Positions 1 through 64,000 of a stretch of DNA of 64,000 nt are shown here, piece by piece (positions within the stretch are counted from its first letter, which is position 1; each line of letters opens with the position of its first letter). This DNA is from Tetradesmus obliquus (Eukaryota > Chlorophyta > Chlorophyceae > Sphaeropleales > Scenedesmaceae): the NCBI GenBank assembly GCA_030272155.1, contig CP126200.1, forward strand, positions 4,910,001 to 4,974,000, given 5' to 3'. The notes below the pieces were generated by a model, which was not told the origin of the DNA, ran no database searches, and saw nothing but the letters and a program-made list of their open reading frames with translations. The position numbers were made by a program, and so were the translations under genes.

Positions 1-339
1 CCCACTGCCTTGACTGCCTCGCACCCCGCACCAACAACCCCTGCATGCACACTGTCCGACTAACTGATGCATCATGCACTGCAACAAGCAACTCAGGATC
101 CAGCTGTACCTGCTCAGCAATGGCACAAGTGTACAGCCAACTCACTCGCTCACGCAGCCCCCACACCACCACGGCTGCTATGCTCCTTCAAAAACCCAGC
201 ATGTGCTGTCAGCGCACTGCCCACAGCAGCATATCTTTGATTCAGCACTAACCAGCTCCCTGCAATTGGCCCTGTTGTCGACTTCTCAGTAACATGACAG
301 TTGACTCCATCTGACTGTGTATGCAAACGGCCCCGCTGC
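1..339. other. 3' flank of the TIC62-like gene
   Basis: This stretch lies downstream of the TIC62-like stop codon and probably holds its 3' untranslated region. Short overlapping reading frames exist on both strands, but none resembles a known protein or has convincing splice context. I see no gene here. Confidence 0.4.
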
Positions 340-1370
340 TTACTTCTGGCCCTGGCCCCAGCCACCGAACAGCTTGCCAACACTTGCAAAAATGTTTTCC
401 TGCTCGACAACCTGCACATCACCCTCAGCAGCAGCAGCAGCAGGCTCCTCAGTAGCAGCAGCCGGGCTGTCGCCGCTGCCGCCGCTGCTGCCGCCTGCCT
501 GCTTCGCCTTCCAGTTTGCGATCCACTGCCGGGCCTCCGCAACATTGGCAGGCACGTCGCCGTTGCTGCTGCTGCTGGTGCTGCTGCTGCTGCTGGGCTT
601 CACTGCTGGCGGTGCGGGCGCTGCTGCTGCTGCTGCTGCTGCTGCCGGTGCTGGTGCTGCTGCTGCTGGCTTGCTGCTGCTGTTGCCGCCTGCCTGTTGT
701 GTCTTCTTCCAGTTTGCAATCCATGCGCGGGCCTCAGCCACATTAGGAGGCACCTGTTTCGGCAGCAGCAGATCAGTGCAGCAGGTGCGGCATGTTGTTA
801 AGAGATATGAAGGGCATGTACATGTCACTGCAACAACATGCATCCTCGGCAGTAGCTGAGCGCACAAGCACATAAAGACTTGCAAGGCAACCAACGGCAC
901 CTGCAGCTGCCTGGCAACATCACAGTTGCAGGCCCCAGCAGCATCGCCCATTGCAATGCCATTCGCGCTGGCCATGCTAGTCCGCCCACCTCGCCAGCTG
1001 GCGTTGCTGCTGCCTTGGCTGGCTCTGCTGCCTTAGCAGGTGCAGCAGCTGCTGCTGCCGCCTTGGCCTCTGCTGCCTTTGCCTCTGCAGCTGCCTTCTC
1101 GTCTGCTGCCTTCTTTGCGTCAGCTGCAGCCTTATCGTCTGCTGCTTTCTTTGCCTCTGCAGCTGCCTTCTCTGCTTCTGCTGCCTTGGCCTCCTGCTCC
1201 TTCTGCTGCTGTGCTGCTGCTGCTGCAGCCTCCTCCTTAGCCTTGGCCTCCTTGGCCTGCTGCTCTGCTGCTGCCTTGGCTGCTGCCTCTGCCTTGGCCT
1301 TCTCAGCAGCCACCTTGTCAGCTGCAGCCTTGGCAGCAGCCTCCGCCTCAGCCTGCATGGCGACAAGGTA

Positions 1371-1429
<59 letters not shown>

Positions 1430-4400
1430 CAGCAGCAGCAGCGCAGCAGGATGCAAGCGTAAGGAGGAGCCGTGAAAAGCATGGTAGTGCGTACGCTGAT
1501 CAAACACTTTTGGCGAGGCACTGGGCAGCAGGGCACAGCGGCGAGCAGCTGAAAGCGAAAACAGTTGCCCAACCAGCAGCAGCAGCAGCAGCAGCTCACC
1601 TTGGCCTTAGCGCGCTGCTCCTCCTCTGCCTTAGCCTTTGCCTCAGCAGCCTTGCGTGCTGCCTCCTCCTTCTCTGCCTTGATGGCAGCAAGTGCAGCAG
1701 CCTCGGCAGCAGCAGCCTCGGCAGCAGCAGCAGCAGCGCGCTCCTTGGCGGCCTTCTCCTCCTCTGCTGCTGCAGCAGCGTCCCTCTGCTTCTTGGCGGC
1801 TGCCTCGGCAGCAGCAGACTGCAACAGCAGCAGCAGCAGCAACATGAAGACCGTCCTTGATGCACAAGTATTGCAGGGTGTAATGTCTCTACATACGTGC
1901 GGCCAGTTCACAAGGTATAACCAAAATACAACAGGCGCAACACCAGCAGTGAAGGCGTTATTCCCAGCAAAATATAACGTAACAAAGTAACACGTGCCGC
2001 CGCACCTGCTCCGCCTGCAGCTTGGCCTTTGCCTCCTCCACAGCAGCCCGCCTCTTCGCCTCGGCACCAGCAGCAGCCTGAGCATCAGCGGCAGGCGGCG
2101 CTGGAACTGCACGTGGTGCTGCTGGCGCTGCTGCTGCTGCTGCAGCAGGCTTGGCAGTGGGTGGCGCCTCTCCAGCCTCTGGCCTGTCAGGCACTTGGAT
2201 CTTGGTGCCCTCACCAACCTATGGCGGCAAATTGGTAATAATATGGAGTAAAGATCATTTAGAAGGAAGATGCAGAGCAGAGTGTTGTGCTTGTGTGACA
2301 ACAACTTGCGGAGAGACAAAGGCAGCAGTGGCAAGGGACTGGCCTTCATGCCTTTGATGTTGCCGAGTATATGCGACATAAGATGGTGCCAGCATTGCGC
2401 CCTCCTGGTCCCCGAGCTTTCAGCCACCGACTTTAGCTGCCGAGTTTAGCGCACACACTAACAGCAGCACAACAGGTAACCCCCACCCACAAACATGTGC
2501 ATGCTCGTGCGCCGCAAACCGTGTTGCCGTGGATGTCTGCATGCTTGCTGCCGCCCACCTGCAGGGTGGCGCCGCCGCCAAACAGACCCGCGAAGGGCGA
2601 TGCAGCACGCTTGGGCGCTTCCTCCTCCTTCTTTGCTGCTGCTGCTGCTGGCACAGCCTTTGGCGCCTCTGCGGGCTTGGGCTGCTCCTTGGCTGCTGCT
2701 GGTGCTGCTGCCTTGGCGCCGCCAAACAGGCCTGCAAAGGGAGAGGCGGGGCGGGCCTGCTCCACCACAACCTCCTCCTCTTCCTCTTCTTCCTCCTCCT
2801 CAACAACCTGTGGTAGATGCGGTTGTGCAGCGAATGGCAAAGTTCGTGACATGTTGTTGACCCTTGGGTGTTGAGGCCAGGCGACGGCAACGCGTAAAAA
2901 ATGAAGCTGCTAGATGGCCATGTGCAGCATAAATTCTGTCAAGCAGCATGACAGTGGCATCAAAGTGTGCAGTTCAAATGGCCCAGGTCGAGCTGAACAC
3001 GGCTGGCTGCATTGGTTTTAGAGCATTGTACGCGCAGGAGCAGGTGAGCTTGCACGCGCAGCTGCAACCTCACCTGCTCCTGCTTGCGGCCGCCGAAGAA
3101 TGCGGCGAAGGGCGATGCGGGTCGGGCTGCCTCCACCACAACCTCCTCTGCAGCAGCAGCAGCAGCAGCAATGGTGGCAGCGACAGCAGCGGCCAGTAGC
3201 ATGGTGAGAACCAGCCCGTTCTGTGCCAGCAGCATAACCCTGCACGGCTCTCTCAACACAGTGATGCATACACCCCACAACTCTGCACAGCTCAGGCATC
3301 AAGATTGTCAGCGCGCACAATCCCCTGGTAACGTGCTGCTCCACATCCTGCAGACATCCAGTACCTAATCCACAGCAGCAGCCGCAGCAGCAGCAGCAGC
3401 AGCGGCTCACCCTCCTCCTCTTCCTCCTCCTCCACCTGTACTGGTGCTGCCTTGGGCCCACCAAACAGGCCTGCAAAGGGAGAGGCGGGGCGGGCAGCCA
3501 CCACAACCTCCTCCTCCTCCTCCTCCTGCTGCGGCTGCTGCTGGGCTGGCTTGGCGCCAAACAGAGCAAAGGGTGTGGCAGCCTGCAGCAACAGGAAGCA
3601 TGGCGCAGCCCAGTATAGAGGTGACTGAGTAAGCCCAGCACGCACCGCAGGTATGACTATGCACCTGCAGCAGCTACTGCTGACAAAGGTGATGAGAGCA
3701 CGAGAGGTAGGTAGAGCGCCGACGAGACTAGCTGCCAATCTCAGATTGCCCAGCGCTGCCCACCAACATACGGCCTGACAGAGCAGCACCTCACTCGCTG
3801 ATTGAGCGAAGAAACATCAAGGGGATTTGCATGGAGTGTAAAAGCGTAGGACATGCTGGGTTAATTTTCTTCTTAAACAACCCACCCGTGCCGGTGCTGG
3901 CGCCTCCTTTGGCGGGTTGAGTGCCGCCTGTGCAACTGCCTGCAGCTCCTTAGGTGACAGCAGCTCCCCTGCAGCGCCAGCCTTCTTAGCAGCCTCCAGC
4001 ACGGCACGCGCGGCAGCCTCCTGGCGGGCCTGCAGGTGACATCAAAGATGGCAAAGAACACGTAATGTTATGGCAAGAAATGATTTCGAGCGCCGGCCTT
4101 CTTGGCCGCCTGCAGCACGGCACATGCGGCAGCCTCCTGGCGGGCCTGCAGGACGCACGAGGCATGCATCATGTTGCAGAAGCGAGAGTTCAATGCCGGA
4201 AGGTTAAGAGAAGAAGTCTGAGCGCCTGGCTGTTGCGTGAGGTGATGGCAGCCGCTGACAGCTGTGAGTATGCCTTGCTGAGCGCATACAAGCTACTGGC
4301 TGGTGTTGCTCCGGTTGAGCGCCTGACACTCTACCGCTGCTGCTGCTGCCCTGGTGCAACATCATTTGCGGCTGCTGCTGACTGCTGCTCAAAACACATC

Positions 4401-6230
4401 AGCAGCAGTCTGTCCTGCTGTTCCATAGCCGCCGCCACTCACCGCCTTCTCTGCCGCCGCCTCAGCAGCCGCCAGCTCACTGCTGGCCGCCTTGCCCTCC
4501 CGCAGCACGCCTGACACCTCGCCGCGGACCTCCTTCTCAGCAGCCTGCACAGCAGCAATGCCACAAGCAGGTTAGAAGATGATAATATACCACAAAGTTA
4601 TGCCAGGCCTCTGCCCGCAGCACGCCTGACACCTCGCCACGCACCTCCTTCTCAGCAGCCTGCACAGCAGCAAAGCCACGATTAGATTCAGGGGCTGCAT
4701 GGAAGCACGGCAACAGCGGAGTCCCATCATAATCCAGGATGCTATACAGTGCATGCATGGCCAGACAGTACTGATGTCAGCATCATGAAGCACACCTGCC
4801 CTGCATGAGCTCAACATGCAGAGAGAAACTTGCAAGCGCTGCAGCACACACCTTGGCCTCCTTGAGTGCCTCAGCCAGCTGTGCCACCTTGTCTGCGCTG
4901 ATGGCCACGGCCTCCTGCGCCTCACGCAGCTGCGCCTGAGCAGCATTCAGCTCAGCACGAGCCTCAGCCTCCACCTCGGCCAGCTGCTCCTGCTCCTCCT
5001 GCAGAGCAGCAAATTGATAACAAGCGGCAGATGAACATAGGAATAGTAATTGTTGTTGATTTCAGCGCCTAAGCCTGCACCTCGGCCAGCTGCTCCTGCT
5101 CCTCCTGCAGAGCAGCAGGTACGAGTTTGGCTGTATCAATGATTGAGTTGTTATGCATTGTGGTCAACAATTGCCTCAGCCTCCACCTCAGCCAGATGAT
5201 CTTCCTGCAACTGGGCATGCGTGCATGACGATGGCGCCAACAACAGGCCCAGCAGGCCCGCAGAATACCTCTAGTGCGCATCCAATGCCTGCTGTTGCTG
5301 CTGCTGCTGCTGCTGCTGCCCACTTTGGTGATTCCAGTGGGCATGCCCTCCAGCAGCTCCGCCAGTGAGGCAGCTGACTCAACACCACCAAACTGCCGTG
5401 CACTTCAACCAAACTCAGCATCTTATGCTTGCTGCTGCTGCTGCTGCTGCCCAGCTTGGTGATCTCAGTGGGCATGCCCTCCAGCAGCTCCGCCAGCGAG
5501 CAGAAACTCAGGAACGCCAAACTTCTGAGCAGAAAAATACAAAACATTGTACAATGCATGCGTGCTGCTGCTGCTGCTGGTGCCCACCTTGGTGATCTCA
5601 GTGGGCATGCCCTCCAGCAGCTCCGCCAGCGAGGCAGCAGGCGCAGTCGTCTCCGCCACCAGCTCCAGGCACTTGTTGGTGGCCAGCTCGGGGTTCACAA
5701 GGGCAGCAGTCACCAGCTCAGCAACCTGCAGCCGGCTGACCTGCAGTGTGGAAAGAAAAAATGTCAGCAGTGGTTAGCTTTGTGTTTCTTTAGGCACTTG
5801 TTGGTGGCCAGCTCAGGGTTGACCAGTGCAGCAGTCACCAGCTCAGCAACCTGCAGCCGGCTGACCTGCGGGGTTGCAACACAGGCAGGGCAGTCGTAGA
5901 GACAGCCGCAGTTGAGAGCTGTGCACCATGCAAGCGCCGTGCTGACGAGTGCTGCAGTCACCGGCTCGGCGCCCTGCAGCAGGCTGACCTGCAGAGGGCA
6001 GGAGTGGCAGGCACGGCAGCAGCTCCTGTCTGTTCATACAATATACACGGCAAGAATAAGCTTCACCAAAGTACAGCACCAGTACACAGCATCGCACCTG
6101 GCCACCGAAGGTGGAGTCGCGGGGCTTGATGGTGAGGTTGTGCGTCTTCTTGTAGTCGTCTGTAGGGCGCTCCATGCCGCCCGGGCGCACGATGCAGTAG
6201 CTCATGCCACTACGCTCCAGCGCCTCCTCT

Positions 6231-6264
<34 letters not shown>

Positions 6265-8818
6265 TAATTTATAAAACTGTCTGTGACATGTTGGTTCATG
6301 ATGCAGTAGCTCATGCCGCTGCGCTCCAGCGCCTCCTCTGCAGCAGCAGCAGCAGCAGGAGCAGCAGCGACGGCGGCAACACGTTGCTGTACTGGGTGTG
6401 ACATGTTGGTTGATGGATGTAGTAGTTATGTCGCTGTGCCAGCTCCATCTCCTCCTCCGCAGCAGCAGTGACACGTGTTAGCGGCAGGGCACACCACGAG
6501 CCAATGAAACATGTGACTACATGTTACGTTCTGGATGCTTTCTGTGCAACTGTGAATCCGCAGCAGCATAGCTGCAGCAGGGAATGCCGGAGAAAAGCCA
6601 GAGCGTCTGGAAAAGCAGGCACGCTATACCTGGCATATGCAACCTCAGCTCACTTGTACACCACTCACTCAGCACACCCACAGCTGCTGCACACCGCAAC
6701 CTGACACATTACAGCCATCCAGGTGCGGCATACTGCAGCAAACCCCTCCTCACCTGCGCGCCGCTTCTGTGTGAGCACGCCCCAGAACAGGTTGAGCACG
6801 CCCGCAGGCCAGCCCAGCTTGCCGGTACCCAGGCTGGTCACCAGCACAAACTGCTCCACCCCGGCAGCAGCAGCAGCCTCCACCAGTGCAATGCTGCCAT
6901 CACCATCGATGCGGCGCGGGGCGGAGCTGTCCAGTGTGGCTGACTCGGGCGCACCCACGGTGCACACCACCTGGTACAAGACAGGTGCGGAAGCATGGCG
7001 ATTTGAATTGGTTGGGATTTATAAAATGCAACACACTGATTACAGGGCGGAGGAGTCAAGGGTGGCTGACTCGGGCGCACCCACAGCGCACACCACCTGT
7101 TGGCATAGCAGTGCAGTGATGCGGGCATGTCAGCATTGTTGTACTTCTGAGCATGGACACATGATCCCCGCCTGGCCGACTCTGGTGCACCCACGGTGCA
7201 CACCACCTGGTGATATTGTTGCAACACAGTGCAAGTGTGCAGGCATGTTAGCATCGTTGTCGTTGGAGGCATGCAGTGTGCGTGCTCACATTCAACCCCC
7301 TGCTGCTGCTGCCAACAGGCTACTGCTGCTGCTAGATACCCCAAAGGTACCAGCAGCTCACCCTGCTGGCACTGCCAATTGCAGCAGCTATGCTCTCCGG
7401 CTCCTCCAGGTCAAACTGCACCCACTGCGCCGCTGGCCATACAGTATGCTGCAGCCCATCCAACCACTTTGCTGTCCCCTTTGCAACAGCACGTCCATAG
7501 CCTGTGGCTGTTTGCCACCCTGCTAGTCAAATAGCCCCGGCACGATTTACATCCTACCTCACAGTACCAAAACCCAAGCTGCTCAACAATCGCGTCCAAG
7601 TTCGCATTTAAACTCACCCTGATGGCGCTGCCAATTGCTGCCGCCATGCCCTCGGGGTCCTCAGGTCAAAGTCCACCCACTGCAGCCGCTGCAGCTGCTC
7701 CGGGGCCAGAAGCCCACTCACTCCATCCGGCCTGCTGTCTTTGCCACAGCTCGCCCATGGCATGCAGTGGTTCGCTACCCTGCTCGTCCCCTCATGCAGC
7801 CCTGGCACTCCTTCACCTCCACCCCCACACTGCAATATAACCAAGCTGCGCAACACTGCTACCTCACAAACTCACCCTGCTGGCGCTGCCAATGGCGGCC
7901 GCCATGCCCTCCGGCTCCTCCAGGTCAAAGTCCACCCACTGCAGCCGCTGCAGCTGCTCAGGGGCCAGCAGCCCAAACTGCACCGCGATCTCCGTGTTGG
8001 ACTTGGCAGCGTCCACGTCACGTGCGCCAGCACGCACCTTGAAGCCCGAATCCAGCAGCTCCCTGCAGAAACATGGCCATGGCAGTTATTATACGGTTCT
8101 ATTACGGCTCCAGGCAGATGCATGGTCCGTACGGCAGATGTGTGGCGCTGCGCTAGGGAGGCGTTCTGAATGGCGCCGCTGATGATGACCTGCTGCTGCG
8201 TCCACGTCGCATCCAGCAGCTCCCTGCAGGAACATGGCCATGGCAGTTATTACACTTCTGTTACGGCTGCAGGCAGAGATGCAGGGTCTCTACGGAAGAT
8301 GTGGGTCACTGTCCCCAGATGGGGCGTGTGAACTGGGCTCTGTGATGAAGATCTGCTGCTGTGGTAGGGCAGCGTGCCGAGCGAGAGTGTGTGTGCCACT
8401 TTTGACTACCTATGGCTGCTACCTGCGGCCCCTCATGCCTCTACTCTTTTTTGATATGCAATGTCAAGCATGTAAATGATATGTTTCGGCAGAGGCTGAC
8501 GGTGCAATGTGCTGCCCCGCTACAACCAATATGCTTGCACGTTGTGCCTGTCCACGCAGCTGATGCTGCATCCGTGGCACACACAGTTGCTGCCCCTGTT
8601 GCCCCTGAGTTGGTCAACATGCAGCGCTGCAGTGCAGCTGCAAATGTAACTCCGTCTCAGCTCTGCTGCTGGCCAACCAGTGTCTTGCTGCTGCACTGCC
8701 AGTAATGTTTTGTACTGCTGCCACGCCACCACAGCATATGTGCTGCTGCTGCTGCCTTCACTGCTGCAGCTGCTTTTCTGTAACTCTGTGCAGCGGGCGC
8801 TGCCGTTGCGGCTGCTGC

Positions 8819-8851
<33 letters not shown>

Positions 8852-9668
8852 TTCTGCTGCTTCTGCTGCTGCTGCTGCTGCTGCCCTTCCTACCTGAGCA
8901 CACGGGCACCCAGGCGGCCAGTGGCACCAGCAAGGAACACCTGCAGGCACACGCAGCAACAGCACAGCGTTGCTGAGCACTGTCTCGCAGCACTAGCAGC
9001 CTTACAGAGCTAGCCCCGTGCATCATTTGCATTGATTTGACCATGCACTTGCAGATGCACTGTGCTGCGCGCTTGCTGCAGCACAGCAGGGCGCTTGTAC
9101 TGCTGCTGCACTCTCTGCTGTACTGCCTCAGCACTGCTGCTCAGCAGCAGCTCCTTGCAGCAACTGCTTCGCAAGATACGGCTTAGAAGTACTGTCTCCC
9201 TCAGCAGATGCTGTGGCTGTAGCATTGTGTTACTCACAGTCCTGGGATCTTTGGGTCCCTTCTTGGGTGCTGTTGCCTTGGTTGACAGCGTGCCAATTGA
9301 GCGGGTGATGGTGCCCAGCAGCCCACCCAGGCCTCCCTCTGAGCTGCCACCACCTCCCAGCTTGAAAGTTCCTGCAAGCGACGCTAACTCAGTGCCTGCT
9401 TGCTGTTGGTGACTAGCAGGTGTGTGCACAGTGCTGCCTGCTCACCCGTCTTGCCAGCCTCAGAACGAATGGCGACGCGCCTGCGGCTGCATTGACCCGG
9501 CCTGTAAACAAACGTACACAGTGCATCAGCAAGGTAGCTCGCTGCAATGTGCACTAGTGGGCACCTTAGGTGCTGATGCGAGTGTGCAAGGCACCTGAAG
9601 GGCTGAACTACGCTCTGGCGTAGCCCAGGCGCAGCTGGCGCCTTGACTGGATTGACGGTAAGCTTCAT
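340..9668 (-). CDS. TIC62: TIC62-like NAD(P)-binding protein with a long alga-type C-terminal tail
   Basis: Eighteen exons keep phase: 9595-9668, 9446-9501, 9238-9371, 8894-8940, 7876-8062, 6754-6970, 6098-6228, 5588-5740, 4852-4998, 4443-4544, 3886-4029, 3411-3582, 3074-3147, 2559-2807, 2006-2218, 1600-1818, 990-1352, 340-753 (1031 aa). Residues 1-43 look like a plastid transit peptide (Arg/Ser-rich, ending VAIRSEAG). A Rossmann fold follows with AGATGRLG near residue 92. The segments VTSLGTGKLGWPAGVLN, RPGGMERPTDDYKKTHNLT and LQVAELVTAALVNPEL match plant Tic62, a redox-linked subunit associated with the plastid inner-envelope translocon that binds ferredoxin-NADP reductase. The tail (334-1031) is unlike the plant one. 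It has a Glu/Ala-rich probable coiled coil (334-464), acidic-VVV-ARPASPFAGLFGG modules (465-629), an Ala/Lys/Glu helix (701-894) and two NVAEARxWIANWK motifs near 898 and 964. Family identity is secure. The exon order of the low-complexity tail is less certain. Confidence 0.92.
1373..1441. repeat. Long CAG/CTG microsatellite in a TIC62-like intron
   Basis: About twenty near-perfect CAG triplets on the plus strand. On the sense strand of the gene this is a CTG run in the intron upstream of exon 17. It is the longest pure triplet run in the first 10 kb. Confidence 0.9.
4087..4151 (-). repeat. Extra copy of TIC62-like exon 11 acceptor edge
   Basis: An acceptor followed by about 55 bases reads ARQEAAACAVLQAAKKAGA. 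This is almost the start of exon 11 (ARQEAAARAVLEAAKKAGA), but the reading stops matching afterwards. It sits in the intron upstream of the real exon. Confidence 0.85.
4616..4667 (-). repeat. Extra copy of TIC62-like exon 10 acceptor edge
   Basis: This repeats the acceptor and first codons of exon 10 (AAEKEVRGEVSGVLR), then diverges. It lies upstream of the full exon at 4443-4544. Confidence 0.85.
5077..5214 (-). repeat. Two extra copies of TIC62-like exon 9 acceptor edge
   Basis: Copies at about 5077-5116 (EEQEQLAEVQA) and 5169-5214 (QEDHLAEVEAEA) repeat the start of exon 9 (EEQEQLAEVEAEA). The outer copy is the more diverged. Confidence 0.8.
5323..5503 (-). repeat. Two extra copies of TIC62-like exon 8 donor edge
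   Basis: ASLAELLEGMPTEITK plus the donor, which ends exon 8 at 5588, recurs at about 5448-5503 and 5323-5368 inside the next intron. Each copy is followed by a GT and a CTG run-derived region on the plus strand. Confidence 0.85.
5791..5994 (-). repeat. Two extra copies of TIC62-like exon 8 acceptor edge
   Basis: VSRLQVAELVTAALVNPELA recurs at about 5791-5871. A more diverged copy reading VSLLQGAEPVTAALV lies at about 5947-5994. Both are upstream of the full exon 8 (5588-5740), so this exon has duplicated edges on both sides. Confidence 0.85.
6299..6466 (-). repeat. Two extra copies of TIC62-like exon 7 acceptor edge
   Basis: EEALERSGMSYCIM recurs at about 6299-6346, with a shorter decayed copy (EEEMELAQRHNYY) at 6424-6466. 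Both lie upstream of full exon 7, and the nearer one keeps its CTG-run acceptor. Confidence 0.8.
7042..7214 (-). repeat. Two extra copies of TIC62-like exon 6 acceptor edge
   Basis: VVCTVGAPESA, the start of exon 6 at 6970, recurs at about 7042-7101 and 7170-7214. The copies are in frame for 11-18 codons and then lose similarity. Confidence 0.85.
7354..7712 (-). repeat. Two extra copies of TIC62-like exon 5 donor edge
   Basis: The end of exon 5 (LQWVDFDLEEPEGMAAAIGSAS plus donor, in part) recurs at about 7615-7712 and 7354-7437. The 7615 copy carries a one-base shift relative to exon 5. The 7354 copy reads VQFDLEEPESIAAAIGSAS. Confidence 0.85.
8212..8277 (-). repeat. Extra copy of TIC62-like exon 5 acceptor with its intron
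   Basis: About 65 bases covering the first codons of exon 5 and the adjoining intron (compare 8049-8115) are repeated here at high identity. The duplicated block spans the junction rather than the exon alone. Confidence 0.8.
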
Positions 9669-11311
9669 TGTGTAATCGAAGCAGTCGTGGTAACGATAGG
9701 ACTGCTGGTGTCAGGCACTGTGCATGCTCCACAACCCAAGACAGGTGGGCGCGAGAAAGGGGAATCCAGCTAGCACAGCCAGCAGCAATCGAAGCAAAAG
9801 GCGCGTATGTAGCGTGAGGGTTGTTGCTTACGCACTCGACAGCAGCAGATCTGGACGATGAACAACATCTAACAACTAGTGCCCACGCTCACGCCGTGCC
9901 TAAGCAATTGCATTTGTTTTCAACGTGCGTGGAAGGATCTTTGTGAGCTCGCCGATGCCAATGAGAGAGCCTCTTGCACATACTACTGCCCACCCGCCCA
10001 CTGTTGAAGAACTGGCAGCACGACAAGCACTTGCACAAGGATCAATTTACACTCCATAGAAAGCACTTATTACAAACTTGATGTATGATATTGGTATGTG
10101 CATGTTGTGAGGGCCTGGCGCCTGGCCCAAGGACCCTGCCATTGCCATTGGCAAGCTAAGTTGACAACCAACCAAACACAGGCTGCTGGTAAACTATCAG
10201 ACACCACACGGTCCAAACTCACTATCATATGCTATAACCAACATGAAGGGCTAGGTATGGCAGCAGCCTCTGCATCACAGCAGGGCCACTGCCAGCATGT
10301 TGCGGCACTGCACCCAGCAGCTGTGGCTGCAAGCACCCATTTGGAATGTATGTCACAGGTCAACATCTGCAGCGTATGCAGGAATACACACTATGTGCAG
10401 CTAACTAGCATATATGTGCGCAGTACCCTGTCACTAGTCACTTGTACCATCTTTGAGTCAAAAGCAGAGCGTGGCGTCTGACAGCAAAAGCATCAGTCAG
10501 AACAGCACCCAGACTAGCGAGGAAAGTCAAGACACCAGCCATGACAGACCAGCACCCAGACCAGCAAGGAAAGTCAAGGCACCAGCAATGACAGGAGAAG
10601 TTGCCTTGCGGCAACAGGGCGCATTGCAGCTGCAGCCATGTACAACCAGCAACATTTGGGGCACGAGCACAAGTTGACAGTCAGACTTCAACCACAGCAG
10701 TCACCCAACGCAGCCCAAGCACAGCACTGGCACCTCGCAACAACTGTACGGCCTGCAGAACTTGTCACCAGTATCCAAATTGATCACAAATGCTGATCAC
10801 TATCGGCAAGTGTCAACCCTCCAATCGCCTTGCTGTCGCCGTCCCCACTGCTTCAGCACGTGCGCGCCTGCACTGGGGCCATGCTGCTACCACAACTGCA
10901 ACAATCAATGCATCCAACCTATCTGCTGCGTGTCTGACACCACCGCACGCAGCATGGCTTCCACCCGAGCACGCGTGTTGCACTTTTCGTGCTACTGCTG
11001 CAGGTGCTGCGCCACTGCATCTGCTGGTGTCCAGATGCAGGTCTGGCCATGCTGCTCTGCAAGCTCAGGCTGCAGCTGCAGTGCCATGCAGCAAGTCTTA
11101 AAGCAGCAGCAACGAAGCTGAAGCATCCACCACTGCTGCCGTGCACCTTGCATTCACAACCTGACATCCCGCAAGTGTTCGTGACATCGGGCTGACGCCG
11201 CACAGGTGCAAACCTGCTGGACACTGTTGCGAGGATGCTGCATCTACGTAGTACCACTGACTTCACTCACGTCAGCTGTGCCCTTGACACATCAGCGTTG
11301 CTGCCAGACCC
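9669..11311. other. Gene-poor spacer between the TIC62-like gene and the augmin gene
   Basis: This holds the presumed promoter and 5' leader of the TIC62-like gene on its left side and the 3' flank of the augmin subunit gene on its right. Composition is mixed and the reading frames are short. I find no exon with family similarity and no RNA gene. Confidence 0.4.
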
Positions 11312-11869
11312 CTAGCTGCTGCAGCTCGTGACCAGTGCACTGCTGAACTCCTCCATGGACGTCAGGCAGCTGCTGAGCTCCTTCGCAGCATCCAGGATAC
11401 TCTTCAGCTGGTCCTCCCAGGCTGAGGGCTTGTCATCCAATGCAGCAGCCCATTGCAGGGCTGTCATGCCCTCGTGCAGCTGCGGGGCGCTGCCTGCACT
11501 GTGCTGCAGCAGTGCTGTGAAGTCGCCCTGGTAGTCTGGCGACACTGGCACGCTTGGCCGCATCTTTGCCGACCTCAGGCGGTCTGCCAGACTGTTCTTG
11601 GTCTTGCAGATGGTGTCTAGCGTGTCTGAAGCACGGGACATGTTGCTTGCAAGTGCTTGCAGTGCCTGCTTGTCTGTGATGAAGCGAGACTGCTGGTATG
11701 CAGTCAAGGTGCTCAGGCGCAGCTGCAGCTCCGTTACAGCCTGCTGCTGCTTCACGAGTTCCTCTGCATCATTCAATGTCTGAAGAGTGTCGTGACAGTC
11801 GTTGCGAGGCATGGAGAAGCCCAGACTGCTAGCATGCTGCAGCAGGTCTTCATATGCTGAGCCCATTTG
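11312..11869 (-). CDS. HAUS2: Augmin complex subunit 2 (AUG2/HAUS2-like)
   Basis: A single open exon of 185 aa starts at MGSAYEDLLQHASSLGF. The frame stays open 42 codons further upstream, so the start is a choice based on the family N terminus. The protein is helical and acidic and follows plant AUG2 in order: an N-terminal SLGFS segment, a Leu-rich coiled coil (AVTELQLRLSTLTAY), the block KNSLADRLRSAKMRPSVPV, then DYQGDFTALLQ and a C-terminal segment with PSAWEDQLKSIL and TSMEEFSSAL. Augmin is an eight-subunit complex that recruits gamma-tubulin to existing microtubules, so the product should act on spindle and cortical microtubules. Similarity is by motif order rather than high identity, and sequence confirmation is needed for the name. 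No introns are apparent, unlike its neighbours. Confidence 0.72.
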   Translation of the reverse strand, partial: QMGSAYEDLLQHASSLGFSMPRNDCHDTLQTLNDAEELVKQQQAVTELQLRLSTLTAYQQSRFITDKQALQALASNMSRASDTLDTICKTKNSLADRLRSAKMRPSVPVSPDYQGDFTALLQHSAGSAPQLHEGMTALQWAAALDDKPSAWEDQLKSILDAAKELSSCLTSMEEFSSALVTSCSS

Positions 11870-14703
11870 TCGCCACACAAATGCTGCTACAAAAAGTGTT
11901 GCGTAAGGTGCCTTCTGAGATGCTTGAAACTTGCTGCGGCCTAGCGGTGAGAAGACAGCAAAGACAGCAACGTGAACGGATTCGGTGGTGTGCAAGTTTG
12001 CTTGGGCGACTGTTGTGTAAACTAACTGTTTGTCAGCTGTTTGTCAAACTTCAAATGAAATGATGGCGTGCATTGTCTTTACAACGACCAGCCTCAAATG
12101 CATTTTACTTGACCGTTTTTGAACACTGTCATGCGGCGTTCGACGGAGGCAAAAGCCCTTCGCCTGCAACGATTGCACATAAACCATGTACAGCTTATGT
12201 AGAACGTGTAGCAGCGATGTCCTTGCCGTCAAACAGTGCAAACATAGATTGGTGTCGGGATCTCCTCCCCTGCAGCACTTCACACTGTGACAGGAGCATT
12301 TGCCTGGCATCACCAACGGACACAGTGGCAACGGAGTTGAATTTCTAGCATATGTTAGACATGCGAAGGCCAGCTCTTGCATGTTAGCAGCAGCGTAGCA
12401 AGGCCTTACTGGAGCCATGCAGCTCAACAGGCGTCGCTGCTGCAGTGCCGCTGCCGGTAGAACATACAGCCACGCACACGTGACATTCCACCAGCACCTG
12501 CCTTCAGACATACAGCCATTGTTTCAAGAAATCTTGTGAGCTGCATGATTCTAATGAAGTCCATGTGCAGGGTTGGCAACAGCTGCAGCAAGCAATGTCA
12601 CCCCAGATGCAGCACACAGAAAGCCAACTTGACACATTGTATGGAAGAAAGCCATCAACACCACTGCTCACCAGCAAGTCTTGGAGCTGCTGAGGTTGGT
12701 ATCTAGTCAACAGAAGGAATCATATGCACTAGTAAAATGGAATCACACCATCATTGTAGTGTGTTAGTGCTGGAGGCTTTAATTGGAGGCTGCAGGCAAG
12801 CCTGTGGCATGCTTGATACAGCTGCCGGCCGAATTTATGCATCAACAGAGGCACTTGCCCAGCAGTGCTTGTATCAATCACCTGTGTAGCATTTGGCCTG
12901 CTGCCCGCCTCATGAGCAGGCAGCTGTGCTGCTTACAGCAGCTGGGAGAGCAGTGCTGCAGCTACAACCCATGCTGCTGGCAGCAGGAGATGTAGTGGCA
13001 CTTGATCTGGCAGCAGCATGCCTGGTGTACGCCAGCAGCAGCAGCAGCCCTCCAGCTAGCTCCAGCACTGGTGGCTTGTGTCAATGTGGACACGAGTACC
13101 AGCTGTCATCACCCTCTGCTGGCCTCACTGCACCACTGGCTGCTGTCATCGACCGAAGGTTCACAGCTGGTTCTGTACAGCAGACATGCCGGCGCCAGCG
13201 GCTGTTGGTGGCAAGCCAATGGCCGTGAAGGTGTGCAACCTGGGCTGCGGGGCAAGGCCATTGGCCGCTGCCAGTGGAGATGGTGGCACCCATCCGAGAC
13301 GAATAGGCCACCTCTTGGTGGTGACGGCGTGACTCTAGACTACTGGTCCTTGTAGGATGCTGGAAGCCAGGCAGTGCACCAAGCAGCGACAAAAGAGCAG
13401 CTGTTGCCCAGAACTGTCGCATCAGCTGTCAGTGCAGCTGTGGCAACTCCACGGCTGGCAGCAGCTGCTGCCGCTGGACAGCCGCAACTGCTGCTGGCAT
13501 CTGCTCCATGCTTGACGCCAGGCCATTAGAAGACACCATTGTCAGCAGGAGGACTGCTCGGCCCAACTTTTCCCTACAGGTGTTGCTGCCTCGGCTTTGG
13601 CAGGGAGCTCAAAGCCTGCCGCCCGTCAGTGGCCGCTTGGCCAGGTAGGCTGGCTGCAGCCTGCAGCCTGCAGCCACTGACAACTGAGTCTGTGCCTACA
13701 GGTGAGAACTGTACTCACCTGTGGGCACAGACTCAGTTGTCAGTGGCTGCAGGCTGCTTGAAGGCGCGCAGCTGTGCATGACCAGCATACTTCGGTATCC
13801 TGGCTTTGTCTAGAATTCGTCATTTCACTGAACCTGTCATTGGCTCGGAAACGGGCTGTGTTCCCGTCGTGTAACACACAAATCGTAAGTCACTTGGTTG
13901 GCGGCCAGTTGCCGCTGGCTACGCTCAGAGGGCTGCTGCCTGGCAGGCACCATGTGGTGCACTATGTGATGCAGTGCAGCCAAGCCGGCACAGTCAGGCC
14001 GCCTGCAGCTGCAGGTCGCAGTTGCAATGAACATCATGTTCAGCCATGAGTGGTGGCCCCCAGGTGTGCATGCATTATGCCGCATTCGGCAGCTAGTGTT
14101 GCCACTAAGATGGGCCAATCTTGCTACCTGGTTGCCTGTCACTCTGTGAGACCCGGCTGGCGATGGCCACGCAGCGATTGCCAATCGCCAGTGGCTCAAG
14201 CGATCAGTTCCAAACACCGGACACAAGGTGCAGCCTGTTCTGCCTGCTATGGTGTTGTGGCAGAGCACACAGCTTAGAAGACATGCAGATGCATATGGCA
14301 GTTGATCACACAGCCTCGACGGTGTGTCAGATCCTTATGCCCGCTGCTGTTGGCGGATGTTCATAATCTTTGTGGTCGGTGACTGGTGGCCCAACAGTGA
14401 GTTTGACAGCACCCTGATTCGTCAAGCTTTGTGTTTGCAATTTAAGCCAATGTAGATTTTATCGTGCCCCTTTTTTTAGCAGAGCGCAGGCGGCGCTTTG
14501 TCAGACAAGAGGGTTTGTGTGCAGAACCGCAATGGCAGAAAAGGGAGCACAGAGCCGTGGATCCTTAGCTCTCAGCAGTGTAAGGCATCAATCAACCCAT
14601 CAGCTTTGTGGTAGTTGACATTAAGCTCTTAAAGCTCGTCGCCAAACATATTCCAGAAGCCGATTAGCTGTAAATCCCTCTCGTTTGCTCTGTCGGGGGT
14701 AAA
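11870..14703. other. Gene-poor region with an inverted repeat
   Basis: No reading frame here shows family similarity or credible splice structure. Longer frames (for example minus 12044-12511) lack compositional or motif support. The only clear structure is the hairpin at 13663-13757, listed separately. Confidence 0.4.
13663..13757. repeat. 44-bp near-perfect inverted repeat (hairpin)
   Basis: The left arm 13663-13706 and right arm 13714-13757 are reverse complements over 44 bases with one mismatch, separated by 7 bases. The transcript of either strand would fold into one long stem-loop. No coding sequence overlaps it convincingly. It could be a small-RNA precursor, a remnant of a palindromic mobile element, or a recent inverted duplication. 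Confidence 0.93.
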
Positions 14704-15215
14704 ATGGATATCGATATCACAAATGATCAGCAGCACACTCAGCTTGAGCGAGCCTGGAGTGTAGTTCACGAGTGCGGAGCCAAGTGCAGTGTCAGGCACC
14801 TTTTTGGCAACACTTTTGAGTGCTGCAGCAGCGGACAGCTTCACATATGCGATGCCAACTGCAGCAAAAGAGTATACAGGGACCGCTACAGCGAGGTCTG
14901 CCTCGTCAGTAGACGCGTGTTCGAGGTGCAGCAGGCACAGCAGGAGCCCAGGTGAGACACTGTGATTTACATCAAGAGGCTCAAGTGTCTGTTCAGCGGA
15001 TTTAGCGCCTCGCCAAGCCGGTGGCTGGGTTTCATTGTTATGTCCCGCCTTCACGCAGTTGTGTGATCCCCTTGCAGGAAACGCGGCAGCTGTGGAGCAC
15101 AGGACTTGCAAAATGGAAAGCGGACTTGCACGCCCGTGATGCAGCCCTTTGGCGCAGGGCAGTGCTGCATGGAGATGGAGGCCTGAAGGACGTCAAGCAC
15201 CAGCAGCAGCACTGA
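14704..15215 (+). CDS. Small Cys/His-rich protein, possibly SKIP31-like
   Basis: Two exons join in phase: 14704-14925 (donor after VSRRVFE) and 15078-15215 (acceptor after cccttgcag), giving 119 aa. Exon 1 has regularly placed Cys and His residues, including GQLHICDANC and EVCLVSRRVFE, which suggests a zinc-binding knuckle. A similar H-x-C-D-x2-C ... C-x2-[ST] pattern is my recollection from plant F-box SKIP31-type proteins. Exon 2 (RQLWSTGLAKWKADLHARD) is helical and basic. The opposite strand is also open over exon 1, so the strand is not certain. Function is unknown. Confidence 0.45.
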
Positions 15216-15297
15216 CAGCAGCAGCTGGCCCCAGTATCCTGTGACAGCAGCAGCTGGCCCCAGTATGCTGGCCTGAGCGGCAGGTTAGCTATGCTTA

Positions 15298-15501
15298 TCA
15301 GACGTTAGCACAGCAACTTGGGAGCCGCGTGCTGCACCTTGCTATCAGCAGCGCCTGGATTTTGAGCTGGGCCTCGCTCAGCGTTCGTTTGCTTGCATCG
15401 TTTGTGCAGGCCGTGGCGCGAGCGTTGGGTGCCTTAGTGCTGCTGCCTAAGCTTGTCTTGGTTGCCCAATTTTTCCTGGCAATGTCCTTGAATGTTGACA
15501 T
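15298..15501 (-). CDS. Short hypothetical ORF, unknown
   Basis: A 67-codon frame begins MSTFKDIARKNWATKTSLG, with composition more like protein than the surrounding frames. A possible donor (GCAAG|gtgcag) after LLIA would make it a first exon, but I cannot find a supported partner. The only open minus-strand candidate downstream overlaps the better plus-strand model at 14704-15215. No family is recognised. Confidence 0.22.
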   Translation of the reverse strand: MSTFKDIARKNWATKTSLGSSTKAPNARATACTNDASKRTLSEAQLKIQALLIARCSTRLPSCCANV

Positions 15502-17423
15502 TCGGCAGCTGTACCCATAAATGATGCTGTCGCCCAGCAGCAGACTTGACTTCTGTGAGCTTCAGCTCCAGAATAGGCCGTATGCCTCAACCAACAGGAC
15601 TTGATGACGCAGAACCCTGCACAAGATTACTTAGCCAATATCTATCACTACGTATGTAGCGGGTGGTTGCCGTACGTGCTGCACTGTTGTCAAGGCCAGC
15701 AGCTGTACCCAATGGATACTTGGACTGTTATGTTCCTTACCCGGTTACAGCAGTGGGCGCATGTGCGCGCATGTTCCGGATGCGCGGCATGCTGCATGCG
15801 CATGCTTGATGGTTTGATGCATACCTACAAGCAACATGCTTTTCCTTGCACCTCCCTGTGGTGCTGCAAGGACCAGCTTTACTTCCATGATTCTTACAAA
15901 ACCCGTCCTTCTGTCAGTGTCGTTACAATGTGTCCGGCCACTATGTGATACGTGCCTGCTAGGGTTGGATGCCATGCTGCTGTGCGTGCTGTGCTTGGCT
16001 CTGCTAGGCATGCTTTGGCTTTACCTACTACTAGCGCAGCCTCTCAGTGACCCAGCTGCAGCTGCTTGCGTCCTGCTGGCATTGTGGAAGTCTCAAGTGG
16101 ATCGGCCCTGAGTGGTAGGCAGATGATTCTGGCGTGGTTGAGTGTGGCAGCAGCTCAGCAAGTGGCACCCTTTTCTGCACTGCGAGCCCTGTTGCGTTAG
16201 TGCTGTTTGCGAGCCAGCTTTGTAATGCTGCTCAGAGGGCGGGTCCAAAGTAGTGGGCTGCTGTGTCTGAAAGATGGCATGCGCGCCTGCTGTGTTGTTT
16301 GAAACAGTTTGGACCGTACAAGTGTTACGTGTGCACGGCACATCGTGGCCAGCATGCTTAGATCAGGGCTGCAGCTGTGTTTTTCGTGTGCTGCCTTCTT
16401 TCAAAGGCACTGATTTTATCTCGGACCTGCACACAGTTTTTGTATTTGCAATCAATCGCCTGCTGCACCTTGGCAGCTCCCTTGCAGGGGTTTCCTGCAA
16501 GGTATCAAAGCAGCAAGCCTGTTGTGGCTGCTGCTTAGGCTATGCCCAAGTTGTTGCACCGCACAGCAGTGTGCTCTGCCGGGCTGTGGCGGCCAGTGCA
16601 GTGACTGGTGGTGGCTAGTGTGGTGTTTTGGCAGCCCACTAGCACCACATTTTAGAGCTGTGCTTTGCTGCAGCATGCTGCATGGTGTTGTGGTTGGCTT
16701 TGTGGTGGTGGTATGAACCGGATCTGCTGTGGACGGCCCTTATCGTGCTGCAAAGCATGTGAACAACCTAGGCCAAGCAGCTTTACACTTTTGCAACTTC
16801 ATCACTGATATGCACCTTTGCACATAAACGGTCATGTCCTCTTGCATGTTGACTCACAGACGGTCGCAATGACTTGAAGCTTGACTTGTATGTTACGTAT
16901 GTAACAAACAAATGAGATTTTGCTACAGCTGTGCCTAGCTGGCTCTGCCTTGTCGGCCAAGTGAAGATCACTTGAGTTTTAAGCTCCAACCAAGCAGAGT
17001 CTGCATGTGCAGTTACTAGTGGCACCAGTTTACTATGCAGTGCACTGCCAGTGTGACACGTTTGCATGCCACGTCAACAAACACCCACTGCCTCAGATAT
17101 GCGCGCGGCGCACTGCGCCGGCCGGTGTGACATCGGGAGCCTACGGTCACCGGAGTCGACGGTCAGCGCTTCCGACGGCATGCATTAGGCTAGCACTGCT
17201 GATCCAATGACGCAACAGATGGACACGCCTCGGTCAATCCAACATGCACATGCTGGCGCAGCAGGCCACACTGGGCTATGCTGCACTGCCACTGCCATGA
17301 TGACCTTGCTGCAGCCCAAGTGACAGCCTGACTCAGTGGCAGGTGACCTTCGGACAAGTGGCAGGTGACCTTCTCCCCATGACTTTCCATCTGTTTATGA
17401 AATCCAAGGTCGTGTTGTGGGCC
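15502..17423. other. Gene-poor spacer
   Basis: I see no supported exon, repeat array or RNA gene. The right end borders the 3' end of the cyclo-ligase gene. Confidence 0.35.
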
Positions 17424-20007
17424 TCAGAGGTGCTGCTTGGCTCTGCTGCTGCAACGCAGAAGCCCCGTAGGCGTCGCCAGCACATCTACGTCTCTGTCGT
17501 GGTGGCTGGTCGGCACTTGCTGCACCAACTGCTGGCTGAACGCCAGCGCGACTGCAGGACAAGTACATGGCGGCGCAGCAACAGGAGAAGCAGCGAGAGT
17601 GCAGCCTGAAAGCAACAAAACCACATTCAAAGCGCTGATTCCATGGCAGGGGCGGCTCAGCAAGAAACAGCTGCGTCGACTGCAGCAGACATTCCACCAT
17701 GTGTGCCGACAGCTGCAGCTGCGCTCCCATCTTCTCCCTCTCTCCAGCTCCAGTGTGGCATGCGTCTGGTTGATGATAGCGTCAATGCTATGGCTTGTTT
17801 GGTGACTGTCAATCACGATCATGATTGATGATGCGCTGCAGCCCCGCAGGCTGGCCCCACAGCCGCCACGCCTCACCAAGCCAGGGCGGCTGCAGTAGCA
17901 TGTTCGTTATCTGCATGCACAGGGGCAGACCCCAGCTGAAGTCGGTGCTGCTGCAGAACAGCAAGCTGCACTCTGAAACACTGAGCCCTCCTGGGCTGTA
18001 AGGCCTCACCTAGCCATGGCGGCTGCCACCCGTGCTGCTGTGCGCGCGCATCTAGGTCATGCACCATCTTGTCATAGTAACTGCAGCAGCAGGACCAATG
18101 TGTACATAAGCAACAGGGCTTGTTCCAAGAGACGGGATTTCAAAGTGCAGCAGGCAGCAAGCAAAAGCTGCATTAACGCACCAGGTGACTGCAGCGGCTG
18201 TGCAGCACAACAATAACAAGCGAACATGAGCCTAACGAGCGCGAACTGCAAGTCAGACCATGGATGCATCGTTATGGATGCCGATGCTTATGGATAGTGC
18301 AGCCGACCGCAGAAAAAAATTGAGACCAGGCAGGCTGGCGGAGCATGCAGCAGCCGCTGCTGACTCACCCGCCGCCGCGCCCCAGCCGCCCTCCCTCCCT
18401 GTCAAACCCCAGGCCAGGCATCAGCAGCAGGTCCAGCCCGCCAGCCACCTGCAACGCTGCAGGAGCGCACATGCAGCAGCAGACTTGATGGATTAGCAGC
18501 AGGCACTGCAGCGGTCAAAGCTCCGGCAGCAGCAGCAGCATATCCAGCCCAGCCATTGTGCGGCTGCTGCACGATATGGCTGTGTTGTGCCGTGCTGCTC
18601 ACCGTTCTGCCTGTCACTGCCGTCCCGCTGCTGCTTGCTGGGCTCCAGGATGCCAAAGGGTGGCGCTGGCTGCAGGTCGTCCAGCGTGTCTGCAGGAAAG
18701 GCAGCGGCAGACAGACATGACATGTGACCAGGGTGATTAACCATAGTCACTGCAGTTTCTGCGGCAGCAGAATATGCGTATGCGTTTTCACCCCTCAAGC
18801 TGGACAGCAGCAAACAGTGCCACGGCAGACTTGTTGACGCCCTTAAACGCATGCAGGCACTGCAACACTGCAGGCCTACAGACCAACAGAAGTCAGCTTG
18901 CAACATCTTGCCTGCAAGCAAGCTTGCGACATTGCTTGAAACTCTGACGTCTGCCAGCTTGACAGCTGACTCACCTATGTGCAGCAGGGCCATGTTTGAC
19001 TGGCTGTCCTCAACCAGCGGCACAAAGCACTGCTTGCCTGCAGCACAGTAGCACACAGCAGTGGTACCAAACAGCAGTGGCAGATAGGAGCAGCGGCTTG
19101 AAAGCAGCAACAAAAGACACTGCTTCTATATTCCGCTGCTTGAAAGACACTGCTTGAGTCAACCAGCGGACACAGCACTGCTCGCCTGCTGCACAGCAAA
19201 GCCGCATCAGGCTAGTCACAGCACAGGAAGGCACACACGTACAGCAGCTGCCAGCGACACGGACCGCAGCACCACAGAATATGCTTGTTGCTTTTCTTGC
19301 TGCAATAACCAGGCACATGCCTGCCTGCAAAGTATTTGCAAGCCAGGCACTGCCGTGCAGTCACCTCATCCGTGCAACTGCACTGCACTGGAGCACTTGC
19401 TGCACCTGGCATGCCATTATACACTGTGTCTTGCATCCCACACCTTGCTGCATTAAAGGTACCCGCCTGCTCATGAATGGGGAACATCTAGATGCGTTCG
19501 CACAGTATCAATGTGTCTTGCACCACGCACCTTGTTGTAGCGCTGCCTGCAGCAGTGCCATGGTGTCCACCTCCCTGAGGCGCTCGCAGGTGATGTACAG
19601 AGCCACGCTGCGCGCCTGCTGGAAGAATGAAGAGGCAATCACCTGCTGCGCTATCTGGCTGCCTGCGTGCGTAAACAGGTCACACAGTTATGGACAGGCG
19701 AAGTAAGCAGGGCGGGCTGCTGGAGATTTGAAGAGGTTCATTGGCTTGTAGACTCTGCTTTGGATACGTGCAGGCACAGGCCACAAAGGTCAAGACAGGC
19801 AAGAACCAGAGCAGGCTGCTGTAGCTGTGAAGAGATGCAGGTGCCTGGAGAGTCTGCTTTGAATGGCATGTGCACGGTGCTTGCGTTGCTGCCACAACGT
19901 GCAATGATGGGGTTGGAGCCCTTCGAGCTGCACCGTGGTTGCAAAGTGCGCATCACAGAGCCACTGCTTGTAACCCATGTTGGATGAGCTGCCCGTACTG
20001 TTGCTGC

Positions 20008-20045
<38 letters not shown>

Positions 20046-20328
20046 CTCCGTTGCTGCCAGTGCCACTGCTCTTGCTTGCTGCCTTACTTTGCTGCCGCAT
20101 ATCATCAGATGACATGGCCTTCAGCTGCTTCTTTATCTGGGCACGCATCGTCTTCTTGGCTTCCAGTACTGCACTGTGCTCAGCTGCCACTGTAGTGACT
20201 GGGGCTTGCATCGTGCTGCACTGCAAATAGCGCCCTGGACGGATACTTGACCGCGGTAGCAGCGATTGTTTCATGCAGTTGACTAAAGCAGTGTATGTGG
20301 CTGTTGGACGCAGCAAGAGGGAGCACAT
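17424..20328 (-). CDS. MTHFS: 5-formyltetrahydrofolate cyclo-ligase
   Basis: Seven exons keep phase: 20088-20328, 19531-19662, 18975-19037, 18603-18689, 18369-18456, 18010-18080, 17424-17551 (269 aa). The enzyme converts 5-formyl-THF to 5,10-methenyl-THF with ATP. Residues 1-40 (MCSLLLRPTATYTALVN..., Arg-rich) look like an organelle presequence; a start at MKQSLL or MQAPVT would remove most of it. The family blocks appear in order: LEAKKTMRAQIKKQLKAMS, SVALYITCERLREVDT, QCFVPLVEDSQSNMALLHI, PPFGILEPSKQ, GLDLLLMPGLGFDREGGRLG, the catalytic GRGGGYYDK near residue 200, and VALAFSQQLVQQVP. Length fits the family (about 200 aa) plus presequence. It is transcribed divergently from MCM10. Confidence 0.93.
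17866..17892 (-). repeat. Extra copy of cyclo-ligase exon 6 donor edge
   Basis: The sequence around the exon 6 end (CAGCCGCC-TGGCT followed by a GTGAGG donor) occurs again about 130 bases downstream in the last intron. Confidence 0.6.
19150..19195 (-). repeat. Extra copy of cyclo-ligase exon 3 acceptor edge
   Basis: The start of exon 3 (GKQCFVPLVEDS) is echoed upstream as GEQCCVRWLTQA after the same CTGCAG-type acceptor. It is diverged but clearly related. Confidence 0.6.
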
Positions 20329-20674
20329 CACCGAAGCAGGTCCGCACACACTCAGCACGTTGTTTTGCCCGCTGCGTCCCCTGTAGGCATCACCATGCAA
20401 GAAAAGACAACTAAAAGCAACTAAACCTTGTTGTTGCCTCGTGCGCAGCTCACACTCGTCTCATGAAGAACATGTCAGGCGATTAGTCACCTGTTCTTTT
20501 TCAAACAAGTTTCAAGTGCCGTCTCGCATTGTTTCGCGAACAGGGACAGCTGCCAACTTCTATCTTGATTGGTTTGGCTGTCTGAATAAAGCTCTATCTT
20601 TCCTGGCTGTGGGCTTATTTGCACATCGCACAGCTGCCTCTTGCAGAGCAACACTCCCACTTGCAACGAGCATC
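20329..20674. promoter_or_regulatory. Divergent promoter region, cyclo-ligase / MCM10
   Basis: The start codons of the cyclo-ligase (minus) and MCM10 (plus) are separated by only 346 bases, so both promoters and 5' leaders must lie here or overlap. I cannot point to a specific TATA element or factor site. Confidence 0.5.
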
Positions 20675-21429
20675 ATGGAGCTTTGTGACGACCTTGATGG
20701 ACTTCTTGAATTAGCAGATGCTATGTGTGACGATCACGGCGATGCCAGTGCTGCTGCAGCACACCAACAAGCAGCCCCAGCTGCAGCCCAGAAGCACAAC
20801 ACTGCCGCTGCACAGCAAGAGGAAGATGAGGATTTGCTGCTGTGCTTGGCAGACAGCTTTGCTGAAGCAGACCAAACAGGTTCTGCTGCTGGTGCTGCTG
20901 CTGGTGAGGTTCACTACGCTGAAGTGGTGTTGTCATGATAAGCCTGGCAGGCGAAACACAGCCCGGAGCCCCAGGAAGCAAGGCTCAAGCAGCAGTGGCC
21001 CAGCTGGCAATACATGCATGCACGCTTCGAGACAAATACTGCTGCTCATGATGTTGCCCGCACCGCGTGGCATCTGTGGTTCCGTGGCTATGTGTCAGCG
21101 CACACCCACCTTGCACAACATCTGTATATGCCTGCAGGACATGTGAAGGCCCCACCACCCAGCAGCAGGCTGGCAGCAGCACCACGCACAGCTATGCAGC
21201 AGCCCAGCAGCACACACCAAGCAGCAGCAGCAGCAGCAGCAGCAGCCAGCAGCGGCAGCGACAGCATGCAAAGAGCCAGCAGGCCTGCTGCTGCTGTCAC
21301 CATGGTGTCCACAAAAGCATTCTCTAGTGCAAGCAGCAGAGCGGGCACTGGCACTGGCACCAGCAGAATCACTGCCAGCCTACCGTTTGGAAGTGCTGCT
21401 GGCAGCGGCAGTAGCGGCGTTGGCAGCGT

Positions 21430-21461
<32 letters not shown>

Positions 21462-21805
21462 GCAAGCTGGTGAAGCAGCCGGAGTGCCAGCACTTTGTGG
21501 AAAAGCTGACTGGACTGAAGGTGGGGCCAGCAGCTGCGAGTTTTTGCAGCTAGTGCACAGCAGCAGCACCACCACCAGCAGCAGCAGCAGCAGCAGCAGC
21601 AACAATATGAACAGGAGCTGGAGCATGAAGGCGCCAAGGACCGCACGCTGATGAGCTCAATGCCCTCTGTTTTCTGCGCTTCACATCAAATAGCTGACAT
21701 ACGCAGGCACTGCAACTCCTGTCAGCACATGCTACAGTTGACGCTGTGGTGTGATGACGTTCCTGCTGCTGCTGCTGTCACTGGCGCAAGACTGCTGAGG
21801 GCTGT

Positions 21806-21837
<32 letters not shown>

Positions 21838-23947
21838 CTGCCTGCAGATCAAGCTGCCGCGCGTGTCTGGCATCGTGCTGCGTGAGCGCTACAAGCAGAT
21901 GAGCTACGTGCCCGTCAGCAAGGCAAGGTGCGGCGCTGGCTGAGCACAGCAGCAGCTTTGTTGCAGTAGGAAGTGTGCTGACACATTGTTTGCAGTCACA
22001 TGCTGAGCCGCCAAGCTAGAATTTGTAGCAGCGTGCCCGTCAGCAACGCCAGGTGCGGCGCTGGCTGAGCACAGCAGCAACATCAGCAGCAACCATGATC
22101 ATAGTACAGCTGCATGCTGGTTCGTCCAGCAAGTCATTATGGAGGCAGACATAGAGTTGTGCTGTAAAAGTAATCCAATGTTTGGGACTCAGCACGCATG
22201 CTTCATGACTGCCTTCCGCAGGGACTGTGTTGCCCTTGCCCATGCTGCCTGGTGGTGGTGGGCGTGCTGGTGCAGAAGGCCATCGGGTCCACCTCGCCTG
22301 ACACTTCTGACTCAACTGAAATGCTGCTTGCAGGGACTAAGTGGCTCCTGCCAGCGCTGCCTGGGTGATGGTCACCAAGCCTCTGACACTGCCGCTGCTC
22401 TCTGCTGCCCTGCTGCCTGCAGGAACTACGTTGCGCCTGCCAACGCCGCCTGGGTGGTGGTGGGCGTGCTGGTGCAGAAGAGCATCGGCAGCACCAGCGC
22501 AGGTGCACCCTACAGCAGGTGGCGGCTGTCTGATCTGTCCGGCAGCGACACCTGGCTTGCGCTGTTTGGGGACGCACACAAGGAGCACTACGCAGAGGTG
22601 CGGTGCACGAGGCTTAACAATTTGTTGCAAGGGTTCCAAATTTGAAGATCGCACGGGGCCACTGCTGCTGCTGCAGACCCACTGCAATCATCATGCGTTA
22701 CTTGCACCCATGTTGGGTGCTTCACCAGCTCTCAAACTTGCAAAAGTTCAAATGTTTGCTGCTGCTGCTGCTGCTGCTGCCCGCAGGCTGAGGGCTCAGT
22801 GCTGGCCTTCTACAGCCCGCGCTTTGCAGCCAAGGGCCCCGGCAGCAGCAGCAGCAGCGGCGGCGGCGGCGGTGGCCTGGCAGTGTCACAGGCCAGCCAG
22901 GTGGAGCGGCTGGCCAGCTCAGCGGGTTGGGGCTTCTGCAGGGGCAGCACAAAAGCCGGTGCGTGGATGCTGTTTGATCATCGAGCTTCCAGAAATATGT
23001 TTGCTCGACTGACTTGACTGAATATTGTTGGGGTTGTGATATAAAACACAGCCTGAGGACGCTGGCAATGTGCGTGGCTGCTGATGATGCATGAAAGCGG
23101 ATGCGCTCAGATACTTTGGGTGATAATTAGGCATGCAAGGCATGCCACAGTTCTACGTATGGCATGAATGCACCACTCTCACAGAATTGTGTGTTGCGTT
23201 GCCGTCTGCAGGTTCAAGGTGCACCAATGCCGTGGACACCACTGTCAGCCAATTCTGCCAGTACCACGCGCTGCAGCAAGCCAAAACACTACGGAAAGCA
23301 CCCACCTTGGCCAGCAGAGGCAGCGGCAGCGGCAGCAGCAGCGGGGGGCTGCTGGGGCCGCGCAGCCAGGCAGCAGCAGCAGCCATGCAGTCTGGCGGCG
23401 CTGGGCAGCATACTGCAGGTGAGAGGAGGCAGCAGCTGCTGCTGAACAACACTGTGTTGGTTCTGTTTGCTAAGCTTTCTGTGCTACATGCTATTGTCAT
23501 CTACTGTATGTGTGTGTGCAATGCTGCTCCAGGGAGGACAGCTTGCTCTGCTGTGTATTGTGCGTATGCTGTGTATGCTGCATATGCTGTGTATGTTGTG
23601 TATGCTGTGTATGTGCTGCTGTAAGCCTTGGCATCTGCTGTTGAACGTGGCAGCATCCATCTGCTGCATTCTCCCCGGCCGGCCACGCTGACTGAGAGCT
23701 ACAACTGCGCCTTCTATTTGTGTGCCCTCGCTCTGTGGATATGCTGTGCAAATCACTTTTTCTCACCTGTTGGTGTTGTTGAAGCATCCATCTGCTGCAT
23801 ATGCAAAATGCATTTTCCCCGGCCGGCCGTGCTGACTGACGACTGCCACTGCGCCTTCCTATCTGCATGTTGTTGCCCTGCAGCCGCCAACAGCGGCAAG
23901 GTGTATGATGCCCGCAGCAACACCTGGAGCACAACTAGCAGCAGCAC

Positions 23948-23983
<36 letters not shown>

Positions 23984-24715
23984 CAGCAAATTTGGCAGTG
24001 CATCGCTTCCAGTGCAGCCATCTGCAGGTGCAGCCATCAGCAGCAGCGTACCAAGCAGCGGTGGCAGCGGCAGCAGCCGGCGGCTGTCGTTGGACTTGGA
24101 TGTCAATGCTGCTGCTGCGTGTCGGCAGGTGGCAGCCAACTGCGCTGCTGAGGCAAGGCGGCGCAAGCAGGCAGAGCAGGCGGAGCTGCGGGTGAGGGCG
24201 TTGTGCGCTAGACCTTCCAGGGAACCCAAGAAATGGCAAAGGCATGGGCATTGTCGCAGAGTATGTCTGGCAACCATGCCGCTGGCCATTCGCATAAGAG
24301 AGCGCATCCTTGGGCCTGCTGATGCTGCGCACATGCTTGGAGATTAATTTGTGGCCTGGCTGTTCACACGAGTAACAAACCTGCCCTTGCTTTGTGCTGC
24401 CCCGCATCTGTTAGGAAGCGCTGCGGCGCAAGCTGCTGAAGCAGCAGGCAGCCGGCAAGCCCAGCCAGGAGCAGCAGCAGCAGCAGCAAACGCCACCGCC
24501 CAGCAGCCAAACACCACCAGCAGCAGCCACAGCTGGCACGTTTGCGGGTGCTTTGGGTGGTGCTGCTCAGGCTTCCAGGCCTGCTGGTTCCAGGCCAGGC
24601 AGCGGCACCAGCAGTGGTAGTGGCTTCAGGCTCAGTGCAGTGGTGGCAGCAGTGGAGGTAGACACGCAGAAGCAGATAGAGGAGCAGCAGCAGCTGTGGC
24701 TGCAGCCGGCACCCA

Positions 24716-24751
<36 letters not shown>

Positions 24752-26851
24752 GCAAACTGTCCGGTTCTGCGGCAGCAGCAGCAGGAGGTTCGCAAGATGC
24801 AGAGCTGGATGCATTGTTTGAGGATGATGATGATGCCGCTGAGGATTCAGGCCTGCAAATAGAACACAATAGCAGCAGCACACCGAAGCATGCAGCAGCA
24901 GCAGCAGCAGCACGTACCGGCAGCATACAAGCAGCAGCAGGCGCCGCCCCAGCGCGCAGCACAGCGCCACGTGCCGCTGCCAGCAGCAGCGGGCCAGCAG
25001 GCAGCAGTGCAAAGCAGCGGCTGCGATCAGACCTTGGCTTGGGGCCTAAACCCATGAAGCATAGCGGCAGCAGCAGCAGCAGCAAACACGCTGCTGCTGG
25101 TGGCAGGGCGAGTGGCACTCGTGCAGCAGCAGGGGGTGCTGCAGTGGCTGCCAAAGCTGCTGCTGCTGGTGCTGCTGGTGGTGCTGCTGCTGGCTTCAGG
25201 GCTACGTTTGGCAAGGTGCTGCAGCGCACAGACATCAACAAGCCTGATGCCAGGTGAGTGGTTGTGTTTGGCCCTTTGGTCCTTGTTTGTTGGCGGCATG
25301 CAGCTGGTGTGGTGCTGGCAGGAGCCTGCCGCCCCTCACAGGGGTACGTGGCATGCATCGAGCTGTGCTTCTGCTGCTGCTGCTGCTGCTGGTGGTGGTG
25401 GTGCTGGTGCTGTGTTGTGATGCAGGCTGCTGTCGCCTGCGGCTGATGCTCAAGACCTCCTGCGGGGCACGCCGCTGCACCTCACCACACAGCCCCGTGA
25501 CGTACACCTGCTGCTGCTGCTGGTGCTGCTGCTGCTGCTGTGGTCACTGCTGCGCTGTTGTGATCAGGCTGCTGTCAAGCGCCGCTGACGCTGCTCACGA
25601 CCGTCTGCTGGGCAAGCTGCTTGATCAGTACCAGCCATGTCACATGCACCAACTGCTGCTGCTGCTGCTGTGTTGTGTCGTGCCACAGGCTGCTGTCAAG
25701 CGCTGCTGACGCTGCGCACGACCGCCTGCTGGGCAAGCTGCTGGATCAGTACCAGCAGAAGGACGACTTGGCGCAGCAGCTGGAGGGGATCACCAAGCTC
25801 ACGGTGAGGCACAAAACATGGTATGATGCTGTCAATTGTAAAGGGTGAGTTTTCATTTTACAACATGTAAGCAGGGCTGAAGCTGGCTCTGGCGCTGAAA
25901 GGCTGTATCCTACTCGGATCAAACATTTACGGCACCCTTGGGTGAAGTACCCCGCGTTCATGCGCCGAGAATACTTAGGAATTGTGTTGCATCAAGCTGG
26001 GGGCTGTGACATGATTTGGCGCAGCAGCTGGAGGGCATCACCAAGCTCACGGTGAGGCGCAGAATGAGTACATACGCATCGTATTGTTGTGAAATATTGG
26101 CGCTGTGGTGAGAGGCAGGACACAATTAGATGCTGTTTTTCAGCACTTGGACTTGTGATTTCATCCTGGCACAGCAGCTGGAGGGCTTCACTAAGCTCAC
26201 GGTGAGGCGCATGTCATGTGATGATGCTGTCAAATCTGTTGTGAATTGCTGGGCGCTGTTGCTTGACAACATCATCATATGTACGGCCTGCAGGTCACCG
26301 CCTCGGGGTGCCGCACCTGCAACGCTACCCAGCGTCGTTGCAGTGACTAAATGTTGATCCATTGACAAACTGACAGCGTCAAATGTGTATACCTGCCTGC
26401 AGGTCGCCGCCTTTGAGTGCCGCACCTGCAACGCGCTCACAGAGAAGCGCCGTGCCAGCTGCCTGTGCCAAACCCCCGACCAACCAACATTATCATGTAC
26501 GTTTTCATCTCTCCGCAGGTCACCGCGTTTGAGTGCCGCACCTGCAATGCGCTCACCGAGAAGCGCCGCGCCAGCTGCAGCGCCCACGACGTGGCAGCAG
26601 TGCGCGTGACCAAGCGCTGGTGGATCTGCGAAGCCTGCGGCTGGCGGCTCAGCACACTACGAGAAGTGATGCCCAGCAAGCGCTGCCCCAAGTGCAGGGA
26701 CCCCGGGGTGCTGTTTAGGCAGACAAGCGCGTATGCAGGGTCTAAGCCGATGCTGGTGAACCCTGAGGCGGCGGTAAACCCCATGGCGAGCAGGGATGGC
26801 ATGCTGGCGCGTGGCATGGAGCACGCCTTCTGCCTGCAGAACTCCATCTGA
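20675..26851 (+). CDS. MCM10: DNA replication factor MCM10
   Basis: Ten exons keep phase: 20675-20903, 21138-21520, 21848-21927, 22423-22597, 22787-22958, 23212-23418, 23884-24191, 24415-25253, 25689-25803, 26519-26851 (946 aa). MCM10 binds DNA and the CMG helicase and activates origins. Residues 1-76 are acidic (MELCDDLDGLLELAD). The OB-fold region contains WVVVGVLVQKS, YSRWRLSDLSGSDTWLALFG and SVLAFYSPRF. The zinc finger is CTNAVDTTVSQFCQYH near 350-365. A Gln/Ser/Ala linker (420-800) is far longer than usual. The C terminus has paired zinc motifs: C842-C845-C856-H859 and C873-C876-C892-C895 (FECRTC, WWICEACGW, KRCPKC), as in metazoan and plant MCM10. At exons 4, 9 and 10 the last of several acceptor copies was chosen, because only it continues in frame. 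Confidence 0.93.
22028..22372 (+). repeat. Extra copies of MCM10 exon 3 donor edge and exon 4 acceptor edge
   Basis: The end of exon 3 (VPVSxAR plus donor) recurs at 22028-22072. The acceptor and start of exon 4 recur twice, at about 22219-22290 (DCVALAHAAW) and 22331-22372. The full exon 4 starts at 22423. Confidence 0.85.
23676..23870 (+). repeat. Direct repeat in MCM10 intron 6
   Basis: A block beginning ccccggccggcc and containing gctgactga and actgcgccttc occurs at about 23676-23730 and again at 23817-23870, just upstream of the exon 7 acceptor. Confidence 0.75.
25427..26468 (+). repeat. Cluster of extra MCM10 exon 9 and exon 10 edge copies
   Basis: Exon 9 acceptor copies lie at about 25427-25455 and 25563-25636; the latter reads on to GKLLDQYQ. 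Exon 9 donor copies (LAQQLEGITKLT|gtgagg) lie at about 26010-26058 and 26170-26209. Exon 10 acceptor copies (VTA..CRTCNA) lie at about 26290-26332 and 26398-26468, the second keeping 23 codons. Only one acceptor-donor path gives a continuous zinc-binding protein. Confidence 0.9.
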
Positions 26852-27018
26852 GACCACTGTGCAGCTGTTGTATTGGTGTATGCGCACACAATGCATTTGA
26901 TAGATGTGTGTGATATAGCTGCGGCTTTTCTGGCCATCTGTGGCTTGATGAAGGTGATTTAGCAGCAAGCGGCCTCTGATATGCATGGCGCTTTTGCCCA
27001 TGGGTTCTGGCCGAAATA

Positions 27019-27752
27019 GCGCTGGTGGATCTGCGAAGCCTGCGGCTGGCGGCTCAGCACACTACGAGAAGTGATGCCCAGCAAGCGCTGCCCCAAGTGC
27101 AGGGACCCTGGGGTGCTGTTTAGGGCCAAGAGTGCGTATGCAGGGTCTAAGCCTATGCTGGTGAACCTTGAGGCGGCAGTAAACCCCATGGCGAGCAGGG
27201 ATGGCATGCTGGCACGTGGTACAGAGCACGCCTTCTGCCTGCAGAACTCGATTTGAGCTCGGCTTGCGGCAGGGTGCAGATGGTGCGCTGCTGTGTTTGC
27301 AACGGTGTACAGAGTGTCTGACAGCAGCTGTCTTTGTGAATTACTGGAACTGTGTGAAGTACTTGTTGGCAGGGCTTTCAGTAACTGCGGAAGCGCCTAG
27401 TGTGCAAGCCGCTGCTGGTGAACCCTGAGGCTGCAGTAAACCCCATGGCCAGCAGGGATGGCATGCTGGCACGTGGCATGGAGCACGCCTTCTGCCTCAG
27501 AATTCGATCTGAACTCGGCTTCAGACAGGCTGCAGATGGTGTGCTGCTGTGTTTGGAAGGGCGTATATAGTGCGTGACTGCGGCAGCTTTTGCACTTTGC
27601 TTGATGATTACCAGGGCTCTCAGGAACTGCGGAAGCGCGTAGTGTTTAAGCCGCTGCTGGTGAACCCTGAGGCGGCAGTAAACCCCATGGTCAGCAGGGA
27701 TGGCATGCTGGCGCGTGGCATGGAGCACGCCTTCTGCCTGCAGAACTCGGTA
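27019..27752 (+). pseudogene. Three partial copies of the MCM10 terminal exon
   Basis: Downstream of the MCM10 stop, 27019-27256 repeats the last 79 codons from RWWICEACGW to LQNSI and stop, with few changes. Shorter copies of the extreme 3' end (VNPEAAVNPMxSRDGMLARG) follow at about 27403-27510 and 27640-27752. The copies keep frame but have no upstream exons, so they are probably untranslated or 3' UTR sequence. Confidence 0.9.
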
Positions 27753-29353
27753 TGTTGTGAACCCTGGGTACAACCTGCTGTGCGGCTGTAGACATACAGA
27801 TTGATCATGTATGAAAACATGAGCTGTGTCGTGGTGTGTGTACAAACTGTACAGCACTGCTGCTAGTAGCAGAGGATGTGCGCGAGGCGTGTGTGCAGTG
27901 GTGTTGGGGTGTTTCCGGTTGCAAGGAGCTGTCAGTGGCTTGGGAGGTGTGGTCTGTTTTTAATGTAGTACATGTTGCCGGCATAGACAGCCATTTCTAT
28001 GCACAATGCCTTGTGAAATCGATGCTGGTTGCAGAAGCCTTCTACAGTGTACTGTGATCACAGCAAATTGACTGCCCGGTGCCGCTTGGATGGCCAGTGG
28101 CTACATGTTGGGAGGCGCACCACAGCCGAGGCAACTCACAGTGCATCATGCGCCCCGGACATTGTGTTGGCCCCGAAACGAACCGTGACTGCGGCAAATT
28201 GGACCATATGACAGTTCACACCGTTACATGGCCTAAAGTAACAGCCCCTGCCAGAGAGAAAATACGACTGCCGCGGCACCGGTGCAGTGCCCACCCTGCG
28301 CGCTGCTGCAGGTCGATGCAACTGCCAAGCTGACACTGGTTGCGATAGCACAGCCAACCAACACACCACGCTGCATGCAGCAACCATGAGCTGCTGACAG
28401 GGAGCAGCTGCAGCAGCAACATTTGAGGCAGCGTGGTCCTTGCTGCAAATGCGCAGCACAGGCGTGCACCAAGCTTGTCAACTTGACCTTGAAGGTGCAT
28501 CAACAAGGTGCTGCTGCAGGTGCCAGGGCTCTGCAGTGCTGCTGACTACTCAGTAGTGCTGGCCAGCCGCCTTTCATGTAGAAGACACCAGCCACTGTGG
28601 CAAATAGCTGGCACTTAACACGGTGAGAACATTGCAACTGCGTGAATCAGCTAGTGCAACAACTCTGAGTCTCTCACACCGACAAGTCATGGCAGGCAGC
28701 TGCACACAGCAGCTGATTACAGCACCACAGCTCCGCCTGTGTAGCCCCATAACATGCGCGGCAGCCTGATTTTCACACAAGACAACCACGATGCCGAGCT
28801 GCAGGTGTGGCAACTTGCCGTGTAGTGGCACTACAGCTGTACAGCATGCTTGCAGATTTCTTGATTACTGCGCACTGCTTGCAAACCAAGCTGCTGGCGC
28901 ACGCTCAGTCGAAACCACTTGAACACACCTTAAGAACCCAAATCAGCTACACAGAGCATACTACTCTGCCAGCTGCGCCGCTGAGCAACACTGTTGCAAG
29001 CCTCGCCAGCCGATAACCTGGCAACACACTCCTTGCACAACTCAGGCTGGCTGCAACATACATGCAACTTGCCAAGCTGCAGTAGATGGCAATTTCCTCT
29101 GATAAACGTGTCCAGCACTGCAGCTACTGCTGATGCATGTGACATGCAGTGAACAGGGACGCCCACAATCGCCAGCCTCAGCAGCTGTGTGCCAGCTAGC
29201 AGCAAGGGTCTATGTACACACACCATCTAACCCTGATTGCTTCCTGCCGCTGCCGCTGCTACTGTCTCCTTTGCAGCCTACACCTTCTCTCCACAATCTA
29301 CATCTAGATCCAGCCACCATCCAGAGGATCTTTTCCCCAGCCCAGATCTAGAT
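27753..29353. other. Spacer between convergent MCM10 and DRG1
   Basis: This is the region between two 3' ends. Frames are short and carry no recognisable motif. The right edge contains a short AGATCT repeat (about 29344-29361) directly after the DRG1 stop codon. Confidence 0.4.
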
Positions 29354-32300
29354 CTAGATCTTCTTCACGATCTGCACGATGTCCTCGTCCTGCAGGCCGT
29401 GGTCCTTGCCCACCTTCTGCGGCCGGTGCTTCACGCTGCTGCCCCACACGTGCGCGTACTTGAGCTGCTTCAGCATCGTCTTGTGGATCTTGTTGCAGAA
29501 GCCCTCAATGCTTGCGTTGGCGCGGTGCAGCACCACCGGCTCGTTGAAGTCCGGCAGCTTGCCCTTGGGCTTGGTATACACGCGCACCTGTTGAGGTTGA
29601 GTGGGTGCAGGCAGATGAGTGGGTGCAGGCAGATGTGTAACTGTTAGTAACAGCGTAAGTGACATGTGGTGCAGCACCACGGGCTCGTTGAAGTCCGGCA
29701 GTTTGCCCTTGGGCTTGGTATACACGCGCACCTGGGGTGAGTGTTATAGGCAAATACACCGTAGCAGGTGAGACATGAGACACGCAGGTGTAACAATAGC
29801 GGGAAGCGTTGCACAGCAGATCCTTCATGGTACTGCATCATGGCTGCGCTTAACAGCGCTGGCGTGCACTGTACACAGGTTGAAGTCCTGGCGTTGTGCA
29901 TAGCAGCCACTCATGGGCTGATTGGCAGCTGTTGCTGTGTCACTGACTGTCACCTAATGCCTGCATCAGTGACTTGTAACATAATAACAATGTTATAATG
30001 CTCACCAGGTCCAGGTACTCCCAGCACATCTCCACCAGGCCGTCCAGGTTCCACTCGTGGTAGGCGCACACCTGCAGCAGCAGCAGCAGCAAAGAGAGTA
30101 TGGTTCCGGCAAAGAAATATGCAGCTCAAATCCCTACCTGCCTACACCAGCAGCACACACTCGGCACATTGCAACACCAATTTAAGCAGTCACAGGAGAC
30201 GATACCGCGAATGTCACAACAAGCTGAAGCACTTGGCTTGCTGTAATTTTCAACACTGCACTGCATCGCAGCTTGAAATCATCAACAACAACAATCACTG
30301 TCATGTCGCATCAGGCAGTAGTGCGGCAGCTTGTCCATGACCCCAACCCCTCCAACGCGCAGTGAGCATGTGTACAAATGACTATTTGAACTCGACAATC
30401 TAGATCACCACTCACCGGGCAGTAGTGCGGCAGCTTGTACATGACCTCCAGCTCCTCCAACATTGTAATGCATAGCGGCTTGGCGGTTTCGGGAACCACA
30501 ACAATGACATTCTGTATGAATGTTGTCACTCACCGGGCAGTAGTGTGGCAGCTTGTCCATCACCTCCAGCTCCTCCAGCGTGATCTGGTCGATCTTGTTC
30601 ACCACATAGATGGCCGGCACATACACACGGCTGCCCTCGATCACGTCCACCAGGTCATCCACATCGTAGTCCTCACCCAGGTGGATGTCAGCGTTGTGCA
30701 CCCTGCAGTGCACAACCAGCATCATTGTTATTGCATTTCTTGCGTCAGGAGAATATACAGAAACATATCCACTAGATCACCCTCATTGTAGTCCGTTGAT
30801 CCATCCAAGCCCAGGCGCCGCGGTGACCGCCTCCAGGCCTAATGAGCCTCTACCAACACCCTCAACCTCAAAACCCCCCAGTGCCTAAACAGCCAAGACG
30901 TTACGTTACATAGACCCTCAATCATACTCCGCGTACACGACCAGCTCGGCCACGTCCAGGTCCAGCCCCTGCACACCCCATCAGTGAGACCCTTGAACCT
31001 TGGGACCCTAAACCGCTGCGAATCCAAACACTCACTTGTACTCTGCGCAAACGGCCTTCACCGCGTCCAGGTCCAGTTTGCCGCTGCCCTGCACCGCGGA
31101 TGTGAATGCGATGCCTCCCTTGTCCTTGCGCTTGAAGGTGATGTTGGGCGGCTTCTTGTTCAGCCGGATGCCAAAGCCCTCCAGCTCATGCTCAATCAGC
31201 TGCAACATTGGACGAGATGAGATCAGCGGCAGATCAGAAACAATCAACAGCAGATCACATACGATCACATACGATCGAACACAGCTACAACGCAGCATAT
31301 TGCATAACAGGCCAGCCGGATGCCACAGCCCTCCAGCTGGCGCTGGATCAGCTGCAGATCAGCTTTTGTTCAGTAGCACATGAGATCAGATCGCATCAGA
31401 TCAAAAGGAGCCGCACCGCAGCACAGTCCAGGCAGCGCACTGCCCCCGCGCCGCTGTTTCGTGTGTGTGTGTGGCTTGAAGCAGTCCAGCAAAATCAGGG
31501 TGAGTGCTGTCCACGCATCCACAAAGCCACTGTCCACGAACACCAAAACACCAAAACACAAACCTTCATGTGCGTCACTGGCTTGAGGCAGTCCAGCACG
31601 ATCAGGGTGAGTGCTGTCCACGCAAGTGAACCCCCCCCCCCTCTCCCCCCGATTCTATACTGCCGCACCTTCTTGTGCGTCAGCGGCTTGAGGCAGTGCA
31701 GCGCGATCAGGAAGTGCATCCATTCATTCGAACGAAAGAGCCCCCCCCCCCCCCCCAAATGAACCTGCCGCACCTTCTTGTGTGTGAGTGGCTTGAGGCA
31801 GTCCAGCACGATGAGGATGAGGTTGCAGGTGCGCGCCGTAGAAATGACCTGCCGGCCGCGGCCCTTGCCGTCCTTTGCTCCCTCAATGATACCGGGCAGG
31901 TCCAGCATCTGGATCTTGGCACCTGGCAGCAGCGCAGCAGCAGCACGTCGAGCAGTTGGCGTGGGCAGAGGGCTATGGCAATGGTTGCCGATGCAAATCA
32001 GCAGCTAGCACTGCGTGAAAGCTGACGACGGGACAACAACCGAGGGCAATTGCTGCTTACTGTCCCACAACAGCACGCATGCAGCTGGCACTGCCGCATT
32101 TGTGCAAGCTGCTGCTGTGCAAAGCAAACTGCCAGTCAGCAGCAGCAATGACTGTACAGCTGCAGCAGCAGCAGTGCTGCTTGCATCACCTCTGTACAAC
32201 AACAATGCACTAGGCAATTGCACTATGCGATAAGCAAGCAATATAACAATGCAGCCAACTAGAAAAGCATTGATTCTTAAGACAACTTAGCCGCTATTGG

Positions 32301-32506
32301 CAGTGTTGTACGACCTCACCTCTGTAGCGCACAATGCCTGGCACACACGTCAGCGTAGTGAACTCATATGAGGCAGCCTGCAGGTGCCGAGAAGCAGCAG
32401 CACACACGTCAGCGTAGTGAACTCATATGAGGCAGCCTGCAGGTGCCGAGAAGCAGCAGCACACACGTCAGCGTAGTGAACTGATATGAGGCAGCCTGCA
32501 GGTGCC

Positions 32507-32543
<37 letters not shown>

Positions 32544-34707
32544 TCAATCACAAGAGCACTGGCAGCAATCACGGCAACCCTTGTTGCCCCAAGTGGCAAT
32601 GCAGCCAGCTGCGTAAATTTGAAATATACATACTGCGCACACATTGTTAGAAGCGCCCACAATCACCACCACTGCAGACTGTCTCACTGTCTAATGCCTC
32701 AACAAAGCCTGACACAGCATAAACATCGAGAATGCAATGCAGCTGCTGCTGCTAGCTGCTGCAGTGCAGCTCTGGGCCATGCCCCTGCCTGACGCCACAG
32801 CTCAACAATGCACTATGCAACATGGTACACACGCTGCTGCAGTTGTGCTACAGTAACTGTTGTGCTGAAGCAATGCTGCAGCGCACCTCTGAGAATGTGC
32901 CGGTCAGCTTTGTAAGCAGCGTGGACTTGCCAACAGAGGGAAAGCCTGCAGCCAAGCAGCAGCAGCAGCAGCGGCAGCAGCTTCAAGGCCACACGCTGAA
33001 AGCTGTTGTGCACTGGTCAGATGCCGTGTCGTTGATGCGGCATGTACCGCAGCACACACATGCAGAGCTTGTGCCCACGTACATGCGGCTGCAATGCACA
33101 GCATAACCACAATACATGCAGCAACTGCAGCTCCAGCAGACAGCAGGAGCACCCGAGTTGCTGCTCCATACATAGCTGCAGCAACAGGACGTGCATCGCC
33201 AGCACCCCGGCCGCTGCTGTTGCTGACAGTATGCCTGCCAGGCATGGCTGGCTGGGCCTAGTAACTGCAGTTGCTGCTGCCGCTACTGCTGCTGCTGTTC
33301 CTTGCTGCTGGTGCTGGCCACATGCCCGCCAGGTTTGGCTGGCCAGGCCAAACAGCTGCCAATGTTGCCGCTGCTACTGCCGCTGCTGCTGCCGCTGTTG
33401 CTGCCACTGTTGCTGCCGCTGTTGCTGCCGCTGCTGCTGCCACTGCTGCTGCCGCTGCTGCTACCACTGTTGCTGCCACTCACCCACAAAGCCCACACGC
33501 GCATCTCCAACCTTGTTGACATCGAAACCTGCAGCAACAACAGCGATAGCCGTGCTTAGCTGAGCGCCAGATGTTGCTGACGTTTCTGCAACCGCTGCTG
33601 CTGCTGTTGCTGCTTTCCTATTTGCACCAGCACACGCCAGCTTGTTGTTCAACAGCACTGCTGCTGCCCCTGCTTCATGCTGCCATGGAAGGCTGGCAAG
33701 TGACTCAAGTCTATCGGAACCACAGCAGAGCGCTTGCTGCCAGCAAGCGAATTAGACCACTCCCGGCCACACTGTCCAATGCTGCAGCAACAGATGGCCG
33801 CAGGCCTGCTGCTGCTGCCGCTGCTGCCGCCGCCACCGCTGCCACTGCTGCTGCCGCTATGGCGGCTGCTGCTGCTGCTGCCGCTGTTGCCGCTGTGGCT
33901 GTTGCCGCTGCTGCTGCTGCTGCTGCTGCTGCCGCACCGTCGCCGCCGCCGCCGCCTCCTCCCTTGCTGGGCTCCAGCAGCTCCCTGCGCAGCTTGGCCA
34001 GCTTGGCCTGTGATATTGACATGCCAGAATGATAACGACACCATTCAGGAAATGCATGAGCAGCAGCAGCAGCAGCAAAGTCTCATGCAGCCGGGTTTGC
34101 GCGTGTCCAATGTGTAGTGCTGGATGCGCAGGAGATGAGCACTGCTGCAGGCAGTTCTTGCCGCTGCCAATGCAACCGTGAGCTATGCTAACATGTCTGC
34201 ATGCGATGAAGTTGTGCTGCTGCCGCTGCTCCCTTCCCAAGTGCTGGTTGCACAGCTGCTGCGTTGCGCGGCATGCGCAGTGCAGGCAACTGACTGCAGG
34301 CAAGCACATGGCAAGCTGGCTGCTCAACAGGCTGCTACTGGAACATAACAGCCCTAGAGCCTACATGCGTAACAGCCCTAGAGCCTACATGCTGCTGCTG
34401 GAACATAGTCTTGATAACAATGAACCCTTCTATATGAAGGTCAGCAACTGCATGCAACGTTCTGGCTGAAAACTGTGCCGTACAGCTGCAGCAGCTCACC
34501 TTGAGCATGCCCAAGTGCCCTGAGGTGGCCTTGTTCTTTTGCGTCCTGGCCATCTGTATCCAGAACGCATGCGTACATGTTTAGAGCATGCAGATAGCTT
34601 GGGGCGCCGCATGTCCTCGACGAATGTTTACCCCAGCACAGCAGCAGCAGTAGCAGCTGGCAGCACACCTCATCCTCTATCTCCTTGATCTTCTGTATCA
34701 CCGACAT
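29354..34707 (-). CDS. DRG1: Developmentally regulated GTP-binding protein DRG1
   Basis: Eleven exons keep phase: 34669-34707, 34500-34553, 33938-34007, 33484-33528, 32887-32945, 32320-32377, 31774-31922, 31036-31199, 30534-30702, 30006-30071, 29354-29587. The 368 aa product equals the usual family length. DRG1 is an Obg-type GTPase that associates with translating ribosomes through a DFRP partner. Visible features are the N-terminal helix ([20 protein letters not shown]), G1 GFPSVGKST (70-78), switch region [12 protein letters not shown]3 DLPG (116-119) with [17 protein letters not shown]4 NKID (248-251), and a C-terminal TGS domain from [14 protein letters not shown] to the invariant [15 protein letters not shown] and [12 protein letters not shown]1 is preferred to DRG2 by KPKG-LPD and the C terminus. 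Intron 3 holds a 240-bp imperfect triplet array. Confidence 0.97.
29668..30470 (-). repeat. Extra DRG1 exon 11 acceptor and exon 9 donor edge copies
   Basis: [20 protein letters not shown] recurs at 29668-29733, upstream of full exon 11. [16 protein letters not shown] plus donor recurs at about 30413-30470, and a shorter form at 30308-30345, downstream of full exon 9. Confidence 0.88.
30913..31358 (-). repeat. Extra DRG1 exon 8 edge copies on both sides
   Basis: Downstream of exon 8, about 30913-30970 reads [15 protein letters not shown], a decayed copy of its end ([14 protein letters not shown]). Upstream, about 31312-31358 repeats the acceptor and start ([13 protein letters not shown]), with a frame disruption. 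Confidence 0.75.
31456..31712 (-). repeat. Three extra copies of DRG1 exon 7 donor edge
   Basis: The exon 7 end ([14 protein letters not shown] plus donor) recurs at about 31662-31712 ([12 protein letters not shown]), 31561-31612 ([12 protein letters not shown]) and 31456-31512 ([12 protein letters not shown]), decaying with distance from the real exon. Poly-C runs at 31627-31637 and 31741-31756 lie between copies. Confidence 0.9.
32342..32518 (-). repeat. 59-bp x3 tandem repeat of DRG1 exon 6 acceptor edge
   Basis: A 59-base unit containing the acceptor and [12 protein letters not shown] codons is repeated three times (starts near 32342, 32401, 32460). Only the copy nearest the donor continues through PGIVRYR. 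The other two sit in the intron, followed by a (CAG)n run on the plus strand. Confidence 0.93.
33256..33480. repeat. Imperfect CTG/CCG/TTG triplet array in DRG1 intron 4
   Basis: About 225 bases of imperfect triplets (ctg, ccg, ttg, act) with blurred 12-15 base periods abut the intron beside exon 4 (33484-33528). All frames stay open through it, producing artefactual poly-Ala, Ser or Leu frames. Confidence 0.85.
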
Positions 34708-35527
34708 GGCTGCTACCTTAGACTATATATTAGAACTATTGTGTTGTGTACAGTTGATGCACGCCTTCAAGCAGCCGAGCAGCCTTCCCCCGCGGGGGCC
34801 CAGTGAGCAAGAAAAGCGAAGGGGTGACTAAACAGCAGCGCCTCTCTTTAACGTGCAAGATCAATTGATACACGGAACAGAAAGAGGTTGGTCTCTGCAG
34901 GATTGGTGAATGGTTGGTTGCATCCCCGGCGAGTGTCATTTGGTTCGGGCATCAAGGCTTCATCGGTCGCAGGCCAGTCGAGCTCGGGAACTAGTCCATA
35001 GTTACCTGCATTGTTCTCTGCATGGTTGCGCAGCTTGTTTGAACGATTCATCACAAACTTCTCAAGTTCAATCCCCGTTCTTTCGCTTTTGCTCGTGCAT
35101 CAGTACACATCACACAAGCACAGCAAGCATCCAAAGCTGCAACAGTTGTGTCCTAGACCCTTTAATGATAATGGAGTGCTGCAGGAGCAGCAGCGGCAGC
35201 GGCATTGCAGCACTGGACTGCTGCTGCACATGCTTGCAGCACCAGCATCTGCTGCTGCCAGCTCAACAGGTCACACCAGTTTCATGACAGCAACAAATAC
35301 CGTTAAACGCTACTATACACACACTATCATCAACCAGCAGAGTGCTGCAGCAGCACCGTACATCCGAGACAGCTGCATCTGGGCCACACACCCCAAGCCA
35401 ACAACCTACCCTTGGGCAGCATATCACACAGCTCCCCTCAGCTGCAAGCTGCAGCCAGCCTAACAGTCAGCGCACATACCCTCTTTCGAAAGTGTTATCA
35501 AGTCAAACTTGGTCAACATAGCACAAA
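34708..35527. promoter_or_regulatory. Divergent promoter region, DRG1 / folate-biopterin transporter
   Basis: The DRG1 start (minus) and the transporter start (plus) face away from each other across 820 bases. No other gene is supported within, so both promoters and leaders should be here. I cannot name specific elements. Confidence 0.45.
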
Positions 35528-36059
35528 ATGACAGTTGTGGAGCAGGGCGCCCTCATGTCGAGCGAGGAGGTGCTGCCCCTCATGCATAGCCTGCAGCTGG
35601 ACAGCAGCAGCAGCAGCAGCAGGCCAGGCAGGCAGCAACACAAGCAGCCGCTGCTGCGGCGGCTGCAGCTGCAGCTGCAGCGGGTGTCACCGGAGCTGGT
35701 GGCAATTGCGCTAGGTAATGTTGTAGGGCTGTGTGAAACATGTGCATTGGACGGAGAAGTTTAGAGGTGTTGAGGTGCTACGGTGTGACAGCTGCAGGAT
35801 GTTGCATTGCTGGATGTGTTGTACATTGAGATTGAGATGATGCTAGCTGCAACCACTTGACTACGTGCTGACACGCAAGTGTAACTATCATCAGCAACTG
35901 CTGCAGCGCTCAAGGCATGGCTTGCAGTGGACTCATGTTGCGCAGCAGGCCGGGCAGCAGTCTGGCATAACACACAGCAATGTGCAGCCTGTGCCTTCTC
36001 CTGCCTGCCTGCCTGGCTGGCTGGCTGTGTCATACCTGTGACCACCTTTTTCACGCTGC

Positions 36060-36099
<40 letters not shown>

Positions 36100-38690
36100 G
36101 CCTTTGCAGTGTACTTTGTGCAGGGCATCCTGCGGCTGTCCAGCCTGGCCATCACCTTCTTTGAGAAGGACGACCTGGGCATGGAGCCCACACAGGTGCG
36201 GGCCAGACAGCAGCCTTAGCTGAAAGTCAAAGAGCAATGTGCTTTGAAGTGAACTTTGGAGGATATGCTTCATGTGTTGTTGAAAAGACAACCTGGGCAT
36301 GGAGCCCACACAGGGCCAGACAGCAGCCAGCAGCCTGCGTTGAGACAGCGCATTAAATCTGTCAGAATCAAACTAGGAGGAAAAAGCTTTATGGGATGTT
36401 GAAAAGGTGTCACCTGGGGATGGAGCCCACACAGGTAGGGTGCAAATTTGACCAGCGGCCTGCAGCAAGTATAGTGCATTGAAGTTTGATTTTGGTTAGT
36501 GCTGTTTGAGATGTTGAAAGGTGTGACCTGGCTATGGAGCCCACACACAGTGCAAGGCAGACACGGCTAGCGGCTTGAGACACAAGAAGAAAAGCAAAGA
36601 GCAACGTGCCTGAAGGTGAAGTTCATTCTGTGAAAGGGCTCCATGTAATGCTGAAAAAGACGACCTGGGCATGGAGCCCACACAGGTACAAACAGTGGTT
36701 TGAAACATGCAGCTTTGGGCCATCAGCTGTAAAGTTTGAGCAAATCTGTACAGGTGCAAAATGACGGGGCAGTTTGGAGGGTTGCCAGCAGAGTATGGTG
36801 CTTGGCCTGCAGCAGGGCATGACCTACCTGCACACCTGTTAGAGGCGCTCGCTAGCACAGCATTATCTGGTAGCGGTGTAACATCGGTAGCAGCAGTTGG
36901 TCTCAACGCATGACTGGTTACCGTCTATGCTGCCGCTGCTGCTGCTGCTGCTGCTGCTGCTGCAGATGGCCATTGCCGACACCATTGCTGGGCTGCCGTG
37001 GACTGTCAAGCCGCTGTACGGCTTCATCACTGACAGCTTCCCCATATGGGGTGCGTTGATTGTTGGTTTTGAATTCATTGATCAGAGCTGTTGCTGGGCT
37101 GCAGTTGTAACACCGTGCAGTGTTTTGAAGAGATTTAGACCCTATGTGAAGTGCTTGCAGTGGCATGCTCAGCTGCTGCATTGATGTTGTGCATGCATGT
37201 GCATACACACACAGCCGACGTACACAGCCGAATCTGTGTGTACCTGCACGCGCCCGCTTGATTCACTGTGTCTGCCTGCTGCTCTGTATTCTTCGCAGGC
37301 ATGCGGCGCCGGCCTTACCTCATCATAGCAGGACTCGTAGGTATGTCTGCCGGACTGGTACCAGGTTGATGTAAGAACTTTATGTTGCAGCAGCTGTGGC
37401 TACGTGCACACCAAGACCCAGAACCTTTCAGGAGCGCAGCGATGCGTGTGCAATGCCAGCGTTTGTCAGTGCCAGCAGCAACAACACCGCTCCTCCTGGC
37501 AGCATGTAGCCTCGTCAAAACAGCCTCATCTCTGTCCACTCTTTGTTTATGGCTGCTGCCAAACGCATATTGGCTGACCCATATGTGTGCACAGGCAGCG
37601 CCTCCTGGCTGTGCCTGGCAGCGTTTGCCAGCACCATCCTATGACCCTGGAACTTACTCGCTGTCCATCTGCCACCGCCACTGCCACACATGGACGGCTA
37701 CCTGTCACCTACTGGCTGCTGTGCGTTGGTGTCTGCAACAGGCAGCGCCTCCTGGCTGTGCCTGGCAGCGTTTGCCAGCACCATCCCCGCCACCATCGCC
37801 TGCATCACGGCAGCAGCAGCAGCTACGGCCTTCTCTGATGTGGTGGCTGACTCCATTGTGGTGGAGCTAGCACGGGCGTCACCAGGGGCAACAGAGGGGG
37901 CACTGCAGAGCTTGTGCTGGTGAGCGCTGTTGGCGCTGTTCCTGTATTGTTAATTTCACAGCACCTTTGCTGTATGGCTTGACGTGCATGTCTGCAAGCT
38001 GGGGTGACGTGCATGTCTGCAAGCTGGGGTGACGTGCATGTCTGCAAGCTGGGGTGACGTGCATGTCTGCAAGCTGGGGTGACGTGCATGTCTGCAAGCT
38101 GGGGTGACGTGCATGTCTGCAAGCTGGGGTGACGTGCATGTCTGCAAGCTGGGGTGACGTGCATGTCTGCAAGCTGGGGTGACGTGCATGTCTGCAAGCT
38201 GGGGTGACGTGCATGTCTGCAAGCTGGGGTGACGTGCATGTCTGCAAGCTGGGGTGACGTGCATGTCTGCAAGCTGGGGTGACGTGCATGTCTGCAAGCT
38301 GGGGTGACGTGCATGTCTGCAAGCTGGGGTGACGTGCATGTCTGCAAGCTGGGGTGACGTGCATGTCTGCAAGCTGGGGTGACGTGCATGTCTGCAAGCT
38401 GGGGTGACGTGCATGTCTGCAAGCTGGGGTGACAGAGGTGAATAGTGAAACTTGGCAGCAACATCTTGAGAGCTCAAGTTCGTGGTTGGAGCGTTGGCGT
38501 GGTGGCAGACTCCATTGTGGTGGAGCTGGCACGCGCGGGCACCAGGCGCAACAGGGGGGCGCTGCAGAGCTGGTGCTGGTGAGAGCGGCTGCTGTTCAGT
38601 GAACAGACAAGGGAACCGTTCGTTGCCCGCTTGAGGTGGAGTTTCTCCTGTTGACAAGTAACATGTTGCAGGCGTACGATCCCTCAGCAG

Positions 38691-38727
<37 letters not shown>

Positions 38728-39327
38728 GCTGCCGCAGGGGCTCTCACGCGTTTGGCCGTGTCATCACTGCTTACCTCAGCGGCTGGCTCGTGGACAGGGC
38801 GGGCGTGCGCTTTGTGTTTGTCATTACAGCCACCTTCCCGCTCGTGGTATGCCTGTCCAGCTGCCTGATCTGCGAGAAGAAGCTCGCAGCAGCTGCAGCA
38901 GCAGCAGCAGCTGCTGCTGCAGACGCAGATGCTGCTGCAGAAGCCGCAGACGCTAGGGCGACCGACTGCCCTACGCCAACTCTCAACGGGCCAGCAGCAG
39001 CAGCAGCAGCAGGGAATGGCGTGGCGGGCGGTGGCAGGATGCCTCGCAGTCCCAGCTGGCTGCGCAAAGCTGCTGCATCACCCGGCGCTGAATCCATCCC
39101 AGAAGATGCAGACTTCGAGCCGAGATCTGACACGCAAGGGCCAGCTAACGGCTACGACAGCAGCAGCAGCAACCTGCAACATGCAGAAATCAGCCCTGCC
39201 AGCCCTTTGTGCCTCTCTGCTGCGTATGAGAACATAATGCGGCAGCAGCAGCAGCAAGGCAGCAGCAGGAATGGCTTACTGGCTGCTGCTGCCTTCCCAG
39301 CAGGCGATCTTTCAGGGGATAGCTTGT

Positions 39328-39371
<44 letters not shown>

Positions 39372-39504
39372 GAGCAGGAGGCTGTGCCGGCTCCTGGGGT
39401 GTACTCCCAGCTGAGCTTTGGGATCTGGGGAGAGGACGGCGTGGCAAAGAAAGTGGACGCGGACGGCAGGTTCAGCTTTGAGTTCAGCCCAAAGTTCGAA
39501 CCCC

Positions 39505-39556
<52 letters not shown>

Positions 39557-40658
39557 GCGCCTGCAGCCGCAGAGCAGCTTTGGGTTTGTGCAGGCGCAGG
39601 CAGCAGCAGTGGTGGTTGCAGGTTCGAACCCCGGCCCCAGCAGGACCAGCAGCTGCAGCAGTGACGCTGCCGGCAAGGCAAAGGCAGCAGCGTGGCAGCG
39701 GCAGCAGCAGCATTGGTGGGAGGCTGCGAGCAGCAACATGGTGCAAAGCCTGGCGCTGTTTTGGGCTGCTGTAAAGCAGCCGCATGTGCTGCGGCCGGTC
39801 ATGTTCCTGTTCTTGTGGCAGGTGAGGCGGGTTCGGGCAGCTTCGTTCTGCAGCAGTTGTGCCAACAGCAGCATTGCTAAGCTCCCTGCCCAGTAGCAGG
39901 GGGGCCCCAGGCGTGAGGTGTATGTGGCGTCCTTAATGCCCCTTGTATGATGCTGTATGTCGGTACTAAAGCGATGAGGCGAGTGACCCCTCGCTGTGGG
40001 GCCTGGTGCCGTGCGCATGCACAATTGATATGCGGAGAATTCTACCGGCTGAATCTAGTTCTGACGCATATGCTGCTGCCGCTGCTGCATCTGCCTGGCT
40101 GCTGCTGCTGCTGCCGCTGCTGCCACTGCTGCCAGGCCATGCCCAGCGTGGGCACCGCCATGTTCTACTTCAAGACCAACAAGTTGGGCTTTGATGCGGA
40201 GTTCTTTGGGCGCGTCAAGCTAGTGGCAGCGCTGGCTGACTTGCTGGGTGCGTGCTGTGCTACTGGCGGTGATGCAGCGCTGTGGAGGCCTACTGCAAGA
40301 AGGAGCCTGCGGCTTACCTGACCTGCTGTGAAGCCGGCTGCTGCCAGTGCTTTCGCTGCTGCCAGTGCAAAGCGTGTGCTGCTGCCGCCGCTGCTGCTGC
40401 GGTCGCGGTGGCAGCGGCGGCCGTCACGTCACTCCTGGAGCTGTTGCCATTCACCTGAGCTGTGCTTGTTCTAACGATTTGCTGTATTTATTCATGTGCT
40501 GTGCTCTGTGCTCTGCTAGCTGTTGTTAACATGGTCACTGCTTTGCTGTGCTGTGTCATCCATGCAGGCATCGTGGTGTACAACAGCTGCCTGAAGCGTG
40601 TGCGGCTGCGGCAGCTGATGCTGTGAGGCAGCCTGCTGGGCTGCGGCCTGGGGCTCAC

Positions 40659-40695
<37 letters not shown>

Positions 40696-41803
40696 TCTGT
40701 GGACTTTGTGCAGGCATCGTGGTGTACAACAGCTGCCTGAAGCGTGTGCGGCTGCGGCAGCTCATGCTGTGGGGCAGCCTGCTGGGCTGTGGCCTGGGGC
40801 TCACGCCGCTGCTGCTGGTGGAGGGCGTCAACAGGCGGCTGGGCATCAGCGACAGAGCGTTTGCGCTGGTTGACTCAGCGTTGCTGGCGTCAGTGGGGCA
40901 GGTGCGTGGCATGTCGAGCATGTGGTGATGATTTCTGTATGTTTGCTGTTCTTCTTGTGAAGTGCAAGCTTCTTGTTATGTTTGACTGGGCATCAGCGAC
41001 AGGCTGTTTGCGCTGGTGGACTCAGCGCTGCCTGCATCAATGGGGCAGGTGCGCATAGGCTGACTGGCGAGTCAGCACATGGTGTGTGTTTTCAATCTGC
41101 GAGTGTTCATTGCACTTCCACGGTACGATAAAATGCGCTAGTGCACATATGTTGGTGCAGTGCTCTGTGCAGATATGCAGTGTGAGCTCCACACATGCAC
41201 CCTGCTGGTAATTGCTATGCAGCAACCTCCACCACGCGCTTCAAAGCACATAGCTGCACGCTGCTAACCCAGGCTGCTTATGCCTGTTCTTTGCTCGCTG
41301 TCGGCGAACAGGTGCTGATGATGCCTACGCTGGTGCTAGCTGCGCGGCTGTGCCCAGTGGGTGTTGAGGGCACGCTGTATGCCTCGCTCATGTCAGTCAA
41401 CAACTTCGCATCGGGAACTTCCGAGGCCCTCGGCGCTGTCATGATGAAGTTCTTCGGCATCACCAGCAGCAACTTTGCGCACCTGAGCGCGCTGCTGCTG
41501 ACGGCCAACCTTCTGAGCCTACTGCCGCTGCCGCTGATTGGCTGGGTGCCGGACGAGAGCGCAGCAGATGCTGCTGCTGCTGCTGCTGCTGGTGAAGGTG
41601 GAAGTGCAGGGGATGATGTGCCATCTCTGGATGCTGTAAGGCTGACAGTGAAGAGTGGCGGCAGTGGCGGTGGTGGGCTGGTCAAGTCGCCGCGGCTGCG
41701 AGGGTCTGGTGCTGGCAGCGGCAGCAGTAGCCAGGGTGGAGGGCGGAGCTACCACAGGGTGCCTGAGGTGGAAGTTGCTGACTGGGGGGACAAGCACTCG
41801 TGA
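35528..41803 (+). CDS. Folate-biopterin transporter (FBT/BT1 family, MFS)
   Basis: Nine exons keep phase: 35528-35714, 36110-36195, 36966-37050, 37299-37340, 37742-37919, 38738-39821, 40136-40247, 40714-40901, 41312-41803 (817 aa). Plant members move folates or biopterin across the plastid envelope or plasma membrane. Family blocks appear in order: [143 protein letters not shown] and [26 protein letters not shown], with about twelve predicted membrane helices. A central loop of roughly 275 residues (about 242-518), rich in Ala, Gln and Ser, is inserted between the two halves; typical members are near 500 aa. A Gly/Ser-rich tail ends the protein. The presence of a transit peptide is unclear. 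Confidence 0.93.
36272..36690 (+). repeat. Four extra copies of transporter exon 2 donor edge
   Basis: The end of exon 2 ([11 protein letters not shown] plus donor at 36195) recurs at about 36272-36313, 36398-36436, 36519-36550 and 36648-36690, spaced 110-130 bases. At least two copies keep a usable GT after ACACAG. Confidence 0.92.
37585..37639 (+). repeat. Extra copy of transporter exon 5 acceptor edge
   Basis: An acceptor followed by [15 protein letters not shown] codons is nearly identical to the start of exon 5 at 37742, about 150 bases upstream of it. Confidence 0.93.
37981..38430. repeat. 25-bp minisatellite, 18 tandem copies
   Basis: Exactly 450 bases made of 18 units of gacgtgcatgtctgcaagct plus ggggt, all visibly identical. 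It lies in the intron between transporter exons 5 and 6. Because 25 is not a multiple of three, all minus-strand frames read a 25-residue peptide repeat, which explains large artefactual frames there. Confidence 0.99.
38498..38586 (+). repeat. Extra copy of transporter exon 5 donor edge
   Basis: [13 protein letters not shown], a gap of small changes, then ALQSWCW plus donor repeats the end of exon 5 (37842-37919) on the far side of the minisatellite. Confidence 0.9.
40561..40664 (+). repeat. Extra copy of transporter exon 8 acceptor edge with a stop
   Basis: [19 protein letters not shown] followed by TGA and [11 protein letters not shown] is a near-identical copy of the first half of exon 8 (40714-40901), where the same position is TGG (Trp). 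The stop rules this copy out as the coding version. Confidence 0.93.
40985..41060 (+). repeat. Extra copy of transporter exon 8 donor edge
   Basis: [20 protein letters not shown] plus donor, downstream of exon 8, with a few substitutions from [20 protein letters not shown]. Confidence 0.9.
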
Positions 41804-42510
41804 GGGCTGGAAGACACGCGTTCACACGCACACACATGATATCTTGGTCAGTCTTTTGCCATCGTGTTGATCTTATGATGTTCTGTCCACCGTAGCTTGG
41901 TGAAGTGCTGGACGTGCAGGGGTTGTAGCGACTTACAAGTGCTGTATAAACACGTTGCTGTTGCTGGGAGTACACTGCAGTGGCTGCCTGCAGCTACAAT
42001 GCTGAGTTGGGTGTCTGTGTTGTGTTGTACTAATCGATTGGTGTGCCACGTTTGTGGGTACACAATGGCAAGGTCCATACGTTTGTACTTCACCTCCGGA
42101 GTCGTGCCTCGATTGTTTGCTTGGTGTTTAGCTGAGACAACAACGCTCAGCACTCCTATGACATCAACTTTCACACCTGTTGATGTTCTCACACTGTACA
42201 CATTGCAGTGGTCCATGACATGTATGTACAACACACATTTCTTCTTATCATTACATTGTTACAGATGGCGAAGCACAAGACTGGCATAAGCATCCTTTTG
42301 GATGGTTCTGGTCCACATTATGACGTTGCACTGTTTATTATGCATCGTTTGGCATCGGTTCTGTAGCTCGTGTTGTGTCCGATACAGTGGGAGTCCCACT
42401 TATTCTATTCAGGTAACATGAGTTGTTGATCTCCGTTGGGTGTCAGCCATGTGTACCTTGACTTTGGGGGGGGGTGCTGGTGTAACAAGCGACAGCCCGT
42501 CCCTCCTGCA
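41804..42510. other. Spacer after the transporter gene
   Basis: This is the 3' flank of the transporter. CAG/CTG triplets are scarce from about 41.85 kb onward, a change from the flanking genes that continues to 44.4 kb. I see no supported gene. Confidence 0.4.
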
Positions 42511-43104
42511 TCACTCGTCCAGGTCGAACACGAACGCCAGGGTCGCGGCCACCCGCTGCAGGATGTCGGGCGCGGTGCTGATACGCCGCTGACCGATGTA
42601 ATGCAGCTCCGTGACGCATCCGCCTGGCCTGGTCACGTACGTGGCTGCGCAATTGACAAGCACCCTCGCCATCAGGCTGGGGCAGGCGATCGGCAGCACC
42701 TCGCAGTCGCAGTCGTCCATGTCCAACACGTACTGCGGCAACAGGCTCCAGGTCACCCCGGCGAAGTCTGCGACGTTGGTGCAGGCGGTGGCGGCGATGT
42801 CGAGCTCCGCCTGCCTGCCAGTGTAGCACAGCTCCTGGCGCCGCCCCAGCAGCGGCTCCGCCGCAGGCTCCAACAGCAGGCTCGCGTCCTGGTGGACGAC
42901 CCAGGCGTCCCCGGGTTTCAGCAAATGGGAGGTGAAGCAGTGCATGAAGTGCATGTGCTCGCTGTAATATGCCCATAGATGCAGGAGCCCCCCGGGTAGA
43001 GTGCACTCGTCCTGGTGTAAATTTGAGGTTTTTAACGGTTCAGGGTGGTTTGTTTCATGTTTGTTTGCCGCCATTGTATGCTGATGAAACATCTTCATCA
43101 TCAC
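42511..43104 (-). CDS. Unknown ORF in triplet-poor segment
   Basis: An uninterrupted 197-codon frame with balanced, protein-like composition (for example LKPGDAWVVHQDASLL, WSLLPQYVLDMDDCDCEVLP, DILQRVAATLAFVFDLDE). I do not recognise the family. It lacks poly-Q or poly-A and the intronic CTG runs seen in neighbouring genes, and lies near the PHD ORF and TCCACAA cluster, so it may belong to a mobile element. The first residues (MMMKMFHQHTMAANK) leave several possible starts. Confidence 0.45.
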   Translation of the reverse strand: MMMKMFHQHTMAANKHETNHPEPLKTSNLHQDECTLPGGLLHLWAYYSEHMHFMHCFTSHLLKPGDAWVVHQDASLLLEPAAEPLLGRRQELCYTGRQAELDIAATACTNVADFAGVTWSLLPQYVLDMDDCDCEVLPIACPSLMARVLVNCAATYVTRPGGCVTELHYIGQRRISTAPDILQRVAATLAFVFDLDE

Positions 43105-43545
43105 AGCAGTGACAACACACAGCTAACAATGTTGCTGCTGCAGCTGTTGCTGACAACTTGAAGAAGCAGCACGTTTGAAGCAGCATGAGCATAAAATAAA
43201 GAGTAGCAAAGCACATTTTTTCAGCACAGATGCACCACTGTGACAATCTACGTTGCTGACAACTGCCGTTGCTGACACATAGCTGCAGCTGCACAGACCG
43301 TGTGACTGCTGGACTGCGCGCAGCTCCATGGACATTAACACCAATTGACATAACGACATAACTGAAGAACACAATCATGGCATTTTTTGTGAGCAGTTTG
43401 CAACAAAACGTAGGCACGAACACTCTTGTGATCAGGCAGCTGGTACTGCGGCACCGTGCCGTGTGGCGACCAACCTGCTACACATGAAAATTTGACAATC
43501 TTTCTGGCAATGCCAACTGATATGAGGACACTAAGCACATAACGG
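43105..43545. other. Spacer, no gene seen
   Basis: AT-richer than average with only short frames. It separates two ORFs pointing away from each other and may hold their promoters. Confidence 0.35.
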
Positions 43546-44235
43546 TTGGTGAAGCAACGGTACCCTAAAATATCGCACGTGTGTTTTGCAGAGCAGTTGA
43601 TTTTGATGCAACCAACATTGGACAATGCGGAACCAATGCAGCAGCTAGTGGTGCAACCGCTATGGGTGGTGCTGGCTGCACAGACACTACGTTACCACCC
43701 CAAGGGGGAGGCAGTAGTGTTGACACAAGGGGAAGAAAGTAGCATCGCGTGGCATAGACCGTGCGAGTTTTGCAAAGAAAGCGTGCCGTCGGGGGAGATG
43801 GCGGGGCACGCATGTGCAGTGTGTCATCGCGAATATCACGAACAATGCCTGCCTCGTAGGAGTGCAAGAAACAAGGCACAACTCAACAGTGAAGACCCGT
43901 ACATTTGTGACGAGTGCTGCACACATGGCTACACCGCCGCCACACTTTCCAAAGAGTTGCGCCTAGTTGCAGTGGAATGGGAGGAGGCGCCCGAGCCAAG
44001 GACGGTCGTCATGAACTCAGCCACGCAAACAGCACAAGACCAGTTGCTGCAGCTCGAACGACAACAACAACACCAACAAGAAGAAACAGCGGCAAAGAAG
44101 ACAGCAACACAGACTAGGGCGACGTGGACGATAGGGAAGAAGCGCCGCACGGAAACACTATGGTCAAAGCAAATCCACAACTCGTCCACAAGTCATCCGC
44201 AGCAGACCATCCACAAGCCATCCACAACGGGCTAG
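43546..44235 (+). CDS. PHD-finger protein, possibly transposon-borne
   Basis: A single 229-codon frame. Residues about 74-127 form a clean Cys4-His-Cys3 PHD finger (CEFC, CAVC, EYHEQC, CDEC), a fold that usually reads histone tails. A Gln-rich stretch and a basic segment (TIGKKRRTETL, a possible nuclear signal) follow. The last 20 residues (IHNSSTSHPQQTIHKPS) are simply translated TCCACAA-type repeats, so the frame runs into a non-coding motif cluster and the true end may be earlier. Transposons in algae sometimes encode PHD-type proteins. The start could be downstream, at MQPTLDNAEPM. Confidence 0.55.
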   Translation: MVKQRYPKISHVCFAEQLILMQPTLDNAEPMQQLVVQPLWVVLAAQTLRYHPKGEAVVLTQGEESSIAWHRPCEFCKESVPSGEMAGHACAVCHREYHEQCLPRRSARNKAQLNSEDPYICDECCTHGYTAATLSKELRLVAVEWEEAPEPRTVVMNSATQTAQDQLLQLERQQQHQQEETAAKKTATQTRATWTIGKKRRTETLWSKQIHNSSTSHPQQTIHKPSTTG

Positions 44236-44345
44236 GGCCGTCCACAAGGCCATCCGAAACCGGAACGGTCCACAACCGTTGTGGATGCTGGTGGATGAGC
44301 CTCGATCGCGTGTGGATCATGTTGTGGATTGTGCAAATGAGCCTC
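44170..44345. repeat. TCCACAA / TTGTGGA motif cluster with palindrome
   Basis: At least six TCCACAA copies on the plus strand (about 44175-44275) are followed by four TGTGGAT or GTGGAT copies in inverse orientation (about 44279-44331). At 44270-44286 two copies form a perfect palindrome with one-base spacer. The pattern resembles subterminal transposase-binding repeats. Confidence 0.8.
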
Positions 44346-44821
44346 GAATCACTGCTTAAACACGTTTACATATACAATATATGAGTTGTCAATAATGTTC
44401 CGTCGAGCTTGTGCCCGTACGCGAGCACAGCGAGCAGCAGCAGCAGCAGCAGCTGCAGCTGCTAGCATGCCATCGCCGCTGATGCTGCAGCTGCAGGATG
44501 ATAATAAAGGATATCAACATGTGCTGGTAGTCCATGCTGATGTTGATACCAAAGGACAACAAGCAGCAGTAGCAGCAGCAGCCAGCATGCATGTCATCCC
44601 TCCTGCTGCCACATTAAGACAGAGGACAGCATGCTTGGGGTGAAGTGCAAAGCAATGCAGTGTCCACAACATGTAACCATGTCAACTGTTCATATCACAA
44701 GGTACGTCTGCCAGACATCCCTCCAGGCACACCCTGCATGTGCTTGCGCTGATGCTCCACAATACACACACTAGCTGTACAATAGCATGTTCAAATGTAT
44801 GTGCCGCACAGACTCCTCCGC
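44346..44821. other. Spacer with CAG runs, no gene seen
   Basis: After the motif cluster the CAG-rich composition of the host genes returns. A plus-strand 85-codon frame at 44386-44643 is mostly Ala from CAG-type triplets and has no support. Confidence 0.35.
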
Positions 44822-46470
44822 TTAGTCCCTAAGCTTCGCTGGCTTCATACGTGCTCGCTTCGCCCTGGATCCGTCTTCCACTTCTCCTGTTGCTGCAGCA
44901 GCTGCTGCTGCTGCTGCTGCTGCTGTTGCTGCAGCACCACATATTGCTGCCTCCTGCAGCTCGCACTCAGCTGCTGCTGCCTCCGCTGCTGCACCATCTG
45001 ATGCTTCCTCCTGCAGCTCGCTATCCCCATCCCCACTGTCTGCTGCATCCTCCTCCTCCTCCTCGCTGCCGTCTGCTGCACCACCGGATCCCCATCCATC
45101 ATCACTGCTGCTGCCCCCACCCAACTCAGCACTGTCCTCATCCGACAGCTTGCGCTTCCGGCCCTTGCTGCCACCTGCACTGCCGCCCTTGCCGCCCTTG
45201 CCGCCCTTGCCCTTGCCGCCCTTGCCGCCGGCCTTCTTGCGCCTGCCCTCAGGCTTGCCTGCACCACCCCCTGTGTCACGCGGCAGACGGCCGACTGGCT
45301 TCTCGGCACCTGGCGGGCGGGCAATCTGCTTGTCGCTTGGCGGCACACCAGCCTCAACAGCAGCAGCTAAGGCAGCCTGCAGCAGCAGTCGCAACAGCCA
45401 ACACAACAGTGAAACAGGGTTGATGATGACATGGTGAAGATACCACGTAAAAATGCATGCATGGCTGGTTTATGTTGTTCACAAGCAGGTAGCATGTGCC
45501 CAAGCATAGGACCTGCAGTGCAGGTGCGCACCTGCAGGACAACAGGGACATAACATGCACTTGAATCAGATGCAGACGAATGCCACGGCCTACAAATACC
45601 TTGCATCCGCATCCGCAGCAAAGCGCCAAAATTGCTCCCAATGCAACCAACTCATGACTGTGCAATACTGTCCACAACACATCCAGCTGCAATTTCTTTT
45701 ATCATACGTTGACAAGGCAAGCTCACCCCCATGTTCTCTACCAGCAGTGTCTTGACAGAGCTAGGAGAGAACCCAGAATTCTCCAGCACCTCCTTGTACT
45801 GCAAAGCATCTGCAAACTCAGCAGCACCCTGCTCACGGGCAGCAGCAGTGTTAGGCGGTGCAGGCGTTGCTGCTGCTGCTGCTGCTGCTGGCAGCTGCTG
45901 CTGCCGCTGCTGCTGCTGCTGCAGCTGCCTGTACACCGTCCCCAAGCTGTTGCTGCTGCAGCTGGCTTGCATGCCTGCCAGGCCTGCTAGGGGTTGCGTG
46001 ATCCCTTCCCGCATCTGCACCCCTCTCTGCTGCTGCTGATGATGATGATGCTGCCGCTGCTGCTGCCTGCGCACCACGCTCATGCTGCATCTGCTGCTGC
46101 GGCTGCTGCAGCTGGCTTGCAAGCCTGGCAGAACGCCTTCTAGGAGTCAAGCCATCATCACCTGCTGCGTCTGCACCTCTTCCTCCTAATACTGCTGCTG
46201 CCGGCGCACCATCCCCATAGTGCTGCTGCTGCTGCTGCTGCTGGCGTGCAAGCCTGGCAGAACGCCTGCTAGGAGTCAGAGCATCACCCCCTGCTTCTGC
46301 ACCTGCTGCTGCGCCTGCCTGCGTACCGGTGTCATTCTGCGTCGCTGCAAACGCGGACACATTCAGCAGCATACCAGCATCTTCTCGCCCGTTGTCCGGC
46401 CCTGGCGCCTCTGCTGTTGCTCCTGCTGCGCGCTCCACACCCCCGATTACAGGGAAAGGTGGCTGTGAGA
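44822..46470 (-). CDS. Charged low-complexity nuclear-type protein, unknown
   Basis: The last exon 44822-45376 (184 aa plus stop) is entered in phase from a donor at 45727. It reads AALAAAVEAGVPPSDKQIARPP, then Gly/Lys-rich repeats (GGKGGKGKGGKGG), a basic signal (KGRKRKLSDEDS), an acidic stretch and a basic C terminus (AKRARMKPAKLRD). The preceding exon ends SGFSPSSVKTLLVENMG and contains LTPSRRSARLA and LTPRRRSARLA motifs upstream. A frame change between about 45850 and 46120 means a small intron or sequence error is not resolved, and the 5' end near 46470 is a guess. The charge pattern suggests a chromatin or nucleolar protein. No family is recognised. Confidence 0.5.
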
Positions 46471-46775
46471 AGCGGCGGCCCTGCACAGCAGTGACAATGA
46501 TAGAAGCAGTATGTTGCAAAATGTTCAACACTTGTGATATATGGCTGTAAACACTGAGCAGTCTGCTACATGATAGCAAGCGCTCTTGAACGCAACACTC
46601 AACCAAGCCAGTGAGGTAGGTAGCGTAACATTGTGATGATCAGGGATATGCTGCTGCTGTCAAGGCTAGTTATAACGTTGCGCAACGTTGCCATCAAGCA
46701 TGGCAGAAACCAAACGCCATACTGTGCTTTTGCTCTTTAGCAATGAACAAGCACCGGCAGGCGACTCCCTCCGAT

Positions 46776-48666
46776 CTATCTACAGCGAGAGATACTCCGC
46801 TCCTGCAGATCTACCTGTGCAGAGACGACTGAGCCGCCACTGCCTGACACTGTGCCCTGGCCTGCAGAGCTGTTTCGGTTGTAGTAGAGCTGGTGCAGCC
46901 GCACGAGTGGAGCAGGCAGCTTGCTGCTGGAGCCGTCCTTCTGGTGGCGCGCATCGTATAAGTTGCCAAACGCTGCGCGCCAGCTGTCGCCGCCCTCCTC
47001 CGCCTTCCCTAGCGGCGTGCACTTGCCGACTTCGCAGTCGGGGTCGTACTCCTTATCATGGAGTTGAGCACCTCCCTGGACTGCTGCTTGCGCGTCCTGC
47101 ATGGTTTGTCGGAGTGTTCAGCAGCGATTGCAGCATCATTGAAACCCTAAAAAAGCAGTGTGTACAGTATATCACAAGTCTTTCGCAAGTGTGAGTGAGT
47201 ATACTGAGTATGCAGATGCTGATGTGCTGAGTGATATCGTCAGGTACATGGAAGCATATGTAGCACGCTTCTGCTGCCTGCCAGCCAACAGAGTCGGCTA
47301 TCAGTGCTGTCCCGTAGCCCGTACCCTTGCCCATCCGCTCACACCTGCAGCTGCATCTGGCAGCAAACACTTGCCTTTCGAAGTGCTCCTTCCAGCCACT
47401 GATGTCCTTGCTGGAGTTCATCTTGAAGGCGATCTGTGCGCATCACGTGTCCATGTCGGGCCACTGCTCATCCTTTGTTGCGCAGGTAGGAGCCAGCATC
47501 TGGCCCTTGATGCGGCACTTTTTCCATACCAGTTCAACGCCAGGTGTGCCAAGCTCGGGCACCTCTTCTAGGCTGCTGGCGGTGAGCTCCTGTGTCGTGT
47601 CTGTCTCAGCGTTGTGCACCCGGTACACCTGCAACAGTGAACACAAACTTGCAGGGTAGCCCAACATGATGTGCTGCTTATCGGACAGCATGCTGAGCCT
47701 CAACCGTTCTTATTCAAACCATGCACGCTATCACAAACTTCCATTATCAAAATGATCAGCTCCGAGGATGACGAAGCTGCTGCTAAAATACATGCGTTCA
47801 TTTATCCTGGCAGCTGATCATGATAGCATGCTATCCTCCTCCTGCGCAGGCATATGTCACCGTGCATGATGCCCAACTATATACCCATCGTCACACATTG
47901 AGTATGTGTCAAATCACATAACATGTTGCCATCAGGTTTTCCATGTTTGGAGAACACCAACATAAACCTGCAGAGCATGTGCAAGCATACGCTAGCTGTA
48001 CACTAGCTGCACGAAACCTGTACACCACTCACGAGCGTAGTGTGTGTTCGCTTTGCCCAGTACTGCTGCAGCTTCCTTGTGATAAGAGATGCGGAGAGCA
48101 TACTGCCATCGCCACCGCCACCGCCACCGCTGCTGCTGCCAGAGGCGCGCTGCTGCCTGCTGCCCCTGCTGTTGCCTGCACCACTGCTGACTGTTGCACC
48201 TGCGCGACAAGACGTGAAGTCAAACGCCGCATCCTGCAGTCAAGGTGTTCATACCATCCCTGCTGATTTTAGCCTGAAAGCACCGGCAGTATTCACCTGT
48301 GGGAACATCTGCCCAGATCACCAGCGTGGTGTCCTCGACTGTGAACCCGTGGGCGCGGCAGCTGTCAGCGTCTGCCTCATGCACCAACACCTCCTTGTCT
48401 ACGATGGGACCGCCTTTGCGCAATCTGAGCGACTGCAGCGCCGTGTTCTCCAACCCCAGCTGCGTGCAGAGGCCACCGAAGGCCAGGTTCACGTTCCTGT
48501 AAAAGGCAGCGGCCAGCGCCTCGCTCGATTTGCCGAATCTAACGATTCCAACGGTTTCAAACTTTTTGCCTACGCAGATCTTGACCTCTGTTATGTAGAG
48601 TGTGTCTGCTGCATGGTTGCCCCGAGCAGCAGCCCCAAGAGCAACGTCTGCGATGGTTGCATCCAT
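46776..48666 (-). pseudogene. Unknown multi-exon gene, probably interrupted by an in-frame TGA
   Basis: Exons 48297-48666, 48033-48199 and 47443-47628 join in phase (240 aa). The first has a compact alpha/beta-like domain (TEVKICVGKKFETVGIVRFG, SLRLRKGGPIVDKEVLV, TTLVIWADVP) that may be ubiquitin-like. A Gly/Ser linker follows, then LQQYWAKRTHTTLVYRVHNA and VELVWKKCRIKGQML. After TGA at 47443-47445 the same frame stays protein-like (CAQIAFKMNSSKDISGWKEH), and a further plausible exon lies at 46776-47090 (KEYDPDCEVGKCTPLGKAEE). This suggests a nonsense change (perhaps TGG to TGA) or an unrecognised recoding event. I do not recognise the family. Confidence 0.45.
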
Positions 48667-49317
48667 ATGGCGTGATGCGATGGCTGCTGACAATCCCACA
48701 GCTCGCTGTCAGTGTACTTGGACGCAACGTCTGGAGGAAGGGTCTGGACAGCTGTTACAACAGCGTGAACCCCACATTTGAAAAACAGATCATAGGAAGA
48801 GTTATCTGGACAGTTTACACCTATTTATTCATCATGTCCTAACAATGTTATGGACTTGGCGCAGGTAGCAGCTAACTAATGTCCGCTAGACTACCAGCAC
48901 GAGCAGCTGGCAACTGCTGTTCTGCTCCGAGTCCATAGCGCCTCTCTGTTAGTGCTCACAGTACCACCAGTGCGCACAGTACCACTACCAGATAACTATT
49001 ATGTATACTGTACGTACAGCTAGTATGCCACCTTGACTTGGTGCCTGCTTGTTTCTGTATTTTCAAAACCGACATCAGCAGCTGCTCGCGAGCAGTGAGC
49101 TCATTTGTGTTGAAGGTGGCCACGGTGGTATACATAGCTGGGTGGTACAGGCAAAGCAAACACCACTGGAAGCAAGTTCTTTAGCAGCCTGTCGGGTCCG
49201 CATGTCTTTGAATGGGTAAGCTGTGTGACGCGACCGGCTGGTGTGCATTCTGTGCAGAGTGCAGGATGTGAATGGGCCAGCTCTTTGCAGCTGAATAGTG
49301 TTTTGAGGAACGCCGTG
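48667..49317. other. Spacer before the satellite array
   Basis: No supported gene. It contains the presumed upstream region of the minus-strand unknown gene on its left. Confidence 0.35.
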
Positions 49318-52300
49318 ATTGCTTGCTGCGCTGCCAGTGATCAGCATTTGTTGTCTGGCAGGCGCGCCGCAAGCAACGGCCTCGCCTGTGCTCGCGTGGT
49401 TTCACCAAAGCAGATGATCATTGCTGCCTGCAGCTCCTGCAGTTGAGACACCGCTTTGCGCAGCGCAGGCTGCCTTCGCCTGTGTTTCGCTGCAGGCGCT
49501 GTTGATTGTGGGCATGTTTACTGGCATGCCAAACATGCCTGCTGCGCTGCCGGCCGTCTGTGTCTCAGCGGCTGTTGTCTCGCAGGTGTGTACAGCAGGC
49601 AGCAGCAGCAGAATGTGTGTGCAAGCAGGCGTGCCGCAAGCAGGGGCCTTGCCTGCGCTGAAGCTGCGTGCTTCACCACAACAGATTATCAGTGCTTCTT
49701 TCAGCTCCTGCAGTTGAGAGGACACCAGTTTGCGCAGCGCAGGCTGCCTTCGCCTGTGATTTGCTGCAGGCGCTGTTGATTATGAGCATGTTTGATGGCA
49801 TGACACGCATGCTTGCTGCGCTGCCGGCCGTCTGTGTCACAGCGCCTGTTGTCTTGCAGGTGTGTACAGCAGGCAGCAGCAGCACATTGTGTGCGCAAAC
49901 AAACGCGCCGCAAGCAGGGGCCTTGAAAGGCAGTTGCCTGCGCTTGCGCTGCGTGCTTCACCACAGCAGATGATCATTGCCGCCTTCAGCTCCTGCAATC
50001 AAGACACCAGTTTGCGCAGCGCAGGCTGCCTTCGCCTGTGATTTGCTGCAGGCGCTGTTGATTGTGAGCATGTTTGATGGCATGACACGCATGCCTGCTG
50101 CGCTGCCGGCCGTCTGCGTCACAGCGGCTGTTGTCTTGCAGGTGTGCACAGCAGGCAGCAGCAGCACATTGTATGCGCCAACAAACGCGCCGCAAGCAGG
50201 GGCCTTGAAAGGCAGTTGCCTGCGGTTGCGCTGCGTGCTTCACCACGGCAAATGATGCTGCCTTCAGCTCCTGCAGTCGGCACCAGTTTGCGCAGCGCAG
50301 GCTGCCTTCGCCTGTGATTTGCTGCAGGCGCTGTTGATTGTGAGCATGTTTGATGGCATGACACGCATGCTTGCTGCGCTGCCGGCCGTCTGTGTCACAG
50401 CGCCTGTTGTCTTGCAGGTGTGTACAGCAGGCAGCAGCAGCACATTGTGTGCGCAAACAAACGCGCCGCAAGCAGGGGCCTTGAAAGGCAGTTGCCTGCG
50501 CTTGCGCTGCGTGCTTCACCACAGCAGATGATCATTGCCGCCTTCAGCTCCTGCAATCAAGACACCAGTTTGCGCAGCGCAGGCTGCCTTCGCCTGTGAT
50601 TTGCTGCAGGCGCTGTTGATTGTGAGCATGTCTGATGGCATGACACGCATGCTTGCTGCGCTGCCGGCCGTCTGTGTCACAGCGCCTGTTGTCTTGCAGG
50701 TGTGTACAGCAGGCAGCAGCAGCACATTGTGTGCGCAAACAAACGCGCCGCAAGCAGGGGCCTTGAAAGGCAGTTGCCTGCGCTTGCGCTGCGTGCTTCA
50801 CCACAGCAGATGATCATTGCCGCCTTCAGCTCCTGCAATCAAGACACCAGTTTGCGCAGCGCAGGCTGCCTTCGCCTGTGATTTGCTGCAGGCGCTGTTG
50901 ATTGTGAGCATGTTTGATGGCATGACACGCATGCTTGCTGCGCTGCCGGCCGTCTGTGTCACAGCGCCTGTTGTCTTGCAGGTGTGTACAGCAGGCAGCA
51001 GCAGCACATTGTATGCGCCAACAAACGCGCCGCAAGCAGGGGCCTTGAAAGGCAGTTGCCTGCGGTTGCGCTGCGTGCTTCACCACGGCAAATGATGCTG
51101 CCTTCAGCTCCTGCAGTCGGCACCAGTTTGCGCAGCGCAGGCTGCCTTCGCCTGTGATTTGCTGCAGGCGCTGTTGATTGTGAGCATGTTTGATGGCATG
51201 ACACGCATGCTTGCTGCGCTGCCGGCCGTATGTGTCTAAGCGCCTGTTGTCTTGCAGGTGTGTACAGCAGGCAGCAGCAGCACATTGTGTGCGCAAACAA
51301 ACGCGCCGCAAGCAGGGGCCTTGAAAGGCAGTTGCCTGCGCTTGCGCTGCGTGCTTCACCACGGCAAATGATGCTGCCTTGCCAATGATGCTGCCACGCA
51401 TGCCTGCTGCGCTGCCGGCTGTCTGTGTCACAGCGGCTGTTGTCTTGCAGGTGTGTACAGCAGGCAGCAGCAGCAGATTGTGTGCGCAAACAAACGCGCC
51501 GCAAGCAGGGGCCTTGAAAGGCAGTTGCCTGCGCTTGCGCTGCGTGCTTCACCACGGCAAATGATGCTGCCTTCAGCTCCTGCAGTCGGGACACCAGTTT
51601 GCGCAGCGCAGGCTGCCTTCGCCTGTGATTTACTGCAGGCACTGTTGATTGTGAGCATGTTTGATGGCATGACACGCATGCTTGCTGCGCTGCCGGCCGT
51701 CTGTGTCACAGCGCCTGTTGTCTTGCAGGTGTGTACAGCAGGCAGCAGCAGCACATTGTGTGCGCAAACAAACGCGCCGCAAGCAGGGGCCTTGAAAGGC
51801 AGTTGCCTGCGCTTGCGCTGCGTGCTTCACCACAGCAGATGATCATTGCCGCCTTCAGCTCCTGCAATCAAGACACCAGTTTGCGCAGCGCAGGCTGCCT
51901 TCGCCTGTGATTTGCTGCAGGCGCTGTTGATTGTGAGCATGTTTGATGGCATGACACGCATGCTTGCTGCGCTGCCGGCCGTCTGTGTCACAGCGCCTGT
52001 TGTCTTGCAGATGTGTACAGCAGGCAGCAGCAGCACATTGTGTGCGCAAACAAACGCGCCGCAAGCAGGGGCCTTGAAAGGCAGTTGCCTGCGGTTGCGC
52101 TGCGTGCTTCACCACGGCAAATGATGCTGCCTTCAGCTCCTGCAGTCGGGACACCAGTTTGCGCAGCGCAGGCTGCCTTCGCCTGTGATTTGCTGCAGGC
52201 GCTGTTGATTGTGAGCATGTTTGATGGCATGACACGCATGCTTGCTGCGCTGCCGGCCGTCTGTGTCTAAGCGCCTGTTGTCTTGCAGGTGTGTACAGCA

Positions 52301-54318
52301 GGCAGCAGCAGCACATTGTATGCGCCAACAAACGCGCCGCAAGCAGGGGCCTTGAAAGGCAGTTGCCTGCGGTTGCGCTGCGTGCTTCACCACGGCAAAT
52401 GATGCTGCCTTCAGCTCCTGCAGTCGGGACACCAGTTTGCGCAGCGCAGGCTGCCTTCGCCTGTGATTTGCTGCAGGCGCTGTTGATTGTGAGCATGTTT
52501 GATGGCATGACACGCATGCTTGCTGCGCTGCCGGCCGTCTGTGTCACAGCGCCTGTTGTCTTGCAGGTGTGTACAGCAGGCAGCAGCAGCACATTGTGTG
52601 CGCAAACAAACGCGCCGCAAGCAGGGGCCTTGAAAGGCAGTTGCCTGCGCTTGCGCTGCGTGCTTCACCACAGCAGATGATCATTGCCGCCTTCAGCTCC
52701 TGCAGTCGGGACACCAGTTTGCGCAGCGCAGGCTGCCTTCGCCTGTGATTTGCTGCAGGCGCTGTTGATTGTGAGCATGTTTGATGGCATGACACGCATG
52801 CTTGCTGCGCTGCCGGCCGTCTGTGTCACAGCGCCTGTTGTCTTGCAGGTGTGTACAGCAGGCAGCAGCAGCACATTGTGTGCGCAAACAAACGCGCCGC
52901 AAGCAGGGGCCTTGAAAGGCAGTTGCCTGCGCTTGCGCTGCGTGCTTCACCACAGCAGATGATCATTGCCGCCTTCAGCTCCTGCAATCAAGACACCAGT
53001 TTGCGCAGCGCAGGCTGCCTTCGCCTGTGATTTGCTGCAGGCGCTGTTGATTGTGAGCATGTTTGATGGCATGACACGCATGCTTGCTGCGCTGCCGGCC
53101 GTCTGCGTCACAGCGCCTGTTGTCTTGCAGGTGTGTACAGCAGGCAGCAGCAGCACATTGTGTGCGCAAACAAACGCGCCGCAAGCAATGGCCTTGAAAG
53201 GCAGTTGCCTGCGCTTGCGCTGCGTGCTTCACCACAGCAGATGATCATTGCCGCCTTCAGCTCCTGCAATCAAGACACCAGTTTGCGCAGCGCAGGCTGC
53301 CTTCGCCTGTGATTTGCTGCAGGCGCTGTTGATTGTGAGCATGTTTGATGCCATGACACGCATGCTTGCTGCGCTGCCGGCCGTCTGCGTCACAGCGCCT
53401 GTTGTCTTGCAGGTGTGTACAGCAGGCAGCAGCAGCACATTGTGTGCGCAAACAAACGCGCCGCAATCAGGGGCCTTGAAAGGCAATTGCCTGAGCTTGC
53501 GCTGCGTGCTTCACCACGGCAAATGATGCTGCCTTGCCAATGATGCTGCCACGCATGCCTGCTGCGCTGCCGGCTGTCTGTGTCACAGCGGCTGTTGTCT
53601 TGCAGGTGTGTACAGCAGGCAGCAGCAGCAGATTGTGTGCGCAAACAAACGCGCCGCAAGCAGGGGCCTTGAAAGGCAATTGCCTGCGCTTGCGCTGCGT
53701 GCTTCACCACGGCAAATGATGCTGCCTTCAGCTCCTGCAGTCGGGACACCAGTTTGCGCAGCGCAGGCTGCCTTCGCCTGTGATTTGCTGCAGGCGCTGT
53801 TGATTGTGAACATGTTTGCTGGCATGCCACGCATGCCTGCTGCGCTGCCGGCCGTCTGCGTCACAGCGCCTGTTGTCTTGCAGGTGTGTACAGCAGGCAG
53901 CAGCAGCACATTGTGTGCGCAAACAAACGCGCCGCAAGCAGGGGCCTTGAAAGGCAGTTGCCTGCGCTTGCGCTGCGTGCTTCACCACAGCAGATTATCA
54001 TTGCCGCCTTCAGCTCCTGCAATCAAGACACCAGTTTGCGCAGCGCAGGCTGCCTTCGCCTGTGATTTGCTGCAGGCGCTGTTGATTGTGAGCATGTTAT
54101 ATGGCATACCACGCATGCTTGCTGCGCTGCCGGCTGTCTGTGTCACAGCGCCTGTTGTCTTGCAGGTGTGTACAGCAGGCAGCAGCAGCAGATTGTGTGC
54201 GCAAACAAACGCGCCGCAAGCAGGGGCCTTGAAAGGCAATTGCCTGCGCTTGCGCTGCGTGCTTCACCACGGCAAATGATGCTGCCTTCAGCTCCTGCAG
54301 TCGGGACACCAGTTTGCA
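49318..54318. repeat. Satellite-like array of about 282-bp units
   Basis: Sixteen anchors (gcgctgttgatt or variant) lie at 49496, 49770, 50052, 50328, 50610, 50892, 51168, 51639, 51921, 52199, 52477, 52759, 53041, 53323, 53794 and 54076. Spacings are 282, 276, 278 or 274 bases; two 471-base gaps equal one full unit plus a 189-base unit deleted at the same place. Two subtypes differ around the cacagcagatgatcattg versus cacggcaaatgatgctg segment, and blocks of units recur, giving higher-order structure. The first unit is diverged and lacks about 45 bases. Because 282 is divisible by three, long frames appear on both strands, but each unit carries a stop in the main frames. Confidence 0.97.
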
Positions 54319-55190
54319 CTGCACAAGCACAAGCACAGGCATGCTGCAGGGGTTGGGGCTGCCGCAGCTGCTGCCAGCATCATGATGCAGGGTGATCAAC
54401 CACCGAGCAGCAAGTCTTGATGACATATGAACATAACCATACGGCACATTCTGTCATATAAACTGCTCTATCCACTACTGCTGCAACAAGCAGGACACCG
54501 CAACCGGACCCTCACTGTCGCCTGCAGCTGCAGCGTCCACGTCCATGTCCTGCGGAGCGCTGCGAGGTGCGGGATCGACCAGGGGGCATTTTTCAGGGCC
54601 ATGCTAAAGGTTGAACTGCGTTTTCTGCCGCGGGTCTGGCCGCTGGCACCTTCTACAATGTCTCGTCAACTCCTTGCCGTTTGTGTCAAAGACGACGACA
54701 GCTTTGTCAAACTCGGTGCCTTTGGCGCCTTTCTCAATCATATGAACGTCACGGAATACACATAGCTGGCGTGTGAGAGCTGAGCCAGAGAACCAGAGGG
54801 AAGGCCGGCAGCTAGTAGAGTGGGTGCTTGCGCACTCGAAAGCAACATTGATGCGGTATCATAAATAAATTATATGCAGGTGGGCTTAGGATGTGTGTGG
54901 CCTCCTGATGGATGCTGCAAGGGCAGTGTAACTAGTTACTGACAGTCAGTGGGGGTCTCTTGACAGGCCCACGTCATGTCTGCCTCATGCTGACATAAAG
55001 CCACCATGCAATCATTGGCTTGTGCACATATGTTGCACCGAGCACTTGCAAAAGCGGTTTGCATGGCTTCGACATCATGTGTGAGTTGCTGTGTCTGGAG
55101 GCATCCTGAAGCTGCAGCTCCGCTCATGTTCCCCCTGAAAAACTAAATGTAAGATGGTATGAATAGATATTTTTGCAGTGAGAGGGGGGC
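54319..55190. other. Spacer after the array with a possible exon fragment
   Basis: On the minus strand about 54592-54757 reads DVHMIEKGAKGTEFDKAVVV and FDTNGKELTRHC before a stop, which looks protein-like. I could not find a partner exon or a family. The rest shows nothing. Confidence 0.3.
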
Positions 55191-55199
55191 CAATGGCTT

Positions 55200-55315
55200 C
55201 CTTGCATTGTTCCACAAGCCAGGGCAAGTACCATCCACAGCAAGGTCCTGTGGATGCTGGATGGGGTGCTTGTGGATGAGTTGAGGACATTCTGTGGATG
55301 CTTTTTGCCATAGTG
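55200..55315. repeat. Second TCCACA / TGTGGA motif cluster
   Basis: Two TCCACA copies (about 55210 and 55233) are followed by three TGTGGAT copies (about 55248, 55270 and 55292), the same motif as the cluster at 44170-44345 and again going from forward to inverted. It directly precedes the ORF at 55294. Confidence 0.65.
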
Positions 55316-56169
55316 AAAGCGCCGCCGCAGTGGATGACTACCCGCCGCCAACTCGCCCTCCTGATGACATGTACGACATCACCGTGGGCCAAATGTGTAG
55401 AAAACAAGTTATCATTCATTCCCACCTCATCAACCCCCACACAGACATAGAGCCCACCGGCAAGTTTGAGGTCATGGTGCGACCAGTGCTTAGCTATAAG
55501 GAGGACGACTCGGGCGGGTCTCGCACAACTGAAGACAAAGCATGTGTATACCAACCAGATGGACGATGTGCACACACGTTGCCCGCAGACACCGCGGCAC
55601 AGCTCTATCAAAGGTTTAGGCACATGCAACTCCACCACCCCCAGGTGCTGAAGAAACTGGGGGCGGGAACTTACTCTGAAGAAATGAGCAAGCTAATGTA
55701 CAGGTACACTGAAGGAACGGTGTGCGGTGGGAAGGGCATGCACGCCTACAAAATAGAACATAAGCACCAAAGGGCAATGCCACTCACACTGCGCACCATG
55801 CTACACGACATTCTCGGTAGCACAAAAGAGCGCGTCGCAAGCCCGCTAGACGTGACCCCATGCAGCGGGGAATTTTGGTCGGCACACAAACAAGATCAAG
55901 TGTTCGGAGCCTACTGGGATACATACAAAACCCGATGGACCGGCGCGTCCACCGCATGTCCAGACTTCACTGAACAGGGTTGCCCCACGTCTTGTCACGT
56001 GACAAATGTGCACATTTGTGGCTTAATCATCGCCATGAGATATGTTCGGCTCACTTGTTGTTGTGATGCTACACATCTCCACATGCATCGCCTATCTTGT
56101 ATGTATGTTTGTTGGGGCAACCACAACAATCAGGACCGTTCTCCACCATTGTCATCAGGGGGACAATGA
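55294..56169 (+). CDS. Unknown ORF, possibly transposon-encoded
   Basis: A 291-codon frame with ordinary protein composition and no triplet runs for its first 230 residues (for example DDMYDITVGQMCRKQVI, GKFEVMVRPVLSYKEDD, SEEMSKLMYRYTEGT, FGAYWDTYKTRWTG). Beyond about residue 232 it becomes Cys/His-rich and less convincing, so a splice or frame change may occur near 55985. I recognise no family. Placement beside a TCCACA cluster, lack of CAG triplets and the neighbouring GC-rich island suggest a mobile element. The start may be MYDITV rather than the first Met, since the first codons overlap the motif cluster. Confidence 0.5.
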   Translation: MDAFCHSESAAAVDDYPPPTRPPDDMYDITVGQMCRKQVIIHSHLINPHTDIEPTGKFEVMVRPVLSYKEDDSGGSRTTEDKACVYQPDGRCAHTLPADTAAQLYQRFRHMQLHHPQVLKKLGAGTYSEEMSKLMYRYTEGTVCGGKGMHAYKIEHKHQRAMPLTLRTMLHDILGSTKERVASPLDVTPCSGEFWSAHKQDQVFGAYWDTYKTRWTGASTACPDFTEQGCPTSCHVTNVHICGLIIAMRYVRLTCCCDATHLHMHRLSCMYVCWGNHNNQDRSPPLSSGGQ

Positions 56170-58480
56170 AGGCATGATGACTATGCGTTTGTTACCCACT
56201 CGAGCCGCAACCATTACACAAGCGGCACGCATATGCAAACCCAGCCAAACGATCTGCGATGTTTATCTGCTATTTCAAAGTGCGCCGACATCTGCCACCC
56301 AAGCTGTTGGTGACTTGGTTGGGTCAAGCATGTGTCTTCAAAGATGGTCTGGACCGATGAACACACTTGCAAGAATGGTCAAGCTTCACACAACAGCAAT
56401 GCTTTGCTTTACTTCTTCCCACAAGACACGCACAGAAATGCAATTTTCCCTCCTCATTAAACCTTGCTGCCGTTGGGGGAACGCCTGGTTGGGGTGGAGC
56501 CACCTGATGGTGCGGCAAGGGGTTTGTGTTCGGCACATCATGTTGATGAGGCGTTAGAAGTCGGATATAGTGCGGTAGTACTTGTGCCACGGCCCCGCTC
56601 CGCCACAAATTCACCAGTGTATGCCAAGCCGCATAAACCTGACACCACCCTCCCCCCCCCCCCCCTCCCCATCGCGACCACCACCACCCAAACAACCCGA
56701 CAAAGCCACCACCCTCGCCCGCCCCGCCCAACTCATGTTGTCTTTGGGAAGGTTGGGGTTTCGTCGCCTCATTACCGTGAACCATCGCCGCCTCACCCAA
56801 GCTGCCCGCTCGGGCCATGCGCGACGCAGCGCTCACAGCATGGGCTGCGGCGCCATGCCGCAACATGCGCGTACCAACGCTGGCATCAGCAGGGGGGCGC
56901 GCAGCAGCGGCGGCGCGAGCTCAGCCTTGAGGCTGGGCCGGCTGAGTGAACGACGCTCCCCCCCCCCCTCTCCCCCATGTGGCACCTTGTGCGGCCCAAA
57001 TGCGGCGTGTCGCCTGGTCAACGTGTTACATCTGTGCGCACCCCGTCACCCAAGTGGCCCGCGCTGCCCGCATCGCCCTACATGGCCTTCTCGTGGAACA
57101 CTTTGGCGGAGCACTGTGGCGGAGCACATCTCGTGGTTCAGGCAGTTATTGTGTCCAAACAAGAAGGTGAGCGGCGGCTTCGAGGTGACTTCGTGGTGGT
57201 ACACGTCATGTCCGTGTTGCCGCGCGCGAGCCTTGCCGACGGCATGGACAATCACCACCATGCATGCGCATGACGGGCCGCGGATGGTGCGTGTGCTGGT
57301 GGGCGGTGTGTAGTGCGTGCCACCCGGGCGCCGCGCCGCGCCCTTCCACTGCGTGCGTGGGCGGTGGGGGGTGCGTGCGTCAACCGCGCACTGCGTATTG
57401 CAAGGGGCCGCCTGTTATTAATATACATAATATGGTTATCGGCGGCAACGACAGTGCCAAGGCGGCCGTGGCAGCGGCAGCGTGCAGCACGCGGCGCATC
57501 GCCGTGGCAGCAACGGTGCTCACATACAGGCGCGGAGAGTAAACGCGGCCCCGTGTCCTGGCTAGGCTCCATTGCCGCGCGGCCCGCACTTGACGTCGGC
57601 GGCAGCGCGGCACGCGCTTCTCTCTTACGTGGGCGTCGGGCAGCCCGCCCATCTGCGCGCGCGCGGCGCGCGCGGCGCGGAAGCGCAGCGGCGGCAGCGG
57701 CGCGGTGGGCGCTCATGCACTAGCCCCTTGGGGTTGCCTAGGGCGGAGTGGCGCCGGCGCCGCGGCGGCAGCGGCGATGGACAGGGGGCGGCGCAGCGCT
57801 CGGCGGCAAGCCGATAGCTGTCCTTGGAGGTCTTGAATGGATGTGCGTTGCTCTGCAAACATTTTTGTTGGGGTGCCGACGGCAACCAGGGCCTGGGGCG
57901 CGCGGTGTCATGGAACGTTGTGCGCACGCGCTCTGAGCGCGTCAGTGAGTCACTGAGCGCTGCGCCTAGGCATGCGCCCACAGCCCCCCCCCCCCCAAAC
58001 CCCACCGCGCGGCCCCCAAACCCCAGGGTCGAATGTGTGGCACATGCACATCGCTATGATGCCGGCAGGGGCGACAGGCGCCCGCGTAAAGCGGGGGCGC
58101 GGCGGCGGCGGGTTTAACCTGGCTACCAACAGCGGCGCGGCCGCGCCCGCCGCGCGCGCCCTCAGCCGTTTGCCCTCGATCCTCCCACGGCAGCTAAGGC
58201 GCGCGCCCGCTTCCCCCAACCCCACAACCCTGAGCCCGATGCGCAGCGACTACGAGCCAAGTGGGCGCTCGCCTGCACACGGCACGGCGTGTGCGGGGCG
58301 AGGGCGCGCCTCGTTAACGAGGCCCAACGTTGGGCGCGAGAGCGGGGCACGCCACCCTAAGGGTTGCAAGCAGCTTGCACAAGTGCCACCCCGCTTGCGC
58401 AACCCAGGGTGTTCTTGTGCATGCTAAGTTATGTCAAGTTCGTTACGTTGTGTTACATTGCGCCTCTTGCGTAGCTAGGG
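56170..58480. other. GC-rich island with homopolymer C runs
   Basis: From about 56.6 to 58.4 kb the sequence is strongly GC-rich (cgcg-type rather than CAG-type), with poly-C runs near 56650-56664, 56960-56968 and 57984-57996. Many frames are open simply because stops are rare. None is distinguishable as a gene. Composition differs sharply from both flanks and fits an inserted element or foreign segment. Confidence 0.6.
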
Positions 58481-59269
58481 GCATGCCATGATGGTTGTGC
58501 ACGCATGTCACCGCCTCTCAACAATAATGTGCCGGCTGCTGCGGTCGACGACACAGTGTGACACACTCAGTGACTGTGTGACAGGAATGTCTGGGCCCAG
58601 TGGGACGGCCCCACTGACACGCACGCGGCATGTGCCATGCTCATCATCAATGACTGCAGTGGCTGACTCACCCACTCGGAGTGGGTTGCCAACCGAGCGG
58701 CTCCTGATCTCTGATGACGCGTTCCAATGCATAACACGTAATTACAACCTGTGGTACTCAGAGTCACTTTGAGCAGTAATTAGAGGCGTTTTTTTGGGGG
58801 GGGGGCACTGCTTTGGGAGTCTCCATTCACTACACTGTGACAGGTTTTGGTCATGTGGTGCACACGCCGTGCGATCTGTGCGATCTTTGTTTGCTTTCAC
58901 TTTTTGCTTGCAGCTGAACATTCAGCTCCTCATCGCAGGCAATGGGGCCAATGCTGCAGATGTTGGCACGCAGTGAGGATCGTAGCAGCTGTCTGACGTT
59001 CAAAGTGCTTTTGACATGTGCTGACTGTGCAGGCCTCACTGAGTCAGAGAGTTGAAGCGCGCATCTGCTGCCATTAGTCGCACGCGTTGCTTCTGTCTCA
59101 AGCATATCTGCACGTGGGATCGTGAGCGGTGTGTGCGCGGTTGCGTATTTCTGCTTCATGTCTTGTCCTTCTGCTTAAGTAAGCCTTCTGCCCACGTCTT
59201 GCCATTCAAACAAGAGATCAGACCAAACTGCACCAAACAAGAGTGCAACTGCGCAAACCTAAGCATCCC
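58481..59269. other. Spacer upstream of MCC alpha
   Basis: Normal composition resumes. A G-run lies at about 58796-58806. No exon is supported; the right part should contain the MCC alpha promoter and leader. Confidence 0.4.
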
Positions 59270-61119
59270 ATGTTCCGGTTGCTGTCTGCCTCGCACTTGG
59301 CCAAATGGTCATTAGTGCTCACGCAACACAGCAGCCAAGCGCTAAGCAAGGGTCGCTCGTTGCACCATGGAAGGCCTAGGCCAGCTTTACGTAAGCTGCT
59401 GGTAGCCAACAGGTACCGACCTCTGCTGCCTTGGACAGACGTCCACATCAGCAACCTAGCACTCGTCCATGCATTGAGATCCTGGGTGCTGCTATCGTTG
59501 CTGCCATTACCAACATCCATTCAAGCAACGAATGTGATTTATTACAGCCACTTGCCAGCGAAGCTGCCACACCTGAACTCACCAGGCTGCAGTTTGTACT
59601 GCTGTGACATTTCCTTGCTCACGATCCCCACACACTCTGCCACACATCCACCACCATCCACCTCTCTCTATTAATCCTCTTACTCCCCCAGCTACACTCA
59701 CCACACTGCACCCTACTGCTGTCCTGCAGGGGAGAGATTGCCTGCAGGGTGCTCACGACAGCAAGGCGCCTGGGCATCCCCACAGTCGCTGTCTTCAGCG
59801 AGGCAGACAGGCAGGCCAAGTTTGTGGCGCTTGCTGACGAGGCCTTCTGCATCGGGCCGCCTCCTGCAAGGGAGTCCTACCTGAGGGGAGACGTCATCCT
59901 GGGAGTGGCCAAAAAGACCGGGGCAGACGCCATCCACCCAGGTATATGATTTCCAGAAGACAGTGACAGGAACCACAGCTACACCACAAATATGTGTCAT
60001 GTTTTGCGACAGGCATGTGAAGACGCAATCTACCCAACTGGCATGCTTGCAGGAAGCAGTAAACGGATGTGTAGTGTGACAGGATTTGTCATCCCAGGGC
60101 AGTGCCTGTCTCGAGGCGGAAAAAGACGGGCGCAGATGCCTCAGACCCAAACGCTTGCAGGAACTAGCTATACACAGGCCTGGGATTGCAGGCTACACGA
60201 GCTTGGTGGCGTTCGTGTGCAGTGGACCCTTGGCTGACACTTGGCAGCGTCGGCCCAGCAAAGTCATATAGCTTGTCGTTAGTAGCGCAAGATGCAGTGC
60301 TGTTTTCATGCTGTTGGTCACCACAACTGCCAACACAAGCAGTTCCGTCCTCGTGCTGTTATTGCTGCTACTGGTACTGTTGCTACTGCTGCAGGCTATG
60401 GCTTCCTTTCTGAGAATGCAGCCTTCTCAGAGGCCTGTGCAGCAGCTGGGATTGCCTTTGTTGGGCCGCCCGCAGCAGCCATCAGGTCAGGGCAAGAGGG
60501 TTTGCTGTTGCTCCACAGCATTTTAACTAACAGGATCCCCGCAGCAGTCGTGACGCGCCACTGTTGCTGTGCACTTGCAATCAGCCGGCCCTACCATTGG
60601 TACCAGCACTAGCACTATGCAGTTGCCTGCAACCCACAGAGTCACAGTTGCTCAGCTTGCACCAACAGTATGCTGCCATCAGCATAACCTGCACCTTCGT
60701 AAACTCGTGCTGATCTGCACATGACACTATGCAGCTGCCTCTCCACCTGCCTGCGCGACCACTTGCCTGCCTGGTGCTCACATGCCTGCCTGCTTATCTG
60801 CAGGTCCATGAGAGACAAGTCTCAGGCCAAGGCCGTCATGTCATTTTGAATTACTGCCCAACTGGCTGGCTAAGAGCAACTGCCTGGCTGACTGCTGCCC
60901 TGCTGCAGGTCCATGGGAGACAAGTCGCAGGCTAAGGCCATCATATCTGCTGGCCTGATGAACTGCTCAATGGGCTGGCTGACTAACTGGCTGGCTGGCT
61001 GGCTGGCTGCTGCCCTGCTGCAGGTCCATGGGAGACAAGTCTCAGGCCAAGGCCATCATGTCTGCTGCTGGCGTGCCAGTGGTGCCGGGCTACCACGGGG
61101 AGGAGCAGGAGCAGGCACG

Positions 61120-61153
<34 letters not shown>

Positions 61154-61507
61154 AGTATGCAAGGCTCAAGTCCAGGACAGGACCCTGCTGCTGTGCATGG
61201 CTGCTGCAGCGCCTGGCTGCTGCGCGCTGACCCATAAGGGTGCTTGTTGCCTGTGCTGCGACCAGGCAGAGAGATGGTCTGCAAACATAGCAATATTGGT
61301 GCGGGACGCTTTGCATGAATTCAGCAGCCATTGAATGTGCTTCGCATCAACAAGTACGTGGTCCTTGCAGCCAACGCAAGCACATGTCTGCTGCTGCTGC
61401 TGCTGCCAGGCTTGAAGCAGAGGCTGAGGTTGTTGGCTTCCCGCTGCTGGTCAAGGCGGTGTCTGGGGGAGGCGGCAAGGGCATGAAGCTGGCCACACAG
61501 CGGGTAC

Positions 61508-61559
<52 letters not shown>

Positions 61560-63371
61560 GCGGTGCTGTTTTGTGTGCCGCAACCACTGCTCCTGTCTGA
61601 GGTGTAGGTGACGCGCACCGTGTGTACTGGCAAAATGATAGCACCGTTGCATGTGCAACGGCAACGTGGGACCAGCAGCTGCAGGCTTTAGGCAGGATGT
61701 ACAGTGCAGCATTGCTGAACTTGCTGGCGCTGCTGCTGCTTCTGCTGCTGCTGCTGCTGCAATTGTGCAGTCCGAGCTGTCCAACGCCATCGCCTCAGCG
61801 CGGCGCGAGGCTGCTGCCTCGTTTGGCGACGACCGGCTGCTGCTGGAACGCTACATCACGCGCCCACGCCACGTGGAGGTGCAGGTGAGCAAAAATTTGT
61901 TATCAGTAAAGTTGTATTTTGCATGTCAGCAGAGGTTGTGTGACAGATGCACACGCCGGCGCCATGTGGAGGTGCAGGTGCGGTTTAGGGGTTTTGGCAG
62001 ATGCAGGAAGGCCGGCTGTACGTCGTGTTTAGATGCAGGTGTGGCGCTGCCGGCCTGTGCTGGGCGAGTGCAGGTGGGGCTGCTGCTGTTAGTGATCGGA
62101 GATTGCTGGGAAATCTTGGGTGAGGGCGTGTGCAGGTGCAGGTGCACAACAGCTGGCTTGTGCTCATGCTGAACACAAATCCCGTTGAGTTCATTTGGTT
62201 GCGCTGTTGCAGGTGATGGCGGACAAGCACGGCACTGCGCTGTACCTGTTTGACCGCGACTGCAGCGTGCAGCGCCGCCACCAGAAGATCATCGAGGAGG
62301 CGCCCGCGCCAGGTAAGGTCCTACCACAGTGTTTTAGCCTTTTCTTTTATTTATCAAATGTACATGTGAAAGTAGAGCTTGGCAGTGCACGCCAACATGC
62401 TTGCCGCCAGAAGATCATCGAAGAGGCGCCAGATGGGGCGCAGCCGCAGTTTCCAGCTCCTGCAAGCTTCGTGACACGTCAAGTAGACGCATGCGGCACA
62501 CTCGCCACTGCAGCACAGCTCAAGCTGCTCACATCGTCTGCTGGTGGTGCCAGTAGCAACATCTGACCACTACATTGTACTTGGCAGTGTTGTGTTATCA
62601 CGCCACACCGCAAACTAAGGTGCCTGAATGCCCTGACCCTGCCGGACCAGCTGCGAAGGGTCACCCGTTCTTTTTCCTGATTTGTACAACATATGCCCCC
62701 GCAGGCCTGCCGGCGGAGTTCCACGCGCATATTGGCGAGGCTGCGGTGCGTGCGGCGCGCGCCGTGGGCTACGAGTCTGCTGGCACTGTGGAGTTCATCG
62801 TGGATGTGGACACGCAGGACTTTTACTTCATGGAGATAAACACGCGCCTGCAGGTTTGTCTCTGGTGGTGGGCTGCGTGTGTGTGGTCATGTGGAATGTG
62901 ACTGGTTGCATGTGGAGTTTGTCGTGGATGTAGACACACAGGACGTTCACTTCTTGGAGATGAACACGCGCCTGCAGGTGGGCCTGCAGGTGTTTTGGTA
63001 GATCAGTTGGCCGTGCGGGGATGCGCACGCGTGTGCAGATGGACCAACAAACTGCCGCTTTCTACTGCCACAAGCGGAAGGCTGGCTAGATGAGGCCTTC
63101 ACAGGCCTGGTGCAGCTGCTGCTGCTCATCAACCAGGTTATGCGATCCTTGGCATTGTGTCAGTAACAGTATCCTTGCTGTCTGCAATCACAGGTGGAGC
63201 ACCCTGTGACAGAAGCCATCACAGGGCTGGATCTTGTTGAGCTGCAGCTGCGTGTGGCTGCGGGCGAGCGGCTGCCGCTGGCGCAGGCTGACCTGGCTGC
63301 TGCTGGGCCGCGGGGGCACTCTTTCGAGGCGCGGCTGTACGCAGAGAACACACGGCGGCAGTTCCTGCCTG
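59270..63371 (+). CDS. MCCA: 3-methylcrotonyl-CoA carboxylase alpha subunit, 5' part (continues beyond window)
   Basis: Nine exons keep phase: 59270-59412, 59730-59941, 60395-60485, 61024-61119, 61410-61503, 61771-61884, 62213-62312, 62705-62853, 63194-63371 (392 aa so far). MCC alpha carboxylates its biotin in mitochondrial leucine breakdown. Residues 1-38 ([17 protein letters not shown]..., Arg/Ser-rich) look like a mitochondrial presequence. The biotin carboxylase domain follows: [51 protein letters not shown], Gly-rich loop SGGGGKGM (199-206), [58 protein letters not shown] and [12 protein letters not shown] rather than propionyl-CoA carboxylase is favoured by GDKSQAK, PGYHG and REAAASFG. 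Later exons and the biotinyl domain are not seen in the last 630 bases, which hold exon 9 edge copies. Confidence 0.94.
60800..60955 (+). repeat. Two extra copies of MCCA exon 4 acceptor edge
   Basis: Acceptor plus [12 protein letters not shown] (about 60800-60838) and [15 protein letters not shown] (about 60903-60955) precede full exon 4 at 61024. All three acceptors follow a ctgctgccctgctgcag-type or similar tract. Confidence 0.93.
61950..62985 (+). repeat. Extra donor-edge copies of MCCA exons 6, 7 and 8
   Basis: Copies are RRHVEVQ plus donor at about 61950-61982 (exon 6), RQKIIEEAP at 62405-62443 (exon 7) and [20 protein letters not shown] (exon 8) at 62904-62985. Each lies downstream of its parent exon, inside the following intron. 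Confidence 0.88.
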
Positions 63372-63416
63372 GTGCGTGTGGCAAGCTCTGAGGTTGTGGA
63401 CCAGGGTGCAGGGTGT

Positions 63417-63725
63417 GCGGAGTTTTGGTGGTGGGGGCACTCCTGCAGAGCACGGCTGTACATGGAGAGTTTTGGTGGTGGGGGCACTCCTGCAGAGCAC
63501 GGCTGTACATGGAGAGTTTTGGTGGTGGGGGCACTCCTGCAGAGCACGGCTGTACATGGAGAACACGCGGCGACAGTTCCTGCCTGCTGCGTGTGGCAAA
63601 GCTCAGGCTTTGGGGCAGGTTTCAGGGTTTGCAAATCTAGGGTCGGGGTGGGGGAGGAGGGGGGCACTGCAGCGGAACACGGCTGCATGCAGAAAGCACG
63701 TGGCGGCAGTTTGTGCCTGGTGGGC
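63417..63725 (+). repeat. 47-bp x3 tandem plus further copies of MCCA exon 9 donor edge
   Basis: Three 47-base units starting near 63421, 63468 and 63515 each echo the exon 9 end (gcact...gcacggctgtac...gaga). The third runs on into [14 protein letters not shown], matching [15 protein letters not shown] fourth, more diverged copy lies at about 63660-63725. Confidence 0.92.
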
Positions 63726-64000
63726 GGTTGTGTGGGGCCCGGGCAGATGAGTTGATGTCTTCGCACTGCCCTGCAGAGGGAGCCAGCACAGCAGCGGTTG
63801 AGGCTGTGTCTGGTGGCAGCTGCGCAGCAGACTTGAGCAGCTCCAGCTGGTTGCTAGCAGCTAGCAGGAATGGAGCTGCGGGCAGGTTCATGTACTAGCG
63901 TGTTCTTAGCTCATGGATTGCAAGCACATGATGTTTCCAGCACAGAACCTGATCTGGCGCTCTTTACCGAATGTTCTGAAATGCCTGTGCATGCCTGCTG
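63726..64000. other. Right edge, presumed MCCA intron
   Basis: No match to the next MCC alpha block is seen. A possible acceptor (ccctgcag near 63775) is followed by a short Ala/Ser-rich frame that stops at 63898 and is not family-like. Confidence 0.35.

Follow-up and report, generated by a model that had tools for sequence, protein, structure and literature searches.

Local copies of exon edges in green algal introns and a possible route to stepwise intron growth

Duplication and Intron-Exon Structure

Tandem exon duplication, in which copies of exon sequence adjoin the exon, can give rise to mutually exclusive exons. Related duplications that include splice sites have been described at intron boundaries. 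In potato, an intron was gained in a single RdRp gene by a tandem duplication spanning an intron-exon boundary; a cryptic donor created the new spliced intron, as RNA reads show (PMC4974935). The Rogers/Hellsten model, as outlined in that same report, derives an intron from duplication of an exon segment containing AGGT (PMC4974935), and Drosophila cases are presented in a second source (PMC2891723). Introners are reported to have changed intron content on a large scale in many eukaryotes (PMC9860276).

The locus considered here, a window of 64,000 nucleotides from Tetradesmus obliquus, has introns that contain copies of the edges of their own adjoining exons. We favor an origin by tandem duplication across the splice junction followed by recombination anchored on the exon half under selection, and assign this reading a probability of roughly 0.55.

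Sequences and Gene Models

The first data set consists of the window and 20 further stretches of the same genome, with 363 exon edges. A hold-out of 80 kb in 8 stretches provides 83 more. Gene models come from our own ab initio gene finder, trained on the first data set; an initial training was dropped because it predicted too many tiny exons, and a later one was used. Known errors in these models include a DRG1 exon that continues through a spacer into a copy and the fusion of adjoining genes. Strict copies in the window are those remaining from copies scoring at least 50 after removal of low-complexity copies and scores below 55. Low-complexity copies were also left out of decay counts. Duplication families were assembled from direct pairs at most 700 bp apart, and junction-family counts omit a 25-bp satellite, a 282-bp satellite, and short-period repeats. 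A first such count was set aside because the 25-bp satellite had inflated the intron-only class.

Exon-edge Copies in the Window

A preliminary description of the window reported more than 40 copies distributed over all six multi-exon genes. The number is matched by 42 copies at a score of at least 50, but only 34 pass the strict filter. The distribution is narrower than described: the strict copies occupy 23 of 98 window edges in five of the seven blocks into which the window was split, and none passes the filter in the 42.5–48.7 kb gene or the 8.7–20.2 kb block.

The window gene richest in copies is a TIC62-like NAD(P)-binding gene (PF13460; 340..9371, minus strand); of the 26 edges tested between 340 and 8110, 8 carry a total of 12 strict copies. 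Its modelled exons run from 8062 down to 340, with one more at 9371–9238 that aligns with the N-terminal part of a relative's protein, P0121, and has no strict copy; the gene likely extends further 5'. Single acceptor-edge copies, all on the minus strand, lie at 4089..4152 (exon start 4029; identity 0.91), 4614..4679 (start 4544; 0.95), 5067..5117 (start 4998; 0.96), and 8208..8255 (start 8062; 0.94). Acceptor-edge copies 1 and 2 are found at 5792..5869 and 5945..5994 for exon start 5740 (0.95 and 0.84) and at 7045..7099 and 7173..7211 for exon start 6970 (0.89 and 0.92). Donor-edge copies 1 and 2 are at 5425..5500 and 5299..5374 for exon end 5588 (0.96 and 0.93) and at 7610..7716 and 7357..7435 for exon end 7876 (0.93 and 0.89). 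The acceptor-edge copy at 6297..6368 (start 6228; 0.94) contains a CTG run that exceeds the low-complexity limit, so it falls outside the 34.

The DRG1 GTPase gene (modelled span 29354..34022) is likewise on the minus strand. Acceptor-edge copies lie at 29668..29743 (last exon, start 29587; 0.91) and 31313..31356 (start 31199; 0.86), and donor-edge copies 1 and 2 of exon end 30534 at 30409..30459 (0.94) and 30314..30357 (0.87). For the exon whose modelled end is 31669, copies 1 and 2 of its 3' part are at 31562..31606 (0.89) and 31450..31499 (0.82). This modelled edge is itself the edge of a copy, placed by model error; the true exon end appears to be near 31774. The first DRG1 copy, encoding Asp, was taken as the real edge because the closest algal protein, P0001, has Asp; the next two proteins, P0002 and P0003, have Asn. 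A downstream copy encoding Tyr, as in yeast, was rejected as the functional edge given the Asp of P0001. Both P0001 and, for the TIC62-like gene, P0121 cross the compared junctions without copy residues, and judging by their record names both are apparently transcript-derived. The two gene models match their relatives' proteins except in the copy stretches.

The remaining copies are on the plus strand. In a gene that we take to be MCM10-like, acceptor-edge copies 1 and 2 of exon start 22423 are at 22322..22372 (0.84) and 22209..22286 (0.82). Exon start 25689 has acceptor-edge copies 1 and 2 at 25524..25635 (0.84) and 25396..25477 (0.76), exon end 25803 has donor-edge copies 1 and 2 at 26013..26064 (0.92) and 26167..26233 (0.85), and exon start 26519 has an acceptor-edge copy at 26399..26462 (0.92). 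In a BT1-family transporter gene (PF03092), donor-edge copies 1 and 2 of exon end 36195 are at 36280..36328 (0.85) and 36652..36687 (0.94). An acceptor-edge copy at 37584..37639 (exon start 37742; 0.96) has an unrelated intron flank, and donor-edge copies follow at 38499..38597 (exon end 37919; 0.85) and 40986..41053 (exon end 40901; 0.88). Acceptor-edge copies 1 and 2 of exon start 61024, in a biotin carboxylase gene (PF00289), lie at 60880..60952 (0.93) and 60798..60842 (0.96), and donor-edge copies at 62902..62979 (exon end 62853; 0.86) and 63527..63625 (exon end 63371; 0.80).

Abundance and Placement

The excess of junction copies extends beyond the window. The adjacent intron holds a copy at 61 of 363 exon edges in the first data set, versus 6 of 2178 null comparisons, and at 18 of 83 edges in the hold-out, versus 4 of 498. 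Competing sites at nearly every exon, as once proposed, are not found: the pooled figure is 79 of 446 tested edges, and stretches are very unequal in copy load (heterogeneity p 0.0012). At least one edge with a copy occurs in 12 of 20 first-set stretches at a score of at least 50 and in 6 of 8 hold-out stretches at a score of at least 60; an earlier screen had found repeats in 14 of 20. The reported arrangement, with acceptor-edge copies upstream of the exon and donor-edge copies downstream, is nearly invariant. Copies lie in the own-side intron at 46 of 278 edges and in the opposite-side intron at 1 of 278 in the first data set; the hold-out values are 18 of 64 and 0 of 64.

Self-alignment, which the preliminary description had proposed as a check, confirmed on the sampled stretches that local direct repeats spanning exon-intron junctions are plentiful. 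A confident exon edge is spanned by 77 of 119 local duplication families, whereas 29.0 would be expected if families were placed at random (at most 42 in any of 300 runs). The corresponding counts are 53 of 84 versus 21.6 expected outside the window and 17 of 25 versus 4.2 in the hold-out. Intron-only families number 18 versus 41.6 expected and intergenic-only families 2 versus 17.5. Among families of at least 93% identity, 28 of 35 are at junctions (8.7 expected), 3 are intron-only, and none is intergenic-only. An anchor effect, which prolongs the visibility of junction families, inflates this excess, and the 93% cut-off lessens the inflation without abolishing it.

Flanks, Spacers, and the Origin of the Copies

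Copies are almost always in direct orientation (119 families from direct pairs versus 4 near inverted pairs), and the spacing of the nearest copy is 77–170 bp in 46 of 56 cases, with a median of 117. Head-to-tail arrays reach six units, in which exon arm and spacer are repeated and the final element is an exon arm. At L014 junction 3861, the spacers of the real exon and four copies are related (that of the real exon scored as ambiguous in the flank test), and the flank of the last copy is unrelated; L007 junction 7320 is the mirror image of this array. In a gap-tolerant test on the first data set, the intron flank of the nearest copy was related in 33, ambiguous in 5, and unrelated in 18 of 56 cases, and another gap-tolerant test scored 26 of 56 flanks as related (p up to 0.05). 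Spacer dissimilarity in 17 window pairs had been considered a disproof of tandem duplication, a reading discarded for most copies on these results. No recurring family was seen by eye among 85 spacers when those of at least 25 bases were searched against 264 kb, where matches at other loci are short (15–61 nt; best E 1.4e-7 over 29 nt).

Orientation, spacing, related flanks, and arrays support the part of the preliminary description that invoked repeated tandem duplication across junctions. Decay alone, the other part, is insufficient: exon halves resemble the exon as closely when flanks are unrelated (identity 0.925, n=18) as when they are related (0.919, n=33; p 0.69), and some copies have 95–100% exon identity yet unrelated flanks. 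The further claim that copies nearer the exon are usually more alike is not confirmed in the first data set, where the nearest copy beats the farthest at 16 edges, loses at 11, and ties at 2.

In the mechanism that we favor, a short tandem duplication with a unit of ∼80–170 bp would span one splice junction and leave a half-exon in the adjoining intron, comprising one splice site and ∼25–100 nt of exon. Such a half-exon would usually lack the opposite splice site and so be tolerated, presumably through exon definition, while the original junction is used; the real junction is taken to be the one spliced in this species. Selection would keep the real exon edge as one recombination arm while the other drifts. 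Exchange or slippage between exon arms would then gain or lose complete units, each made of an exon arm and an intron spacer, partly refreshing the exon half while spacers diverge. The net outcome would be stepwise intron growth of ∼116 bp each time, with decaying half-exons that bear splice sites. Although no exchange event was observed directly, exon-anchored exchange would account for the well preserved exon halves next to unrelated spacers. The argument for renewal rests on these unrelated-spacer cases, because exon and spacer similarity, judged by eye, are broadly equal in copy-to-copy pairs with recognizable spacers.

A simpler account is that tandem duplications arise at any position in genes and then decay neutrally, with junction families over-represented because their conserved arm keeps them visible. 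The related flanks and near-neutral decay (see below) suit it, and a conserved exon arm would necessarily slow visible divergence. It is nonetheless somewhat unlikely, given that exon identity is independent of flank relatedness, that nearly exon-identical copies can have unrelated flanks, and that high-identity families remain concentrated at junctions.

Splice junctions might instead be mutation hotspots, at which transcription- or splicing-coupled nicks, R-loops, or repair synthesis start duplications. The deficits of intergenic-only and intron-only families are consistent with such hotspots, as is the position of the homology boundary within or close to the splice-site consensus in the 18 cases with unrelated flanks. 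However, selection anchoring one arm could give an equal bias, and flanks related well past the junction in 33 of 56 cases indicate that breakpoints are not limited to it, which makes this an unlikely origin. The odds of the explanations overlap, and the explanations are not mutually exclusive.

Decay and Splice Sites

Across 140 copies, mismatches to the exon number 189, 191, and 439 at codon positions 1, 2, and 3 (rates 0.072, 0.073, and 0.168), and there are 65 frame-breaking indels. Decay thus resembles that of a neutral, roughly non-coding copy beside a constrained exon. The third-position share of differences is 0.536 (bootstrap 0.490–0.585) and 0.597 in the hold-out; it is 0.573 in copies without a frameshift and 0.482 in copies with one. 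With base make-up corrected for, third-position differences reach 2.42 times the level that positions 1 and 2 predict, against an expected maximum of about 2. Because this exceeds strict neutrality, some copies may have been coding during part of their history. Coding constraint suggested by mainly synonymous differences (17 of 23 by eye) was not upheld set-wide over 105 and 140 copies, and the modest third-position excess persists.

Splice dinucleotides, first described as kept in several copies, are mostly intact in nearest copies: GT in 24 of 30 and AG in 25 of 26. Sites in 44 of 56 nearest copies outscore the lowest tenth of real splice sites, and on paper the copies are predicted to supply competing sites. 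GT or AG lies exactly on the boundary in 17 of 18 copies with unrelated flanks, versus 1 in 16 by chance, which argues that these too started as junction copies.

Intact dinucleotides in 49 of 56 nearest copies could also mean that the copies are functional, as alternative exons, decoy splice sites, or selected regulators. Both the third-position excess and the mismatches of 0, 0, and 7 by codon position at L014 junction 2273 and L033 junction 5507 agree with function, as do two L026 copies modelled as in-frame exons, which are possible exceptions to the half-exon rule. A functional role is quite unlikely, in view of the frame-breaking indels, mismatches that are as frequent at codon position 1 as at position 2, and a spacing divisible by 3 in only 13 of 56 nearest copies. 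Furthermore, none of 123 aligned copies spans a whole exon, although a query of at most 150 nt of exon would hide whole copies of longer ones.

Exon fragments might also have entered introns by reverse transcription or as templated filler when breaks were repaired. The 18 of 56 cases with unrelated flanks and a copy at L024 junction 9300 that stops precisely at the exon end, without GT, resemble such insertions. The boundary GT or AG, the almost exclusively direct orientation, and the related flanks in 33 of 56 cases make this origin very unlikely. An assembly or gene-finder artefact is scarcely credible: the copies were judged from the assembly and ab initio models, and a few are exon-identical (e.g. 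at L007 junction 7320), but most differ from the exon in a codon-periodic manner that misassembly cannot produce, copies recur across stretches of both data sets, and the DRG1 and TIC62-like models fit relatives' proteins outside the copy stretches.

Intron Growth and Comparison with Known Systems

Copies occur in 50 of 185 introns, with a median length of 622 bp versus 323 bp in introns without them, and intron length increases by 116 bp per copy. The intron growth suggested earlier is therefore supported as a correlation, which need not be causal, since a long intron also has more space in which copies can lie. Tentatively, exon edges may act genome-wide as selection-anchored recombination arms, and possibly as duplication hotspots too, ratcheting introns upward by ∼116 bp and leaving spare splice sites. 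Because every added copy has a conserved exon against which it can be aligned and dated, and can also be counted, a single genome could allow direct measurement of intron growth, of how duplicate splice sites are tolerated, and of the pattern of neutral mutation, separately from transposable elements. If the mechanism is true, spare splice sites would be a source of new exons and introns. Annotation also requires caution, as gene finders may take half-exon copies for real exons, as happened in DRG1.

As in tandem exon duplication, the algal copies place exon sequence beside the exon, but they are half-exons with a single splice site and an often broken frame. Introners similarly are reported to change intron content on a large scale (PMC9860276); the algal copies differ in being local and derived from the adjoining exon, and their spacers share no recurring element in 264 kb. 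The duplication described for potato RdRp likewise combined the 3' portion of an intron with the 5' portion of the exon after it and inherited splice signals (PMC4974935), whereas the alga has copies at 79 of 446 tested edges, mostly without an obvious new exon. The Rogers/Hellsten model, as these sources outline it, shares local tandem duplication of exon sequence with splice sites (PMC4974935, PMC2891723). There the duplication lies within an exon and the new intron is unit-sized (PMC4974935); in the alga one of the two arms lies in an intron, and it is an intron already present that is longer.

Exon-edge copies in the Tetradesmus obliquus genome

Extra blocks spanning exon-intron junctions are a genuine variant of local tandem duplication, frequent and measurable, that clusters at splice junctions and is linked to the length of introns. 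The assembly comprises 104.66 Mb in 17 contigs at 57.1% GC; a published description of the species gives 107.7 Mb, 57% GC and a mean intron of 462 bp (PMC5966456). A purpose-written, splice-aware gene finder, trained on the window and 20 first-set stretches of 10 kb, returned 326 exons in this first data set, of which 224 are confident (at least 60 nt with a coding score >12). Modelled genes include DRG1 and, with Pfam matches, TIC62-like (PF13460), BT1 (PF03092), biotin carboxylase (PF00289 and PF02786) and 5-FTHF cyclo-ligase (PF01812) genes. Green algae form the majority of the best-ranked organism-named homologs of DRG1 and the TIC62-like protein. The piece of another window gene that we take to be MCM10 gave no Pfam match. 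Faults of the models include merging of adjacent genes and a DRG1 exon that extends across the spacer into a copy.

Comparison of the window with itself yields 62 pairs besides the two satellites, all direct, with 32 spaced 94-161 bp. Direct pairs no more than 600 bp apart occur in 14 of the 20 first-set stretches and are absent from six; inverted pairs (n = 2) are confined to one of the 20, L010. When 40 nt of intron and up to 150 nt of exon from each confident edge are compared with the adjacent intron (passing score at least 60), 61 of 363 first-set edges pass, as against 6 of 2178 with introns from other loci. With gene model and thresholds frozen beforehand, the hold-out of eight further stretches, 80 kb in all, gives 18/83 and a null of 4/498. 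The preliminary description placed extra copies across exon-intron junctions, acceptor copies upstream and donor copies downstream, and both points are borne out: at edges with introns on both sides, matches fall on the own side in 46 of 278 and on the opposite side in one (hold-out, 18/64 versus 0/64). Pooled, 79 of 446 edges bear copies, with strong differences between loci (permutation p 0.0012).

The excess of junction-spanning over random duplicates implied by the same description is evident across all 344 kb. Direct pairs up to 700 bp apart, with satellites and short-period repeats removed, group into 119 families; in 77 of these, one copy spans a confident edge of an exon and a second lies in non-coding sequence, against 29.0 by random placement (maximum 42 in 300 runs), an excess to which the conserved exon arm contributes by prolonging the visibility of junction families. 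Intron-only families number 18 against 41.6 expected, a class that includes any exon missed by the gene finder, and intergenic-only families two against 17.5. Junction families make up 28 of the 35 with best identity of at least 93% (8.7 by chance), 53/84 when the window is excluded (21.6) and 17/25 in the hold-out by itself (4.2).

The window also contains other repeats. About 18 satellite copies of 274-282 bp (some 193 bp) occupy 49401-54328, and in many of the units the gene finder reads an open stretch of 90 nt together with signals resembling splice sites. A 25-bp unit is repeated perfectly 18 times at 37980-38433, within a modelled BT1-family intron. The MCM10-like gene has larger direct repeats across its 3' end, at 26613-27749 (240 bp at 93%, offset 405; additional matches at offsets 662 and 908). 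CAG/CTG runs are numerous throughout, and the coding sequence at the TIC62-like 3' end (1-3600) is strongly alanine- and glutamate-rich.

Anatomy and proposed renewal of copies

Anatomy was assessed in the first data set from the nearest copy per edge, provided that it aligns over 25 or more exon columns (56 edges). Copy and original lie 77-170 bp apart in 46 of the 56 (median 117, s.d. 19.8), with spacings divisible by three in 13; most copies align over 25-100 nt of exon. Intron flanks, judged against a null, are related to that of the real junction in 33, ambiguous in five and unrelated in 18 (13, 1 and 10 at exon identity of at least 0.94). Arrays are built of entire exon-arm and spacer units, the outermost exon arm lying beside unrelated flank (junction 3861 of stretch L014, junction 7320 of L007), and junction 2413 of L026 has a six-unit array. 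Where copy-to-copy pairs retain recognisable spacers, exon and spacer similarity are roughly equal by eye, with exceptions in both directions. The six units in L026, at about 1828-2485 (minus-strand coordinates), measure ~116 bp and run head to tail; every unit pairs an acceptor with ~72 nt of exon, and the gene finder models two of them as exons (66 and 63 nt), so coding by some arrays is possible.

GT or AG stands exactly at the boundary in 17 of the 18 copies with unrelated flanks, which therefore originated as junction copies. The exon half of a copy would be renewed if it exchanged sequence with the real exon, the edge of which selection maintains, and such renewal fits both the boundary dinucleotides and an exon identity that is equal whatever the flank. 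Selection maintaining the splice sites of copies would also fit the dinucleotides. Plain decay with age fails, since it predicts more diverged exon halves beside unrecognisable flanks, and identity is 0.925 with unrelated (n = 18) versus 0.919 with related flanks (n = 33; p 0.69).

Decay and coding signal

Excluding low-complexity cases, 140 copies at 73 edges show 189, 191 and 439 mismatches to the exon at codon positions 1, 2 and 3 (7.2, 7.3 and 16.8%). Frame-breaking indels number 65, and the codon differences comprise 364 synonymous, 321 non-synonymous and 10 stop changes. This pattern is close to that expected of a neutral copy alongside a constrained exon. Against strict neutrality, third positions account for a share of 0.536 (0.490-0.585 when bootstrapped by edge; hold-out 0.597), and changes there reach 2.42 times what positions 1 and 2 predict, beyond an expected maximum of about 2. 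This surplus resides in frameshift-free copies (0.573, versus 0.482 in frameshifted ones), and some copies, such as that at junction 5507 of stretch L033 (0, 0, 7), have all their differences at third positions; it is possible that part of the copies once served as coding sequence. Copies differ at 35-40% of third positions where the exon codon ends in A/T and 10-16% where it ends in G/C, as if exons had lost silent-site G/C still present in copies.

Intron length and splice sites

Among the 185 introns that separate neighbouring confident exons and measure 60-2000 bp, 50 contain copies, and copies occupy 8.5% of intron bases. The proposed growth of introns by copying stands as a correlation: median length is 622 bp with copies versus 323 bp without, and length rises with copy number at a slope of 116 bp per copy and a rank correlation of 0.43. 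Donor scores of nearest copies nearly equal those of real sites (medians 5.9 versus 6.5) and acceptor scores are lower (5.1 versus 7.3), and 44 of 56 nearest-copy sites score above the bottom 10% of real sites. Where the flank is unrelated, copies score lower, at 4.7 compared with 7.2.

At junctions compared by eye, copy residues are absent from the closest relatives' proteins P0121 (TIC62-like) and P0001 (DRG1), and those relatives may be copy-free. P0121 and P0122, two TIC62-like products of a relative, diverge after LKEAK; P0122 resembles a product of intron retention, the intron concerned being the one that in the window holds the copy at 4614-4679.

Comparison with known systems

Among the matches listed in searches of the open literature, none presents copies of exon edges as a trait of a whole genome, which is no proof of absence. 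The nearest case among them is a single potato gene (PMC4974935).
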